Source of the DNA: a virus
DNA: 52,029 bases
Reading direction: 5' to 3' (one strand)
IMG/VR virus record: IMGVR_UViG_3300030116_007634
Location: 1-52,029 of that record
Shown here: positions 1 through 52,029 of the stretch, in pieces
How positions within the stretch are numbered: position 1 is the first letter of the stretch
How the letters are laid out: every line of letters begins with the position of its first letter
The notes under the pieces: model-generated
Database searches by the model: none
Told to the model about the DNA's origin: nothing
Seen by the model: only the letters and a program-made list of their open reading frames with translations
Position numbers and translations under genes: made by a program

Positions 1-41
1 TAATCGTCGTTGTCCGGTTGGTTTGCGGGAAGTTGAGACAT
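1..41 (-). CDS. 5' end of a CDS running off the window (hypothetical)
   Basis: A reading frame starts on the minus strand with ATG at 41 and continues through the window edge with no stop. It reads MSQLPANQPDNDD. An AAGGAA ribosome-binding sequence lies a few bases upstream of the ATG. It follows the gene ending at 87 in the same direction, so it continues the leftward cluster. Too little is present to say anything about function. Confidence 0.5.
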   Translation of the reverse strand, partial: MSQLPANQPDNDD

Positions 42-86
42 TTCCTTATAAGAGTCGGAACTGAGTTAATTATAACAAGTGAATAT

Positions 87-983
87 TTAAAAGCTAAACG
101 TGCCAACCAAGGATTTATACAGATCACCCTGTCCCTTGATCTTTTGCAGTTCTTTCTGTCCTTCGCTCCTAAGCTTGGTGGTTTCTTTGTTGATCTCACC
201 CTGTAAATTAGTCAGGCCAGCACTGTAAAGGAACTGGCGACTGTCTCGCACATTTTGAAGTTGTTCTTGAATTTCTGCAGGCGTGCCTTTAAATTCATCC
301 TGGAAATCAGGCAGGCTAATTTTTGTTCTGTCAGCCAGATCACCTCCGTAATTAGGGAGAAGATTCTTATCAAATTTAAAGGTACGGACACCTGTCAGCT
401 TACCTTCATCAGTTTTATCCTGCTTGCCAAACATCGTGTCGTAGTAGTTGTCCAAGTAGCTCTTGTTGAACTTATCTTGGTACTCACTTCCCTTTGTAAG
501 GGAATCACGAAGATCTTTGATGTCGGTGTAATAGCCTTGATCAAACCGATCCATTGCTTTCTTCCGTTCTTCTGGAGTGGCTGCCCGACCCAAGATCTCT
601 TCGAACGCAGCAGTAATACCGGTATCACGACGTCCCGGAAGAATATTTTCTAAATAGTTTTGTGTGAGTGCAGTTGCACGATCCCCAACAGTCATATCGT
701 ATTTAGCACGATAATCAGTCAGGCGACCTTGTGCGTCATTAAAAGTAATTAGACCAGCATTTAATTGGTTCTGGATGTTATCGGCATAACTATCGTATGC
801 TGCTGCACCTGCTTCATTCCTAATTCGCGTGCGTTCCTTTTCATCATCTATTGCTTGCTGTGCACGATCGTCAGCACGCTCATCCTTTTCAATCTGATAT
901 TTCAGATACTTTTCAAAACTATCATCCTTTTCAATTTTTGGTGCTTCGTACGTAATCTTGGGACCGCCACCGTAACTAGCCAT
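87..983 (-). CDS. hypothetical protein, helical and charged (virion-associated?)
   Basis: This is a 298-residue protein with no family I can name with confidence. Residues about 15-75 are highly charged and Ala/Gln-rich and should be helical. Around 120-147 the stretch FEEILGRAATPEERKKAMDR loosely resembles the short helical repeat of DUF4214-type proteins (weak). The C-terminal 50 residues are again helical and Lys/Gln-rich. It is the penultimate visible gene of a leftward cluster of similar proteins, so a virion or ejection role is an inference. A TATAAATA string sits directly in front of the ATG. Confidence 0.75.
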   Translation of the reverse strand: MASYGGGPKITYEAPKIEKDDSFEKYLKYQIEKDERADDRAQQAIDDEKERTRIRNEAGAAAYDSYADNIQNQLNAGLITFNDAQGRLTDYRAKYDMTVGDRATALTQNYLENILPGRRDTGITAAFEEILGRAATPEERKKAMDRFDQGYYTDIKDLRDSLTKGSEYQDKFNKSYLDNYYDTMFGKQDKTDEGKLTGVRTFKFDKNLLPNYGGDLADRTKISLPDFQDEFKGTPAEIQEQLQNVRDSRQFLYSAGLTNLQGEINKETTKLRSEGQKELQKIKGQGDLYKSLVGTFSF

Positions 984-993
984 TATTTATACC

Positions 994-1614
994 TCAAACA
1001 AATAAAGTGTCTACGTTGACGGGCGCAACACGGCCGAACATACCCATCATAGCTCCTTGTTTTTCTGCAAGAGTACGTTTTAAAGCTTCCTTATTTTGAC
1101 GACGAGATAATGCTTTGGCTTCTTCGGATCCCTGAAGACCAAGAAAAGCTCGGCGTTCAGCCATATCGCCAGCTAACTTCAGTTCCCGTAACGGACCTTG
1201 CGTGAAAAGAGCTGCCTTTCTTTGACGGTCATAATCAAGGTCAGCCCCAGTGGTCGCACCAAAAACCCGGTTGGCAATATTACTTGCCTCCTGGAATTTG
1301 GTCATGTCGCGGGTCATCTGAATTTGATTCTTCAGCTGATCCGCTGCCGCAGCTAACTGCGCGTTAGCGATATTGGCCTGCGTTCTCCGCTGAGCTATAC
1401 CACCGAAGATACTTGCGCCAAGATTGGCAAGTCCTAGACCAGCTGTTAAGGGATCCATTCCTGTACTTGCTCCTCCTTCTGAACTGCCTGATAGTGGGTT
1501 GTAATCTCCTAAGTCCAGACCATAAGATTCTGCAGGAGATATTCCACCAGGTAAAAAACTAGAACCACTAGCGAAAAGGTTCTTGTCTGGATTGAACTTA
1601 AATAGTTGACCCAT
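994..1614 (-). CDS. hypothetical protein with Gly-rich hydrophobic segment and Gln/Ala helix
   Basis: This 206-residue protein has a Gly/Ser-rich N-terminus and a Gly/Ala-rich hydrophobic stretch at about residues 53-74 (LTAGLGLANLGASIFGGIAQ). A long Ala/Gln/Arg-rich helical region follows to the C-terminus. A glycine-zipper-like hydrophobic segment followed by an amphipathic helix is the general layout of phage internal core or ejection proteins, but I see no family motif, so this is inference. It ends 10 nt before the downstream gene and begins 19 nt after the upstream one, consistent with one operon. Confidence 0.72.
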   Translation of the reverse strand: MGQLFKFNPDKNLFASGSSFLPGGISPAESYGLDLGDYNPLSGSSEGGASTGMDPLTAGLGLANLGASIFGGIAQRRTQANIANAQLAAAADQLKNQIQMTRDMTKFQEASNIANRVFGATTGADLDYDRQRKAALFTQGPLRELKLAGDMAERRAFLGLQGSEEAKALSRRQNKEALKRTLAEKQGAMMGMFGRVAPVNVDTLFV

Positions 1615-1633
1615 GGCTTTAGTTTACTGCACC

Positions 1634-2323
1634 CTATTGGAAATACCTAAAGGTGGGGTTTTGATAAGCACGCGCTTGAATGTTCGGCTTAGGTAATGCT
1701 TCAACACCACGCATCACGGTATTAGAGATGTCCCTTGCACCTTCCCTCATCAGCCGTCCAGATCCCGCCAGACCAGCCATAATGGTGTCGGGGATACGAC
1801 CCATCATTTCGTACTGGAAAGCAGTCTTAGCAGAATCTTTAGCGAGCTTTTGTCTGTATTCAGCATCTTCCTTCAATGCCCCTCTAATGTCAGCAAACGA
1901 AGGCTGAGTAGGCAATTTATCTAGGTAACGACCTACCGCTGCATCTAAGGGATTAGCTGGATCAGCAGTAGGTGGTGCTATAAGTTTATTGTATTCGGCT
2001 TGTTGAGTTTTTAAATTTAAATCATCTAACTGGCTTTGACGTAAAGCCGACATACGCTCTTGTACATTGTACTTATTAGGATCTCCTCCTTGACCCGTAA
2101 ACAATTGATAATCTGACTGTAATTCAGCAGGAATTAAACCGCCAATCCGTTCTATATCTTGTTGTGCTTTTGTTTTTAACTGTGGCGTGTTTCCTTGCCC
2201 TGAGAATGAGCCCGCATTTCCTAAATCAATGCCAGGGAAACCAGGGCCAAAGACAAAGGGATACGATCCACCTGGCTTCTTATTGAAGGCTCCGGCCATT
2301 CTTTCTGAAAGTGGATAAGCCAT
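1634..2323 (-). CDS. hypothetical protein, leftward virion-like cluster
   Basis: The protein has about 229 residues and is not recognised. I chose the ATG at 2323 (MAYPLSERM) over an in-frame TTG two codons earlier, because the TTG overlaps the stop of the upstream gene. The N-terminus is Gly/Pro-rich, the middle (about 60-170) is charged and Gln-rich, and the last 50 residues are basic. The gene begins 2 nt after the stop of the preceding gene, so the two are probably translationally coupled. Confidence 0.7.
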   Translation of the reverse strand: MAYPLSERMAGAFNKKPGGSYPFVFGPGFPGIDLGNAGSFSGQGNTPQLKTKAQQDIERIGGLIPAELQSDYQLFTGQGGDPNKYNVQERMSALRQSQLDDLNLKTQQAEYNKLIAPPTADPANPLDAAVGRYLDKLPTQPSFADIRGALKEDAEYRQKLAKDSAKTAFQYEMMGRIPDTIMAGLAGSGRLMREGARDISNTVMRGVEALPKPNIQARAYQNPTFRYFQ

Positions 2324-2325
2324 GA

Positions 2326-3018
2326 TCAACCCCTCCCGAAGGTAATGTTAGGTGCGCTAAGGGTTGCCCCTGAGTAAGGATTATTTGCAAGTGCTGTACG
2401 AGCAAGGGCTCCGCTTTCTGCCATACCTTGACCAGCGAGCTGGAAGTTACCAGCGGTACGTGCAAGTTTTTGGTAGATAGCGCCTTGGGTATTCAACAAT
2501 GACTGTTGGGCAGTAACTTGTGCCCGCCGTTGCTGATCAAGGAAAGGTGCAAGAGTTTGAGTCAGATATTGTCCTTGAAGCTGTTGTTGTAATTCAAGGT
2601 CTTTTTTAATTTCACCTCTTTGGAATTCAGCTTCACCACGGCGGCGTGCTCGTTCACCAATCTTGAGAGGGCCAATCTCTAAATCAGGAAGCAATCCACC
2701 CATTCCTAATAAACCTGCACCAGCTGCTCGAGTAACATTCCCTGCGCCACCTAGAAGAGCAGGCGTAAGCATAGGGGCACCTAAACCTGTCAGTGCTTGA
2801 GCGGTCTTACCATAACGTCCGGCAAATTGAGTTAAGCCTGCACTAGCGGCACCGGCTAAAGGATCTCCACCTAAACCCTGGAGAAGAGAAGGAACAAAAG
2901 GCGCGGCTGCAAGGGCGGTTTTTCCTGCGGCCCCTGCAAGTTTAAGGCCCGCTGCTTTTGTACCGACACCTTTCGCCAGCAAGCCTAGAACTAACGGAGC
3001 GGCTAGTGGAGCGGGCAT
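2326..3018 (-). CDS. hypothetical protein, Gly/Ala/Leu-rich membrane-active type
   Basis: This 230-residue protein has residues 1-110 made almost entirely of Ala, Gly, Leu and Pro with short hydrophobic runs. A basic segment (GERARRRGEAEF) and a Gln-rich helix (about 125-190) follow. It could insert in membranes, as ejection proteins do, but no family is recognised. A GATAAAAT-type box lies about 30 nt upstream of the ATG and may be its promoter. Its neighbours on both sides have the same orientation and similar composition. Confidence 0.72.
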   Translation of the reverse strand: MPAPLAAPLVLGLLAKGVGTKAAGLKLAGAAGKTALAAAPFVPSLLQGLGGDPLAGAASAGLTQFAGRYGKTAQALTGLGAPMLTPALLGGAGNVTRAAGAGLLGMGGLLPDLEIGPLKIGERARRRGEAEFQRGEIKKDLELQQQLQGQYLTQTLAPFLDQQRRAQVTAQQSLLNTQGAIYQKLARTAGNFQLAGQGMAESGALARTALANNPYSGATLSAPNITFGRG

Positions 3019-3047
3019 TTGTTTCTACTCGACTATTTCTTATCTTT

Positions 3048-3058
3048 TAATTTTATCA
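3048..3058 (-). promoter_or_regulatory. GATAAAAT-type box (candidate late promoter)
   Basis: On the minus strand this reads TGATAAAATTA, about 30 nt upstream of the ATG at 3018. Similar boxes lie 19-30 nt before several other virion-like genes in the window. I see no convincing -35 partner, so a single-element phage late promoter is inferred. Confidence 0.35.
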
Positions 3059-3061
3059 GCC

Positions 3062-3925
3062 TCAATACTCAAGAGTAGATGGAAGTTTTTCAGGATTATT
3101 ACGTGCGCTAGCAATACCTAAGTTAAGCAGTTTGCCAACAGTTGCACCACCAACAGCTCCTGCAAGAGCTATGGGAGCAGCAGCCCGAGTTCTGAGCCCA
3201 CGGCTTAAACCCTGACGTAAAGCAGTTGCGCCGCCTACACCAGCACCGACAGCTTGTAGACCAACGGGAAAACCGACAACTTTAACTTCAGGTTCCCCTT
3301 GTAGGTTTTCATCAGTTGCTTTCAACAAACCTAAACCAAGTACTCCCCGGTCTTGGTACTGGCTTCTCATTGCTTTACCATAACGCTCCGGCGTCAAGCT
3401 AGGAATATCTGCTTTGGCAGTTTCATACTTTAAAGGTCTTCCACGGCGACCTAAAAACAGTCTGTCGAACAACTCCATGCCAGGCTCTGCTGTTTGACGG
3501 CGATCTTCTGAACCTTTTTCTGCATAGGTTTGAGCGTAACCTTTAGGACGGAATAACTCCCCTGGGTTAGTTACATCAAACGTACCTAAAGACGCTGCGG
3601 TAACTCCCCCGATTCCCCCCGTCAGTGCCGCACGTTTTACAGGACTTTTTACATCAGCCAGCTGGGGAACTGCTTGTTCAACCGCTTTTTCTGCAATGGC
3701 TAGCGGATGGTTATACCGCCAATAAAACTGACGTGTTCCATCTGTGCCAATGTCAGTCATGACACGAGCGGCATAAGCACCTAAAAACTCACTGGCACCC
3801 TCAGTTTTTTGCTTTACATCTTTGTAGAAATCTTTATTTAAAACACTATGGCGGTAGTCCTGCCTAGCCGTCATTATGTCTTCGGCTTTCTTAAAACCTT
3901 TTTTTAAACCTTCAACAATGCTCAT
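3062..3925 (-). CDS. hypothetical protein with C-terminal hydrophobic Ala/Gly segments
   Basis: This 287-residue protein begins with a Lys-rich helix (MSIVEGLKKGFKKAEDIM). Short Ala/Gly-rich stretches occur near 105-120 (ALTGGIGGVTAASLG). A longer set of hydrophobic segments lies at about 220-275 (VGLQAVGAGVGG, AAAPIALAGAVGGATVG). Its start overlaps the stop of the upstream gene by 4 nt, indicating translational coupling. No family is recognised; a membrane-interacting virion role is an inference from composition and neighbours. Confidence 0.72.
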   Translation of the reverse strand: MSIVEGLKKGFKKAEDIMTARQDYRHSVLNKDFYKDVKQKTEGASEFLGAYAARVMTDIGTDGTRQFYWRYNHPLAIAEKAVEQAVPQLADVKSPVKRAALTGGIGGVTAASLGTFDVTNPGELFRPKGYAQTYAEKGSEDRRQTAEPGMELFDRLFLGRRGRPLKYETAKADIPSLTPERYGKAMRSQYQDRGVLGLGLLKATDENLQGEPEVKVVGFPVGLQAVGAGVGGATALRQGLSRGLRTRAAAPIALAGAVGGATVGKLLNLGIASARNNPEKLPSTLEY

Positions 3926-4554
3926 TGGTACATACCGGGCATAGGCACCATCGCCTCTTGCTGGAGACGTTGAGGAATACCTTGAATTTGATACAACGTT
4001 CCGTCAGCCGTATTAGGCATATTCATGTTGTTTAGATATTTCATCTGTGCCAACTGCTGTTGTTGTGTTACAGCTTGACTTTCGTTATAAGCCTGCGGCA
4101 TAAATCTTGGCTCCAATGCCACCACGGCACCTACGCTTCCAGCGAGCTGGGCAATCGTCTGAGGCATGCTCTGCTCATACACACGGTTGACCATTGACGA
4201 ATCCGTAAGATTCACCTGCTTCCGTGGTGTGCCTTTGGCGGTTTTTAAACCGTCTTTTACACGGTAAGAATATTGACCTGACTTGGGCATGCCTAAGACT
4301 TTGCCCGTTCTTCCGGCCAACGCTCGAGATAAACCGAAGCTCGCACCAAGGTCAGTCGCACCGATCAGGAGACCTGCCAGGGGATTTCCCGTCGTCAGGG
4401 TACTAAGGCCTGTTGAAATTACTGCTCCTGGGATAGAACTCTTCAGTAACTCTTTTCCACCATCGGCCAGCGCAGCTTTACCTAAAGAAGTTCCCGCCAA
4501 CTCCTTGCCGAAAGTACGTAGTCCTTGACCTAACCTTGCAAGCTGCGGAATCAT
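3922..4554 (-). CDS. hypothetical protein with central hydrophobic region
   Basis: The protein has 210 residues. A Gly/Leu/Thr-rich hydrophobic block spans about 40-85 (PGAVISTGLSTLTTG, PLAGLLIGATDLGASFGL) and a second lies near 130-150. The C-terminal third is Gln/Met/Asn-rich. It overlaps the downstream gene by 4 nt. A GATAAAATAG box lies 19 nt upstream of its ATG. Function is unknown; it resembles its neighbours in composition, not in any motif. Confidence 0.7.
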   Translation of the reverse strand: MIPQLARLGQGLRTFGKELAGTSLGKAALADGGKELLKSSIPGAVISTGLSTLTTGNPLAGLLIGATDLGASFGLSRALAGRTGKVLGMPKSGQYSYRVKDGLKTAKGTPRKQVNLTDSSMVNRVYEQSMPQTIAQLAGSVGAVVALEPRFMPQAYNESQAVTQQQQLAQMKYLNNMNMPNTADGTLYQIQGIPQRLQQEAMVPMPGMYQ

Positions 4555-4572
4555 TTTCTTACCTCGTTAAAT

Positions 4573-4582
4573 CTATTTTATC
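4573..4582 (-). promoter_or_regulatory. GATAAAATAG box (candidate late promoter)
   Basis: The minus strand reads GATAAAATAG, 19 nt before the ATG at 4554. It matches boxes found before fibre genes at 26692, 28053 and 28679 on the plus strand. No -35 element is evident. Confidence 0.4.
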
Positions 4583-5209
4583 TCAGTTATTTTCTTGTTC
4601 TTCAATTGCAGTTTCTTCGCCTTCACGTTCTTCTTTCTTTTCTTTCTTCTTTGACTGTGGCTCTTCTTCCTCAAGAAGCTGAGCAATAGAACGCTTATCT
4701 TCCATCTCATCTTCCACACGTTTCTCTGCTTGCGCCATCAAGTAACCATTTGGATCAGGATTACGCAAGCGCGGCATGGGATTCTTTGCACTCTGCCCAG
4801 GCTTAACCGTAGGACTCATCTCATATGCTTCGACCCAGAGGGGATTGAAATCAGGCTGGTTCTGAGGGCGCTGTGAAGTAAGGGCGCGGCCTTCATCAAA
4901 GTCATAATCCATAGGACGATTGAAACGTCCAAGACCTTCGAATAGTTCATAGTCAGATGAAACATCTTCGTTACCATCAAAGAACGGGGAGTTGCCTACG
5001 AAATTCAGATCCGGATTCAATTGTGTTTTGCGCGTTTGTGAACGCCGCAATAGATCCTGTGAAGTAAATCTCGAAGGGTTCCAGGGGTAGTCACCGCTGG
5101 TGGCCTTGGACCTAAACAAGTCGTCAAAGTCAAGGCGCTTTTTAATATCCCCCTGGCGATTGAAGGGGTTACGTATGTAGCGGCCTAGGTCAAGGCGGTG
5201 GTCCTTCAT
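4583..5209 (-). CDS. hypothetical acidic protein with Lys/Glu-rich tail
   Basis: This is a 208-residue hydrophilic protein. The N-terminal half is rich in Arg, Asp and Phe, without hydrophobic segments. The last 45 residues are a low-complexity Glu/Lys run ending in EEQENN. No family is recognised. It abuts the next gene upstream (stop at 5210) with no gap, so it is in the same transcript. A disordered virion-assembly or scaffold-like role is possible but not supported by any motif. Confidence 0.68.
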   Translation of the reverse strand: MKDHRLDLGRYIRNPFNRQGDIKKRLDFDDLFRSKATSGDYPWNPSRFTSQDLLRRSQTRKTQLNPDLNFVGNSPFFDGNEDVSSDYELFEGLGRFNRPMDYDFDEGRALTSQRPQNQPDFNPLWVEAYEMSPTVKPGQSAKNPMPRLRNPDPNGYLMAQAEKRVEDEMEDKRSIAQLLEEEEPQSKKKEKKEEREGEETAIEEQENN

Positions 5210-5419
5210 TTACTTTTTCTCTTTTTTCTTCTTTTTCAATCCTACCAACGTCTTACGGAGGTTGGCCTGCTTCACAGTCTTTTCATCGTAGTCGTCTGGG
5301 TTGGCGAGAACGTTCTCCTGCAGCTGGGCAGAGGTGATGCCTTTTTTCTTTGCCTTTGCAGTAAAGGCCCCTTCTTTAATGTCAGCCTTCTTGATCCAGT
5401 CTTTTTTCTTCTTAGCCAT
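5210..5419 (-). CDS. small basic Lys-rich protein of viral type
   Basis: This is a 69-residue protein. I chose the ATG at 5419 (MAKKKKDW) over an in-frame TTG that overlaps the upstream gene. It opens and closes with lysine runs, with a central segment containing KKGITSAQLQENVL and KQANLRKTLVGL. Short proteins with this layout (KKKxWI... followed by VxQANLxKTL) are common in large DNA viruses, where their role is unknown. A nucleic-acid-binding role is suggested by charge only. Confidence 0.68.
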   Translation of the reverse strand: MAKKKKDWIKKADIKEGAFTAKAKKKGITSAQLQENVLANPDDYDEKTVKQANLRKTLVGLKKKKKEKK

Positions 5420-5421
5420 AA

Positions 5422-7239
5422 TCAATTACCCTTAAGGGTACCAAGGAAAGTATTAACCAGGTCTTGTGCTTTGTCAGGAGGGTTAGTGGCACGGATGCGG
5501 CGAATTTCCTCACTAGCATCAATGCTACGGCGACCTGCCTCAGTTGGCTCCTGAGTTAAAGGCATCCGGCTAGCGCCCGGTTTGCTAGGTCGCATCTCAG
5601 GTGCTGCTGGTTTTTCAGTTGAGGGACGAATTCCGTAGATGTCAATCTCGCGTCCGGTTTGACTACGATCAGATTCAAACTTCTGAGCAGGCTGTCCAGT
5701 AATACTTTCAGTGTCATAATCACGCATACGCACCATACGGCCACCACTTCTTACTTGTCGAACTTGCTCATCTTCACGGCTTCCGGCAGAATATTCGGCA
5801 AGGTTTCTACCGCCACCGCCTCGGGCTTCTAGATCGATAGCGGGGCGATCTACGCGAAGCTCCATTGTTTCTGCAATAGGCTTACCGGTTGCAGGATCTT
5901 GTTCAAAATAAAGACGTGAACCTTCTTCTGCTTTCTGTACACGATACTTACTTGGGAAATCTTTAAGCTTAGCTTCTTCTACAACTTGGAACCGTCTTTC
6001 CGCTTCGTTGATTGGAGCAGTCAGCCCAGGTTCATACAGAGTGCGTGTACCAGGCTCATAACGAGTCCCCATCTCCTGAACCCCAAACGGCTTATAGAGA
6101 TCACCTGTACTAACAACTCCAGTAGTTCCAGGGGTGACTGACTGTACTCCTTGTGGGGTTACCCTTAAAGGCAACGAAGGAGATTCGTCCATTAAAGAAA
6201 GAACAGCTGGATCACCTGTTCCTGCATATAAATCTAAAGCTTGTTTTACACGTGTGCCTTCTGCACCAGAGGGAAGCCCTCCACGGGATGCGCCAGGACC
6301 CATAGAAGTCCGTGCTTGGATTTCTTGAAGACGTGAACGGCCACGATCTAATTGGTACTGACGTAAAAACTCATTGCTTTCAGGCTCAACCGCACTGACA
6401 GCTGTTGTATTTTCAGGGTATTGCTTTAAATAAGCGTCTACAGCTTCTGGAGAAGTGCTTACAGGCTCTGAGCGAGGAAGTCGAATGGTTTTTTCTGCCT
6501 GATCTACAGGTAAACCGTCTGGTAAAGAGCGTGCCACAGAGTTAACTGCTGCATCCAGGGGTGTAGCACTGGCTAATTCGGGATTTCTAGAAATTGTGTC
6601 TTCTAAAACTGCTTCGGCTTGTTCTTTAGCTGCGTTGACAGCACCAATATCTAGATCTTCATTAGCTTGAAGACGACGCATGACTCGACCAGTGGCCTGA
6701 TCTTCTGCAGAGTTGATGGCAGCAACAGACTGATCAACTTGAAGACCAACACGGGCATCTTGTTGATCCACCATGGTATTGGCGGGAACAAAATTCTGAC
6801 TCTCTAGGTAATCACGTGGGGTAGTTCCTGCAGGGCTACGACCGGGGACAACTTTTTCTCCTGTGACCGGGTCAGTGATGAGTTTGACGTCTACACCGCT
6901 TTGAGGACGGGTGACTCTAGGCAACTCAGACACGGGTTTGGCTGCAGCAGCGTCATAGGCTGCTTTACGTTCTGCAGCAGTAGCTCCAGTAGGGGTTGCA
7001 GGGGTAGGAACACCGGCTGCTACAGTTTCAAGGTTGGCTTTATCTTGTAAATTAACTTGACGAGTCCCTGCTGTCGCTGATTTAGCGTTAGGGCTGACCA
7101 AATTTGCAATCTTTTGTCTGGCTTCGGCCCTACGTTTGGGATTTAGGGAAAAATATCCCAAGCCAGCCAGTAATCCACCGGTAGCAAGACCTTCTACAAA
7201 CTTATTACCGCCATCTTGCGCCTGCGGGTAGGAATTCAT
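5422..7239 (-). CDS. large hypothetical protein, first gene of the leftward cluster
   Basis: This 605-residue protein is the promoter-proximal gene of the leftward cluster. Residues 13-32 (VEGLATGGLLAGLGYFS) form a Gly-rich hydrophobic segment followed by a basic patch, compatible with a membrane anchor. The rest is hydrophilic and rich in Pro, Thr, Ala and charged residues. It contains GVDVKLITDPVTGEKVVPG, a short beta-hairpin-like motif. The layout suggests a long, partly disordered virion protein; no known family is recognised. It is divergent from the small plus-strand gene at 7338. Confidence 0.72.
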   Translation of the reverse strand: MNSYPQAQDGGNKFVEGLATGGLLAGLGYFSLNPKRRAEARQKIANLVSPNAKSATAGTRQVNLQDKANLETVAAGVPTPATPTGATAAERKAAYDAAAAKPVSELPRVTRPQSGVDVKLITDPVTGEKVVPGRSPAGTTPRDYLESQNFVPANTMVDQQDARVGLQVDQSVAAINSAEDQATGRVMRRLQANEDLDIGAVNAAKEQAEAVLEDTISRNPELASATPLDAAVNSVARSLPDGLPVDQAEKTIRLPRSEPVSTSPEAVDAYLKQYPENTTAVSAVEPESNEFLRQYQLDRGRSRLQEIQARTSMGPGASRGGLPSGAEGTRVKQALDLYAGTGDPAVLSLMDESPSLPLRVTPQGVQSVTPGTTGVVSTGDLYKPFGVQEMGTRYEPGTRTLYEPGLTAPINEAERRFQVVEEAKLKDFPSKYRVQKAEEGSRLYFEQDPATGKPIAETMELRVDRPAIDLEARGGGGRNLAEYSAGSREDEQVRQVRSGGRMVRMRDYDTESITGQPAQKFESDRSQTGREIDIYGIRPSTEKPAAPEMRPSKPGASRMPLTQEPTEAGRRSIDASEEIRRIRATNPPDKAQDLVNTFLGTLKGN

Positions 7240-7337
7240 AGCCCTTATAGCTGTTTATTTGCCTTCACACATTCTATTCTTGAGAAATCCAAGAAATAGG
7301 ACGGTTATATTTAGAGAATACTGTAAAGAACCAGGAA

Positions 7338-7550
7338 ATGGACGCAGGTACGCGCCAAAAACGGATCGAAGGCCTGGAAGCCATCAAAAGTAGGGCATTA
7401 AGTATGGCTGCAGAGGGTAAAGACTCCCTCGAAGTGCGGGACTTCGTTACTTCCGCCAAGAAAGAACTGGCATATGAGTTGCCTGACGAGGATGCATTCC
7501 AAAAAGCAGCCAAAGCGGTGATCGCATATAGGCGCAAACGGGGAGAATAA
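7338..7550 (+). CDS. small hypothetical helical protein
   Basis: This 70-residue charged protein is predicted all-helical (RQKRIEGLEAIKSRALSM...). It ends in a basic RRKRGE tail. It is the first plus-strand gene, divergent from the leftward cluster across a gap of about 100 bp that must hold promoters for both. It is followed by a clear intrinsic terminator, so it is probably expressed as a single gene. Function unknown. Confidence 0.7.
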   Translation: MDAGTRQKRIEGLEAIKSRALSMAAEGKDSLEVRDFVTSAKKELAYELPDEDAFQKAAKAVIAYRRKRGE

Positions 7551-7576
7551 TAATTTTTTGAGAATTTAAATTACGG

Positions 7577-7601
7577 CCAGGTAGAAATACCTGGTTTTTT
7601 T
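7577..7601 (+). terminator. intrinsic terminator after the 70-aa gene
   Basis: A perfect 7-bp stem CCAGGTA / TACCTGG with a GAAA tetraloop is followed by seven Ts. It lies 27 nt after the stop codon of the gene ending at 7550. Confidence 0.88.
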
Positions 7602-7954
7602 GTGTGTTTTCTTGGGCAAAGTCCCCGGTCTACGTACAAAATCGCATTTTTACTTAAAAGTTTGGACCCCTATATGTCTCGAATAGGGAACAAATTTACC
7701 TGACGGTTCTCCCACCGCCTGTCCGATTGCGCATGTGTAGGGAAAAAAAAGAAACTGCGGCATGGGTACCAGGAACTGCCTTCGATGTGCAGTGCGAACC
7801 CTTCGATTAGCCGTGTTTATGTCACCATTCCATAACAATGAGATAGAAATGAACGAATTTGAGTACAAATACTTGCAATTTCATCGTAATTATTGCGCAT
7901 GAGATCGGATTTAGAGCCTTCGCCTACCCGGCGCGGCGTAGAACTGTAAGTCAA
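7602..7954. other. non-coding gap with no supported gene
   Basis: No convincing gene lies here. A 72-codon minus-strand frame (7650-7868) lacks protein-like composition and a ribosome-binding site. A GTG directly after the terminator U-tract at 7602 opens a 33-codon frame, which I regard as doubtful. The segment could hold a promoter for the early gene run, but I see no clear sigma-70 pair. Confidence 0.4.
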
Positions 7955-7987
7955 CTTGGCATTGTGAGTATCACAAGTAAGTCCAAG
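7955..7987 (+). promoter_or_regulatory. family B structured RNA element, copy 1
   Basis: An outer stem CTTGG / CCAAG encloses a short inner hairpin GTGA-gta-TCAC. The internal loop has GGCAT on the 5' side and AAGTAAGTCC on the 3' side. The same loop is present in the copies at 15482 and 18520, while the outer and inner stems are changed in a pairing-preserving way. The element ends 28 nt before the ATG at 8015. Function is unknown; a cis-acting 5'UTR element is inferred. Confidence 0.6.
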
Positions 7988-8014
7988 AGTCAACTACCAC
8001 ATCTAGTGTTCATC

Positions 8015-8155
8015 ATGACAGTCAATCTTCAAGACCAACAGACACAACTCGTCTTGCAATCTTTGCGGGCAACTGCACAAGAAGTAGCTCGAGTTGAAGG
8101 CATTACCTACGCCCAAGCATTGGAACGGGTGATGTCAGTTATGTGTAACGACTGA
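8015..8155 (+). CDS. small hypothetical protein
   Basis: This 46-residue helical protein begins MTVNLQDQQTQLVLQ. I chose the ATG at 8015 because the upstream in-frame extension runs through the structured element at 7955. The TGA stop overlaps the start of the family A element. It is the first of a series of tiny ORFs each separated by a structured RNA repeat. Function unknown. Confidence 0.6.
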   Translation: MTVNLQDQQTQLVLQSLRATAQEVARVEGITYAQALERVMSVMCND

Positions 8156-8228
8156 TCCGTACAAGCGGGTCCGGAGGTGCAACCCCTCCGGCAGTCATTG
8201 CCTCCAGCGGAGATAGGCACCGCACCGC
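8154..8228 (+). promoter_or_regulatory. family A structured RNA element, copy 1
   Basis: The element starts on the TGA stop of the previous gene with GATCCGTACAAGCGGGT. A 7-bp hairpin CCGGAGG / CCTCCGG with a TGCAAC loop follows, then a second hairpin GCCT / AGGC enclosing AGCGGAGAT. Copies at 8374 and 8665 keep the flanking and loop bases but change stem pairs together. It ends about 10 nt before the ATG at 8238. It does not match a riboswitch class that I can name. Confidence 0.65.
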
Positions 8229-8237
8229 CAAAGCAAC

Positions 8238-8375
8238 ATGGGCATCCGTAAGTCAATCGCCTCCGGTCTGATCGCAGCAGCCCACCACCTGCAGCATGAC
8301 AGATCAAAGGAACAATTGATCAGGAAAACTAATGACGTGCGTCGTAAGATTGCACGCTTCATTGAACCTAAGTGA
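8238..8375 (+). CDS. small basic hypothetical protein (45 aa)
   Basis: The frame opens with MGIRKSIASGLIAAAHHL and ends ...RRKIARFIEPK. It is flanked on both sides by family A elements, and its TGA is the start of the second copy. The protein is basic and probably an amphipathic helix. It is unrecognised; the flanking repeats support a real cassette gene, but the short length keeps confidence moderate. Confidence 0.5.
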   Translation: MGIRKSIASGLIAAAHHLQHDRSKEQLIRKTNDVRRKIARFIEPK

Positions 8376-8450
8376 TCCGTCAAAGCGGGTCCGGGGGTGC
8401 AAACCCTCCGGCACTTCTTACCCCCAGCGGAGATGGGTACCGCACACGCA
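8374..8450 (+). promoter_or_regulatory. family A structured RNA element, copy 2
   Basis: The order is the same as copy 1: GATCCGTCAAAGCGGGT, then hairpin CCGGGGG / CCCTCCGG with a TGCAAA loop, then hairpin ACCC / GGGT enclosing the conserved AGCGGAGAT. The second stem is GCCT/AGGC in copy 1 and ACCC/GGGT here, so both strands changed together. A strong AGGAGAAAG ribosome-binding site follows before the ATG at 8461. Confidence 0.65.
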
Positions 8451-8460
8451 GGAGAAAGTC

Positions 8461-8664
8461 ATGGAACTTTCCTATGCAGAACTTGCTCTAATTGAGAATG
8501 CCCTTCGTCATTACTTTGGTAATGAAGAGGCTGACTGGGTTGATCCACAAGACGAGCAGGTTTCACTTAGTCGTGAGGACGTTGGTTTGCTTTTCAAGAA
8601 AGTTCTCAACGAAAGAGGACTTGAAAGCTGGGCAAAGAATGTTCTTTCGTGGAGAGTGATCTAA
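8461..8664 (+). CDS. small acidic hypothetical protein
   Basis: This 67-residue protein begins MELSYAELALIENALRHYFG. The start is set by an AGGAGAAAG ribosome-binding site 6 nt upstream. Longer in-frame extensions run through the family A element and are rejected. Composition is that of a soluble, helical protein. Function unknown; it is one of the cassette-like genes between structured repeats. Confidence 0.7.
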   Translation: MELSYAELALIENALRHYFGNEEADWVDPQDEQVSLSREDVGLLFKKVLNERGLESWAKNVLSWRVI

Positions 8665-8742
8665 CTGATCCGTACAAGCGGGTCTCCAGGTGCAAACCCT
8701 GGAGCAGTTATTGCCCAAAGCTGGGATGGGCTCCAGCACACT
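8665..8742 (+). promoter_or_regulatory. family A structured RNA element, copy 3
   Basis: It begins CTGATCCGTACAAGCGGGT directly after a TAA stop. The first hairpin is CTCCAGG / CCCTGGAG with a TGCAAA loop; the second is GCCC / GGGC enclosing AAAGCTGGGAT. Compared with copies 1 and 2, nearly every stem pair differs but pairing is kept, while the loop TGCAA and the 5' segment are constant. It precedes the SSB-like gene at 8758. Confidence 0.65.
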
Positions 8743-8757
8743 ACCTCAGTTCAAACC

Positions 8758-9156
8758 ATGACTGAATCCATCAAGTATCCCGACGCTCAACAGCTGACGG
8801 TACACGGTCGTGTTGCCAATCTCGAAGAGGTTGAATACAACGACCAGAACTTCTTGTCTGTCAAGGTGTACACCAATCTCAGTGATGAGATTACTGCATG
8901 TGTTCACTTCACCAACAGCAATGGGTTGCTTACTGCATACCGCAACGGCAACCTGCAGACCGGTCAGGAGCTGACACTCATGGGTCGCATCAAAGCGATC
9001 CGTGCCTTCTACATGAAGGACGATGAGCTAAAGCCACTCCAAAAGCCGGAGCTGCAGATGACCGTGCAGCAGTACATCTTTGGCTCCAAGCCACAACCCA
9101 AGGCTGACAAGCCGTTCTCCAAAGAGCTTACGCCTGAACAGGTGGCAAGTCTCTGA
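8758..9156 (+). CDS. probable OB-fold single-stranded-DNA-binding protein
   Basis: This 132-residue protein has the strand pattern of an OB fold: LTVHGRVANLEEVEYNDQN, FLSVKVYTN, ITACVHFTN, then GQELTLMGRIKAIRAFY and a final strand near 100. The last 25 residues are a flexible Lys/Pro tail ending in a short acidic helix. The size and order fit small phage SSB-like proteins. The identification rests on fold pattern, not on a signature motif. It lies between a family A and a family C element. Confidence 0.55.
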   Translation: MTESIKYPDAQQLTVHGRVANLEEVEYNDQNFLSVKVYTNLSDEITACVHFTNSNGLLTAYRNGNLQTGQELTLMGRIKAIRAFYMKDDELKPLQKPELQMTVQQYIFGSKPQPKADKPFSKELTPEQVASL

Positions 9157-9205
9157 CTCTTGCACTGAGGGCCTTCGGGCCTTCTCTGCAGGACTCAACA
9201 TCCTG
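9154..9205 (+). repeat. family C element, copy 1 (52 nt)
   Basis: A 52-nt element starts exactly on the TGA stop of the SSB-like gene and recurs at 9518 with a single difference. It forms a GGCC-UUCG-GGCC hairpin (a stable UNCG tetraloop) and a second hairpin CAGGA / TCCTG. The one difference, UUCG to UACG, keeps the UNCG rule. It may be an RNA processing or termination element, or a recombination border. Confidence 0.75.
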
Positions 9206-9226
9206 TATTACATTGCAAAGCATCTC

Positions 9227-9520
9227 ATGAATCGTGGTTCTCTCAAAGAAGTTATTAGACAAACTGAATGGATCAATGCCTTTGATGAAGATTTTGAACT
9301 ACAAGTTTCTAAATGTGGTGTTCTGTTTGCATTCTTTTCTATCAATGTAGATGAAGAATCAAATTGGAAGAACATTCCAATAGCTCATTTGAAAAGTGGA
9401 TGCATCGATTTCTGTGTCGATGATAAATGGTATGACTATCAATTCATAGATGAAGCAATCGATCTCGACAAAGCGAAGACTTGTCGTTGGATCATTGAAA
9501 TCCTACGGTCAATTGATTGA
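9227..9520 (+). CDS. hypothetical acidic protein between two family C repeats
   Basis: This 97-residue protein starts MNRGSLKEVIRQTEWINAFD at ATG 9227. The longer in-frame extension back to 9080 runs through the SSB-like gene and the repeat and is not used. It is rich in Asp, Glu, Trp and Phe; no known domain is seen. The gene lies precisely between two near-identical 52-nt repeats, which both begin at stop codons, as if it were an exchangeable cassette. Confidence 0.7.
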   Translation: MNRGSLKEVIRQTEWINAFDEDFELQVSKCGVLFAFFSINVDEESNWKNIPIAHLKSGCIDFCVDDKWYDYQFIDEAIDLDKAKTCRWIIEILRSID

Positions 9521-9569
9521 CTCTTGCACTGAGGGCCTACGGGCCTTCTCTGCAGGACTCAACATCCTG
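9518..9569 (+). repeat. family C element, copy 2 (52 nt)
   Basis: This is the second copy of the 52-nt element, again starting on the TGA stop of the gene before it. It is identical to the copy at 9154 apart from one base in the tetraloop (UACG instead of UUCG). Confidence 0.75.
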
Positions 9570-9598
9570 CTTAATCTTTTCTTAACAGTCACTAGCCT

Positions 9599-9793
9599 AT
9601 GACTAAGTCTCTCACTTGCTTCGTGCTTGGTACCGGCTTTGGCTTTCTCCTCGTTATCGGGGGACAGAAAGTCACCAATGCCGGTGCAGCTCTGACGTGC
9701 AAACGTATGCCTGACTACCACAGGCTTGTCACCTTTCAATCATTTATCGGTGACTCAAAACAATGTATGCACATCAAGTATCTCGCACAGTAG
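9599..9793 (+). CDS. small membrane or exported protein
   Basis: This 64-residue protein has a hydrophobic N-terminal segment (CFVLGTGFGFLLVIGG, about residues 7-22) preceded by a lysine. It is either a signal anchor or an uncleaved signal. Two cysteines follow. No family is recognised. The gene follows the second family C element by 30 nt. Confidence 0.6.
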   Translation: MTKSLTCFVLGTGFGFLLVIGGQKVTNAGAALTCKRMPDYHRLVTFQSFIGDSKQCMHIKYLAQ

Positions 9794-9878
9794 ACCCCCT
9801 CCCCCTGCTTGCACCCATCACTATTACAACAGCTCGTAAGTAGGGGTTGCTTTACTCCCAAAACTCACTATCTTTTGC

Positions 9879-10322
9879 ATGTATTCGACAAATCCCATGG
9901 ACAACTTGTCCGAAATCAACGTCTCCACCCCTGATCACGTCTGCGTTGTCAGCAATGACAGCAGCGTCACCTTCTCCATTAAGAAGGGAGCACGCACCAT
10001 GGATCTGAGATTTGCTCTCGCAGCACCAATCGCAGATCTGATCGAGGCACCAGACACCACCAAACAAATTCATCCCGCCGCACCAGTCAAGATGCTGGTG
10101 TCCAAAATCACCAAAGACTCCAAGGCTGGCCGTCGTGGTAACCCCAAGCTCACTGAGACTGACGTTCGTGAGATCAAAGAGATCTTGGGTAACAAAGGCC
10201 TGATGAACGAGTATGGCAGTAAGCACAAAGCTTATCTGGACATTGCTCAAGGCTACGGCGTATCCAAAGACACCGTTGCAAACATCCATGCGAACCGTGC
10301 ATGGCGTCACGTAACGGTGTAA
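9879..10322 (+). CDS. helix-turn-helix DNA-binding protein
   Basis: This is a 147-residue protein. Its last 55 residues have the pattern KLTETDVREIKEILG ... AYLDIAQGYGVSKDTVANIH ANRAWRHV. That is the helix-turn-helix plus W-containing tail often found at the end of phage HNH or NUMOD-type proteins. No nuclease motif is present in the N-terminal part, so this may be a free regulator or the remnant DNA-binding half of a homing protein. ATG at 9879 is used; ATG 9897 is possible. An intrinsic terminator follows. Confidence 0.65.
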   Translation: MYSTNPMDNLSEINVSTPDHVCVVSNDSSVTFSIKKGARTMDLRFALAAPIADLIEAPDTTKQIHPAAPVKMLVSKITKDSKAGRRGNPKLTETDVREIKEILGNKGLMNEYGSKHKAYLDIAQGYGVSKDTVANIHANRAWRHVTV

Positions 10323-10347
10323 CTTTCAACTAACTCACACACTACCG

Positions 10348-10369
10348 CCCGGCACACGCCGGGTTTTTT
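10348..10369 (+). terminator. terminator hairpin abutting the next start codon
   Basis: A perfect 6-bp stem CCCGGC / GCCGGG with an ACAC loop is followed by six Ts, one C and then the ATG at 10371. The downstream gene therefore has no room for a Shine-Dalgarno sequence. The same arrangement is seen before 16110, 48005 and (minus strand) 17740. Confidence 0.85.
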
Positions 10370-10370
10370 C

Positions 10371-10628
10371 ATGGCTATTCAAACCTATGACGACGGTGGC
10401 TTCGTTATCACTGGCGATGACACCCTGAAGTTCAGACTTCTCACTCTCCACAAAGCTTTACTGCTTGAAACCAAAGGCATGAAGCTGTCTCGCAACCTTC
10501 CCAGTGTGTATTCAACTGTGAAGAAAGAGTACGGCTTCAAAGGTTCCAAGGTAAAAGTATTGGCTCAATTTGAGTCAATGTTGATTGAGGAATATAAACT
10601 TCCAATCACAAGACATGCGGCTGATTAG
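10371..10628 (+). CDS. hypothetical protein starting right after a terminator U-tract
   Basis: This 85-residue protein starts MAIQTYDDGGFVITGDD. The ATG lies one base beyond a T6 terminator tract, and no other in-frame start is sensible. The later part (LPSVYSTVKKEYGFKGSKVK) is basic. Function unknown. Translation must either start on a U-rich leader (S1-type recognition) or use read-through transcripts. Confidence 0.72.
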   Translation: MAIQTYDDGGFVITGDDTLKFRLLTLHKALLLETKGMKLSRNLPSVYSTVKKEYGFKGSKVKVLAQFESMLIEEYKLPITRHAAD

Positions 10629-10652
10629 GATGTGTGTGGTTGCACACAATCT

Positions 10653-10871
10653 ATGCCGTATCAATCACTCAACCCTGGCCCGGAAGGAGACGTCCGCGAT
10701 TGGGAAATCATGTACGTCGACCAAGCTGACAACGGTGAACAACCGGTACAACAGCGACACTTCTACAAGGTCAGTGGTTCTACAGTCGGCCAAGCCTATG
10801 CCAAATTCCATGATGAATTCCCTGGCAAGGTCTTGTGCCAAATCATCTGCGCTGACTACAGCGACGACTAA
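10653..10871 (+). CDS. small acidic hypothetical protein
   Basis: A 72-residue protein is obtained from ATG 10653 (MPYQSLNPGPEGD). An in-frame GTG at 10632 would add seven residues. It is acidic, with a central beta-like segment (DWEIMYVDQA, HFYKVSGSTVGQAYAKFHDE) and resembles small phage proteins of unknown role. It ends 12 nt before the next gene. Confidence 0.62.
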   Translation: MPYQSLNPGPEGDVRDWEIMYVDQADNGEQPVQQRHFYKVSGSTVGQAYAKFHDEFPGKVLCQIICADYSDD

Positions 10872-10882
10872 CTTCACCTCAA

Positions 10883-11221
10883 ATGAAACTATCTCCTCTC
10901 ATTGACCAACGCATTGCCGACCTCCAACGTGCATGCGAACACAGCTACATGAAACGTTGTACTGGTATGCGCCGGTTCAACGAGGACTACAGAGAATGTA
11001 CACGTCAAGTTGGACGTAAGTACATCAAACTTATCTACCCCCAGGGTTCCGTCTTTGCCTTCATTGATAAAGATGGAAATGTGTACAAGCCTGCTTCGTG
11101 GGCTTCACCCCAGCGAGACGCCTGTGGTGTTCCAGATGTCCGCTACCGCCTCCAAGACGATTCATCGTATGACGAGGCGATCAAACGTTGTGACTGGGCA
11201 GGAGGATTCCTGTATAAATGA
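10883..11221 (+). CDS. hypothetical protein with central beta segment
   Basis: This 112-residue protein has a helical, basic N-terminus containing four cysteines in the first 50 residues (CEHSYMKRC, ECTRQVG). A beta-like stretch KYIKLIYPQGSVFAFIDKDG follows, with VYKPASW after it. The VFAFID..G.vyKPasW pattern is common in phage proteins of unknown function. Its stop overlaps the next ATG. Function unknown. Confidence 0.72.
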   Translation: MKLSPLIDQRIADLQRACEHSYMKRCTGMRRFNEDYRECTRQVGRKYIKLIYPQGSVFAFIDKDGNVYKPASWASPQRDACGVPDVRYRLQDDSSYDEAIKRCDWAGGFLYK

Positions 11222-11400
11222 TGACTACCACCAAGACCGCTGAAATTCTCAAACAAGTTCTCCATTCGCAGAGAACGATGGATCGATTGATTGAACTCGG
11301 AGAATTATCCGGTCAAGATCCGATTCAAATTGTCATGTATGGCTTGGATGAGTGGGTGAATGCCAATTATCACAAACTCAAACAGCACTACAGTGACTGA
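11218..11400 (+). CDS. small hypothetical protein
   Basis: This 60-residue helical protein starts MMTTTKTAEILKQVLHSQR, overlapping the previous stop by 4 nt. It carries a GLDEWVNANY motif near the end. It is translationally coupled to the gene before it. Function unknown. Confidence 0.65.
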   Translation: MMTTTKTAEILKQVLHSQRTMDRLIELGELSGQDPIQIVMYGLDEWVNANYHKLKQHYSD

Positions 11401-11405
11401 TCAAT

Positions 11406-11433
11406 GGACCTGAGTACGTCCTTAAACTGCTCA
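11406..11433 (+). promoter_or_regulatory. family P H-type pseudoknot, copy 1
   Basis: Stem 1 is GGAC / GTCC. Its 8-nt loop contains TGAGTA, which pairs with TGCTCA downstream, giving stem 2 of 6 bp. The strand between the two 3' halves is TTAAAC. The ATG of the next gene follows 23 nt later. Both stems differ from the other four copies but stay paired. Confidence 0.65.
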
Positions 11434-11455
11434 CTGACCTATACCATTTCACATC

Positions 11456-11632
11456 ATGTCTCTAATCAAGACCTGGCTACTCGATCAGCAACGCCTCAAC
11501 GATGCTGTCAAAACTGAGTACACCCAAGACCAGCTATTTGTTCTCAACGACATTGCCAACGAGGAAGAACAGCTCATGCAAGAACTCATGTCAGAGGAGG
11601 TGGCAGGCGATGCCGACTACCACCAAGAATGA
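11456..11632 (+). CDS. small acidic hypothetical protein behind a pseudoknot
   Basis: This 58-residue protein begins MSLIKTWLLDQQRLNDAVK and has a Glu-rich C-terminus. It begins 23 nt after a family P pseudoknot. No known family. Amino-acid composition and the well-placed start after the conserved element support it as a gene. Confidence 0.6.
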   Translation: MSLIKTWLLDQQRLNDAVKTEYTQDQLFVLNDIANEEEQLMQELMSEEVAGDADYHQE

Positions 11633-11698
11633 CACACACGATGATGTCATCCTGCACATCATTGTCATCATCTCAATCATCATCACGGAGTTGATCTC

Positions 11699-12052
11699 AT
11701 GCTTCATCCAGAAACCAAACGTATCGCAGAGGAACTCACCGGCTACGTCCCCTTCACCGAAGAGGAGTGCCAAGAGCAGTACCCTGCGGAAGTCAACTAC
11801 GACCCAAACCTCTACAACCCAGAAGACGAAAACACGCACCCGATCACGGGCTGTGTCTTCAAACAAGGGGATGTCCTCCAGTGTTACTGGAAACCAGAAG
11901 AAGTCGAGGACTCCCTCGAAGGATGGTACCCTGTCCCTACCAACGGAGAAATCGAGGAGTGGGCACTCGATTCAACCTGCCTAACACCGGCAGACGATGA
12001 GGTCGAACCTGACCACCCCGATAGTTGGTTGACCATCCTCGGTTGTATTTGA
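11699..12052 (+). CDS. acidic hypothetical protein
   Basis: This 117-residue, strongly acidic protein (MLHPETKRIAEELTGY...) contains several short aromatic strands (VLQCYWKPEEVEDS, GWYPVPTNGEIEEWAL). Its TGA overlaps the ATG of the next gene. Between 11610 and 11698 another frame encodes a hydrophobic stretch that runs into this gene (reported separately). Function unknown; a DNA-mimic-like acidity is notable but not diagnostic. Confidence 0.68.
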   Translation: MLHPETKRIAEELTGYVPFTEEECQEQYPAEVNYDPNLYNPEDENTHPITGCVFKQGDVLQCYWKPEEVEDSLEGWYPVPTNGEIEEWALDSTCLTPADDEVEPDHPDSWLTILGCI

Positions 12053-12243
12053 TGGCACGTCCCAAGACAAACAAGCCCAAGAAGACAGTCTTCAATCCAA
12101 GAAGACGTGGTGCATTTGCAAGACATCTGGCATCACAAATTGATACAGAAGGTAACAACATGGGGTTGATCGAAGTAGAAGCATCAATCCCCCCGGACCC
12201 CCGCAGGGAGAGTACCAAGATATCTTTTAGTTCTTATAGATAA
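12052..12243 (+). CDS. small basic hypothetical protein
   Basis: This 63-residue protein starts MARPKTNKPKKTVFNPRRRG. The first 25 residues are strongly basic and Lys/Arg/Pro-rich; the rest is mixed. The ATG overlaps the TGA of the acidic gene before it, so an acidic and a basic protein are translationally coupled. It may bind nucleic acid or the acidic partner; this is inference. Confidence 0.6.
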   Translation: MARPKTNKPKKTVFNPRRRGAFARHLASQIDTEGNNMGLIEVEASIPPDPRRESTKISFSSYR

Positions 12244-12268
12244 CCCTTCAATCTTTCTTCTTCATCTC

Positions 12269-12547
12269 ATGGATTATCCTGACTACATCATTGAGTATTA
12301 CGAACAGAAAGGTAGGCCTATTCCCAGTGGACCACCAGATCCTGTCTCACATCTACTCCGAGAATTGGACACTGCTGTTTCACTGATGTTATATCACTAC
12401 GATACTAAAAACGGTACTGAAAACAGTACTGAAAACGATATGGAAAAGGCCGTCGAAAAAGCCCGTCGTGCTGTTCTCGATCATCCTGATTCCACATGGA
12501 CGGAAAGCGTCTTGGATTACAGGACTAGACAACTGCATTACAAGTAG
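12269..12547 (+). CDS. small hypothetical protein
   Basis: This 92-residue protein (MDYPDYIIEYYEQKGRPIP...) has an aromatic, acidic N-terminus and a polar low-complexity middle (NGTENSTENDMEKAVEKAR). The first 40 residues resemble short, Tyr/Asp-rich phage proteins. No family is recognised. Confidence 0.66.
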   Translation: MDYPDYIIEYYEQKGRPIPSGPPDPVSHLLRELDTAVSLMLYHYDTKNGTENSTENDMEKAVEKARRAVLDHPDSTWTESVLDYRTRQLHYK

Positions 12548-12555
12548 ATACCTTG

Positions 12556-12584
12556 GGATGTCGGGACTTTTGTCTTCGGCATCC
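12556..12584 (+). other. nested hairpin between two small genes
   Basis: A 7-bp stem GGATGTC / GGCATCC encloses an inner GAC-TTTT-GTC hairpin. It lies 9 nt after one stop and 20 nt before the next ATG. There is no T-tract, so it is not a standard terminator. It may be a processing or stability element. Confidence 0.4.
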
Positions 12585-12604
12585 TTAAGAAAAGCTAAAG
12601 TTCT

Positions 12605-12895
12605 ATGTTGATCATCGGTGAAACCACTTCGGACACCGCATACTCCATCACTATTCCTACACCTGACTTCACCATGCCAAACCAACCGGCTATCCCTGAC
12701 AACATCCCTGAGACCACCAAGCTTCGCATGATGCGTCTCACTGCAAAACTTAAAGAGCAAGCCGATGCCCAGGGCGCTGGGTTCATCGGTGGATTCTTTG
12801 ATCCAAATACAGGAGAGATGTTCGTTATGTCGAACATGGAAAAGGATGATCCAAGGAATGTCCTTCCTGACGCTCTCAATCCCGACAAACAATGA
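12605..12895 (+). CDS. small hypothetical protein
   Basis: This 96-residue protein starts MLIIGETTSDTAYSITIPTP. The second half contains a helix (TTKLRMMRLTAKLKEQAD) followed by GFIGGFFDPNTGEMFVMSN, a beta-hairpin-like motif. Its stop overlaps the next ATG by 4 nt. No family is recognised. Confidence 0.68.
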   Translation: MLIIGETTSDTAYSITIPTPDFTMPNQPAIPDNIPETTKLRMMRLTAKLKEQADAQGAGFIGGFFDPNTGEMFVMSNMEKDDPRNVLPDALNPDKQ

Positions 12896-13089
12896 CCAAA
12901 CGATCTGCATTCAACTTCGACAAAACTGTTGGTGGCTTCAACATCACTGAACGTGGTGTGAAGTCATTCAGCAAATCAATCAAGCTTGGACCATTCCAAT
13001 TCACAATGAATGTCCGTGGGTCTGGTGTCCGTGGTTCCGTTGGGATCCCGGGCACTGGCCTGTCCAAGCGCAACATCAAACTGTTCTAA
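12892..13089 (+). CDS. DUF4236-like small protein
   Basis: This 65-residue protein contains FSKSIKLGPFQFTMNVRG, VRGSVGIPGTGLS and a C-terminal basic strand. The order SIKLGP...N...GxxxSxGxPGTGLS matches the DUF4236 domain, known from many bacteria and phages and of unknown function. The short length is normal for this domain. Translation is coupled to the preceding gene. Confidence 0.6.
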   Translation: MTKRSAFNFDKTVGGFNITERGVKSFSKSIKLGPFQFTMNVRGSGVRGSVGIPGTGLSKRNIKLF

Positions 13090-13097
13090 ATCAACTC

Positions 13098-13373
13098 ATG
13101 CTCAACAAGTTCACACCTGCCGATCCAATGATCGAAGCAACTGTTCAACGCATCGAAACCTACGGTGGCAGCTTTGCTAAACAACTCATGGCTGCATACA
13201 GAACTGCAGACATAGACAACAAGCAACGCATCATCGATGCTTTTGATGACCTATTTGACAAGTATGGTCCCAATGGAATCTTTGGATCAGAAGATGAATC
13301 TATTCATTCATGGATTCGTTCTTCGGCTTATGACATGCTTGCACCTCTGTCCATTCGCAAACAAACCAACTGA
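13098..13373 (+). CDS. small hypothetical protein
   Basis: This 91-residue helical protein (MLNKFTPADPMIEATVQRIE...) is soluble and rich in Ala/Asp, with DAFDDLFDKYGPNGIFG in the middle. It is followed with a 1-nt overlap by the next gene. Function unknown. Confidence 0.7.
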   Translation: MLNKFTPADPMIEATVQRIETYGGSFAKQLMAAYRTADIDNKQRIIDAFDDLFDKYGPNGIFGSEDESIHSWIRSSAYDMLAPLSIRKQTN

Positions 13374-13630
13374 TGGCTGTCATCTCAATTCATGAAACTA
13401 CCTTTGACGATCAACGTGTCTATGTGGAAGCAACGGTTGAAGACATGGTTCTTGTCCATGCACAAACTATGCTTGACCCTGCTGAATACGGCCCGGCATT
13501 ATGCGAAGCAAGCTTTGCAGTTGATCCAGAGGTACCATTCCCCCACGATGGAGTTGCTTTCCTCCGTTACGTTGATGATCTTGACCTTAACTGGAAAGTC
13601 ATTGACACATCCGATCGGTATCTAGACTAA
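13373..13630 (+). CDS. small acidic hypothetical protein
   Basis: This 85-residue protein opens with MAVISIHETTFDDQRVYVEA and is acidic throughout, with a mix of beta and helix. It overlaps the previous gene by one base. A family P pseudoknot begins 7 nt after its stop. Function unknown. Confidence 0.7.
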   Translation: MAVISIHETTFDDQRVYVEATVEDMVLVHAQTMLDPAEYGPALCEASFAVDPEVPFPHDGVAFLRYVDDLDLNWKVIDTSDRYLD

Positions 13631-13636
13631 CTCAAC

Positions 13637-13663
13637 TGTCCTGGGCATGACACTAAACTGCCC
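13637..13663 (+). promoter_or_regulatory. family P H-type pseudoknot, copy 2
   Basis: Stem 1 is TGTC / GACA; the loop CTGGGCAT supplies GGGCA to pair with TGCCC downstream. The linking strand is CTAAAC. The ATG of the PcfJ-like gene is 23 nt further on. Confidence 0.65.
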
Positions 13664-13686
13664 CTTTCTCATACCTACACAACATC

Positions 13687-15477
13687 ATGCATTTCAATCT
13701 CCCAGATCAGCTTGCACTCGAAGTTGCAGGCTATGATCAAACCCGCAAGAAACTTGCAGCTGTCATGGCTGCAGAAGATCGCAAAGCCAAAAAGAAGAAC
13801 ACACATCCCAACGGCAGGCCTTCGAACCTTATCCCATCTGACATCGTCAACGACAGAGCTTGGAACGAAGTTGTTGACAACATCAATTCAAAGTCTGTCA
13901 AACAAGGGAAAGTACAGCTAATCTCCAAGCCTGTCTTTGGTGAAGAACCTAAACCCGTAGCAGTTGTCTACTACCACAAACAACTGTGGGTTGCTGCATG
14001 GATACCACGACGTAAAGATGATGGCTATGTCTATGGCCTTAGCTTTACCTTTAAAGACACAGCTGCAGCACGTAAGCAATGTGATGAACGTTTCATTGCT
14101 AAAGACAGCTATGTCAACAAAGGAATGTTTGATCATGTGCATGGCACACAAGATGACATGCTCCCACGTATCAAAGATGGCCGTACCTTTTGGTATCGCA
14201 AAACTTTATTCTTTACAAAAGATGAGTTTACTGATGGTTACACCGGTAGTTATTGGAGGAAAGTAACCGAAACTCATCGCATCAACAACTACGGTGCTAC
14301 CTACGAGATTTCAAAGCACATTAATAAATGGCAAGCAGAATTACTCAAAGGCATTCCTACCTTTATTGGAGGTAATGATTCTCAGTATTTCAAGCGTTTG
14401 AACCCAGCAAATTGTACCTTTACCAAGATTATGTCAGGGTACTATTCCAGACCTCAGTGGTTGATACACGGTAATGATTATGTTCACGATGTTGATACCA
14501 TTATTGATCTAATACGTAAACGTTGGCGTGCACCTTGGTTGCAAGACGTATGGTCTGCTAAATGGTTTAGATCAATGGTGGCACAAGCCATGAAAGATAC
14601 CTTTGCCATCCATGAAGAAGAAACTGAAAAAGATGAATATGACATCAGACTTCTTGTCAAACCGTATGCAATTCTTTCTCAGTTTATCAATGCAATGTGC
14701 GACGTTAAATCTATTTACCGTGACATGGATCTAAATCTTCTTCATTCCAGGTATGACTGGTTGCATTGCTGTGAATTCCCTGGTTGTCACAGTGATACGG
14801 GTCATCAGTGGATGCGTGACAATCTACCTGTTGAATCGTATCTCAACATGATGCACACGTATTATCAACGTGAACTAGAAGACAGAAGCTACATCAGCAC
14901 AGATCACAAGACAGGCAACAGACATATTTACTTCCATCTTTGGCGTGATACCTATCAGATGCTGACTCAATGCATTGCATCCGGTCGGCTCGACAATATC
15001 AAGCCAAAACGTTGGCGTCTCCAAGAATGGCATGACCATCTCATGGCAGAGACCTGGAAGATCACCAACCCCAACATTGATCTACCACAGAAGTTGTTTC
15101 CAAACCCCATGCGTATTCCTTTCAACGATGTAATCAATCACACACAGTCAGGCACCCTACCTGGCGATGGTTACTTCTCGTTCTTCCAACCGCATGACAC
15201 ACACCAACTGGCTGCGTGGGGCCGTGCCGTACGTAACTGTGTCGGTGGTGGACATGGGTATGCAGAAGGAATCAAGAAGATGAAACATCTCATCATCTTG
15301 TGCATGATCGAGAACAAACCTCGTTACACCATCCAACTAACTGTTGACAACGGTGTGATGAGCGTTGTTCAAATCGCGGATGTAGGTAACAGACGTCTTG
15401 ATGATGTTGAACGTTCCAATGTTGAACATGCATTCAAGGAAGCGTTGCACGTCCGTGAGGAACAACTAAAGTCCTAA
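13687..15477 (+). CDS. PcfJ-like protein
   Basis: This 596-residue protein has a long, Trp/Tyr/His-rich N-terminal part without recognisable catalytic motifs. Its C-terminal region carries AWGRAVRNCVGGGHGYAEGI, then LIILCMIENKPRYTIQLTVD and VVQIADVGNRRLDD. This matches the conserved C-terminal block of PcfJ-family proteins from conjugative elements and phages (xCVGGxxxxYxxxI ... PxxTIEV ... QxxGxxN). The function of PcfJ is not established. It is led by a family P pseudoknot and followed by a family B element and the tRNA gene. Confidence 0.65.
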   Translation: MHFNLPDQLALEVAGYDQTRKKLAAVMAAEDRKAKKKNTHPNGRPSNLIPSDIVNDRAWNEVVDNINSKSVKQGKVQLISKPVFGEEPKPVAVVYYHKQLWVAAWIPRRKDDGYVYGLSFTFKDTAAARKQCDERFIAKDSYVNKGMFDHVHGTQDDMLPRIKDGRTFWYRKTLFFTKDEFTDGYTGSYWRKVTETHRINNYGATYEISKHINKWQAELLKGIPTFIGGNDSQYFKRLNPANCTFTKIMSGYYSRPQWLIHGNDYVHDVDTIIDLIRKRWRAPWLQDVWSAKWFRSMVAQAMKDTFAIHEEETEKDEYDIRLLVKPYAILSQFINAMCDVKSIYRDMDLNLLHSRYDWLHCCEFPGCHSDTGHQWMRDNLPVESYLNMMHTYYQRELEDRSYISTDHKTGNRHIYFHLWRDTYQMLTQCIASGRLDNIKPKRWRLQEWHDHLMAETWKITNPNIDLPQKLFPNPMRIPFNDVINHTQSGTLPGDGYFSFFQPHDTHQLAAWGRAVRNCVGGGHGYAEGIKKMKHLIILCMIENKPRYTIQLTVDNGVMSVVQIADVGNRRLDDVERSNVEHAFKEALHVREEQLKS

Positions 15478-15481
15478 CCAA

Positions 15482-15559
15482 CTAGGCATCAAGCGTGCAG
15501 TACTGGAAACAGCTGCAAGCCTTCTCCTGGGCTGTGGAAACGCTTCATGTAAGTCCTAG
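15482..15559 (+). promoter_or_regulatory. family B structured RNA element, copy 2 (expanded)
   Basis: An outer stem CTAGG / CCTAG and a second stem AAGCG / CGCTT surround the conserved loop GGCATC ... TGTAAGTCC. The interior is larger than in the other copies and holds two further hairpins (TGCAG / CTGCA and AGCC / GGCT). It lies 4 nt after the PcfJ-like gene and 35 nt before the tRNA. Confidence 0.55.
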
Positions 15560-15563
15560 ATCT

Positions 15564-15589
15564 GCCCAGGTAGCTGGTAATGCCTGGGC
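15564..15589 (+). other. 7-bp hairpin upstream of tRNA-Leu
   Basis: A perfect stem GCCCAGG / CCTGGGC with a 12-nt loop is followed by TTTC. It may be a weak terminator of the gene before, or a 5' processing element for the tRNA precursor. Confidence 0.45.
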
Positions 15590-15594
15590 TTTCT

Positions 15595-15683
15595 GAGAGT
15601 GTGGCGGAATTGGTAGACGCAACAGACTTAAAATCTGTCAGTCAGTAATGGCTATGTGGGTTCAAGTCCCACCACTCTCACCA
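15595..15683 (+). tRNA. tRNA-Leu (anticodon TAA), CCA encoded
   Basis: The acceptor stem is GAGAGTG / CACTCTC followed by discriminator A and an encoded CCA. The D-loop holds GGTAGACGC. The anticodon stem-loop ACAGA-CTTAAAA-TCTGT places TAA at 34-36. A long variable arm, typical of class II Leu tRNAs, and the TpsiC arm GTGGG-TTCAAGT-CCCAC are present. Single tRNA genes are common in phages with codon use different from the host. Confidence 0.95.
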
Positions 15684-15703
15684 AACTAAACCTACACAAA
15701 ACA

Positions 15704-16063
15704 ATGCTAGGAGCTTTCAAACAGTTTCTTCCTCAGCCTCATTGCTTCAAGGACGAAGAGACTCGCTACAACGTCGGCCTCACCTGGATCGACGATCGTG
15801 GTCTGACTGACTCACACAACCTCCAGATCCAATACATCCGCAACTGCGAACGTTGGGCACTGGAGAAAGGCAAGCCACAACCAGATGGCTCATGGGTCTT
15901 TATCGAAGACAATGGCTGCGTTCACAGCATCACTGCAGAACGTGCCAAACACTTCATGGAAAAGACCCAAGAGAATGCCAACATCATGGTTGCCATGCTC
16001 GACAAACTTAAAGAGTCAGGAATGCTTGAAGAAGTAGTTGAAACTGAAGCAACCCCTGCCTAA
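15704..16063 (+). CDS. hypothetical protein
   Basis: This 119-residue protein begins MLGAFKQFLPQPHCFKDEET. I chose ATG 15704 because an upstream extension would run into the tRNA gene. It is soluble, with DRGLTDSHNLQIQYIRNCER in the middle and an acidic helical tail. Function unknown. Confidence 0.68.
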   Translation: MLGAFKQFLPQPHCFKDEETRYNVGLTWIDDRGLTDSHNLQIQYIRNCERWALEKGKPQPDGSWVFIEDNGCVHSITAERAKHFMEKTQENANIMVAMLDKLKESGMLEEVVETEATPA

Positions 16064-16085
16064 CCTGGCACGGGGAGAGCATCGA

Positions 16086-16108
16086 CCCCGGTACACCCGG
16101 GGTTTTTT
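16086..16108 (+). terminator. terminator hairpin abutting the next start codon
   Basis: A perfect 6-bp stem CCCCGG / CCGGGG with a TACAC loop is followed by six Ts, one C and the ATG at 16110. It is the second plus-strand example of the hairpin-U-tract-start arrangement. Confidence 0.85.
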
Positions 16109-16109
16109 C

Positions 16110-16430
16110 ATGATTTCACACGAACACTCATTGACAGATCTTCAACTTGTTCATCAAGTTATCGATCTTGTTCCATCCTGGACATGGCCTCTCGTCCGTA
16201 AAAAACTCTCAGAGATGTTTACGGACAACATGTCTAGTATCGTCCTGACCAAACTCACTGGTGACCCAGGGGGGTTTGAGCAGGCTGAAAAAATTCTCAA
16301 CGATTATTACAACAACGAGGCAAACAACTATGAATTAATCGAGGATGCTTTTCGTATCCTTGGCACAACAGTAACCCTGACCGCTTTAGAAAACCTCCAC
16401 CTCGACACCATTCCTCAAACCAATGCCTAG
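16110..16430 (+). CDS. hypothetical protein starting right after a terminator U-tract
   Basis: This 106-residue protein starts MISHEHSLTDLQLVHQVIDL, one base after a T6 tract. The in-frame extension to 16038 runs through the terminator and the previous gene and is rejected. The protein is soluble and helical. Function unknown. Confidence 0.7.
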   Translation: MISHEHSLTDLQLVHQVIDLVPSWTWPLVRKKLSEMFTDNMSSIVLTKLTGDPGGFEQAEKILNDYYNNEANNYELIEDAFRILGTTVTLTALENLHLDTIPQTNA

Positions 16431-16728
16431 TCAAGAAAAATTCGACCCCACTTTCCGTTTCCAAGTGGGTGAACGCGTTGCAGACAAACCCAAGATGACT
16501 CCAACCAACATGGGTCAACGCTTTGGTACCGTCACTGATCTGATTCTTAAAACTCAGAAGACCAGGACTGGTACACGCCGTCGGAAGTTTATTCAAGTCA
16601 AATGGGATCATCTCCAACAACCTGTTGAAATAGATCAGATGCGCCTTTGTGCTGCTGAAAACATTGAAAAGGTTGTTGATGATTACCGTAACACCATGGA
16701 TAATTATTACAGCGATGTAAAGCTGTAA
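16423..16728 (+). CDS. hypothetical protein
   Basis: This 101-residue protein has a basic centre (KTQKTRTGTRRRKFIQVKWD) and an acidic helical tail. The segment FQVGERVADKPKMTP ... GTVTDLI ... IQVKWD fits a small beta-barrel of the SH3/KOW-like type, often seen in phage proteins. It overlaps its neighbours by 8 nt and 1 nt, so it is in the same operon as the cupin gene. Specific function unknown. Confidence 0.7.
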   Translation: MPSQEKFDPTFRFQVGERVADKPKMTPTNMGQRFGTVTDLILKTQKTRTGTRRRKFIQVKWDHLQQPVEIDQMRLCAAENIEKVVDDYRNTMDNYYSDVKL

Positions 16729-17063
16729 TGGAAAAACGTCCTTGGGGATACTTTGAAACCATCAAAACAGGCGAAGGTTTCTTAGTTAAAAAGATTTGGA
16801 TTCATCCGAACCAACGCATCAGTCTGCAACGCCATTGGCATCGCTCTGAGAATTGGGTAATCGTTCAAGGATCCGGTAAACTTACCTGCGGTAACACCGT
16901 TACTCCAGCTGCTCCAGGGACCACTCTCTTTGTGCCTGAGAATGCCGTACATCGTGCAGAAGCAGGCCCAAAGGGACTTGGCATCATCGAGGTTCAACGT
17001 GGCTCTCATCTGTCTGAAACCGACATTGAACGTCTTGATGACGACTACAACCGTGTCGCTTAG
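16728..17063 (+). CDS. mannose-6-phosphate isomerase type cupin
   Basis: This 111-residue single-domain cupin has the C-terminal signature of mannose-1-phosphate guanylyltransferase/phosphomannose isomerase type II. Visible pieces are RPWGYFE, ISLQRHWHRSENWVIVQG, FVPENAVH, IIEVQRGSHLSE and DIERLDDDYNR. The His-x-His metal-binding residues are in RHWHRSE. It would interconvert fructose-6-P and mannose-6-P, feeding GDP-mannose. The guanylyltransferase half is absent. It fits with the GDP-mannose dehydratase gene at 44778, although they are 28 kb apart. Confidence 0.75.
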   Translation: MEKRPWGYFETIKTGEGFLVKKIWIHPNQRISLQRHWHRSENWVIVQGSGKLTCGNTVTPAAPGTTLFVPENAVHRAEAGPKGLGIIEVQRGSHLSETDIERLDDDYNRVA

Positions 17064-17086
17064 CGGCTCAACATTTTCTAAACATC

Positions 17087-17344
17087 ATGGCAGCACGCGT
17101 TAATTATCCTGTACCACCTTGTCCTAAGTGTGGTTGGGAAACAAATCGCGTCAAGAACACCTACTACAGCGAAGACGGTCGCATTGTTCGTCACAGAGAA
17201 TGCGACGACTGTCAGTGGCGGTGGTGGACTTGTCAGTACCCAGAGCACATCATCAACACAGCTAAGTACTGCATTCGCATACCTCGCTGGGGTAACAAAA
17301 GTATGAAGCGTAAGCAGATTACGATTGTTCCTGTTGATCAGTAG
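17087..17344 (+). CDS. small zinc-ribbon protein (NrdR N-domain-like)
   Basis: This 85-residue protein contains CPKCGWETNRVKNTYYSEDG followed by RHRECDDCQWRWWTCQ. The CPxC...HRECxxCxxRWWT arrangement resembles the zinc ribbon of NrdR repressors, without the ATP-cone that real NrdR has. It may bind nucleic acid. It converges with the minus-strand gene ending at 17319 and overlaps it by 26 nt. Confidence 0.65.
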   Translation: MAARVNYPVPPCPKCGWETNRVKNTYYSEDGRIVRHRECDDCQWRWWTCQYPEHIINTAKYCIRIPRWGNKSMKRKQITIVPVDQ

Positions 17345-17585
17345 ATGTTTGAAGGGTCAACATGGTGTTCTCCAACTTTGAGACATCAAGGAGACCCTCG
17401 GCGCTGAACCATGGGGCATTTTCCCAGGAAAATCCCTTACCAAAGGTATTGTCAGGATTAACGATGTACCAATGACAACCCACATCAGGTACATCAACTG
17501 CACATTTGGACCAGTCATTCTCCCATTGCGGTACCTGTACCCACATTACGGATGCCAACACCAACGAGATAAATGACGTGAGCAT
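17319..17585 (-). CDS. small exported or membrane protein
   Basis: This 88-residue protein starts at ATG 17585 with MLTSFISLVLASVMW, a short hydrophobic segment that could be a signal peptide. The remainder is polar, Trp-rich and holds two cysteines (KCAVDVPDVGCHWY). The TGA of the upstream minus gene is 2 nt before this ATG. It is one of three genes running against the general direction. Function unknown. Confidence 0.65.
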   Translation of the reverse strand: MLTSFISLVLASVMWVQVPQWENDWSKCAVDVPDVGCHWYIVNPDNTFGKGFSWENAPWFSAEGLLDVSKLENTMLTLQTSTDQQEQS

Positions 17586-17587
17586 GT

Positions 17588-17740
17588 TCAAACGTGGAGG
17601 TACTGCCAGATCAGCTTAGCTAGATCCATGTACCGAATCTTCCAATCCGCAATCAAACCATAGTGAGGCAACACCTCGCCATCTTCAATGTCTTGTTCAA
17701 TTAGTTCAATGATTTTTTCTTTCAGTTCTTCTTTGTCCAT
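17588..17740 (-). CDS. small hypothetical protein starting right after a terminator U-tract
   Basis: This 50-residue helical protein starts MDKEELKEKIIELIEQDIED. Its ATG directly follows the T7 tract of a terminator hairpin. It ends TGA-AC-ATG with the next minus-strand gene. Composition is clearly protein-like. Function unknown. Confidence 0.62.
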   Translation of the reverse strand: MDKEELKEKIIELIEQDIEDGEVLPHYGLIADWKIRYMDLAKLIWQYLHV

Positions 17741-17765
17741 AAAAAAAGGCCACCCGAAGGCAGCC
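17741..17765 (-). terminator. terminator hairpin abutting a start codon (minus strand)
   Basis: On the minus strand a 7-bp stem GGCTGCC / GGTGGCC (two G-T pairs) with a TTCG tetraloop is followed by seven Ts and immediately the ATG at 17740. It is the fourth case of the hairpin-U-tract-start arrangement and the only clear one on the minus strand. Confidence 0.82.
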
Positions 17766-17786
17766 TATCTAACAGTGTAACAACCG

Positions 17787-17933
17787 TCAAACGATCACTT
17801 CTTTCTTGCTATTATTGCGACGATCGTGATCTTTCTCCGTTTGAGCCCGTTGGACTTTGAGGTTTTGAGTACACAGGTAGCTGGTGAAAGCTTCCTTGCG
17901 CTCGTATGGAACTCCGCGATAGACGAGTTTCAT
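17787..17933 (-). CDS. DUF4278-like small protein
   Basis: This 48-residue protein starts MKLVYRGVPYERKEAFTSYL. The MKLxYRGVxYE opening is the signature of DUF4278, a short domain of unknown function frequent in cyanobacteria. The rest is basic (KDHDRRNNSKKEVIV). This supports a cyanobacterial host. It is divergent from the HTH gene at 18055 and followed by a terminator. Confidence 0.65.
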   Translation of the reverse strand: MKLVYRGVPYERKEAFTSYLCTQNLKVQRAQTEKDHDRRNNSKKEVIV

Positions 17934-17995
17934 TGTGGTTCTCCGCATAAGACTGTCCCCCGTTCCGTGGATCAGTTGGTTGCGCCTCCAAGATA

Positions 17996-18024
17996 GAGGT
18001 GAACGTTCCTTTATCTTACACCTC
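17996..18024. promoter_or_regulatory. dyad GAGGTG / CACCTC in a divergent promoter gap
   Basis: A 6-bp inverted repeat with a 17-nt spacer lies in the gap between two divergent genes, one of which encodes a DNA-binding protein. It could be an operator; no further support is visible. Confidence 0.3.
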
Positions 18025-18054
18025 CTTTACACACTTGTAACAACCGCTACTGCA

Positions 18055-18516
18055 ATGACACCCCAAGCAGCAAAAAAACGCCTGGCTAACGAGAAGGAAT
18101 GGGCAAGCTCCAACACCTATTCCACTGGCCCAGTAAAAACTTTAAAAGAATGTAAGGACCGTTGGAGTATGCAAGAAGTAATGGATGAGCTTAACGTCAG
18201 TCGATACACAATCCACCGAAAGATAAAGGACAAGCTCTTTCCAAAGCCTTTGATGAAAAGTGGACGCAACCTCTACTTCAGGCGAACAGATATAGAACGA
18301 TGGATGGAAGATAATCCTGCTTATGTCAAAAATGAGTACACCCCAAAGACTATGCCTGGTGCCATAGGTGTAGCTTTCACTGTAGAAGAACAGAAAAGAA
18401 TCAAAGAAGCTTCTTCGTTTTTGAATGAAGAGCATTATCAAGGAAATATTTCATTGTTTATTGCAGAAGCAACGATGCATTATGTAGAGAGGATTGAAAG
18501 TAAATATATGGATTGA
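18055..18516 (+). CDS. MerR/AlpA-like helix-turn-helix DNA-binding protein
   Basis: This 153-residue protein starts at ATG 18055; the extension upstream crosses the promoter gap. Residues about 35-80 read WSMQEVMDELNVSRYTIHRK followed by a wing and FRRTDIERWMEDN. This is the winged HTH typical of AlpA/excisionase and MerR-like proteins (WxxxExAxxLxVSxxTIxRxI...F...dIexW). The C-terminal 60 residues are helical. It probably regulates phage promoters, perhaps including the divergent one beside it. Confidence 0.72.
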   Translation: MTPQAAKKRLANEKEWASSNTYSTGPVKTLKECKDRWSMQEVMDELNVSRYTIHRKIKDKLFPKPLMKSGRNLYFRRTDIERWMEDNPAYVKNEYTPKTMPGAIGVAFTVEEQKRIKEASSFLNEEHYQGNISLFIAEATMHYVERIESKYMD

Positions 18517-18519
18517 TTC

Positions 18520-18559
18520 ATGGGCATCAGCGCAGGTGCAGTCGCTGTGTAAGTCCCAT
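18520..18559 (+). promoter_or_regulatory. family B structured RNA element, copy 3
   Basis: The outer stem is ATGGG / CCCAT and the inner stem CAGCG / CGCTG. The internal loop carries the same GGCATC ... TGTAAGTCC as the other copies. It ends 30 nt before the ATG of the Gp88-like gene. Confidence 0.62.
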
Positions 18560-18588
18560 ACATAAGCACAACTTATCAAACTATCTCA

Positions 18589-19338
18589 ATGCAAACCCTC
18601 AAGTTCTCTACCGGTAACGGTAAGCTCCGCAACAGACTAATCTTCTCACTGCCAGCAGGCTATTCATGTCCGCACGCTGGTGTCTGCCGTACCTACGCAG
18701 ACCGTGTAACAGGCAAGATCACTGACATTCCCAACAACAATGGCACTGACGCAAAAGACTTCCGTTGCTTTGCTGCAATGAGTGAAGTGCGGCCCAATGT
18801 CAGAGAAGCACGCTGGCACAACTGGGATCTAATCCGTAAGACCATGTACAGCAATGGCAACCAAGCCATGTTGCTCCGTGATCTGATCGATGTCTCTCTT
18901 ACGGTTACCAAACCTAAGAAACTAATCCGTGTCCATGAGTCTGGTGACTTCTGGACAGAAGAATATATGCGGGCATGGATGCTTGTTGCAAAGCAGCGGC
19001 CTAAGCAAACCTTTTATGCCTACACCAAGTCACTCAACATGTGGCTCAATCTCAAAGACCAAATTCCTAGCAATTTTTATTTGACAGCATCGAAGGGCGG
19101 TAACCTCGATGCAATTATAAATAAAAATCCTGACGTTTTTATTCGCACCTCACAGGTGGTCTATACAGAACAGGAAGCCGCTGACCTTGGTCTAGAGATT
19201 GATCATGACGACAGCCACTGCTTGGGTGACAAACCGTTTGCATTGCTGGTCCATGGCAGCCAACGTGCTAACACCGAAGCTTCCAAAGCATTATCGAAAC
19301 GTAAAAAGGAAGGAGGCTTTGTTGGATACAGCAAGTAG
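18589..19338 (+). CDS. Gp88-like phage protein
   Basis: This 249-residue protein begins MQTLKFSTGNGKLRNRLIFS, then LPAGYSCPHAGVCRTYADRV and a downstream FRCFAAM. A cysteine-rich N-terminal motif followed by a beta-alpha region (IRVHESGDFWTEEYMRAW, TFYAYTKSLNMW) matches the phage gene product 88 family, a protein of uncertain biochemical role in mycobacteriophages and others. A radical-SAM or nuclease role cannot be judged. It is led by a family B element. Confidence 0.65.
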   Translation: MQTLKFSTGNGKLRNRLIFSLPAGYSCPHAGVCRTYADRVTGKITDIPNNNGTDAKDFRCFAAMSEVRPNVREARWHNWDLIRKTMYSNGNQAMLLRDLIDVSLTVTKPKKLIRVHESGDFWTEEYMRAWMLVAKQRPKQTFYAYTKSLNMWLNLKDQIPSNFYLTASKGGNLDAIINKNPDVFIRTSQVVYTEQEAADLGLEIDHDDSHCLGDKPFALLVHGSQRANTEASKALSKRKKEGGFVGYSK

Positions 19339-19364
19339 GTTGCATAACCTACAAGATCTAATAT

Positions 19365-19392
19365 CATCTGTTGGTTAATAAACTGACAGATG
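19365..19392 (+). promoter_or_regulatory. hairpin that sequesters the start codon at 19390
   Basis: A perfect 7-bp stem CATCTGT / ACAGATG with a 14-nt loop. The ATG start of the following gene forms the last three bases of the 3' strand. Folding would hide the start codon, so translation of this gene may be conditional. Confidence 0.5.
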
Positions 19393-19623
19393 AGTTACGT
19401 CATCGCTACCTGGAAGAATGGTAAACCTCAAGGCATCAAACCTTGTATGGAAACCAACAGTTTTCAGCTGATCGATCTAGATTCAACATCTGCCCTTGGG
19501 CGGATTTATTCCCATCCTCACCGTGCTGGTGCTCAACAAATCCTGAACTGGATTAACAAAAATGACGAATATCTCGCAAGTCAAGAACTCAGCATTTGCG
19601 TTGAAGCCCGATTCAGAAAATGA
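19390..19623 (+). CDS. small hypothetical protein overlapping the polymerase gene
   Basis: This 77-residue protein (MSYVIATWKNGKPQGIKPCM...) contains a beta segment and an AxRAGAQQILNWINKN-like helix. It overlaps the start of the DNA polymerase gene by 62 nt, which suggests coupled translation. Its ATG lies in a hairpin. Function unknown. Confidence 0.62.
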   Translation: MSYVIATWKNGKPQGIKPCMETNSFQLIDLDSTSALGRIYSHPHRAGAQQILNWINKNDEYLASQELSICVEARFRK

Positions 19624-21424
19624 AACGTGGTTAATTTTTGACATCGAAACTGATGGTCTTTACGATGAAGTTACTCTTACTCACTGTGTCGTTATCTATG
19701 ACATTAAGAGAGGGCAGACTTTTACTTACGGGCCTGATGCTATTGATAGGGCTCTTGCTCATTTGGCAAGTGCCGATATTCTTATTGGTCACAATGTAAT
19801 CTTTTACGATATTCCCGTACTCGAAAAGCTTTACAACTTCCAACATTCTGCACGGATTCTTGACACACTCATCTGCACACGACTCATCTGGCCCGCAGAG
19901 GTCTTATATGACCTCGACACAGAACAATATCCGGAAGTTCCACCTAAGTTGCGTGGATCCGCTTCACTTAAGGCCTGGGGATGGAGACTGGCCGATCATA
20001 AGATCGACTTCAAAGACTTCTCCGAATTTTCTGAGGAGATGTTGGCGTACTGCATCCAGGACGTTGAGGTCACTAAGAAACTTTGGTTACACATCGGGAA
20101 GCAAAACTACCCGGGATCGTCGCTTAAACTTGAACATGAATTTGCTTATGCAATTAACAAACAAATTAGAGCAGGCGTTCCTTTTGATATTGATGCAGCT
20201 CTTGATCTCGTGGATGTTCTTAGAGCAAAACAAAAAGCTATCGAAGAACATTTAGAAGAGATTTTTCCGCCCATCAAACACAGCGAATGGTTCACGCCAA
20301 AAGTAAACAATGCCAAACGAGGTTATGTTGCAGGACAGCCATTCGAAAAGATCCGATATGAGAAATTCAATCCTGGATCGCGTCAGCAAATTGTTGATCG
20401 ACTTACACGAAAGTACGGATGGAAACCAGAAAAAAAGACTGAAAAAGGAAATCCAATTCTTAATGACGAAGTGTTGGAACGACTCCCATACCCCGAAGCA
20501 AAACCCCTAGCCGAATACATGTTGATCAAGAAACGTCTTGGTCAAATTGCAGATGGAAGTAATGCCTGGCTCAAGTTGGTTGACAATCAAACCAGCAGGA
20601 TGCACGGCAATGTAATTACCAATGGCTGTATCACGGGGCGAGCAGCCCATAAATCTCCCAACCTCGGGCAAGTTCCCGCTGGTTATTCACCTTACGGTCA
20701 TGAATGTCGCAGCTTGTTTCATCCACCTGATGGTTGGGACTTAATCGGTATTGATGCCAAAGCATTGGAGCTACGCTGTTTGGCTGGGTACTTAGCACTG
20801 TGGGATGACGGAGAGTACGCAGCACTGGTTGTGAATCCAGAAGTAGACATTCACACCTATAACCAGGAGCAGTTCGGTGTTGAAACCAGGGACATCAGCA
20901 AGCGTCTTCTGTACGGGATGTTGTACGGCTGTGGTGCAATTAAGGCGGGGACAATCATTGATCCAAATGAGAAGAACCCCGACAAGCTTGCAACCATGGG
21001 TAAGGCAGCCATCAACGGCTTCATGACTGGTGTCCCTGCGCTTAAAAAGTTAAAGAATCAGATTGAAGAAACGATTGGAATTCGTGGGTATTTGATTGGT
21101 CTTGATCGTCGTCCTCTGGTTTGCAGGTCTGCATTCAAAGGACTGAACGTCTTGCTTCAATCAGCTGGTGCAATCCTGATGAAACAGGTTGTCATCAATA
21201 CCCACAAGAACATTGAAAGCCGCTTGGGTTTACCTCACGGACACCAATGGGAACAGATGCTGATGATCCACGATGAAATTCAGTTGGCTTGCTTGCCGCA
21301 GCACACAGAAAAAATTCGTGAAGAAGCCATGAAAGCATTCCCAGAAGCTCAAGAATTTTTTGGATTTAGATGTAAGATTGAGGGCGACTCACGCGTAGGT
21401 CATTCCTGGGCGGAGACGCATTGA
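19562..21424 (+). CDS. DNA polymerase, family A (T7 type) with 3'-5' exonuclease
   Basis: This 620-residue replicative polymerase has exonuclease motifs in the N-terminal third: FDIETDGL, GHNVIFYDIPVL and YCIQDVEVTK. Polymerase motif A is GIDAKALELRCLAGYL, motif B is RDISKRLLYGMLYGCG and motif C is MIHDEIQLA. The arrangement and the DGEYA..DIHT stretch match T7 gp5 (704 aa), which is slightly longer. The catalytic Asp residues of motifs A and C are present, so it should be active. In motif A the usual Ser after DA is Lys. The SSB-like gene lies downstream. Confidence 0.96.
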   Translation: MTNISQVKNSAFALKPDSENETWLIFDIETDGLYDEVTLTHCVVIYDIKRGQTFTYGPDAIDRALAHLASADILIGHNVIFYDIPVLEKLYNFQHSARILDTLICTRLIWPAEVLYDLDTEQYPEVPPKLRGSASLKAWGWRLADHKIDFKDFSEFSEEMLAYCIQDVEVTKKLWLHIGKQNYPGSSLKLEHEFAYAINKQIRAGVPFDIDAALDLVDVLRAKQKAIEEHLEEIFPPIKHSEWFTPKVNNAKRGYVAGQPFEKIRYEKFNPGSRQQIVDRLTRKYGWKPEKKTEKGNPILNDEVLERLPYPEAKPLAEYMLIKKRLGQIADGSNAWLKLVDNQTSRMHGNVITNGCITGRAAHKSPNLGQVPAGYSPYGHECRSLFHPPDGWDLIGIDAKALELRCLAGYLALWDDGEYAALVVNPEVDIHTYNQEQFGVETRDISKRLLYGMLYGCGAIKAGTIIDPNEKNPDKLATMGKAAINGFMTGVPALKKLKNQIEETIGIRGYLIGLDRRPLVCRSAFKGLNVLLQSAGAILMKQVVINTHKNIESRLGLPHGHQWEQMLMIHDEIQLACLPQHTEKIREEAMKAFPEAQEFFGFRCKIEGDSRVGHSWAETH

Positions 21425-21429
21425 TCCCC

Positions 21430-21456
21430 ACGTCCTAGGTAAGACGTAAAACTGCC
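21430..21456 (+). promoter_or_regulatory. family P H-type pseudoknot, copy 3
   Basis: Stem 1 is ACGTC / GACGT; the loop CTAGGTAA provides GGTA, which pairs with TGCC (one G-T). The linking strand is AAAAC. It sits between the polymerase stop and the SSB-like ATG, 20 nt upstream of that ATG. Confidence 0.65.
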
Positions 21457-21476
21457 AACACATTTCCGTACCTACG

Positions 21477-22358
21477 ATGAACTTCGTCACAGTGTGCGCT
21501 CAACTCCGGGAAGATCCCCGCGAGGCTTTCACGGGCGCAACCAATACAGTCATGCGCTGTAAAATCACACTCCCTCCTTATGGGAAGAAAGCTCCCACTG
21601 ATCTTGAGCTGACTATTTATGGTGAGAGGCAGGGCAACCGCTTCCGTGCCATGAAGAAAGGCATGGGTGTCTACATCCATGGTGCCAAGATCCAATACGA
21701 CTTGGAATCCAGGGCGTTCTCATTGCACGGTGGAGTGGTAACTCCTGTCGATGTTGAACAGTTTCCAATCCTGAACAACGTGGTATTGGCGGGTCGGTGT
21801 GTTAAGGACATCAATCCTGAAGACACACGGCAGTGTAAGACCACGCCAAACCACATGATCACAAACCAAACTCTCTCTGTTGTCACCAAGAAGGGAGAGT
21901 CAAACCTGTTCAACTTCTACGCTATCAATGGTTTCGACGATCGCTTCCAGCCTGCGAAGCTAATCGCTGACTACACCAAGAAAGGCACTGGTCTGACAAT
22001 CGAGGCACGCATCGTCACTGATTCGTGGACCGATAAAGAAACCAAAGAGCAACGCACGCTAACCAAGCTGCAGCTCATCAATATGACCTTGGCACCCAAA
22101 GGTATTGCTGATCAAAAGCCTGTCGAATCAAAAGCAAATGTGGCAGGCGGACAGGAGGTGACATCTCTTTGGGGTGGACGTACCGGTGATCCTGAGGAAC
22201 AAGAAGTTCCCAGCTCTCCGCATCAAGCAGCAATTGCACCAGAACCTGCCAGTGATCCTTGGAAGGTACAAGAACCAGTGGGTGCAAGGGGGAATCTTCC
22301 TGATCTCCCTGGTGCCTACGGTCCTCCACCGACCGATGATGAAAACGCTCCATTCTGA
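21477..22358 (+). CDS. two-OB-fold single-stranded-DNA-binding protein
   Basis: This 293-residue protein has two SSB-like beta-barrel halves. The first is residues 1-95 (VCAQLREDPREAF ... MRCKITLP ... GVYIHGAKIQYD). The second is 100-205 (NVVLAGRCVKDIN ... NFYAINGFDD ... GLTIEARIVTDSW). A long Pro/Gly/Glu-rich linker leads to an acidic tip ending DDENAPF, like the DDDIPF tail of bacterial SSB. It directly follows the polymerase, behind a pseudoknot, and its stop overlaps the next start. A replication SSB role is well supported by layout but not by a conserved signature. Confidence 0.72.
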   Translation: MNFVTVCAQLREDPREAFTGATNTVMRCKITLPPYGKKAPTDLELTIYGERQGNRFRAMKKGMGVYIHGAKIQYDLESRAFSLHGGVVTPVDVEQFPILNNVVLAGRCVKDINPEDTRQCKTTPNHMITNQTLSVVTKKGESNLFNFYAINGFDDRFQPAKLIADYTKKGTGLTIEARIVTDSWTDKETKEQRTLTKLQLINMTLAPKGIADQKPVESKANVAGGQEVTSLWGGRTGDPEEQEVPSSPHQAAIAPEPASDPWKVQEPVGARGNLPDLPGAYGPPPTDDENAPF

Positions 22359-22453
22359 TGACAATTGATCAGCTGCAGTTGTTGGTATTGCTTCTACTTC
22401 CGGCAATGCTAATGACAGTGTTATTAATGTTTACATTCGCTGCTGGCGGATAG
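22358..22453 (+). CDS. 31-aa single-pass membrane peptide
   Basis: The frame opens with ATG overlapping the TGA of the SSB-like gene (TGATG). It encodes MTIDQLQLLVLLLLPAMLMT and ends TFAAGG. Almost all of it is one hydrophobic segment. It is too short for automated calling, but translational coupling and composition support it. A tiny membrane protein; role unknown. Confidence 0.5.
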   Translation: MTIDQLQLLVLLLLPAMLMTVLLMFTFAAGG

Positions 22454-22462
22454 AATTAAAAT

Positions 22463-22489
22463 CGTCCTGGGCATGACGTAAAACTGCCC
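22463..22489 (+). promoter_or_regulatory. family P H-type pseudoknot, copy 4
   Basis: Stem 1 CGTC / GACG, loop CTGGGCAT with GGGCA pairing to TGCCC, linking strand TAAAAC. The ATG at 22502 is only 12 nt further, the shortest spacing among the five copies, so the fold could directly hide the ribosome-binding region. Confidence 0.68.
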
Positions 22490-22501
22490 GCTTTTCATTT
22501 C

Positions 22502-23509
22502 ATGACTACGAACCTCACTGTGAAAAAAGCCTCATCCATCACCAAGCGCAGCCTTGACTCCTTCCGGATGTTCCAATCCAAAGAGTTTGTCTCTGGCTAC
22601 CAGAACCTCGTTACGATTCAACCTCTGAACAAATCCAAGACCCGTGGTTGGTTCATCCGCAAGTCCGATCTGGACACCTGCAACTGGACTGCCAAGGAAA
22701 CTGACTTCGATAAAGGCTCGGTCCTTTGGGATTACAAGCAAACCTTTGGCTCGGCACCATACACCTCCATCGAAGAAGGACTGAACTTTATTATCCCTCG
22801 GCTGCAGATCCTGCTGCGTTCACCACTGATGGTTGAAGAAACCAGTGGCATGCGTCAAACCATCGGCACCTTCGAGGATCCTCAAGCCAAAGAACTCTTT
22901 GAAGCAGACAAGATTGCATCTGATGAGGCGAATGCCAAAGGTGAGATGTACAAGCGTAAGTATGCCGTTCGCACCAAGTACCTGGTCAACATCCTGACCA
23001 AGGACAATGTGCCCGCTCATAAGGTTCCCATCGTCCTTACCCTCAAAGGTTTGAACGGCACGGACATGGCCGAAAAGGTCAAGATGTACGAGAAAGAAAT
23101 GTCCAAGTGTCTGTGCAAAGCACTGGACGCTGAAGTGCCCTTGGCTTTCAATGAAAAGTTCTTTGCCACCACGGTCTTCATCCCAACTCTGGTGAACGAC
23201 ATGCGTGGTGCAAACAACGTCGAGATCTGCTGTATTGAAGGGTTTGACATCCCTGATTACAGCGATCAAGACACAGCCATTGCATCACTAGACAACCTCA
23301 CTATCCCGGATGACAACCGGGAGAGTGCTTGGAAGGTCCAGGAGCTGTTTGAAGATTACATCAACCAGCATGCCAAGCAGGACGCTGAAAAGCTCGGTGG
23401 CAGCTACGGCATGAAGGACGGTCTAATGATCGCCCCTGCCAATCGCACTATCGATGCACCTGCCCTGCCTGCTCAGCAGAATCCTACTGGCGAAGACGCC
23501 TCACTTTGA
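22502..23509 (+). CDS. hypothetical protein, replication region (DUF5895-like?)
   Basis: This 335-residue soluble protein has no motif I can assign with confidence. Its layout (SGYQNLVTIQPLNK... RGWFIRKSDLD... a central KYLVNILTKDNVPAHKVPIVLTLKG, and an acidic C-terminal tail) recalls DUF5895-type proteins of cyanobacteria and their phages. That is from memory and should be treated as tentative. It lies directly behind the SSB-like gene, under its own pseudoknot, so a DNA-replication or recombination role is likely. Confidence 0.68.
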   Translation: MTTNLTVKKASSITKRSLDSFRMFQSKEFVSGYQNLVTIQPLNKSKTRGWFIRKSDLDTCNWTAKETDFDKGSVLWDYKQTFGSAPYTSIEEGLNFIIPRLQILLRSPLMVEETSGMRQTIGTFEDPQAKELFEADKIASDEANAKGEMYKRKYAVRTKYLVNILTKDNVPAHKVPIVLTLKGLNGTDMAEKVKMYEKEMSKCLCKALDAEVPLAFNEKFFATTVFIPTLVNDMRGANNVEICCIEGFDIPDYSDQDTAIASLDNLTIPDDNRESAWKVQELFEDYINQHAKQDAEKLGGSYGMKDGLMIAPANRTIDAPALPAQQNPTGEDASL

Positions 23510-23761
23510 AGTAATATCTGGGTTGGACACGTCCTGCTCATCGACAGAAACATTCTGGAAGATGAACATGTCTTGGATCAACCCACGAATTACACCTTGT
23601 CTTGTGGTGGCGATCGTGGCTAACATGGTCGCCACTTCTTTCAATGTGGAGGTTGATTCACAATCATCTACGAATCGCTTAATCTTTTCCAGCCAAAACT
23701 TATCGTCCAACGTTGGTTCAATCTGGAATTGACTTAACGAAACGTACTTGATGTTGTCCAT
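23501..23761 (-). CDS. small antisense helical protein
   Basis: This 86-residue protein (MDNIKYVSLSQFQIEPTLDD...) has a central helical region KFWLEKIKRFVDDCESTSTL followed by KEVATMLATIATTRQGVIRG, with good protein composition. It converges with the gene ending at 23509 (9-nt overlap) and is divergent from 23819. No family is recognised. It is an isolated minus-strand gene in a plus-strand region. Confidence 0.62.
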   Translation of the reverse strand: MDNIKYVSLSQFQIEPTLDDKFWLEKIKRFVDDCESTSTLKEVATMLATIATTRQGVIRGLIQDMFIFQNVSVDEQDVSNPDITSK

Positions 23762-23818
23762 GTGATATCCAAGATTGTTTGGATGTTACATACATCTTAC
23801 CAAACTCAAACTATTCAA

Positions 23819-24760
23819 ATGGAAACCAAAACCAAACTAAATGAGGCACAGTCTCTCATCTATTGTCGTTCTAATTTACGCCGAGCATTTGATGACTTTG
23901 ATGACACTGACATTGCGGGCATCAGTCTTGTTGGCGACAACGTTTGCATCACTCGCACTGACGGCACCAGCCAAGAGTTTCCCAGGGAAAAGGTTTGCGC
24001 CGCATTTACGAAGTTCACAAACAGACTACCGAACTTCTTTGCGTACCTTGGACCTAATTATCGTGGACCCAGTGCATGGCGGGACAACGGTTATGTCCTG
24101 TTCAAAGGCTGGTCATACATACATGCATTAGGCGAACGACTCCATCCCAGTGCTCGTTTTCAAGCACGGTTTGCTGATCAGCTCATCCATTTCGATACGA
24201 AAGATTCTTTACTCCCTGTACTCCAAAATGAACAGTTCGACATTGGGTATCTCATTGCACCGGACGGGTTTCACATTAAACCTCGGCTCCTTGACCTGGA
24301 TGGTGAGTTTGACGAAGAACAGGAAGAGCAAGCTAGTTTTGGCGAACCTTACTGCTCTTGTGGGTCCTTTCAGCGTCAGTTCAATCATCTACAAGCGTTC
24401 AAGGAAGAGATCCCACACTTCAAACCACGTTGCAAACACCTGAGCTGGGTAGAGAAGTACCGCGAGTTCATCAGCAAGCGGTCTCAGATTCGGATTGAAT
24501 GCAACGACGTACCAGAAAAGTGTGTTGCCTGGTGGTACGCACCGCCTGAAGACGGCAATACAAAGGGACGCATGACTCTTATCCATACCAAGTCCGGTGT
24601 AAATGCACCGCTCAGTCACTGGCGGCACTACCGCAAAGGCGAAACTTTTACAGAAGATGACAGTTGGGAACTCTTCGACAACATGCTCGAAGCAGGCTAT
24701 GTCCCATATCCCGGTGACAGCCTGCAACAGCTCAAGGGCATCTGGAAGAAAGGGGGTTGA
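23819..24760 (+). CDS. hypothetical protein with SWIM-like zinc motif
   Basis: This is a 313-residue protein. I use ATG 23819 (METKTKLNEAQ) over an in-frame GTG at 23762 that overlaps the promoter of the antisense gene. Residues about 186-216 carry PYCSCGSFQRQFNHLQAF followed by FKPRCKHLSW. This is a C-x-C ... C-x-H arrangement as in SWIM zinc fingers, although the spacing between the pairs is long. SWIM motifs mediate DNA or protein binding. The rest is unrecognised. Confidence 0.65.
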   Translation: METKTKLNEAQSLIYCRSNLRRAFDDFDDTDIAGISLVGDNVCITRTDGTSQEFPREKVCAAFTKFTNRLPNFFAYLGPNYRGPSAWRDNGYVLFKGWSYIHALGERLHPSARFQARFADQLIHFDTKDSLLPVLQNEQFDIGYLIAPDGFHIKPRLLDLDGEFDEEQEEQASFGEPYCSCGSFQRQFNHLQAFKEEIPHFKPRCKHLSWVEKYREFISKRSQIRIECNDVPEKCVAWWYAPPEDGNTKGRMTLIHTKSGVNAPLSHWRHYRKGETFTEDDSWELFDNMLEAGYVPYPGDSLQQLKGIWKKGG

Positions 24761-24778
24761 CACACCCCCTTAGACTCC

Positions 24779-24805
24779 AGGTCCTGGTCACGACCTAAAA
24801 CTGAC
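24779..24805 (+). promoter_or_regulatory. family P H-type pseudoknot, copy 5
   Basis: Stem 1 is AGGTC / GACCT, swapped relative to CGTC / GACG of copies 3 and 4. The loop CTGGTCAC supplies GTCA, which pairs with TGAC, again swapped relative to GGGCA / TGCCC. The linking strand is AAAAC. The ATG at 24828 follows 22 nt later. Both stems covary, which makes this copy the most informative. Confidence 0.7.
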
Positions 24806-24827
24806 GGACACCTAAACCATTCCTTCA

Positions 24828-24947
24828 ATGTTCGAGACCATTCTCGCTACCGCTCTTCCCATTCTTCGAGATCTTCTTTTGACAGCAGCCGCCGGGCTGC
24901 TGGCATATGCAATGAATCGAATCCAATCCCACGTCACCTCCTTCTGA
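24828..24947 (+). CDS. 39-aa membrane peptide
   Basis: The frame reads MFETILATALPILRDLLLTA then AGLLAYAMNRIQSH and stops. It holds one hydrophobic helix and a short basic tail. It is preceded by a family P pseudoknot at the same spacing as real genes, which supports it as coding. The Gp157-like gene starts 8 nt later. Role unknown. Confidence 0.55.
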   Translation: MFETILATALPILRDLLLTAAAGLLAYAMNRIQSHVTSF

Positions 24948-24955
24948 TACCAACC

Positions 24956-25675
24956 GTGGAACAAATTACTCAAACTAAACTAGAAAAGCTCAACGTCCTG
25001 CAGCTTTACCAGCACTATGGTGCCCTGGAACGCTCTTTTCCTCTTCTCACTCCTGAGTCCCAAGACTTGGCGCGGGCAGAGTTGGAAGCCTGTTCTAAGC
25101 TACGGTCTGAAAAGGTGGATCGTATCTACTACGCGCTCGCCCATCACGAAGACAGTGCGGAACGCGCTAAAAAAGAGAAAGTAAAACTACAGGAGGCACA
25201 AAAGCACCACGAATCTCAGGTTCGGCAGCTAAAAGAACTGGTCAAGTATTTGCGCCGTTCTTTGCCCCTTGATACCAACAAGATCAATGGGCGTAACTAT
25301 CAGTTCACTGTATCCAAACGCAAGGAGCTAGCAGTTGAAATCAAAACGGATCCGCAGTTATGGGAACCTTCTGAACAAGATTCCTTCTGTATCCAGCAAG
25401 AAGTGTGCGTCACTAAGCACACCGTGGTACGTTCAATGTCAGGAGAAGTTCTTGAAGAAAGAACGGAACCCAAAACAACTACAGAAATCCTCCCGAATCT
25501 CGATGCAATACGCGACGCCCACACGAACGGACAGCAACTACCAGACGGAGTCAAAGTCATACAAGAATTTTCGATACGAACACGACGCCTCGTTAGCAAT
25601 GAATTGGAAGTGGAAGCACCCGAATATCTCGGGCAATCTGTACCAGAAGTTGGAGGCACCGACGGATCTGTCTGA
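24956..25675 (+). CDS. Siphovirus Gp157-like protein (GTG start)
   Basis: This 239-residue protein starts at GTG 24956. After a helical region, a coiled-coil stretch (about 70-105; AERAKKEKVKLQEAQKHH) leads into LKELVKYLRRSLPLDTNKIN and YQFTVSKRKELAVEI. This matches the Gp157 family pattern (long helix, LKxYL, GixkikgxxFxxsvrk, VeI). Some Gp157 proteins have been linked to phage resistance in Streptococcus; the role in virulent phages is unknown. It overlaps the next gene by 77 nt. Confidence 0.65.
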   Translation: MEQITQTKLEKLNVLQLYQHYGALERSFPLLTPESQDLARAELEACSKLRSEKVDRIYYALAHHEDSAERAKKEKVKLQEAQKHHESQVRQLKELVKYLRRSLPLDTNKINGRNYQFTVSKRKELAVEIKTDPQLWEPSEQDSFCIQQEVCVTKHTVVRSMSGEVLEERTEPKTTTEILPNLDAIRDAHTNGQQLPDGVKVIQEFSIRTRRLVSNELEVEAPEYLGQSVPEVGGTDGSV

Positions 25676-25907
25676 CGCACAGATCAAGATGCAGTGCTAC
25701 CAGCAAACCATGAAGGACATTGAGCTTCAAATCGAAGCCAATGAACTGGAAACATCAATGCTTTGCAATGGTGATGACATCCTTCCTGGTAACGCAGATA
25801 AAGTTGAAGAGCTTGAAGCTAAAAAGCTGAAGCTTCTCAACAGCAAACGTTTTCACCAGAACGCTGCTAACTGCTATTGGTACTGGATTGCTCGGCACGA
25901 AAACTAG
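25599..25907 (+). CDS. small hypothetical helical protein
   Basis: This 102-residue protein starts at ATG 25599 (MNWKWKHPNISGNLYQ). Upstream in-frame residues are the shadow of the Gp157-like gene. It contains two helical segments rich in Lys/Glu/Leu (KDIELQIEANELETSM, KVEELEAKKLKLLNSKRF). The 77-nt overlap with the previous gene is unusually long. Function unknown. Confidence 0.62.
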   Translation: MNWKWKHPNISGNLYQKLEAPTDLSDAQIKMQCYQQTMKDIELQIEANELETSMLCNGDDILPGNADKVEELEAKKLKLLNSKRFHQNAANCYWYWIARHEN

Positions 25908-25941
25908 GGCCGATACAATTAAATGAAACGGCGGTGTTCCT

Positions 25942-26208
25942 ATGACGCAAAATCCTGATCAGTTAACTAACTTGATTGCGGGGTTTACGCAGGAAGGGAC
26001 ACCGCTTTCTGCTATTGCTGGCTCCAAGAATGAGTGGGGAGTCACGATTCTGACCGCTGCAATGCTGGCGAATGAAAGCCTCGCAGCACAAATGAATGCT
26101 GAAGAAATGGTTGATGCAGCCATCAGCTACTACAACATTATCCAAGAACGTATTGGTTACTACGAGAAAACCAAGACGAATTCACTTGAAAAACTGTACG
26201 AACAGTAG
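25942..26208 (+). CDS. small hypothetical protein
   Basis: This 88-residue soluble helical protein starts MTQNPDQLTNLIAGFTQEGT. Good composition, no known family. It ends the early/middle gene run before the late genes. Confidence 0.7.
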   Translation: MTQNPDQLTNLIAGFTQEGTPLSAIAGSKNEWGVTILTAAMLANESLAAQMNAEEMVDAAISYYNIIQERIGYYEKTKTNSLEKLYEQ

Positions 26209-26261
26209 TAGACAAACTGTTTTTTAATACTAAGATTCGTAGGCAATTTCGCTTACTTACT

Positions 26262-26627
26262 GTGCTTAAAGCAATTAAAGCATTCTCAGTTGCTTGCATC
26301 TCCTGTCTGATTGCAAGCCCCGTCCTGGCTGGACCTTACTTAAACATTGAGAACAACGCAGGTTGGGACAAGAAAGGTAAGGGTACTGGTCACGGTACTG
26401 ACATCCATGTTGGTATTGAAGGCACCACCGGTGCACTTGGATGGTACCTCCAGGGTGGTCCTTACCTCTCGAACCCTGCCACCGGCAGCAACAGCACTGA
26501 CCTCAGCGCCAAGACTGGTTTCTCTGTAGCAGCTACCGAATCACTGTCAATCTACGGTGAACTGTCTGGTGTCTTTGCTGATGATGCCTCCTATGGCTCC
26601 AAAGCAGGCCTAAAGTGGAACTTCTGA
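26262..26627 (+). CDS. small outer-membrane beta-barrel-like protein (GTG start)
   Basis: This 121-residue protein starts at GTG 26262. Residues 1-23 form a Sec signal peptide with a clear cleavage pattern (MLKAIKAFSVACISCLIASP then VLAG). The mature part is Gly/Ser/Thr-rich with alternating strand patterns (LNIENNAGWDKKGK, IHVGIEG, LGWYLQGG, SLSIYGELSG). It ends KWNF, with the terminal Phe typical of BAM-inserted outer-membrane proteins. At about 100 residues it could form 4-8 strands. A phage-made surface protein that blocks further infection is plausible but unproven. A terminator follows. Confidence 0.72.
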   Translation: MLKAIKAFSVACISCLIASPVLAGPYLNIENNAGWDKKGKGTGHGTDIHVGIEGTTGALGWYLQGGPYLSNPATGSNSTDLSAKTGFSVAATESLSIYGELSGVFADDASYGSKAGLKWNF

Positions 26628-26648
26628 TTTTTTAACTACATATTGATA

Positions 26649-26672
26649 AGCCCGCATCAAGCGGGCTTTTTT
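26649..26672 (+). terminator. intrinsic terminator
   Basis: A perfect 6-bp stem GCCCGC / GCGGGC with an ATCAA loop is followed by six Ts. It lies 22 nt after the beta-barrel gene. Confidence 0.88.
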
Positions 26673-26691
26673 ATTGTCCAGACTACAAGCC

Positions 26692-26700
26692 GTAAAATAG
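26692..26700 (+). promoter_or_regulatory. GTAAAATAG box (candidate late promoter)
   Basis: GTAAAATAG lies 27 nt before the ATG of a fibre gene and just after a terminator, so a new transcript must start here. It matches boxes at 28679 and, with GATAAAATAG, at 28053 and 4573. Confidence 0.45.
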
Positions 26701-26726
26701 AGAGACGGAAATAGTTTTAACAGAAG

Positions 26727-27998
26727 ATGTCGCAGACAAAAGCCCAACTTATCAATGATCTGGTTCAGGCTCTTGCATTTATTACTACGGCAAGTGCGCC
26801 GACCAATGGCGTGTTTTTGTCTGCCTCTAACACGCTGGCAATATCAACCAACTCAACCCAACGCTTAACAGTTGACAGCTTAGGCCGGTTGTTGGTTGGA
26901 GTGAACAGCACTTCCGCTGCCGCAACTGCAATCTTTGAAGACAATAGTGCTTCTAATGGACCGTCAATCGTTTATCTAAGCAGCAGTTCTACAACACCTG
27001 CAGACAGTGCTGGACTTGGTTTAATTCGTTTTTCGGCTGCCAATCACAGCCCCACGGCACAAATCGCGGCACGTCGAGACGGTGGAACATGGACTGCAGG
27101 TAGCAGCCAACCCTCAAGGATTGAATTTTCCACCACAGCAGATGGTGCAAGCAGCTCGACTGAGCGCCTACGCATTACATCAACTGGCGCGTGGGCGATT
27201 GAAGGCGCATCGAACTACGGCACCAGCGGTCAGGTTCTAACCAGCAACGGTAATGATGCACCAACTTGGCAAAATGCTTCAGGCGGTGGTGGTTCGGGTG
27301 ATTCAATTAGCGAAGGCAACACAAGCGTTGAGTGTGTCGATACTGGTAGCGACGGTCATATCACATTCGACACTGAAGGCGTAGAAAGAATGAGGATTGA
27401 TAATGCAGGAAATGTGGGGATCAATGAAACAAGCCCATCAACAGTAGGTTTTGGCTCAACTCTCCGAATCAAAGGGGTAAGTGGTGTAAGCGGTTTGTTT
27501 GCTGAAGGTGCAAGTGGAACTGCATGGTTTGGTTTTTACTCAGGCGACTCCACCACCAATACACCAGCTCTTCTTTATCCCTACAACGGTAATATAAGGA
27601 TCGGCGTAACTAATGGCGTAACCACAGGCGGGTTTGCAGAAAGGGCTCGCATCGACAGGTACGGCAACGTTCTTTTAGGCGGATCAACAGCACCCACCTC
27701 TGCCAGAAATTCACTATCCTTATTTAACAGTGTTGCGCCTTCTGCAAGCGTTACTAATGGTGTTGTTCTTTACGCTCAGGATGTCAGCAGCAGCTCTGAG
27801 CTAAAAGTTCGTGATGAAGCTGGCAACGTGACAACGCTGTCGCCTCACAATTTTGACCTTATCCCAGAAGGTCCATCTGAAGATATGGCATGGAGCTATT
27901 ACTCAGAAAAAGACGGCAAGCGCATTAATGTTGACATGTTGAAAGCTGTTCGTTTGCTTGAGCAGTTGACTGGTGAGCAACTGGTATTTACTGGTTGA
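26727..27998 (+). CDS. tail-fibre-like protein with ERLRI repeats
   Basis: This 423-residue virion-type protein contains several copies of the fibre repeat: TQRLTVDSLGRLLVG, TERLRITSTGAWAIEG, VERMRIDNAGNVGINETSPS, AERARIDRYGNVLLGG. These repeats occur in many phage tail fibres and in S74-type bacterial adhesins, where they form triple beta-helix shafts. The C-terminus (about 370-423) is a different short domain and holds no S74 chaperone. It probably forms a receptor-binding or structural fibre. Confidence 0.82.
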   Translation: MSQTKAQLINDLVQALAFITTASAPTNGVFLSASNTLAISTNSTQRLTVDSLGRLLVGVNSTSAAATAIFEDNSASNGPSIVYLSSSSTTPADSAGLGLIRFSAANHSPTAQIAARRDGGTWTAGSSQPSRIEFSTTADGASSSTERLRITSTGAWAIEGASNYGTSGQVLTSNGNDAPTWQNASGGGGSGDSISEGNTSVECVDTGSDGHITFDTEGVERMRIDNAGNVGINETSPSTVGFGSTLRIKGVSGVSGLFAEGASGTAWFGFYSGDSTTNTPALLYPYNGNIRIGVTNGVTTGGFAERARIDRYGNVLLGGSTAPTSARNSLSLFNSVAPSASVTNGVVLYAQDVSSSSELKVRDEAGNVTTLSPHNFDLIPEGPSEDMAWSYYSEKDGKRINVDMLKAVRLLEQLTGEQLVFTG

Positions 27999-28052
27999 TT
28001 TAGCCAGCTGCCTTTATACTTCACCTACAACAACTTTTCTCCGGAAACGTTT

Positions 28053-28062
28053 GATAAAATAA
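28053..28062 (+). promoter_or_regulatory. GATAAAATAA box (candidate late promoter)
   Basis: It lies 19 nt before the ATG at 28082, in a gap between two virion-type genes. It is the plus-strand counterpart of the 4573 box. Confidence 0.4.
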
Positions 28063-28081
28063 AAACAAAAGCATTTAAAAA

Positions 28082-28432
28082 ATGACTGTCACTACCACCT
28101 GGAATGTCGGAAATTTAGATTCCGCACCGACCGAAGGTTCTCTCACTGATGTAGTGAAAACCGTGCACTGGACTGTTTCTGCTGAAGAAACTGTCACCGT
28201 TGATGGTGTTGAAACCACCTACACTGCTTCCTCTTATGGTTCCGTCGGTCTGGAAGCTCCAGACGCTAATGACTACACTGCTTTCGCAGACATCACTCTT
28301 TCTGGTGCCATCGATTGGGCCAAGGCTGCCATCGGTTCTGATGAAGTAACCGCCATCGAAAGCGGTTTAACTGCCAACATCACTGAACAAAAAACCCCCT
28401 CTATCGAATCTAAGGCATTACCCTGGGCTTGA
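28082..28432 (+). CDS. small phage protein, cyanophage type
   Basis: This 116-residue acidic protein starts MTVTTTWNVGNLDSAPTEGS and contains VVKTVHWTVSAEET and YGSVGLEAPDANDYTAFADI. Short proteins with the same layout are common in phages of marine bacteria beside fibre genes. Beta-sandwich fold is likely. A minor virion protein is inferred from context. Confidence 0.68.
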   Translation: MTVTTTWNVGNLDSAPTEGSLTDVVKTVHWTVSAEETVTVDGVETTYTASSYGSVGLEAPDANDYTAFADITLSGAIDWAKAAIGSDEVTAIESGLTANITEQKTPSIESKALPWA

Positions 28433-28470
28433 TAATTAACCTATAATTTGTTCAGTCCTTATCCACTACC

Positions 28471-28677
28471 ATGGCCTCTGTTCAGGAAAAGTTTGACTCC
28501 ACCGTTGCAGAACTGCAAGCAACCGTTGAGGAGTACAACAATGCTCTTAAAGTGATGGAAGTAGCCAAAGAAAAGGCCATTGCCCTTCAAGGTGCTGCAC
28601 AAACTCTTCGGGAACTTATTGATGGTGAAGCAGCCCCTGTTGTTGAACCTGAAGTAGTCACCCCGGAAGCCGAGTGA
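28471..28677 (+). CDS. small coiled-coil protein
   Basis: This 68-residue protein (MASVQEKFDSTVAELQATVE...) forms a heptad-rich coiled coil over nearly all its length, then an acidic tail. It lies between virion-type genes. It may be a trimerisation or tail-associated peptide; no family is known. Confidence 0.68.
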   Translation: MASVQEKFDSTVAELQATVEEYNNALKVMEVAKEKAIALQGAAQTLRELIDGEAAPVVEPEVVTPEAE

Positions 28678-28678
28678 A

Positions 28679-28700
28679 GTAAAATAGGAACATATAAATA
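28679..28700 (+). promoter_or_regulatory. GTAAAATAG and TATAAATA boxes (candidate late promoter)
   Basis: GTAAAATAG at 28679-28687 and TATAAATA at 28693-28700 both lie upstream of the fibre ATG at 28716. The second matches the T4-type late promoter sequence. Which one is used cannot be told from the sequence. Confidence 0.42.
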
Positions 28701-28715
28701 AGTTCCTATATCTAA

Positions 28716-31703
28716 ATGGCCTACATTGGACAGCAACCGGTAGTCGGTCGTTATATTCTCCTGGATCAAATTTCAGGAGGGTTTAATGGGACGACCAGTG
28801 GATTCACAATGTCCACCGCTGGTGGTGTCCAAGGTGTAAAACCAGGCCTTGCCCAAAACGTTCTATTGTCACTAGGTGGCGTTATCCAGCAGCCCGGGGT
28901 GGATTACACCATCTCGGGCTCTGGTATTACATTTACAACCCCACCAGTTGCTGGTACAACCTTCTTTGCTACTGTCCTTGGTGATGCGCAGTCCGTTGGG
29001 ACCCCAAGTGACGGTACCGTAACCCCTGCATCGATTGCAGCTGGATATGATTTTGCATTCCCCAACGTCAATGTTACGGGCGTAACCACTATTGCATCAG
29101 GGGTTGCCGCCACCCCCTCATTGTCTATAACCGGGGACGCAGATACAGGCCTATTCAGTTCCGCTGCAAATAGTGTTGGTGTGTCTACGGGCGGCAGCGA
29201 GCGACTCAGGATAGACGACTCAGGCCGCTTGTTAATCGGCTCTTCTGTTGCAGGTGATGCTGATGCAGACAACATCAATGTCGCTGGAGGAGGCAACGTA
29301 GGCGTTACTTTCCGTGGTTCTAGTAGTGGAACTGGAAACATCTTTTTTGCTGATAATACTTCAGGTGATGACTTAAAGCGTGGGCAGATTGTCTACAATC
29401 ACTCTGGCAATTCAATGCGTTTCCACACAAATGCTGTGGAGCGCCTACGCATCGATAGCTCTGGGCGTGTAGGTATTAGCCTTACGAGTCCTGAAGTTAA
29501 TTTACACACAAAAGAAAGCATTCTAGTTAGCAACACTACTGCTGGCGATGGTAATGGAAGAATTCAAATCAGGGCTGGTGCGGCTGCAATAGACACTTCC
29601 ACGCATCAAATTAGATGTGGAGGGGGATCAGGGCAAAGCCTGCTAATTGAAAATCAGACTAATTCGGCAGGATCGCTAACCCTGGCGTCTAATCATGCAA
29701 GTGGCACTATTAACTTCAAAACGAACAGTGCCGAGCGCCTACGCATCGATAGCTCTGGCAATGTTGGGGTTGGAACTACGTCAATCGACGAGCGTTTACA
29801 TGTTGAAGGTAGTGGTTCTAACGAAAGAATAAAAATAGAAAACACGACGTCCAACATTGCTGGGCTTGTAATGCTTAATACGAGCCGTCGTTTTGACATT
29901 CAAGTAAACGGCAGCGATTTTCAGATTTTTGACAACACAGGCGCTGCAGAGCGCCTACGCATCGATAGCTCGGGCAGGCTGTTGGTTGGCGCGTCTAGTA
30001 GTTCTGGCGTTGGCGCAAAGCTACAAGTTATTGGAGATCTAGGGGCACAGTTTCATAGAGGCGAAAATAGTGCTGGTGGTGCAAGCATTACGATTTCAAA
30101 ATCTAGAAATACTACTTATGGCTCAAATACTATTGTTCAAGATGACGATACAGTCGGAATTGTTGCGTTCCGCGCTGATGACGGCACTGACTACAATAGT
30201 TACGCAGCTCTTATTGGCTGTCACGTAGACGGCACCCCTGGCTCGAATGACATGCCAGGTCGCCTTGTGTTCTCAACCTCAGCGGACGGTGCAAACAGCC
30301 CGACCGAGCGAATGCGAATCGACAGCGCGGGAAATGTTGGTATTGGAACAACTTCACCTGACGCTAAATTGCAGCTAGTTCCTCCTGCTGTTGATACAAA
30401 TATCTTTTCAATTAGACGCCAAGATCACGCAAGCATCAATCTGTTTCGTTTCTTTCAAGATAGCAATGTTGCGCAGGGAACAGGTGCTGCTCATTTAAAC
30501 ACTTCAAATAGGGATTTAATCATCACTGCCTCATCTACAGGAGATACAGATGATGGTATTTATCTAGAAACTACTGGCGCAGTTGGCATTGGGACAACGT
30601 CGCCGACCGAAAAACTGAGTGTTGCCGGTAAGTTACATATAACAAACGATATTGTTCTAGCTCAGACTAACGGTAGATTTGATTTTGATAATGGTAACAG
30701 TAACGGCGCTTTAAGATTCCATTCGACAAGTGGAAATGCTGAGCGGATGCGCTTGACCTCAGCTGGGCGCCTCGGACTCGGAACGACCTCACCAGTTCGC
30801 GACTTCCATAACGCTAATGGCGTATGTTTAACGACAGGCACCGCACCTCAGTATCGCCTTAATGGAACCGCGAGTGATGGCGATGACAATGATCGAGCTA
30901 TTTTTGGTTTAGCAACTGCTAGTAATCATTTCTTCAGTAGCGCAAGTGCTGGAGATGCAGTTTTAAGGACAACAAATGCCGGCAATCTCTTGTTTGGCGG
31001 AGGCACTACCGAGCGGATGCGGATTACTAGCGGTGGTGATCTTTTAATTGGTCAAAATTCAACCGATATTCCTGGATTTGGCAATACAACCTTAGGCGCA
31101 GCTTTTGAAAGTCTTGGGGCGGATGGAACGGCTCTTTTTATTTCAAGATCAGGTAATGTTGCTGCTGGTTTTAACAGGGCTCAAGATGGCGCCATTGTTC
31201 ATTTCAGCAGTGCAGGAACTGTTGAAGGCACCATCACCATTTCTGGCACCACCACCTCTTACAACGGTGCTCACCTTTCTCGCTGGTCACAGCTTGCAGG
31301 CGGTGCAGAACGCATTGAAATCTTGCGTGGCTCTGTACTGAGCAACCTTGATGAGATGTGCGAATGGGGCGAAGAAGATAACGAACAGCTAAACCGTATG
31401 AAGGTCAGTGATGTCGAGGGTGATGTCAACGTGGCTGGCATTTTCCAAGCCTGGGATGATGACGATGACACTTACACCAACGACTTCTACTGCGCGATGA
31501 CGGGTGACTTTGTTATCCGCATTGCTCAGGGCACAACCGTTGCACGCGGTGATCTGCTGATGTCTGCTGGTGATGGAACGGCTAAGCCGCAGGATGATGA
31601 CATCGTGCGTTCCAAGACCATTGCCAAGGTGACTAGCACTACGGTCTCAACGACTTACGCAGACGGCAGCTATTGCGTGCCGTGTGTCCTCATGGCTTGT
31701 TAA
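28716..31703 (+). CDS. large tail-fibre protein with probable autoproteolytic C-domain
   Basis: This is a 995-residue fibre. Residues 1-110 form an N-terminal virion-attachment-like domain (DQISGGFNGTTSGFTMS, VLLSLGGVIQQPGVDYTISG). The shaft holds many ERLRIDSSG-type repeats, several with near-identical DNA. The last ~150 residues (GAERIEILRGSVLSNLDEM ... DFYCAMTGDFVIRIAQGTTV, GDLLMSAGDGTAKPQDDDIV, RSKTIAKVTS) match the end domain found in many phage appendages of the Peptidase_G2 type. That domain folds the trimer and may cut itself off. About 200 nt is shared in inverted orientation with the fibre at 50254. Confidence 0.85.
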   Translation: MAYIGQQPVVGRYILLDQISGGFNGTTSGFTMSTAGGVQGVKPGLAQNVLLSLGGVIQQPGVDYTISGSGITFTTPPVAGTTFFATVLGDAQSVGTPSDGTVTPASIAAGYDFAFPNVNVTGVTTIASGVAATPSLSITGDADTGLFSSAANSVGVSTGGSERLRIDDSGRLLIGSSVAGDADADNINVAGGGNVGVTFRGSSSGTGNIFFADNTSGDDLKRGQIVYNHSGNSMRFHTNAVERLRIDSSGRVGISLTSPEVNLHTKESILVSNTTAGDGNGRIQIRAGAAAIDTSTHQIRCGGGSGQSLLIENQTNSAGSLTLASNHASGTINFKTNSAERLRIDSSGNVGVGTTSIDERLHVEGSGSNERIKIENTTSNIAGLVMLNTSRRFDIQVNGSDFQIFDNTGAAERLRIDSSGRLLVGASSSSGVGAKLQVIGDLGAQFHRGENSAGGASITISKSRNTTYGSNTIVQDDDTVGIVAFRADDGTDYNSYAALIGCHVDGTPGSNDMPGRLVFSTSADGANSPTERMRIDSAGNVGIGTTSPDAKLQLVPPAVDTNIFSIRRQDHASINLFRFFQDSNVAQGTGAAHLNTSNRDLIITASSTGDTDDGIYLETTGAVGIGTTSPTEKLSVAGKLHITNDIVLAQTNGRFDFDNGNSNGALRFHSTSGNAERMRLTSAGRLGLGTTSPVRDFHNANGVCLTTGTAPQYRLNGTASDGDDNDRAIFGLATASNHFFSSASAGDAVLRTTNAGNLLFGGGTTERMRITSGGDLLIGQNSTDIPGFGNTTLGAAFESLGADGTALFISRSGNVAAGFNRAQDGAIVHFSSAGTVEGTITISGTTTSYNGAHLSRWSQLAGGAERIEILRGSVLSNLDEMCEWGEEDNEQLNRMKVSDVEGDVNVAGIFQAWDDDDDTYTNDFYCAMTGDFVIRIAQGTTVARGDLLMSAGDGTAKPQDDDIVRSKTIAKVTSTTVSTTYADGSYCVPCVLMAC
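29772..29973 (+). repeat. inverted repeat shared with the fibre gene at 50778
   Basis: By hand alignment about 202 nt match the reverse complement of 50778-50979 with about ten differences, far above the similarity of the rest of the two fibre genes. The segment encodes SIDERLHVEGSGSNERIKIE and the following VMLNTSRR...FQIFDNTG part of the shaft. Confidence 0.85.
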
Positions 31704-31719
31704 TTATTTATTTAAACCT

Positions 31720-32007
31720 ATGATTTTTAAAATCCTAATCACCGTCCTTGCCTTAGCGCCTAACGCTTTGATTGGTTACGTTTACTTCAATCGTGATGCA
31801 ATCATTCAGCAACAGAAGGACGCTTTAATGAAAACATTAAGCGGTCAGTTGACTGAACAGCTCAGTAAACAAACCAAAGCCCTTACAGGCAACATGGACT
31901 CTTTGTTTACTGATAAGATCAAACCAGAAATGGACACCCAACATCAAGGACAACTTGATGCTCTGCCCAAAGAAACAGGCCCTGCGATTCCTTTCACAAC
32001 ACCGTGA
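31720..32007 (+). CDS. small membrane-anchored protein with coiled coil
   Basis: A 95-residue protein is obtained from ATG 31720 (MIFKILITVLALAPNALIGY); an in-frame start at 31684 overlaps the fibre gene. One transmembrane helix is followed by a Gln/Lys-rich helical region (QQQKDALMKTLSGQLTEQLS). It overlaps the next gene by 4 nt. The topology would suit a spanin- or holin-accessory type protein, but no lipobox is seen. Not assigned. Confidence 0.62.
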   Translation: MIFKILITVLALAPNALIGYVYFNRDAIIQQQKDALMKTLSGQLTEQLSKQTKALTGNMDSLFTDKIKPEMDTQHQGQLDALPKETGPAIPFTTP

Positions 32008-32741
32008 TCAACATTCCGGACATTGGGGTACGATCCATACGGATTGTGCAAATTCCTGATGTCCACTCTTGGACACAAGTTGCACCATTAAATATTCCTC
32101 CCGCACCACCAGTAACCTTGGAGATCGGGCTACCGATCATCAACATCCCTGGTTGTGTTGAAGCACATGAACAGAACAACAAGTCATCTACAATTTTCAA
32201 AGATGACAGTAATGGTATAAAAGTATTCTGTGATGCAGGACTGCCTTCCTACAATCCAATCGACTACAGCCCAGAGCAATTAATATACACAACCATCCCC
32301 GGCATCCCTAATACACCAACATCCCCTCCCGCCGACACACCTGAAGTCCCTAGCCAACTACCCAGTCCTGGAGCGGGTTTTAAGCCTCCTGCACCCAGCA
32401 ACGACGAAGAAGAGTGCACGGAAAACTGCGAAGAGCAACCAAAAAAGGTTGAGGAAATTAAGCCAGAAGAGAAGTTAGAACTTACCGATTATTTACCTGA
32501 CTTACCTACAACAACTACCACGGCAGTTATTGCGATTGTTGCAACCTCTTCTGCTCTATTAGCAAAGCCGCTTGCCGACTTGCTTCTAAAACTGATAAAA
32601 CCGACTGTGAAGCAGGCCCAGAAGAAACTGCTTGACGCACTTGGGAAGAAGACGAAGACTGAATCGGTGCGTGAACGTGTCCTTGCTCAGCGTGATCGGA
32701 ACCGTGCGATTCTTGCTTTACGGCGGGCTTTGAAGAAATAG
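32004..32741 (+). CDS. Pro-rich virion-like protein with C-terminal membrane segment (GTG start)
   Basis: This 245-residue protein starts at GTG 32004. The N-terminal half is beta/Pro-rich (PPAPPVTLEIGLPIINIPGC), the middle is an acidic linker with several Cys (EECTENCEEQPKK), and residues about 168-195 form a hydrophobic helix (TTAVIAIVATSSALLA). A strongly basic tail follows (KKLLDALGKKTKTESVRERV). The final 215 nt overlap, antisense, the minus-strand gene ending at 32527. A virion structural role is inferred from position. Confidence 0.68.
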   Translation: MINIPDIGVRSIRIVQIPDVHSWTQVAPLNIPPAPPVTLEIGLPIINIPGCVEAHEQNNKSSTIFKDDSNGIKVFCDAGLPSYNPIDYSPEQLIYTTIPGIPNTPTSPPADTPEVPSQLPSPGAGFKPPAPSNDEEECTENCEEQPKKVEEIKPEEKLELTDYLPDLPTTTTTAVIAIVATSSALLAKPLADLLLKLIKPTVKQAQKKLLDALGKKTKTESVRERVLAQRDRNRAILALRRALKK

Positions 32742-33531
32742 GAATTGAATGAGTATGTTGTGGAAGATGTCCTGGCGGATTAACCAGAATTACATCCTCA
32801 CATACTTTGAAATATCGTGATTTGGGATGAAACATAATACCTTCCTTCTTCAAATTTCCACAATGTTTTAATCTTCCGATCTCAAAATCTAATCGCTTTG
32901 TAGCCAATATTTGCTGCTGTATTGCAGTTTGAGTATCAACTGCTGTTTTACAACGCTCTTGCAATCCGCCATCCAAAGGAATAGACAGCGTGGCAGACAG
33001 GCCAAAATTAACGTTATTCGAATTCTTTTGCCCAGTACGCACAGGGACTTGGTACAAAACATCTCCCGGATTTAACAGATTTCCATCATCATCTGCCCGC
33101 ATGTCATACACATTATCCAAATAATGTGATTCATACGGAACTTGCCAAGAACTACCTGCCGTTACAAAAGGAGTAACGTTCAGCGTTGGTCCCTGGCAAC
33201 TGATTCCATTTGAATAGGTGTTGGTGATGTAGGGTCCTTGTAAAACCTGGATTGCCTGGTTTGTAACTGAACCGCTACTGTTAGCAATAGGATTAGCAGT
33301 TGCAGAAACGCCACCGACAGTATTGCTGTAAGCCGGAGAAGAAACTAAGGTGGCACAACCTACTGCGTAAAGATAGATGTGGTTTCTGTGACGCTTTGGA
33401 TCTCGGTAGTTCTTTCGATCACCGTGTGGTTCGATAGCCCTGCACCTTGGTAGGTCTCTGTAAACGTGAAAGCGCCGCCAGGTGTTTGCAACGACCAGTT
33501 GGGCTTGTTTTGTAAATCCAAACCAGTCCAT
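32527..33531 (-). CDS. Ser/Thr-rich virion-like protein; start unresolved
   Basis: The frame has 334 codons. Convincing protein begins around 33380 (IYLYAVGCATLVSSPAYSNT), which looks like the end of a signal peptide, and continues through beta-rich sequence with Cys residues to a Gln/Ser-rich tail. The only in-frame ATG is at 33531, inside the upstream gene, where this frame is a shadow. The true start is therefore an unusual codon near 33380 or a frameshift from the upstream gene. Its 3' end overlaps the plus-strand gene by 215 nt. It is the third in a set of exported-like proteins. Confidence 0.55.
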   Translation of the reverse strand: MDWFGFTKQAQLVVANTWRRFHVYRDLPRCRAIEPHGDRKNYRDPKRHRNHIYLYAVGCATLVSSPAYSNTVGGVSATANPIANSSGSVTNQAIQVLQGPYITNTYSNGISCQGPTLNVTPFVTAGSSWQVPYESHYLDNVYDMRADDDGNLLNPGDVLYQVPVRTGQKNSNNVNFGLSATLSIPLDGGLQERCKTAVDTQTAIQQQILATKRLDFEIGRLKHCGNLKKEGIMFHPKSRYFKVCEDVILVNPPGHLPQHTHSIPISSKPAVKQESHGSDHAEQGHVHAPIQSSSSSQVRQAVSSGPASQSVLSVLEASRQAALLIEQKRLQQSQ

Positions 33532-33815
33532 GTGCTAGTGACTCCATTCACCGTATTGCTGTTTCCGGTAACAGCCCCTGGTGAAATACTAGCTCCTGAA
33601 TGTTTGATATTGGTACCAGTCACGGAATACTGAAAACCCGTGTTGTAGTCCATTGAGTTAATAACTTCAGAAACTTTTGTCGTTGTTTCTGTTCTTGACG
33701 TCATTGACCCCTGCTGAAAGTTGGGCACCACCGGAACGCTATACGCTGACTGAAATAACCCATGAAGAATCCCCAGGATTAAACCTAGTCCGATACCTTC
33801 TTGTAAGCGTGTCAT
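33360..33815 (-). CDS. exported-like Ser/Thr-rich protein
   Basis: This 151-residue protein starts MTRLQEGIGLGLILGILHGL, a hydrophobic N-terminal segment with a possible signal cleavage after AYS. The mature part is Thr/Ser/Asn-rich with repeated beta patterns (TETTTKVSEVINSMDY, GFQYSVTGTNIKHSGASISP). It belongs with the genes at 33816 and 32527, which have the same style. A structural fibre or surface role is inferred. Confidence 0.65.
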   Translation of the reverse strand: MTRLQEGIGLGLILGILHGLFQSAYSVPVVPNFQQGSMTSRTETTTKVSEVINSMDYNTGFQYSVTGTNIKHSGASISPGAVTGNSNTVNGVTSTWTGLDLQNKPNWSLQTPGGAFTFTETYQGAGLSNHTVIERTTEIQSVTETTSIFTQ

Positions 33816-34316
33816 CTATCGCACAGTCACTTCGGTCACAAATTGTCCGATCGCAGTTGTACCTGCGCCACCAGGGTTAATCGTAGTAATACCCGCTGAA
33901 TTGATGACGCCGCTTAAGGTACCAGCCACGCCTCCAGCAGTAGTAGTCACAGTTCCGTAAGCAGGTAAATTAGACACAGTGCCAGTGGAAACAGAGACAC
34001 CTGTAGGAATAGCATCACCGTAGGTAAACGACTCAGACAGGCTGAAAGCAGATCCTGAGGTAGAAATTCCATAGCTACCAGCTCTTAAAGTTGCGGCGGC
34101 GGTAACACTTGATGGCGCAGTCAAGCCGCCCATAGTCGAAATACTTGCGTTATTTCCTGCAACAGAATAAGTACTGCCAATGCGTGTTGCTTGTGTGGCA
34201 GCAGCGTCAACAGTAAGTTGGACCGATGAACTCATGCGATGAATAATATCCGCTTGTGCAGCACCAGGAGCCAAACTTAATACTGCAGCTGTAGCCAAGA
34301 TAGTTTGGGTTTTCAT
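33816..34316 (-). CDS. exported Ser/Thr/Gly-rich protein with signal peptide
   Basis: This 166-residue protein has a clear Sec signal (MKTQTILATAAVLSLAPGAA-QAD) followed by a beta-rich Ser/Thr/Gly/Ala domain with no Cys. A cleavable signal on a phage-encoded protein means it is exported by the host rather than packaged directly. It abuts the next gene with no gap. It could coat the host surface or act in late lysis; function unknown. Confidence 0.72.
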   Translation of the reverse strand: MKTQTILATAAVLSLAPGAAQADIIHRMSSSVQLTVDAAATQATRIGSTYSVAGNNASISTMGGLTAPSSVTAAATLRAGSYGISTSGSAFSLSESFTYGDAIPTGVSVSTGTVSNLPAYGTVTTTAGGVAGTLSGVINSAGITTINPGGAGTTAIGQFVTEVTVR

Positions 34317-34353
34317 TACTTATAAGTTACTTATACCCCAAGTTTACCATTGG

Positions 34354-34361
34354 GTAAAATT
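34354..34361 (+). promoter_or_regulatory. GTAAAATT box (candidate promoter)
   Basis: It lies 23 nt before the ATG of the holin-like gene, in the divergent gap with the signal-peptide gene, and resembles the other late boxes. A palindrome ACTTATAAGT lies 30 nt upstream. Confidence 0.35.
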
Positions 34362-34384
34362 GGGATTGAGGATAATATCTAACA

Positions 34385-34705
34385 ATGAAACTAGGACCTA
34401 ACCCAAAAGAATTAACTGAATATTTAGGTAGTTTAGTTCCAGTAGGTGTCCTCACTTGGGCCTTGGCAGTTTTAACTGCAAGCTACCTTGGTATTGCGAC
34501 CAAGATTGATGCAGCTTTTATTTCATCTTTGGTAACAAGTGTCCTTGCTGTGTACGGCATCTCTAAAAAAGATGACGGTAAAAAAGGCACTACAATAAAG
34601 AAAACTACCCCAACCGAAGGTAAGGGTAAAGAAACGTCTCCAGACCAAAAATTCACTGCTCCAAAGATCCCATCACCGGATACCGGAAATGAAAAACAAA
34701 GCTAG
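34385..34705 (+). CDS. holin-like two-helix membrane protein
   Basis: This 106-residue protein has two hydrophobic helices (about 16-36, LVPVGVLTWALAVLTASYLG, and 42-60, AAFISSLVTSVLAVYGI). They are separated by a short loop, and a 45-residue Lys/Pro/Thr-rich hydrophilic tail follows. Two transmembrane segments, small size and a charged C-terminus are the layout of class II holins. No family signature is visible and no endolysin is adjacent, so this is a topology-based guess. It overlaps the next gene by 17 nt. Confidence 0.5.
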   Translation: MKLGPNPKELTEYLGSLVPVGVLTWALAVLTASYLGIATKIDAAFISSLVTSVLAVYGISKKDDGKKGTTIKKTTPTEGKGKETSPDQKFTAPKIPSPDTGNEKQS

Positions 34706-34850
34706 AGACAAACAGATCAGGGTGAATGTTTGTTGGGAAACAGCAGACGAACGCAAGTGTCACACGTTTAATAAGGATGAAGCCTACGCATTAAAAACCG
34801 CCATCGAAAATGACGGCGGTACAGTGTGGTGGTTTAGCCCTGTCGAGTGA
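34689..34850 (+). CDS. 53-aa hypothetical protein
   Basis: The frame starts MKNKARDKQIRVNVCWETAD, overlapping the holin-like gene by 17 nt. It has a basic start, a central beta segment and GGTVWWFSPVE at the end. Its stop is directly back to back with the stop of the convergent minus-strand gene at 34851. Composition is protein-like; function unknown. Confidence 0.55.
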   Translation: MKNKARDKQIRVNVCWETADERKCHTFNKDEAYALKTAIENDGGTVWWFSPVE

Positions 34851-35012
34851 TCAATCTTTAGGGAACAAACCGTTCTTGATAAATAACACGGCCTGGTCAT
34901 CGATAGTGTTGTCGGTGCTTTCCGCCAGCTTGGTAAGAAGATCTACGATCAACTTCTTGACTTGCGGAGAGTTTAAAAATGTGAACAGAACGGGACGAAT
35001 TAAAGCAATCAT
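34851..35012 (-). CDS. 53-aa hypothetical protein
   Basis: The frame reads MIALIRPVLFTFLNSPQVKK then LIVDLLTKLAESTDNTIDD. A short hydrophobic N-terminal part is followed by an amphipathic helix. Its stop touches that of the convergent gene at 34850. Function unknown. Confidence 0.55.
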   Translation of the reverse strand: MIALIRPVLFTFLNSPQVKKLIVDLLTKLAESTDNTIDDQAVLFIKNGLFPKD

Positions 35013-35070
35013 TTTGTTACCGGTATAGTCTCACTTATTCTACGGACATAGATCAACGTAAAATAATGAA

Positions 35071-35271
35071 CTACCTATCAAATTCATACTCTGCCTCGAC
35101 GTGAATCTCTGTGGCGTCTTCAGGATTCCCTTGTTGACATGCTTTCCGAACTTTTCCGGCGTAGTAATCAACAGGTGCAAAGGAATCATTAAGATCCGGC
35201 TCTGAACTAAAAAAATCGTCAAAGTCTTTCTGATCTACCGTGTAAGACCAGTTTTTTTCCTCACTTGCCAT
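35071..35271 (-). CDS. small acidic hypothetical protein
   Basis: This 66-residue acidic protein (MASEEKNWSYTVDQKDFDDF...) ends EIHVEAEYEFDR. Its ATG overlaps the stop of the previous minus gene. Function unknown. Confidence 0.62.
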   Translation of the reverse strand: MASEEKNWSYTVDQKDFDDFFSSEPDLNDSFAPVDYYAGKVRKACQQGNPEDATEIHVEAEYEFDR

Positions 35272-35411
35272 TAAACGTCGTAAACTTTACACATTGGAGC
35301 AGATGGATTGTGCTCGCAGTAACACTCTACACAAGTTACTTCGCCTCTATCGCATGGACACGGAGACTTTTTACCGAAGAGATTCTTAAACGCTTTAAAG
35401 ACTTTTTTCAT
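35271..35411 (-). CDS. 46-aa Cys-rich protein
   Basis: The frame starts at ATG 35411 (MKKVFKAFKNLFGKKSPCPC), overlapping the upstream gene by 4 nt, which decides the start. A basic amphipathic N-terminal helix is followed by six cysteines (CPCDRGEVTCVECYCEHN ... C). It could bind a metal or be disulphide-linked. Function unknown. Confidence 0.6.
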   Translation of the reverse strand: MKKVFKAFKNLFGKKSPCPCDRGEVTCVECYCEHNPSAPMCKVYDV

Positions 35412-36133
35412 GGTCTTGTGGCAAGTGGTACAAGAACTTGAGGGAATGGGTTGTCGGGCGTGTGTTCGCGATCCCAGGCAGTTTGCCATTCCGACAAGGA
35501 GTGTTCGTGTTCAGTCGCCCCAGTAAATCCTGGGCCTAAGTCACACTCAATTGCGCTTACTTCAACCGTGTCTTCATAAAGGATCCTGGAAAAATCCTCA
35601 AGCAAAAGCAACGGAATCGGATCCGCAATTTCAATAACTATACCAACAGCATAATCAATTAATTCATTGCGTGTATTTGAAATACACAACATATAATCGC
35701 CAGGATTTAACGTGAAATACAATTCATTCCCACGGTCAAGACGAGCAGAATTAAAGGTGTTATAGAAATCTGAAGTAGCTCCCATGAAGGAACCTGCGTA
35801 AGGATATGCAACGTTACCGTCACTATCCCTGGTAGCAATACTGTCTTCTTGAAATATGTTTCTTGCTTGTATTGGATTGCGATTTAAATCATATGCGGAC
35901 AGGTTTATATGTTTCGATCGATCACCACCTTTAGCTGTAATAATCCAGCCAGGTGTATTTAAAGTAAATTTGAACCAGTGGTTATAAGTATTGCCGCCAT
36001 AGCCGCCATTCACTACTTGGTTGGTTGGCCCAAGCTTTCCACGGAGATATCTAACCGAGGTCTGTGCAAATGAGCCAATTGGAAACGGATCTTGAGCCGT
36101 CCGCTGTCTTTGGCTCAATTGGTTACGGGCCAT
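35408..36133 (-). CDS. hypothetical beta-rich virion-like protein
   Basis: This is a 241-residue protein. The first 170 residues form a beta-sandwich-like domain (YNHWFKFTLNTPGWIITAKG, LSAYDLNRNPIQ, GNELYFTLNPGDYMLCIS), reminiscent of the PPC-like repeat that caps exported proteins. The tail is acidic and Pro-rich. No signature is strong enough to name. A tail or capsid decoration protein is likely from position. TATAAATA directly precedes the ATG. Confidence 0.68.
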   Translation of the reverse strand: MARNQLSQRQRTAQDPFPIGSFAQTSVRYLRGKLGPTNQVVNGGYGGNTYNHWFKFTLNTPGWIITAKGGDRSKHINLSAYDLNRNPIQARNIFQEDSIATRDSDGNVAYPYAGSFMGATSDFYNTFNSARLDRGNELYFTLNPGDYMLCISNTRNELIDYAVGIVIEIADPIPLLLLEDFSRILYEDTVEVSAIECDLGPGFTGATEHEHSLSEWQTAWDREHTPDNPFPQVLVPLATRP

Positions 36134-36150
36134 TATTTATAATTATTTGT

Positions 36151-36813
36151 CTATCCTTCATCATAATCTGGGGCATCTTTAACACAAAGAGGATGTGCAA
36201 TAGTCGGTTTGTATTGATTTTGCACTACTTCTTGTGTCTTGCCGAGGAGTCGGGCACGACTCATAAGCATTAGTTTCTCCGCTTCATACTTTGTACAGAA
36301 CGGATGGATACGTTTTGGTGGCATACCTGCGTTCCAAGTAGACACCATATGTAGTGGGTTGCCACACCAAGGGTTTCCGCAGACTCTAGTCACGAACATC
36401 GAGCCGACATCACCCCATGCAGCCTGGTAGATAGCCTTATGTACATTCACACGTTCTGATTTTTGCTTGCTGTATATCGCCCGGTAAGACGGCATGTAAA
36501 TACGCTGCGGACCTTTTGAACCAGGTAAGTCGATTTTCCAGCAGTCATTTATATCAGATACCCCAATTCGCTTCCAAAGTTTTTCATATTTAACTTTGTA
36601 TTCAGGATCCATGTAATTGATATCAAATCCACAGATGTTGGACTTGATTTTCAAAACGCAGTGATAACACCAGTGGTGTGTCATGTCCCGAATTGTATGC
36701 CCATGTGGACAGACGAATCCCCTGTAGTAGCCATGTTCTCGTAGTTTTTGGTCACCGAGAAGATGAATGTCCCGGACGTAGCGGAACTGAGCTTCGCTCA
36801 CGATGTTTGCCAT
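36151..36813 (-). CDS. HNH endonuclease
   Basis: This 220-residue protein carries a zinc-binding first part (CPHGHTIRDMTHHWCYHCVL) and a homing-type HNH core: VHKAIYQAAWGD, then VTRVCGNPWCGNPLHM. The paired Cys (CGNPWCGNPLHM) ligate the structural zinc. The layout matches HNH proteins common in T4-like and other large phages, where they act as free-standing homing nucleases. A second HNH-type gene is directly upstream. Confidence 0.8.
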   Translation of the reverse strand: MANIVSEAQFRYVRDIHLLGDQKLREHGYYRGFVCPHGHTIRDMTHHWCYHCVLKIKSNICGFDINYMDPEYKVKYEKLWKRIGVSDINDCWKIDLPGSKGPQRIYMPSYRAIYSKQKSERVNVHKAIYQAAWGDVGSMFVTRVCGNPWCGNPLHMVSTWNAGMPPKRIHPFCTKYEAEKLMLMSRARLLGKTQEVVQNQYKPTIAHPLCVKDAPDYDEG

Positions 36814-36814
36814 G

Positions 36815-37141
36815 TCAGCCCCAGGGATCCAGGTAGTGTCGTTGTGGTCTCATTCTGTGGCTGACTAGCAGCCGCAGGCGGTTGTCTTTTTCAGTATTGA
36901 GGATGTCGTGGACAACTGCATGGTTGTCTGGACATTCTCCCGTCCGAAGGTAATACACGACGCGATGTGCATGAAACACTTCGTTATCAATAGAAACCAA
37001 ATAATGACCAGAAACTTTATCTTTTCTTGTTACAAAACGTTCCTTTTCGATCCAACGGAGTCCACTTGGGTGCTCATCAGTCAACTCCAAAAGTTCCTCG
37101 ATACGCCAGAGCGGAGGCATCTCCCGATAGACCCGTGACAT
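36815..37141 (-). CDS. HNH/AP2-type homing endonuclease (small)
   Basis: A 108-residue protein is obtained from ATG 37141 (MSRVYREMPPLWRIEELLEL). It has a beta-strand AP2-like part (YLVSIDNEVFHAHRVVYYLR) followed by GECPDNHAVVHDILNTEKDN and RLRLLV. The HRVVYYLxTG..P.....HxxxNxxDNR arrangement is the HNH_3 homing domain. It ends 2 nt before the other HNH gene, so the two are co-transcribed. Short repeats lie upstream. Confidence 0.72.
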   Translation of the reverse strand: MSRVYREMPPLWRIEELLELTDEHPSGLRWIEKERFVTRKDKVSGHYLVSIDNEVFHAHRVVYYLRTGECPDNHAVVHDILNTEKDNRLRLLVSHRMRPQRHYLDPWG

Positions 37142-37320
37142 AAAACACACTATGAGAGAGAATTTTTCTATACCTAATATAAACGCCATTTTCGGGATTT
37201 TGTCGTTGTTCATAGTGTGTTTTAAAGAGTCTTATGAGAAGCACCATAGACAAGGACACTTTGCCCAAAGTGGCGTCTGGCTTATCTATAAAAGAAAATA
37301 CGTTCATAGTGTGTTTTGTG
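37142..37320. repeat. three copies of ACACACTATGA-type repeat around an HNH gene promoter
   Basis: AAAACACACTATGA occurs on the plus strand at about 37142 and, in reverse orientation, at about 37211 and 37305. The spacing is 69 and 94 bases. The gap holds no gene; two of the copies contain an ATG that opens minus-strand frames without protein-like composition. Binding sites for a regulator or a homing-endonuclease target are possible. Confidence 0.55.
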
Positions 37321-37367
37321 CACCGCAGGGTTCTTGGTTTGGTCTCAACCTAAGACTTAAAGGCCAT

Positions 37368-37397
37368 AAAAAAGCCTCCCGCTGGGGACGGAAGGCT
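37368..37397 (-). terminator. terminator after the GT-B glycosyltransferase
   Basis: On the minus strand an 8-bp stem with one mismatch (AGCCTTCCG / CGGGAGGCT) is followed by six Ts. It lies 25 nt beyond the stop of the glycosyltransferase gene. Confidence 0.75.
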
Positions 37398-37421
37398 CGG
37401 GCAGCTCAACTACGCTCGGGC

Positions 37422-38693
37422 TCAGCTTACCTCAGCCAGCTTCTTTTTCGTGCGTTTTGTTTTTTTCTTTTTCCTCTTCGATACCGTTTCCAGTTCCACG
37501 CCGTGATCGACCTCCTGTAGGACATCCTCAAAAATCCCACCAAATTGCGACGCGACTGTCTCCCACGCAAATTGCGGATCTGTAGCTCTCTGATGACAGA
37601 GTTCCGCAACCGCCTCACGTTTACCTGGGTTTTCGTAAAGTTCCGTAAGGAGTTCAGCCAGGTGGTCCCCCGACGGGCACGGCATTTCTCGGGCATAGTT
37701 CGTGTCTACATCAACGTGATCACATCGGATCAGCTTGCCATAACCTTCAAAGATTTCTTTGCAAGATGTGTGGTTCGGGACGATTTGGGCGACCTTACAT
37801 GCCGCATGTTCAAAGTTGACCAGGCCCCAGCCCTCACCTTTGCAGGTATTTACACCTACATCACAGGCGTTATAGATGCAGTTCAGCATGTCCACCTCGA
37901 CGTTGGGCGGATGATCCCCTTGGGCAGTACGGATGATTCGACCGTTTGGATCGAGGCCTTGCTTCTTCATTTCCCGTGCGAACACCGGCATGATGTCCCA
38001 GCCTTGGTCCTTGCCACCCATGTGTAAATACAGCTGAGCGTCCGGTTTGTCCTTGGCAAACTTGGCAAAACCTTCGATTGTGATGTCGATACGCTTGCGG
38101 AACTGGTTCCGGTTGCCGTTGAAAACAATGAAAATATCAGGATCCAGGCCCAGTCGTTTCCGGGCTTCCTGCTTATCCATCGGATAGAACTGATCCGGTG
38201 TCATGCCATGAGGAATCACGGCAACAGGCTTGGTGATACCACCGGCAATAAATTCGTGTGCGCCGAATTCGGTGTAGGAAATGACGGCATCCCACTTGTT
38301 GGCGGTATCGGCCAGGCCGCCGATCCAGTTGTAGGAATCCATGGGGGCATAGCCCACGAACTTAAATTTCTTCTGCTCGTGCAGGTCAGCAATCTGTTGG
38401 TATTGCTGGTTGATGATCCAGATATCGTTGATGGTGAAGACGATGTCGGGCTGCTCTCGCTCTACGACTTCTCGAATCCGTTGCACGCCAAAGGGTTCCG
38501 TCTGGTACCGGTTGGACGACGGGAACATTTTGTATCGGTCTTGTAGCGGTGTTGGGTCACCCCACCAGTTATGACCGAGGACACAGATTTCGAACTTATC
38601 GTCAAGATGCTTGAGTACATTCTCAGTGACACGGGCAAACCCGGTCATGGCGACAATATCCCCACACCACAAAAGCTTTGGTTTCTTACTCAT
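37422..38693 (-). CDS. glycosyltransferase, GT-B fold (GT4-like)
   Basis: This 423-residue protein has the two-lobe GT-B layout. The N-domain begins KPKLLWCGDIVAMTGFARVT and the C-domain begins near 190 (FIVFNGNRNQFRKRIDITIE). The donor-binding end motif is EGWGLVNFEHAACKVAQIVP, matching the EGFGxxxxEAxAxGxPVI pattern of GT4. The C-terminal 20 residues are Lys-rich. The donor sugar is unknown; glycosylation of a virion or host surface component is likely. It lies beside speD and the primase gene. Confidence 0.85.
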   Translation of the reverse strand: MSKKPKLLWCGDIVAMTGFARVTENVLKHLDDKFEICVLGHNWWGDPTPLQDRYKMFPSSNRYQTEPFGVQRIREVVEREQPDIVFTINDIWIINQQYQQIADLHEQKKFKFVGYAPMDSYNWIGGLADTANKWDAVISYTEFGAHEFIAGGITKPVAVIPHGMTPDQFYPMDKQEARKRLGLDPDIFIVFNGNRNQFRKRIDITIEGFAKFAKDKPDAQLYLHMGGKDQGWDIMPVFAREMKKQGLDPNGRIIRTAQGDHPPNVEVDMLNCIYNACDVGVNTCKGEGWGLVNFEHAACKVAQIVPNHTSCKEIFEGYGKLIRCDHVDVDTNYAREMPCPSGDHLAELLTELYENPGKREAVAELCHQRATDPQFAWETVASQFGGIFEDVLQEVDHGVELETVSKRKKKKTKRTKKKLAEVS

Positions 38694-38717
38694 TTAGCGG
38701 TAATATTCTCCACCCAA

Positions 38718-39077
38718 CTATACACAGTTTGAAGGAGTTATCGACCTTACAAGTTCTTTCTCCTCTACATTTTCAGCGGCAAGTCTATTTTTTAAATACT
38801 GTGCAGCTGCGTGAGTATCAGTTTCTTCCCCGCAGGTATAAAGATCGATAGCGCAGTATCCGATCTCAGGCCAGGTGTGGATTGAAGCGTGGGATTCGGC
38901 AAGGAGTGCCAAGACGGTCACCCCTTGTGGTTCGAATTTATTGCTGATGATCCGCAGAACGTTAGCTTTCGCCATGCGTAATGCGGATTCCAGTGCTTGC
39001 ACCAATAGCTGACGGTCATCCAGCACAGCTTTGCTGCAGCCGTACATGTCCAGAATCAGGTGCCGACCGTCGCTCAT
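38718..39077 (-). CDS. speD: S-adenosylmethionine decarboxylase proenzyme
   Basis: This 119-residue single-chain AdoMet decarboxylase is of the prokaryotic class. The self-cleavage and active-site block LLAESHASIHTWPEIGYCAI is intact: the Ser after Glu becomes the pyruvoyl group. The downstream DLYTCGEE supplies the conserved Cys. It makes the aminopropyl donor for spermidine. Length is normal. Its ATG overlaps the stop of the primase gene. Polyamine genes of this type are known auxiliary genes of cyanophages. Confidence 0.92.
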   Translation of the reverse strand: MSDGRHLILDMYGCSKAVLDDRQLLVQALESALRMAKANVLRIISNKFEPQGVTVLALLAESHASIHTWPEIGYCAIDLYTCGEETDTHAAAQYLKNRLAAENVEEKELVRSITPSNCV

Positions 39078-41701
39078 TCCTCTTCTCCTGAGTTGGGGTC
39101 GTGGTTTTTATCGATGATGTCGCCGTAGTGAACACGCCATTCATCTTTGTTTAGACCCACCTCGACAATAGAGGGGAACTTCTCATATTTCTGATCAGAT
39201 GAGCGGCAAGCCACGTTGACCACCCGCATTCCCCTACGATTCTTGAACTTGTAGACGTTGAGTTGGAGCTGGTGAACACAGATGTCCATCAGCAGGGACT
39301 CAAAACGACTGCGGCCAAGGATGTTGCTGTTGGACGACCGAGCAAATTCGCAGTAGCTGGCATAGAGCCACTTATCCCAGTTGACGAAAATATTGGACGT
39401 GCCCCCTGGGGAATGCTTAGCCAATCCAATGGGAGTGGAGATGCCCGGATCAAAGATGAGGCAGTGCTCCATCCAGTCCATGATCTGGTTAGATTTCAGG
39501 ATTTGTTCACGGTGATGCTTAGCAAAGAAGTCAACTTTTTTGTTGGTTTCCATCAGGTATTCCCGCATCTCTGCCTCCGAGAGATCGAGAACCCAGTTCA
39601 CCAATCCGGGAAGGAGTTCCGAAAAGTCACCGAAAGGATGACCTCTGTCATCCATATCAATAAGCGTACGCTGTTCTGCAGAGCTACCGGTGAAAGGGCG
39701 ATCGAAAGGAATGGTAAGCCGACGGCGAGCAAGACCAGAAGTGGGATCTGTCGTTTGAATCGGTTCATTGGCCGTGATCATGACCAGCCCGTTGAACTTA
39801 AACGGTTTCTGGGAACCTGACTGAAACTTGCGTTCATTACGTATCAAATCACGTCCAGTCAGCGCCTTCAGCACAGAAACTGATCCGCCGTAACGCTCCA
39901 CATCATTGAAGAGCAGAAGCTTTTTCTTGTAGAGGTTTGCGGTTTCGAAACGGTTTTTCTCCAGGTGTTCCAGGGAGGAGATCATGGCGTTGTCATCACC
40001 CACCAAAGCGTGAGCGAGGTTGGAGTAAGTGGATTTACCTGACTTACCAGGACCAACAATTTCAACGAACTTTTGGACCTCGGAGTTACCCATCAGCACG
40101 GCACGGAGCCATGCACGAAGGACCTGTACACGGCCCCAGTTGCCATCCTGAGCGTTCTTAAGCCACTTAATGATGGGTTCACAAGTAGCACTAGGATCGT
40201 ACTCATAGGGGAGCTGCTGGGTCATATACATCTCCCGATCGAAGGGCAGAAGTTCCTTGGATTCGACGTCCAAGATCCCGTTCGTGAAGAGAAGTTGGTT
40301 GTTACCTTCGTACCAATCTTCGAAGATGACGCTGATCCGCAGCTGCTCCATCACGTCGTTGATGAGGTTCATGCTGTAGCCATTCGGCAGCAGATCCTCT
40401 TTCACCATCTCGAATTTATTTTTGATCTCACCTTTGATTTCGATGTCCGAAAGCTGAGTCCAAAGACCTTTGCCTTTGTATTCGTAAAGGTAGAAGCAGC
40501 CTTGCGTCTGGCAGTAGCGCAGATTCCCTTTCCAAAGTTGAAGGACAATATCAGTTACGGTATCCGATGAAGGATTGCGCTTCTTGCTGTCTTTCCCTTT
40601 CTTGTCGTTGATTACCGGTTGTGCCCAACCACCACGGCTCATCGAGGGGAAGGGGAGATCCGTTGTGTTGACTGTTTTTTTCTTAGGACGTGCATCTTGG
40701 CTTTCGACTTGAGCAAGCAGTTGTGCGGCATGTTCCAGCGTTATGTCATCAACGCCGAGTGCTTTGTAGTCCTGCGATGGTTTCCATCCGTGTTCCTGGG
40801 CGACATGGATCAGAGAACCGATGCCCCGTCCGCCTTCTTTGCTGAAGGAACGCCAACGGCGAGCACATTCACCATCTTTGTATTTGTCAGATTGATGGGA
40901 CCAGGAATCCCACTGATCTAATAGTGATTCATCCAGTGAATGAAGCGACTGACCAACAGTGATCCAGATGTCGTAGTCATCGGCAGCCTCTGGAGGCATT
41001 GCCCACATTGCTTCAGCAGCCAGTTGGATGTCCCGTTCCAGGGAGATCTCAGCGTTAATTGCAAAGCCAGGGCCGACGATCCGAGTGGTTTCACTTGCCG
41101 GTACGCCTTGTTTGACGTTTTTATTGATGATGGAATTCAGCAGCCAGTCCGGCAGTTCAGGTAGGCTGTCAACCCATTCGAAACCCTGGTCCTCAGCGGT
41201 GTAGTATCCTTCCGTCTCAGGGTGAAGTCCCATCACCACCCCTTGGTGGCGCTTCCACAGAACCTCTAGTTTTTCCTTGTTTTCTTCTGCATGCCAGGTG
41301 TATTTGTTCCTAACGAAATGCTTATGCTTTTCGCGGTCTAGCTTGTATAGTTTCTTCTCGCGACCCTCTTTGCCACTGAGAACTGTCAGGGTGTTGGGCA
41401 GTGCAGTTGCGAAGTCTGTTCCGGCAACTTCTTCGATGAGTTTGTAAACACTTGGGCCATCGATATCGACCCAAACCAAGCCATAAGGATGATTGTAGAC
41501 AGGACCACCCAGTACTCCGACGGCTTTACAGTGCCCGGTGAGTGTCTCCTCCTCAATTTCTCGTACGCTATAGGGGTTGTTCTGCCATCCCGAAATGTAC
41601 GGGTCCTTATTGGCACCGAGCGGCGTAAGCGGCCAGTCGATCGGTAAATAGTCAAGGCGGATTTCTCCTGGTCGTAAGGACTGTGGTTGCTTATTTGCCA
41701 T
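39074..41701 (-). CDS. primase-helicase (prim-pol / D5-type)
   Basis: This is an 875-residue replication protein. Residues about 15-190 form a bifunctional primase-polymerase-like domain (YGLVWVDIDG holds the acidic DxD). The C-terminal half is a superfamily 3 helicase. Walker A is VGPGKSGKSTYSNL, Walker B follows in KKLLLFNDVERYG, and sensor and Arg-finger regions are LVMITANEPI and LARRRLTIPFDRPF. It would unwind and prime the origin for the family A polymerase. Good match to D5-type phage helicase-primases in length and order. Confidence 0.92.
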   Translation of the reverse strand: MANKQPQSLRPGEIRLDYLPIDWPLTPLGANKDPYISGWQNNPYSVREIEEETLTGHCKAVGVLGGPVYNHPYGLVWVDIDGPSVYKLIEEVAGTDFATALPNTLTVLSGKEGREKKLYKLDREKHKHFVRNKYTWHAEENKEKLEVLWKRHQGVVMGLHPETEGYYTAEDQGFEWVDSLPELPDWLLNSIINKNVKQGVPASETTRIVGPGFAINAEISLERDIQLAAEAMWAMPPEAADDYDIWITVGQSLHSLDESLLDQWDSWSHQSDKYKDGECARRWRSFSKEGGRGIGSLIHVAQEHGWKPSQDYKALGVDDITLEHAAQLLAQVESQDARPKKKTVNTTDLPFPSMSRGGWAQPVINDKKGKDSKKRNPSSDTVTDIVLQLWKGNLRYCQTQGCFYLYEYKGKGLWTQLSDIEIKGEIKNKFEMVKEDLLPNGYSMNLINDVMEQLRISVIFEDWYEGNNQLLFTNGILDVESKELLPFDREMYMTQQLPYEYDPSATCEPIIKWLKNAQDGNWGRVQVLRAWLRAVLMGNSEVQKFVEIVGPGKSGKSTYSNLAHALVGDDNAMISSLEHLEKNRFETANLYKKKLLLFNDVERYGGSVSVLKALTGRDLIRNERKFQSGSQKPFKFNGLVMITANEPIQTTDPTSGLARRRLTIPFDRPFTGSSAEQRTLIDMDDRGHPFGDFSELLPGLVNWVLDLSEAEMREYLMETNKKVDFFAKHHREQILKSNQIMDWMEHCLIFDPGISTPIGLAKHSPGGTSNIFVNWDKWLYASYCEFARSSNSNILGRSRFESLLMDICVHQLQLNVYKFKNRRGMRVVNVACRSSDQKYEKFPSIVEVGLNKDEWRVHYGDIIDKNHDPNSGEEE

Positions 41702-41706
41702 TATTT

Positions 41707-41922
41707 TTATTCGTTAACTTCCACTTTAAAGTGCTTATTTGCGAAACGTTCGTCGTTCAGCAACATAAATGCATGCAAATGCATGACTGTTGGAAGATGG
41801 AAACAGTCGCCATCATTGGCCGCCTCCATATAATTTTTGAGCGCAAAAAGCCACTCACCCATATGCACATGGATGTCCATGAGGGTCCCCAGTTGAGCGT
41901 CTCTATATCCTAGGCTGGTCAA
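41707..41922 (-). CDS. small His-rich hypothetical protein
   Basis: This 71-residue protein (MTSLGYRDAQLGTLMDIHVH...) is rich in His, Met and Asp. It is the first gene of the replication transcript and ends 5 nt before the primase ATG. No family is recognised. The MDIHVHMGEW and HLPTVMHLHAF stretches could bind metal. Confidence 0.6.
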   Translation of the reverse strand: MTSLGYRDAQLGTLMDIHVHMGEWLFALKNYMEAANDGDCFHLPTVMHLHAFMLLNDERFANKHFKVEVNE

Positions 41923-42018
41923 TCCTGGGTGAGATTAGGCATTTATTTAGATAACAAAGTCTCATAAGTCTTGTGGTAAATATTTAAGTTTTGTAACTTT
42001 TGTATTGCTTCTTGTCTT

Positions 42019-42780
42019 TTACAGGTTCTTAGAGGCGTAAATGACGCAAAGCTCACTTCCAGAGGAGCTTTTAGCGGTTTCGAACATCAACGGGATGTCC
42101 ACTTCCCACAGTGTTTTCAGCTGTCCGTATTTTGGTTGCAGCTGATCCAGCCGACTTTTCCAGTATTTTGCCGTCGGAATGATGAAATCTTCTCCAGAGT
42201 TATGGATATGTTGAATTTTGTAGCCACTGTTGGTGACTTTATTTGCCAGTCCCTCTGTGTTGAAGATTTGCATAAGCCATCCTTCTCTAAAAAATTCAGG
42301 TACATGCCTGACTACATGATCGACAATCAAGATGTTGTCGGCCACGGCGAACAGATTCTTAAGTAAATAGTCTTGTTCTTTGACGTGACAAAAGGATTCG
42401 TGGAGCAGGGCTACGTCATAGCGCCGGGCTGGCTTGAAACAGTTGAGATCCTCTGTCAGTACTCGTAAGCCCTTGCGGTTTTTTTTAATGAAATCGGCTT
42501 GATAAGTGCTGTTCGTTACGCAAGTAACCTTACATTTCTTTTGTTGTGTAAGCATTTCTGCGGGAGCACCCCAGCCACAGCCACAGTCGAGGACGCTGCT
42601 TCTATCCGCGATGAAGGGAAAAACGTTGGCGTGGATTGCGTTTTCAAAGATGTTAGGACTTGGGCCTTCAACTCCGCAATGGTAGTGATAGTTGACAGGA
42701 CCCAGAAAAAAATCCCACTCACTGGGGGTATTTATTTCGTAGAACTGCTGAAGTACGGCACCGTCTTCTGTTTGTTTCAT
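42019..42780 (-). CDS. class I SAM-dependent methyltransferase
   Basis: This 253-residue protein has motif I VLDCGCGWGAPAEML, motif II VTCVTNSTYQADFI and motif III ILIVDHVVRHVPEF. The order and the front CGCGWG block resemble cyclopropane-synthase/UbiE-like small-molecule methyltransferases. The substrate is unknown; with the nearby sugar genes it could methylate a surface sugar. It overlaps the exonuclease gene by 4 nt, so the two are co-transcribed. Confidence 0.82.
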   Translation of the reverse strand: MKQTEDGAVLQQFYEINTPSEWDFFLGPVNYHYHCGVEGPSPNIFENAIHANVFPFIADRSSVLDCGCGWGAPAEMLTQQKKCKVTCVTNSTYQADFIKKNRKGLRVLTEDLNCFKPARRYDVALLHESFCHVKEQDYLLKNLFAVADNILIVDHVVRHVPEFFREGWLMQIFNTEGLANKVTNSGYKIQHIHNSGEDFIIPTAKYWKSRLDQLQPKYGQLKTLWEVDIPLMFETAKSSSGSELCVIYASKNL

Positions 42781-43631
42781 ATCAGATCCGGGTCGTACAC
42801 ATTGCAGTTTTCAATTTGCTTGTAGTATTCCTCGACAATTTTGTACCAATCCTCCCGCAGGATGTCCAAGAACCTCCGCGAGATCTTGAAAATCTGAGTA
42901 CGGGCAGGCGTTGAGACCAAGATGGCAGCCTGCTGAACCTTCATGTCCAGGGTCTGTTCGATGGCGATGTCGTATGCAGCCAGTTGCTTACAGGTTTTTT
43001 TGAACTTCATGTGACCGCCCAACAAGTCGCGCCATTCTGGTGACCCTTTTTCCAAGTCTTTCGGCCAGCGTCGGCTGTAGGGTTTCACGCTGGTTTTCAA
43101 GTCAGCAAGCGTAAGTTTGCCATTGGCAACAGCAATGATGTCAGGTGCACCGGCCCAGGCTCTGCCCTCGCTATCACTACCCCAGACCCGGGCGACTTCA
43201 TCAGCACCCATCGTGAAGTTGAACTTATCTAGTACAGGGGATTCAGCCCAGAGAACTTCTTCGAATTGATCCAGGATTGGCGGCATGCCTGCCCAGAAAT
43301 CCTTGTATTCATCAGCGATCTCAGGGTTTTTATTCCCTTTGAGGTAGCACTCCATCCCGTAGTGAATGGCAGTACCACGCTCGGCAGCCTTCTCTTTTAC
43401 ACCTGGGTTGTTCTTAGACCACATCTCCAGCTTCCGTTTGTTTGCTTCGGATGCTGTCTCACCGATGATGGTTGTCACTGACGGAGCAGGGCCAGTAGGC
43501 AGCGGCGTGGTGTAGTGCCGTTTGCCATTGAGGGATATTCGTGCGGCGGTCTTATTCAGACCACGCATACGAGTTTGTTTCTCCTCCTCGGATAAATTCC
43601 AGGGATCGTTGATATCTACCTGTTCAATCAT
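42777..43631 (-). CDS. PD-(D/E)XK exonuclease, RecB-like
   Basis: This 284-residue nuclease has the typical order: ERGTAIHYGMECYL (helix with the first acidic residue), GAPDIIAV, LTLADLKTSVKPY (the D-x-K core) and a helix with Gln KQLAAYDIAIEQ. These are the motifs of RecB/Cas4-type phage exonucleases. It would process DNA ends for recombination or host DNA breakdown. Length is normal. It is divergent from the small plus-strand genes at 43681. Confidence 0.82.
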   Translation of the reverse strand: MIEQVDINDPWNLSEEEKQTRMRGLNKTAARISLNGKRHYTTPLPTGPAPSVTTIIGETASEANKRKLEMWSKNNPGVKEKAAERGTAIHYGMECYLKGNKNPEIADEYKDFWAGMPPILDQFEEVLWAESPVLDKFNFTMGADEVARVWGSDSEGRAWAGAPDIIAVANGKLTLADLKTSVKPYSRRWPKDLEKGSPEWRDLLGGHMKFKKTCKQLAAYDIAIEQTLDMKVQQAAILVSTPARTQIFKISRRFLDILREDWYKIVEEYYKQIENCNVYDPDLI

Positions 43632-43680
43632 TAGGTTATGAAAACCTTTGTTAGATTATTGTAGGGGCAAACTAACACCA

Positions 43681-43791
43681 ATGAAAGGTTTTTACTTTGC
43701 CATATTTGGCATCTTAGGGGCAATTCTGATCCTTGCAGGGATTGACTTCTACTATTTGCTACAGGATACCAATTCGATCTACCACAGATAA
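43681..43791 (+). CDS. 36-aa single-pass membrane peptide
   Basis: The frame reads MKGFYFAIFGILGAILILAG then IDFYYLLQDTNSIYHR. One hydrophobic helix and a short polar tail. It lies 50 nt from the divergent exonuclease gene and 2 nt before the next gene. Short but well formed; function unknown. Confidence 0.55.
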   Translation: MKGFYFAIFGILGAILILAGIDFYYLLQDTNSIYHR

Positions 43792-43793
43792 TT

Positions 43794-43952
43794 ATGGTGA
43801 ATTTAGTTAGGTTTTATTTTGATACAGACGAGGAGTGCAGGACGGGTTGCTTTGACGGTAAGCCAGTTGAAGATGTGGACGCAGATAAGGCGGATGACTT
43901 CGAACAGTATTTGATCGACCAAAATATTGGCTACATTCGGATTGATCTCTAA
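43794..43952 (+). CDS. 52-aa acidic hypothetical protein
   Basis: The frame starts MVNLVRFYFDTDEECRTGCF and is acidic, ending NIGYIRIDL. It lies between the membrane peptide and the glycosyltransferase, with only 2-nt and 9-nt gaps. Function unknown. Confidence 0.55.
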   Translation: MVNLVRFYFDTDEECRTGCFDGKPVEDVDADKADDFEQYLIDQNIGYIRIDL

Positions 43953-43961
43953 GACCAAGCC

Positions 43962-44807
43962 GTGATCAAGACGATTGCATTTCTTACCTTATGGCGTGAT
44001 AACGAGAAGATTTTAGATCGTTCATTGTCTCAACTTGAGACTATGGAAGACGATCTAATTCCCAAGGGGTACCGTTTTACCTACGCTTTTCTTGAGAACG
44101 ATTCGAAAGATGAGACTGCAATGAGACTGTACAAGTGGTTGCGTAAGCGGCGCGGCTTCTTGATCTCAGAGCAAATCGATGCACCTAAGTGGGGAAGCGT
44201 TGCACTTACTGAACGTACCCGATGGCTTGCCCGATATCGCAACGCGTGTTTAGCGGAGTTGGATTTCTGGAAGTATGACTACCTTGTTGTGGCTGATAGT
44301 GATGTTCACTTCAAGCCAGATCTACTGACGCAGATGGTTGATCATCTTGATCAGAATCCTGACTGGGGAATGATCACACCGAATACTGTGCAGAATGTTC
44401 CGGATTACGTTGGTAAAACTGATCTACCCTCCTACTTTGACAGCTGGACGTTAATTGATAAACAGCAAATGCAAGGCATGACCTTCGCTGCCAATCCGTT
44501 CTTGTCTTCGCATGATCGTGAAGACTGGGAGAAAGGTCACCCGATTTCTGTGTATAGCGCCTTCGGTTCAATCGCCATGATCCGTGGTGAGATTCCTCAG
44601 GAATATGAGGTGCATTGGAACGCTGAAGTTGGTTGTGAACACACAGGTTTGTGTGAAGACATCACTAAAATTGGCTTCGAAATTATCGTTGACCCCAAGT
44701 TACATGCAGAAATTATCCACGAGGAGCCGGTGATTCCCGACCCCGCCGTGGTAAAGATGCATCAGGATCGCCTGAAGTTAGCCGAGGCCTCCACTTTGCT
44801 CGAGTAA
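43962..44807 (+). CDS. glycosyltransferase, GT-A fold (GTG start)
   Basis: This 281-residue protein starts at GTG 43962. It begins MIKTIAFLTLWRDNEKILDR and has FLENDSKDETAM followed by LVVADSDVHFKPDL, where the DSD-type acidic motif binds the metal-nucleotide. The layout matches capsule/mannosyl transferases of the Anp1/CAP59-like GT-A superfamily. It converges with the dehydratase gene (30-nt overlap). It is one of three glycosyltransferases in the window; donor unknown. Confidence 0.8.
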   Translation: MIKTIAFLTLWRDNEKILDRSLSQLETMEDDLIPKGYRFTYAFLENDSKDETAMRLYKWLRKRRGFLISEQIDAPKWGSVALTERTRWLARYRNACLAELDFWKYDYLVVADSDVHFKPDLLTQMVDHLDQNPDWGMITPNTVQNVPDYVGKTDLPSYFDSWTLIDKQQMQGMTFAANPFLSSHDREDWEKGHPISVYSAFGSIAMIRGEIPQEYEVHWNAEVGCEHTGLCEDITKIGFEIIVDPKLHAEIIHEEPVIPDPAVVKMHQDRLKLAEASTLLE

Positions 44808-45818
44808 ATCGTGGTCGATCATCTCCTGGACGAGAGTTTCGAAGGTGTACTTTGGCAACCAACGCAGTTGTTTCAGTGCTTTTCGAGGATCTCCCAGGAG
44901 AGTTTCAACTTCAGCAGGACGATAATACTGAGGACTCACTCGGATGATTGTCTGTCCCAGTGCTCTGCTGTAACCAATTTCATGCTCACGTTCACCTTGC
45001 CATTCAAGGTTTAAGTTGAGTCGATCCGCTGCAATTTCGCAGAATTGTCGCACGCTGTGCTGCATACCCGTGGCGATCACATAATCTTCGGGCTTTTCTT
45101 GCTGCATCATGCGCCACATGGCATCCACATAGTCGGAAGCATGGCCCCAATCCCGCTTGGCTTCTAGGTTTCCAAGTTCAATAAACTCTTTTTTCCCTTT
45201 TAAAATTTGCGCCAGACCCTGTGTGATCTTCTTCGTCACGAAATTTTCGCCACGAATCGGGCTTTCATGGTTGAAAAGGATGCCGTTACAACCAAATAAG
45301 TCGTAGCTTTCCCGGTAGTTGACGGTCAGCCAGTAGGCAAAAAGCTTGGCAACACCGTAGGGACTGCGTGGATAGAAGGGTGTCGCTTCATTTTGTGGGC
45401 ATTCCTGTACCTTGCCGAACATTTCGGAGGTCGAAGCCTGGTAAAAGCGGGGTGCATCATTACCCATTGACCGACATGCCTCAAGGACATTCATCGGTCC
45501 AAGTGCATTTGCAGTCGCAGTGCTGATTGGGGATTGAAAACTAATCCCAACATGGCTTTGCGCTGCTAAATTGTAGACCTCATCTGGCACGAAGTCGTGA
45601 ACAATTCGTGTTAGTGACGGGGCATCCGTTAGATCTGAATAGAAAAGTTCAATACTTTCAGGGATTTTGCCACCAAAAACCCACTCTAATTTTTTTAGTT
45701 GTCCAGGAACAGACGTACGTCTCAGAATACCCGCGACGGTATAACCAATGTCGTAAAGCCTTTTTGCAAGATATGCGCCATCTTGTCCAGTGATTCCTGT
45801 GATTAAAGCTCGCGTCAT
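44778..45818 (-). CDS. gmd: GDP-mannose 4,6-dehydratase
   Basis: This is a 346-residue SDR enzyme. I use ATG 45818 (MTRALITG); an upstream in-frame ATG adds 13 residues. The NAD(P)-binding GITGQDGAYLAKRL, the catalytic STSEMFGK region and the YxxxK (SPYGVAKLFAYW) are intact. It converts GDP-mannose to GDP-4-keto-6-deoxy-mannose. Length is normal. It is divergent from the aminotransferase-fold gene across an 87-bp gap; together they make a sugar module. Confidence 0.92.
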   Translation of the reverse strand: MTRALITGITGQDGAYLAKRLYDIGYTVAGILRRTSVPGQLKKLEWVFGGKIPESIELFYSDLTDAPSLTRIVHDFVPDEVYNLAAQSHVGISFQSPISTATANALGPMNVLEACRSMGNDAPRFYQASTSEMFGKVQECPQNEATPFYPRSPYGVAKLFAYWLTVNYRESYDLFGCNGILFNHESPIRGENFVTKKITQGLAQILKGKKEFIELGNLEAKRDWGHASDYVDAMWRMMQQEKPEDYVIATGMQHSVRQFCEIAADRLNLNLEWQGEREHEIGYSRALGQTIIRVSPQYYRPAEVETLLGDPRKALKQLRWLPKYTFETLVQEMIDHDLLEQSGGLG

Positions 45819-45840
45819 TGGCCCCCTATAGCGATATTCT

Positions 45841-45863
45841 GTTGGTACAAAATACATACCAAC
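45841..45863. promoter_or_regulatory. dyad in the divergent gap of the sugar genes
   Basis: A perfect 7-bp inverted repeat GTTGGTA / TACCAAC with a 9-nt spacer lies midway between two divergent sugar genes. It could be an operator controlling both. No T-tract follows. Confidence 0.4.
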
Positions 45864-45905
45864 TCACTTTTACAGCTAAAGTATAGCCGTAAGTGATAAC
45901 GAGAC

Positions 45906-47078
45906 ATGAGATCTTTCAAGTGGCCTTTACAGCGCAATACGATTGGGCTGCAAGAGCGTCTATCACAGATTAAATTTTGGGCAACTGCTGATCGTTTTAC
46001 GAACGGACCTGAGGTACGTGCGTTTGAAAAAGAGTGGTCAGATTGGCAAGGATGTGAATACTCTCTTTATGTAGGCAACGGATCTGTTGCAAACTTTCTG
46101 CTGTTAGATGCGGTCAAAGAAAAATTTTTCCCCAAACACGAGAAGCTAACGATCTTTGCGCCTGCAATTAACTGGGCGACTAATATCTCGACGTTTTTTC
46201 AGCAACGTCATAACGTTTATTTCTATGACATTGACTACACCAGCTACAGCCCGACCATTGAGTCAGTCACTGAATTAGCAGAGAAGGGTATTAAGCCTGA
46301 CATTATTTACCTGACGCATGTCTTGGGCATCTCAAATGATATGCAACGTGTAAAAGATCTATGGCCTGGGGTCATGATCATCGAAGACTGCTGTGAGTCC
46401 CATGGCGCCATAGACCCTAGAAGTGGCGCGAAAGTTGGAACGACGGGCATTGGTTCTACCTTTTCGTTCTACTTCGGCCATCACATGAACACGGTTGAAG
46501 GCGGAATGATCAGTGTCAATGACCGTGATTTGTATAACTTGATGCGTGCCAAGAGGTCCCACGGTCTATCCCGTGAGATGTTGCCGCATCAACGCAACCT
46601 CGTTGAGCATGAGTACAGCGATATCGACCCATTATTCTTGTTCCCCACTAAGGGTTACAACTTCAGAAACACCGAAAGCGGTGCAGTCCTTGGTCGGATT
46701 CAGCTCAAAAAGCTCGATGCATGGAACAAGAAAAGATCTGAAAATTACTATGCCTTCTGTATGCAGATGGCACCACAGCATTGGATTGAGCATGTAGCAA
46801 CTCCTGAGGGTAACTCTGCGATGACTTTACCGTTCCATTGTTGTACAGAACGACAGGCATCTCATTTGAAAAAAGAATTGAAGAGGCGCGGTATTGAAAC
46901 CCGGCCCTTCTTGGTCGGCAACCTTTTGCTGCAACCGTTCATGAGTGGCTATACATCTCCGATTAAGTTGCCAAATACAGAAAGAATGCATACACATTCG
47001 TTCTACATTGGTAATAATCAGTTTGTTACACCCGCCGATATTCGGGCATTGGCGCAGGAGTTGAAATGCGTATTCTGA
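45906..47078 (+). CDS. DegT-family sugar 3-dehydratase, ColD-like (His replaces PLP Lys)
   Basis: This 390-residue protein of the DegT/DnrJ/EryC1 fold has the PLP region STFSFYFGHHMNTVEGGMIS. Aminotransferases of this fold have Lys at the position of the second His (xxxKxxTTGEGG). His at this position is the mark of ColD and E1-type 3-dehydratases, which remove the 3-OH of nucleotide sugars. With GDP-mannose 4,6-dehydratase next door, the product would be GDP-4-keto-3,6-dideoxy-mannose, the precursor of colitose. The Asp that holds the PLP pyridine is in MIIEDCCESHG. It overlaps the next gene by 13 nt. Confidence 0.85.
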   Translation: MRSFKWPLQRNTIGLQERLSQIKFWATADRFTNGPEVRAFEKEWSDWQGCEYSLYVGNGSVANFLLLDAVKEKFFPKHEKLTIFAPAINWATNISTFFQQRHNVYFYDIDYTSYSPTIESVTELAEKGIKPDIIYLTHVLGISNDMQRVKDLWPGVMIIEDCCESHGAIDPRSGAKVGTTGIGSTFSFYFGHHMNTVEGGMISVNDRDLYNLMRAKRSHGLSREMLPHQRNLVEHEYSDIDPLFLFPTKGYNFRNTESGAVLGRIQLKKLDAWNKKRSENYYAFCMQMAPQHWIEHVATPEGNSAMTLPFHCCTERQASHLKKELKRRGIETRPFLVGNLLLQPFMSGYTSPIKLPNTERMHTHSFYIGNNQFVTPADIRALAQELKCVF

Positions 47079-47791
47079 TTTGCAGCATCATCCGTAACCG
47101 TCGTCCTTATCTTTTTAATTGGAAGGACTTGATCCTCTGCTTGGCAGATGAGAACCCTGATGTTCTGTTTGATCTGTCCGTTTACGAGAATGATTCAACC
47201 GATGGGACTGCTGAGTACCTGCACAGCATTCTTCCTGAACTGCAGAAGGAACTTTTTCAAGTAAGCATCACCTGTGAGAAGAACGATAAGCCGTACTTCC
47301 CCTCGGTGAAAGATGAAGATCGTGTAACACTCCTGGCTGAAGCACGTAATCGGACCCTGGATCAGATGGATCTGGATGTGTACGACAAGATTGTTTTCAT
47401 TGAACCGGACGTTGATTATGACCCGGATCTAATCAGCGAACTGTTCTATATGGCTTCGGACATCTGCTCGCCTTACAGCCTTCAGCCTGAGAATTATCCA
47501 AGTTTCCCGTGGATTTATGACTGCTGGGCAACTAGGGTCAAGATGACGGATGACGAATTTACTGGCCCCAATTTATATGAGATGCCTCCTTGCTTAGAGG
47601 TTGATTCAACCTTTAATTGTTTCTGTGTGTATAAGGCTAAACCGTTCCAAGAAGGTGCCCGATTTTCAGGAATTAATCCTGCAACCGGCACTTGGGACTG
47701 CGACACCACCAATATCTGTGCTGAGTTTGCGCAACGGGGATACGATCAAATCCATTTATACCGTATAGCTCTAACTCATAATGCCAACTGA
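47066..47791 (+). CDS. glycosyltransferase, GT-A fold
   Basis: This 241-residue protein begins MRILICSIIRNRRPYLFNWK and has VYENDSTDGTAEYL and VFIEPDVDYDPDLI as acidic metal/nucleotide motifs. The two GT-A genes (43962 and here) share the same layout and flank the sugar-synthesis pair. It may transfer the dideoxy sugar made by its neighbours. It overlaps the ColD-like gene by 13 nt and the next one by 11 nt. Confidence 0.82.
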   Translation: MRILICSIIRNRRPYLFNWKDLILCLADENPDVLFDLSVYENDSTDGTAEYLHSILPELQKELFQVSITCEKNDKPYFPSVKDEDRVTLLAEARNRTLDQMDLDVYDKIVFIEPDVDYDPDLISELFYMASDICSPYSLQPENYPSFPWIYDCWATRVKMTDDEFTGPNLYEMPPCLEVDSTFNCFCVYKAKPFQEGARFSGINPATGTWDCDTTNICAEFAQRGYDQIHLYRIALTHNAN

Positions 47792-47930
47792 AGAAGAACG
47801 CTGGGCAGAATTCAATCGCAAGCTGGCTCAGCTGATACCAAATCCCCCTGCAAACTGGCGGGAGAAAGCTAAACCCTGCAAGTATCAGGCCATTCTTGAT
47901 GAAAGAAAGGCGAAGAAAACGTTAGAATGA
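47781..47930 (+). CDS. 49-aa hypothetical protein
   Basis: The frame starts MPTEEERWAEFNRKLAQLIP, overlapping the glycosyltransferase by 11 nt. It is basic with a Pro-rich middle (PNPPANWREKAKP). Composition is protein-like; function unknown. Confidence 0.55.
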   Translation: MPTEEERWAEFNRKLAQLIPNPPANWREKAKPCKYQAILDERKAKKTLE

Positions 47931-47976
47931 ACACGCTCAAATGCAAACGTTTCCGAAAGCGGTTTAAGGAACTATG

Positions 47977-48004
47977 ATCCCGGCATGAGCACCCGGGATT
48001 TTTT
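47977..48004 (+). terminator. terminator hairpin abutting the GTG start at 48005
   Basis: A perfect 7-bp stem ATCCCGG / CCGGGAT with a 9-nt loop is followed by the rest of a T6 tract and, with no gap, the GTG start at 48005. A 7-codon frame (ATG 47986) reads through the hairpin and its TGA overlaps that GTG. It is the third plus-strand hairpin-U-tract-start case. Confidence 0.78.
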
Positions 48005-48784
48005 GTGAGCACTCTTGTTGCCAACCTGCCGCCTGTCAAAGTTTGGGTCCGACGTGAGTATCTACGTGATCTTCGTGACGGCCATGGAGAATATACACCT
48101 GGCTATTGGGTAACTTGCAAGTCATTATCTGGACGTGCTCTTTATTTTGAGACTTATTTAACTGAGTATGGTGCGTTATATGACAAGCTTCCTATCAGTG
48201 CTTTTCTTGCTTGGGATTCTGATCATCCCGACGAGCCCGTGGCACCTACTCCTGATCTGCCGCTGACCGATCTTCAGTTCTGGAATGGATTTGACACCGG
48301 TCTTGTGGTGGTCGAAAAGAATCTGATCTTCAACATGGAGTTTGAAGTGATGACGCGGGATGCAGGTATTCAACGCGGGTCTTATCTGTTTACGATCGAC
48401 AACTATCATCCGCACCGCAATGAACCTGATTTTTACTTTGCGGAGATGCCCGACGAGCACAAGTCCCACAACATTGTGGAGTTAGAGAACGGACAGATTG
48501 GTGCCTATCCAAACAATCGGTGTCGTATGGTTGACCCTTCACTCACCAACCATGACCTGAAGACGCCTGATTTTAAAGTTTCGACGCGCTATTTTAATGT
48601 AGAGCATGCACCCAAATGGGGCAGGCTTGGTGAAACAGATGATTATTTCTGGAAGACACCAAATGAAATTGCAAAACCAAAAGAGGAGCTTGTTACTGAC
48701 ACTGCCTGCAAGATTAAGCTGGGCTTTGACGCTATTGGTGCTGAGTTTTACAAGTCAGCCCGGGATGAGCAAACCAACGCATAG
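48005..48784 (+). CDS. hypothetical protein starting right after a terminator U-tract (GTG)
   Basis: This 259-residue protein is rich in Asp, Tyr and Pro. The N-terminal VKVWVRREYLRDLRDGHGEY and the central GNxRxCRMVD-like NNRCRMVDPSLT are well-formed beta segments. It is not recognised. It overlaps the next small gene by 20 nt. A virion or surface-related role is possible because of its neighbours, but this is speculative. Confidence 0.68.
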   Translation: MSTLVANLPPVKVWVRREYLRDLRDGHGEYTPGYWVTCKSLSGRALYFETYLTEYGALYDKLPISAFLAWDSDHPDEPVAPTPDLPLTDLQFWNGFDTGLVVVEKNLIFNMEFEVMTRDAGIQRGSYLFTIDNYHPHRNEPDFYFAEMPDEHKSHNIVELENGQIGAYPNNRCRMVDPSLTNHDLKTPDFKVSTRYFNVEHAPKWGRLGETDDYFWKTPNEIAKPKEELVTDTACKIKLGFDAIGAEFYKSARDEQTNA

Positions 48785-48920
48785 TTTGCGTTGTGTTTAT
48801 GCTCAAGAGGTTATTGAGGTTCTAAAAGAGGACCGTAGTTTATCTGAAACGAGAAAGGCAGATATCATTAAAAGGGTGTTTGCCAACTCTTCTCCCCATT
48901 GCAAATTCAAAAATGGATGA
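48765..48920 (+). CDS. 51-aa hypothetical protein
   Basis: The frame starts at ATG 48765 (MSKPTHSLRCVYAQEVIEVL); the upstream extension is the shadow of the previous gene. It is a basic helical protein. It overlaps the next gene by 8 nt. Function unknown. Confidence 0.55.
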   Translation: MSKPTHSLRCVYAQEVIEVLKEDRSLSETRKADIIKRVFANSSPHCKFKNG

Positions 48921-49083
48921 TCACACTTTTGAAAACTGGATCAGAGTCAAAGATGCTTTAGAAGAAGCAGGAAAAACTGACTGTTTGTTCTATCGAAGAG
49001 CCACAACAATTGTAAATGGAGGTAAACTAACCAAAGATCCTTTCGAGTTACCTACTCTTGAGTTGCCGGAGGAGAAAGAATAG
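48913..49083 (+). CDS. 56-aa hypothetical protein
   Basis: The frame starts at ATG 48913 (MDDHTFENWIRVKDALEEAG) and ends in an acidic LPEEKE. It overlaps both neighbours, so it is part of the same transcript. Function unknown. Confidence 0.58.
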   Translation: MDDHTFENWIRVKDALEEAGKTDCLFYRRATTIVNGGKLTKDPFELPTLELPEEKE

Positions 49084-49342
49084 CCAAGTACGGTTAGCTT
49101 TTTATAAACGGAAGCAGGAATGTTGCCGTTGTGGATGTAGCGATCACCGTGTCCTTGAGTTTCATCATGTCGATGAAAAGAGTTACAACATTGCCGACAT
49201 GGCATCTCGAGGATACGCCTGGTCCAGGATTGAAAACGAATTAAAAAAATGCGAGACAGTCTGTGCAAACTGTCATCGCATTCTTCATCATGAACAGAAG
49301 TTACTCAGCGAAGACTTGCCTTCACCATCCATGCAGCCTTGA
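49058..49342 (+). CDS. HNH endonuclease, small (TTG start?)
   Basis: A 94-residue protein with KQECCRCGCSDHRVLEFHHV followed by CETVCANCHRILHH. This is the HNH core with its zinc Cys pairs and the ExxHHxD pattern. The start is uncertain: a TTG at 49058 is the only plausible in-frame one and overlaps the gene before by 26 nt. It converges with the Dps-like gene (38-nt overlap). It is probably a free-standing homing nuclease. Confidence 0.68.
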   Translation: MSCRRRKNSQVRLAFYKRKQECCRCGCSDHRVLEFHHVDEKSYNIADMASRGYAWSRIENELKKCETVCANCHRILHHEQKLLSEDLPSPSMQP

Positions 49343-49790
49343 AGGCATCGCCTGTTAGATCAGCCAAGAAGTTAGCGATGTCGATGGCACCGATCTTGGT
49401 GGCAACAGGCTCCAACTTTTTACACTTCATGCCAAGCGTTTCAAGGTTTTTGGAGTACACGTAGAGCTGCGTACCACCTTGATAGCTATCAACATGATCA
49501 AACTTGGAGGCAGCACTCCGTAATCCTTTGCCGCACATGGGCATCAGGTAATCCATGCTACGGATGTACTCAGACATCTTGTCAAACTGTTTGAGATGCG
49601 CTTTGTACTGATCCTTAAGGAAAGCATGTACTGCCAAGAAGTTTGTCCCCTCATAGTTGAGGTGGATCAAATGTGACTGCGTCTCCAGTTCTTTCAAGTA
49701 TGCAGAGATTTCAATGCATTGTTTGATGAACTTACCGATTGCAGATTTTGAATCCTGCGGTTCGGGATCTTGTCGTGTTGGGGTTTCCAT
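49305..49790 (-). CDS. Dps/ferritin-like protein
   Basis: This 161-residue four-helix-bundle protein contains QSHLIHLNYEGTNFLAVHAF then HLKQFDKMSEYIRSM. The Dps pattern HxxN.xGxxFxxxH...D...E is met: two His, Asp and Glu correspond to the ferroxidase ligands of Dps. Length matches Dps (150-180 aa). It would bind iron and could protect phage DNA from oxidants during infection, as known for Dps in bacteria. Weak family similarity outside the motif. Confidence 0.72.
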   Translation of the reverse strand: METPTRQDPEPQDSKSAIGKFIKQCIEISAYLKELETQSHLIHLNYEGTNFLAVHAFLKDQYKAHLKQFDKMSEYIRSMDYLMPMCGKGLRSAASKFDHVDSYQGGTQLYVYSKNLETLGMKCKKLEPVATKIGAIDIANFLADLTGDAFKAAWMVKASLR

Positions 49791-50023
49791 CAGGCTTGCG
49801 GTAGGTTTCCTGCTTCGTACTGAGCAATTGCGTCCATCATTTCAAAGAAGCGATCACGCATTGCATAACCAGCTTCTTTGATACAGAACTCTTGCCAAAG
49901 CCCGGTGTACACGCCGTGCATTGGATGATCTTTATTATCTCTTCCGTAGACTTTGTAGCAATGGTCCATGAAGATTGCACGCTTTTGCTGCTCTTCAACG
50001 TCCCACCCTTCAAGATTGTTCAT
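49790..50023 (-). CDS. small hypothetical protein
   Basis: A 77-residue protein from ATG 50023 (MNNLEGWDVEEQQKRAIFMD); the longer frame overlaps the next gene. Helical, with HPMHGVYTGLWQEFCIKEAG in the middle. Its stop overlaps the ATG of the Dps-like gene by one base, so they are translated together. Function unknown. Confidence 0.65.
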   Translation of the reverse strand: MNNLEGWDVEEQQKRAIFMDHCYKVYGRDNKDHPMHGVYTGLWQEFCIKEAGYAMRDRFFEMMDAIAQYEAGNLPQA

Positions 50024-50213
50024 ACGCTTTGATGCCTGTGATACTGGTGAACACAGCACCTATTTTAGGGCTGATTTCAAAGGTTAGATCACAAAGCTCT
50101 GCTTCTATAGATTCTGCAACCTCCTGTGGTGTTTTACCTGAGAACGAATCGTAATCAAGATCAACGTCCACGGAAAGAGAGACGGTAAGCGATTGCGTTT
50201 GAACGGGGTCCAT
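50010..50213 (-). CDS. small acidic hypothetical protein
   Basis: This 67-residue acidic protein (MDPVQTQSLTVSLSVDVDLD...) has alternating strands and a helix. It overlaps the next minus-strand gene by 14 nt. Function unknown. Confidence 0.63.
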   Translation of the reverse strand: MDPVQTQSLTVSLSVDVDLDYDSFSGKTPQEVAESIEAELCDLTFEISPKIGAVFTSITGIKAYEQS

Positions 50214-50253
50214 TAAAGGATTGTAGGGATGAAATAATGTTAACAGTATTTAA

Positions 50254-52029
50254 TTATTCAGCTTCTAGGGCTGCAACTTTGGTTTCTAACGTCTCAATTT
50301 TGGCGATTGCTTCTTGCAGCGCAGCCGTCAGTAACGGCACAAGTTTGGATTGGTCGATGCCTTGGTAAACAGGATTGCCATCAGCATCGACTTCGTTGTG
50401 GTCGCCAACAACAGCTTCAGGTACAACGCTTTGTACTTCGTGGGCAATAAAACCGTCAAGCGTGGTTTGAGTTCCATCGCCTATAAAGTTGAATCTTTTA
50501 GGAGCTAAATTATTAAACCTTGCAATTGCACCAGTAATGTCGACAATGTTTTCTTTCAGGCGATAATCGGAAGTGCTAACGTAGTTTGTTGTATTGGTCG
50601 TCGCATTAACTGCAATTCCTCCACAAGATGTACCATTTGCATCAAAAAATTGCGCAAAGTTGACAATGGCACTTGTTGCACCTGTTTGAACGCCGACGAT
50701 AGTATTTGTGCCGTCACCTTCGAGAGCTAATTTATTAGTACCTACTACGCTAGTGGTTCGGCCAATGCAAACCGCACCCGAACTATCGATGCGTAGGCGG
50801 TCTGCAGAGCCTGTGTTGTCAAAAATCTGAAAATCACTGCCGTTCACTTGAATGTCATAACGACGGCTTGTATTAAGCATTACAAGCCCAGCAATGTTGG
50901 ACGTTGTGTTTTCTATTTTTATTCTTTCGTTAGAACCACTACCTTCAACATGTAAACGCTCGTCGATTGACGACGTTCCAATACCGACATTTCCATCGTT
51001 CGTGACCCGGAGTTTTTCGCTACCAGCGGTAATAACGCTAAATGTATTGACCTGAGGGTTGCCAACGCCTGTCGAATTGTTGAACCAAAATCCGTAAAGT
51101 GGAACAGTGCTGGTATAACCATTGTTTACGCGAATTTCAGCACCGCCAGCAGTTGAACTTGTGTAATTAAAAGTCGCCATTGAACCATTACTGGCCTGCT
51201 CTACGTGCAACTTTGTTGAAGGAGACGTTATTCCAATCCCGACGTTGCCAGAGCTGTCGATTCTCATCCGCTCGGTATTATCAACAGCAAAACTAATATT
51301 GCTGTTTGCTTTTGCATTGCCTTTGTCGGCATTAAATTTTAAATTTGCTGCGTTTCCATCAATTTCAGAATGACCGTCAACAGTATCGGTAAGTCTGATG
51401 TTGGGAGCAGTAGACGCTAGATCTAAAAGTTGAGCAGCCGACGCCGTTCCAATCCCGACGTTGCCAGAGGTGTCGATACGCATCCGCTCGGCACCATTGG
51501 CATAAAAAGCCATTGGCGTAGATGCACCAGCAGCTGAAATTTGGAATAAACTATTTGCGGCTCCTAACTGGCCTGTGAGTGTGCCGTTGTATTGAAGATT
51601 GAAGTTGGCTGTATTTGCTGTGCCTCGGTCAATTGCAAGAACAGGGTTTACGTCACGTTTTACATCCAGTCCTGCGCCTACAGAAGTTTCACCAATACCA
51701 ACATTTCCAGAGCTGTTGATTCGCATCCGCTCGGTTGCTCCACCGGCACCAAACTTTAACTGTCCGTCAACAGTGGATTGAATAAACGCTTTTTCTTGAT
51801 CGCTACTATTTCTCCAGACAGGACCGCCAATATTATCAGCAGCTGTTGTTCTATTAGATTTAAATCCAATCCCTGCGTAACCTGAAGAAAAAACATCTAG
51901 TGTTTGAGCAGGACTCGTAATGCCGATGCCAACGCGGCCCGAACTATCGATGCGTAGGCGCTCCACAGCATTTGTGTGCAAACGCATTGAATTGCCTGAA
52001 TGGTCATAAACAATTTGACCACGCTTTAA
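50254..52029 (-). CDS. tail fibre with C-terminal S74 chaperone domain, 5' end off window
   Basis: At least 592 codons; the frame is open to the window edge. The shaft is a long series of AERMRIDTSGNVGIGTASAA-type repeats. The final ~100 residues (SDYRLKENIVDITGAIARFN ... DGFIAHEVQSVVPEAVVGDH) are the S74-type intramolecular chaperone. The catalytic Ser-Asp and Lys are in SDYRLKENI, so the domain can cut itself from the trimer after assembly. It shares a ~200-nt segment with the plus-strand fibre at 28716 in inverted orientation. Confidence 0.9.
   Translation of the reverse strand, partial: LKRGQIVYDHSGNSMRLHTNAVERLRIDSSGRVGIGITSPAQTLDVFSSGYAGIGFKSNRTTAADNIGGPVWRNSSDQEKAFIQSTVDGQLKFGAGGATERMRINSSGNVGIGETSVGAGLDVKRDVNPVLAIDRGTANTANFNLQYNGTLTGQLGAANSLFQISAAGASTPMAFYANGAERMRIDTSGNVGIGTASAAQLLDLASTAPNIRLTDTVDGHSEIDGNAANLKFNADKGNAKANSNISFAVDNTERMRIDSSGNVGIGITSPSTKLHVEQASNGSMATFNYTSSTAGGAEIRVNNGYTSTVPLYGFWFNNSTGVGNPQVNTFSVITAGSEKLRVTNDGNVGIGTSSIDERLHVEGSGSNERIKIENTTSNIAGLVMLNTSRRYDIQVNGSDFQIFDNTGSADRLRIDSSGAVCIGRTTSVVGTNKLALEGDGTNTIVGVQTGATSAIVNFAQFFDANGTSCGGIAVNATTNTTNYVSTSDYRLKENIVDITGAIARFNNLAPKRFNFIGDGTQTTLDGFIAHEVQSVVPEAVVGDHNEVDADGNPVYQGIDQSKLVPLLTAALQEAIAKIETLETKVAALEAE
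50778..50979 (-). repeat. inverted repeat shared with the fibre gene at 29772
   Basis: This is the reverse-complement partner of 29772-29973, with about ten differences by hand alignment. The two copies lie 21 kb apart in opposite orientation within fibre genes of opposite direction. Confidence 0.85.

Follow-up and report, generated by a model that had tools for sequence, protein, structure and literature searches.

Five pseudoknots at gene junctions

The window (the whole stretch of viral DNA that was analysed, 52,029 nt) contains five short H-type pseudoknots, and the form that a preliminary description had given to the copies at 11406, 13637, 21430, 22463 and 24779 was confirmed in the sequence of all five. 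From 5' to 3', the consensus is composed of a first stem (S1) of 4 bp, a loop (L1) with the bases CT, a second stem (S2) of 4-5 bp, a 1-nt junction, the returning strand S1', a loop (L3) of the form nnAAAC and the returning strand S2'. The copies are as follows.

11406..11432, + strand: copy 1; S1 11406-11409/11418-11421, L1 11410-11411, S2 11412-11416/11428-11432, L3 11422-11427
13637..13663, + strand: copy 2; S1 13637-13640/13649-13652, S2 13643-13647/13659-13663
21430..21456, + strand: copy 3; S1 21430-21434/21443-21447, S2 21438-21441/21453-21456
22463..22489, + strand: copy 4; S1 22463-22466/22475-22478, S2 22469-22473/22485-22489
24779..24805, + strand: copy 5; S1 24779-24783/24792-24796, S2 24787-24790/24802-24805 (4 bp)

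The stems of copy 1 are GGAC/GTCC and GAGTA/TGCTC, the latter including one G-U pair. S2 of copy 3 has 4 bp and position five is occupied by A-A. All copies are located between a stop codon and a start codon 12-23 nt downstream, as previously proposed: in copies 1 to 5 the stop lies 5, 6, 5, 9 and 18 nt before the knot and the ATG 23, 23, 20, 12 and 22 nt after its end. Copy 1 follows the ORF 11218-11400 and precedes an ATG at 11456. Copy 2 lies between the ORF 13373-13630 and the ATG at 13687 of a 596-aa PcfJ-like protein, whose PcfJ match is below the Pfam cut-off. Copy 3 separates the DNA polymerase A gene (19562-21424) from the SSB gene starting at 21477 (Pfam SSB match, 6.4e-12). Finally, copy 4 is found between a TAG at 22451-22453 and the ATG at 22502 of a DUF5895 protein, and copy 5 between a TGA at 24758-24760 and the ATG at 24828 of a gene for a 39-aa membrane-like peptide.

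A pattern test gave 4 matches in the window against 0.07 expected. In a structure-plus-consensus scan the five copies scored 20.0-23.5 and the rest of the window at most 14.0, while none of 80 shuffled strands reached 19. The covariance model R1 recovered all five (E=3.1e-7, 2.8e-7, 9e-7, 3.8e-8 and 1.1e-4 for copies 1 to 5), these E-values being those of members of its own training set. Nested folding cannot show a pseudoknot. A permissive geometry-based scanner, undemanding as to sequence, lacked specificity on 180-kb genomes, real counts at score 18 being only about 3-8 times those of shuffled sequences; its best matches were nonetheless clear. A chance origin of the knots was considered and rejected.

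Covariation and distribution

The preliminary description took the stems' changing in step as direct evidence of a conserved RNA fold. The compensating changes are real, but the unbiased proof of covariation comes from relatives and not from the five copies alone. Two patterns in which stem bases were left unspecified matched at least 119 and at least 120 stretches in IMG/VR. At these unselected bases, two S1 pairs were complementary in 83 of 83 and 81 of 83 cases and a middle S2 pair in 61 of 62, among the matches listed, and at least 30 distinct S1 sequences occur among the matches listed. In parallel, at orthologous junctions, which were not chosen by pairing, the complete pseudoknot was present in 87 of 104 distinct segments versus about 35 when the 5' halves were swapped. 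Incomplete segments were mostly geometry variants or carried an A-C in S2, and homologues with broken pairs are not the rule. For instance, the pseudoknot is retained in most of 56 distinct relatives at the polymerase A/SSB junction (copy 3), and it is also present in many IMG/VR relatives at the junction of copy 5. Among 73 S-EIV1-like loci the knot occurs 182 times, always on the coding strand. The knot is conserved as an RNA structure formed by the coding-strand transcript; both the pairing of unselected bases and the orthologous junctions bear out this part of the earlier claim. A promoter or another DNA site was rejected, since it would neither covary in both stems nor follow coding orientation.

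The loop bases C6, C7, A13, G15 and AAACT are nearly invariant. The knot is carried by phages of very different hosts and also by some bacterial genomes. No family of Rfam 15 covers it, in line with the suggestion of a new phage RNA, and a literature search found no description, the subscription papers being mostly outside its coverage so that a prior report is possible. It is apparently an undescribed RNA family that is widespread in phages. A naturally covarying knot of 27 nt, found in at least well over two hundred viral DNA stretches and outside Rfam 15, represents a new RNA family missed by annotation pipelines.

Position relative to genes and tRNAs

An ORF stop codon was found 4-7 nt before the knot in 40 of 90 distinct cases, versus 0.8% at displaced positions, among the IMG/VR matches listed, and the distance from stop to knot was most often 5-7 nt in each of two independent sets from IMG/VR, again among the matches listed. 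All three stop codons occur in front of the knot, with 42 TAA, 19 TGA and 11 TAG in one of these sets (among the matches listed). In roughly half of the broader set the ORF stop is not at 4-7 nt; some of these copies have an intervening hairpin and others no recognised ORF. The S-EIV1-like (cyanophage) layout consists of the stop, 5 nt, the pseudoknot, about 21 nt and the ATG: 58 copies in the 73 loci begin exactly 5 nt past the stop and the distance from knot to ATG has an IQR of 20-23 nt.

Downstream of the knot the arrangement is variable: some copies precede a start codon, others a tRNA, a terminator or a convergent gene, and within arrays another tRNA comes next. The tRNAs for Asn, Lys and Thr begin 3 nt past the knot and, where the upstream unit is a tRNA, its 3' end lies about 2 nt before the knot. 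In S-CRM01, the knot occupies tRNA-tRNA gaps and plain hairpins occupy others. In the permuted tmRNA of crAss, 4 nt separate the knot from the tRNA-like 5' half that follows it, and some copies elsewhere directly precede an intrinsic terminator. The position of the knot is fixed with respect to the preceding stop codon or tRNA end, not to the downstream start. A tmRNA fragment was rejected as its identity, the crAss copy being in the intervening segment of the permuted tmRNA and outside the tRNA-like part.

A knot at about -21 could act in translation initiation, by keeping the start region single-stranded or by positioning the 30S subunit or protein S1 in phages devoid of Shine-Dalgarno sequences. 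No such sequence was found in any of the five leaders, which are unstructured and G-poor, and the knot lies tightly 20-23 nt before the ATG for SSB, DUF5895 and the small gene. A precedent is the tisB 5' pseudoknot, reported to be required for standby translation (PMC7708055). This role is nevertheless unlikely, given that the ATG distance spreads in the wide sample (median 36, IQR 21-117, among the matches listed) and that many copies stand before tRNAs, terminators or convergent genes.

The fold also resembles the smallest viral frameshift knots, such as the luteovirus-type minimal pseudoknots of about 27 nt with a 2-nt L1 and a 6-nt A-rich L3. Located 5 nt past the stop, at the ribosome entry channel, the knot could stimulate readthrough or frameshifting, and the spacer of 5-9 nt equals that of frameshift stimulators (PMC5009743). 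However, a slippery site or extended frame is no common feature of the phage knot, all three stop codons are used, readthrough past copies 3 and 4 would meet another stop within a few codons and the inter-tRNA copies have no reading frame. The open extension frame that such a stimulator requires was absent at copies 3 and 4 and at the inter-tRNA copies, and recoding is very improbable.

In another reading, a phage protein would repress its own synthesis by binding the knot as an operator, SSB binding copy 3 and others. Copy 3 is upstream of the SSB gene, copies cluster near replication genes and, in the T4/T2 gene 32 mRNA, an H-type phage knot likewise precedes an SSB gene and is bound by T4 gp32 (PMC3014915). 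Yet the gene 32 knot lies 67 nt upstream, is accompanied by UUAA repeats and serves one gene, whereas the present knot is associated with many genes and tRNAs and only one of five copies is followed by an SSB gene. It also precedes unrelated genes, occurs in tRNA arrays without any gene and tracks the stop codon rather than the start, which makes an operator quite improbable.

The earlier reading of a new class of metabolite riboswitch relied on a small knot with an A-rich third strand as in preQ1-I, and both this likeness and the distinct sequence were upheld. The search for preQ1-I (RF00522) gave no Rfam match, over the whole window at the gathering score and for copy 4 at E<=10. The conserved loops would suit an aptamer; unlike preQ1-I, however, the knot has no downstream regulatory layout. 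The genes that follow it (SSB, DUF5895, PcfJ-like and others, with no queuosine genes) share no common function, no expression platform was found, its position is set by the upstream gene and several copies exist per genome. A riboswitch is thus the least credible of these roles. The proposal that it hides the ribosome-binding site finds no support: the knot ends 12-23 nt before the start, the leaders offer no Shine-Dalgarno sequence to hide and elsewhere often no gene follows.

A possible role at transcript boundaries

Other stable structures substitute for the pseudoknot at equal junctions. In the window, two copies of a different element were found.

15482..15559, + strand: different structured element, first copy; outer stem CTAGG/CCTAG, internal-loop strand TGTAAGT
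18520..18559, + strand: second copy of this type of element; outer stem ATGGG/CCCAT

The first lies 4 nt past the stop of the ORF 13687-15477 and folds at -26.6 kcal/mol with a z of -1.4, a weak statistic. The second is located 3 nt past a TGA (18514-18516) and precedes a gp88-like gene at 18589; many relatives have the pseudoknot at this junction instead.

Such substitution bears on the idea that the knot marks cut sites between RNA units and is recognised or cleaved by a single nuclease or processing protein, of phage or host. The near-invariant loop bases (C-CU, A, AAACU), the adjoining RNase P sites and the presence in tRNA arrays would fit this idea, but unrelated structures at the same junctions and the very different hosts of the phages concerned render it rather doubtful.

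The explanation that we tentatively prefer is that the knot shields gene boundaries from ribonucleases, as an exonuclease block and insulator and not as a ligand sensor. The 27-nt pseudoknot would then be a boundary element of polycistronic phage transcripts. Its distances on the stop and start sides may correspond to the edges of the terminating and initiating ribosomes, so that it would stay folded with both ribosomes bound and fill the sole ribosome-free stretch of the mRNA. The compact fold with its A-rich third strand would block 3'-to-5' exonucleases and deny endonucleases single-stranded landing sites. If the transcript is cut downstream of the knot, whether within the unstructured leader (RNase E) or at a tRNA located 3 nt further on (RNase P), the mRNA upstream would end in the knot and be protected, hence a block and insulator. 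The placement of the knot is compatible with this exonuclease-block role.

Covariation, the spacing from stop to knot, the adjacency to tRNAs and terminators and the substitution by other structures were counted in favor of shielding. Counted against it were the near-invariant loop bases, perhaps unneeded by a pure physical block although triplex contacts could explain them, the seemingly redundant second block where an intrinsic terminator directly follows, and the half or so of the broader set without an ORF stop at 4-7 nt. In the same way, a peptide frame runs into the knot in several bacterial genomes; no NCBIfam family exists for the short peptides preceding bacterial knots.

Stable structures are known to guard RNA 3' ends. 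For instance, the galE hairpin blocks exonucleases and sets an mRNA 3' end (PMC11925234), and pegRNAs are fitted at the 3' end with small pseudoknots (evopreQ1, mpknot) as a protection against exonucleases (PMC13042712). However, the former is a plain hairpin and the latter are engineered, whereas for the phage knot we only infer protection. Naturally occurring variants of the family could be of use in protecting RNA 3' ends, for which borrowed knots, e.g. evopreQ1, are currently employed. More broadly, it is conceivable, if uncertain, that one ultra-compact knot family, shared by many tailed phages with unrelated hosts and by some bacterial genomes, serves as a general 'punctuation' RNA and seals transcript boundaries between ribosome footprints or tRNAs against ribonucleases of the host or of defence. 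Lying beside tRNA ends and between ribosome footprints, the knot would offer a handle on the integrity of phage polycistronic mRNAs and tRNA arrays during RNA degradation in infected cells.

Relation to known structured RNAs

A knot of this type (GuC/GgC and ccgca/ugcgg, with gUAAAAg as the loop) can be drawn for the 5' half of GP20-b (RF03003), as allowed by the alignment of that RNA to the host-genome copy L145, a weak match of 20.1 bits for a gathering cut-off of 36.2. GP20-b has an extra 3' part. It gave no match in the window and none above cut-off in six knot-bearing phage genomes, and a scan of IMG/VR with its consensus pattern found no GP20-b copies. A type III toxin-antitoxin RNA (ToxI-like) was rejected, with no repeats in the window and five unrelated neighbours.

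The STAXI RNA (RF01728) is likewise a pseudoknot and has genes for SSB and further DNA-handling proteins in its vicinity (PMC2864571). It is made of 2-3 tandem knots with UUCG loops in Enterobacteriales, whereas the knots of the window and of phages are single, lack UUCG and have no Rfam match. Tandem pairs of the present knot were observed at only two loci, L132 and L141, both bacterial.

A conserved pseudoknot fold

All five H-type RNA pseudoknots (knots) that the preliminary description had placed at 11406, 13637, 21430, 22463 and 24779 were confirmed there, with a shared layout of S1 (4 bp) - CT - S2 (5 nt) - 1 nt - S1' - nnAAAC - S2', where S1/S1' and S2/S2' are the strands of stems 1 and 2. 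In a scan of the window, an IMG/VR virus record of 52,029 bases, no score elsewhere came close to theirs, and that of the weakest knot was never attained in 80 shuffled strands. The window knots had no match in Rfam 15. GP20-b, the nearest Rfam family, matched a bacterial copy under its threshold, and STAXI differs by its tandem repeats. As a sequence family the knot appears to be new; as a kind, a small cis-acting pseudoknot and end protector, it has precedents.

Five copies are too few to prove a fold, and relatives were therefore examined by routes without selection for pairing. When both bases of certain pairs were left unspecified in IMG/VR (scan 1; 62 de-duplicated sites among the matches listed), the free stem-2 pair was Watson-Crick in 61/62 and G-U in 1/62, with all four pair types represented. 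With the three outer S1 pairs unspecified (scan 2; 83 distinct sites among the matches listed), the inner pair was Watson-Crick in 83/83 and the middle one in 81/83, all three were formed in 67/83 versus 10.4 after shuffling, and at least 30 different stem-1 strands occurred. Among 104 distinct segments from orthologous junctions, picked only on the letters of S1' and the A-rich third strand (L3), in-register pairing reached 87% for stem 1 and 89% for stem 2, versus at most 56% and 45% in slid registers. Free-position pairing and orthologous junctions thus bear out the compensating changes and conserved RNA fold claimed earlier. In an alignment partly selected for pairing (A2), 97.8% of cells were paired versus 76.8% shuffled, and covariation was 0.651 versus 0.237 shuffled and at most 0.155 slid. 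The covariance-model search proposed earlier, run with stem 1 as the sole structure encoded (R1), recovered 5/5 window copies, which are in the training set, and gave 72 matches at E<=1 from 20 sources.

Placement between cistrons

In the window's own S-EIV1-like group (73 loci), 182/182 copies lie on the coding strand. Knots most often start 5 nt after the stop (58 copies), and this spacing lengthens by the corresponding amount where an extra hairpin stands 5' of the knot. The knot-to-ATG distance has a median of 21 (IQR 20-23), with a mode of 21 at SSB and likewise at DUF5895, and is often 34-36 nt at the gp88 junction because a second hairpin is added. Of 50,697 phage records, a single one, Synechococcus phage S-EIV1, encodes a relative of the window's DUF5895 protein, 71% identical. 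Behind copy 5 stands a short ORF, whose relatives stand behind the knot in many IMG/VR contigs:

24828-24947, plus strand: 39-aa membrane-like ORF (MFETILATALPILRDLLLTAAAGLLAYAMNRIQSHVTSF)

Among the matches listed, 90 de-duplicated IMG/VR copies were compared with ORFs of at least 60 codons; by this mechanical stop assignment, an ORF ended 4-7 nt upstream of the knot in 40/90, versus 0.8% at displaced positions. The distance also peaks at 5-6 nt in the scan-2 sample, among the matches listed. IMG/VR contigs behind these counts are redundant in part, and the family size is a lower bound since the scans list minimum counts.

On the stop side the spacing matches where a ribosome positioned at the stop codon has its front edge; on the start side it matches the rear edge of a ribosome at the following start codon. 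With such a match, the knot need not be unfolded by a terminating or initiating ribosome. It would cover the sole naked stretch between cistrons, and its purpose is most likely to shield this stretch against ribonucleases and, after a downstream cut, to leave a protected 3' end. Just such 3'-end protection is documented for the galE hairpin (PMC11925234), and small pseudoknots serve as 3' protectors in pegRNAs (PMC13042712). The knot might instead position initiation in leaders lacking a Shine-Dalgarno sequence; across the 90 IMG/VR copies among the matches listed, the knot-to-ATG distance is broad (median 36, IQR 21-117).

Spread of contexts

Genes for tRNA-Asn, Lys and Thr begin 3 nt after knot copies, terminators lie downstream of some knots (e.g. 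in L067 and L144), and in L090 a convergent ORF lies directly against the knot. The sorting of IMG/VR copies into convergent and same-strand classes is crude. In crAss phage cr7_1 a permuted tmRNA carries a copy (L150 998-1024) in its intervening segment, 4 nt 5' of the tRNA-like 5' half. In Synechococcus phage S-CRM01, the tRNA-Ser-Met (34 nt) and Met-Leu (32 nt) gaps are nearly all knot, and other tRNA gaps hold plain hairpins directly behind the tRNA end; a processing signal is a rival reading of the knot. Across 127.5-150 kb of S-CRM01 (L235-L236), TT or TTT follows most tRNA 3' ends, then directly a hairpin or knot.

Bacterial genomes hold at least 29 matches, many behind a short ORF ending AHCxEGC or a Saccharibacteria ORF ending RPVSYPGL. 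This spread of contexts opposes most strongly three readings: an SSB operator of the T4 gene 32 type (PMC3014915), a recoding signal, and a riboswitch, the regulator type suggested earlier and now demoted to a rival.

The first bacterial ORF (about 16-24 aa, MKRFMxPRxAHCxEGC), with the knot at once after it, occurs in Peptococcaceae, Omnitrophota, Neomarinimicrobiota and others (L145 3359-3412, L129, L131, L121, L141, others), is followed by two tandem knots in L132 and L141, and has no family in NCBIfam. In L136, L143, L122 and L133 the knot follows 5-9 nt after a Saccharibacteria-type ORF ending RPVSYPGL/RLVSYPGL; these loci are perhaps phage or prophage DNA.

Other structured elements

In window gaps of similar size, a hairpin or other structured element often begins 2-6 nt after the stop, as judged from single MFE folds, which are weak alone. 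The knot is also exchanged for another structure: the first element below occupies its place at gp88 and DUF5895 junctions in some relatives (L155, L156, L213). The ctgatccgt element had no match in Rfam.

15482-15559 and 18520-18559, plus strand: structured element with a conserved TGTAAGTCC strand, two copies, 3-4 nt after stop codons
8372-8450 and 8665-8740, plus strand: third element, ctgatccgt..aagcgggt-hairpin-gcaaac.., two copies directly behind stops
S-EIV1 (L240) 3486 and 3780, minus strand: pair of the third element, directly behind stops
15595-15683, plus strand: tRNA-Leu (TAA), with a GCCCAGG..CCTGGGC hairpin at most 5 nt upstream
17952-18008, minus strand: Glutamine-II riboswitch aptamer, scoring 47.5 bits against a gathering cut-off of 33; an ORF on the plus strand overlaps it
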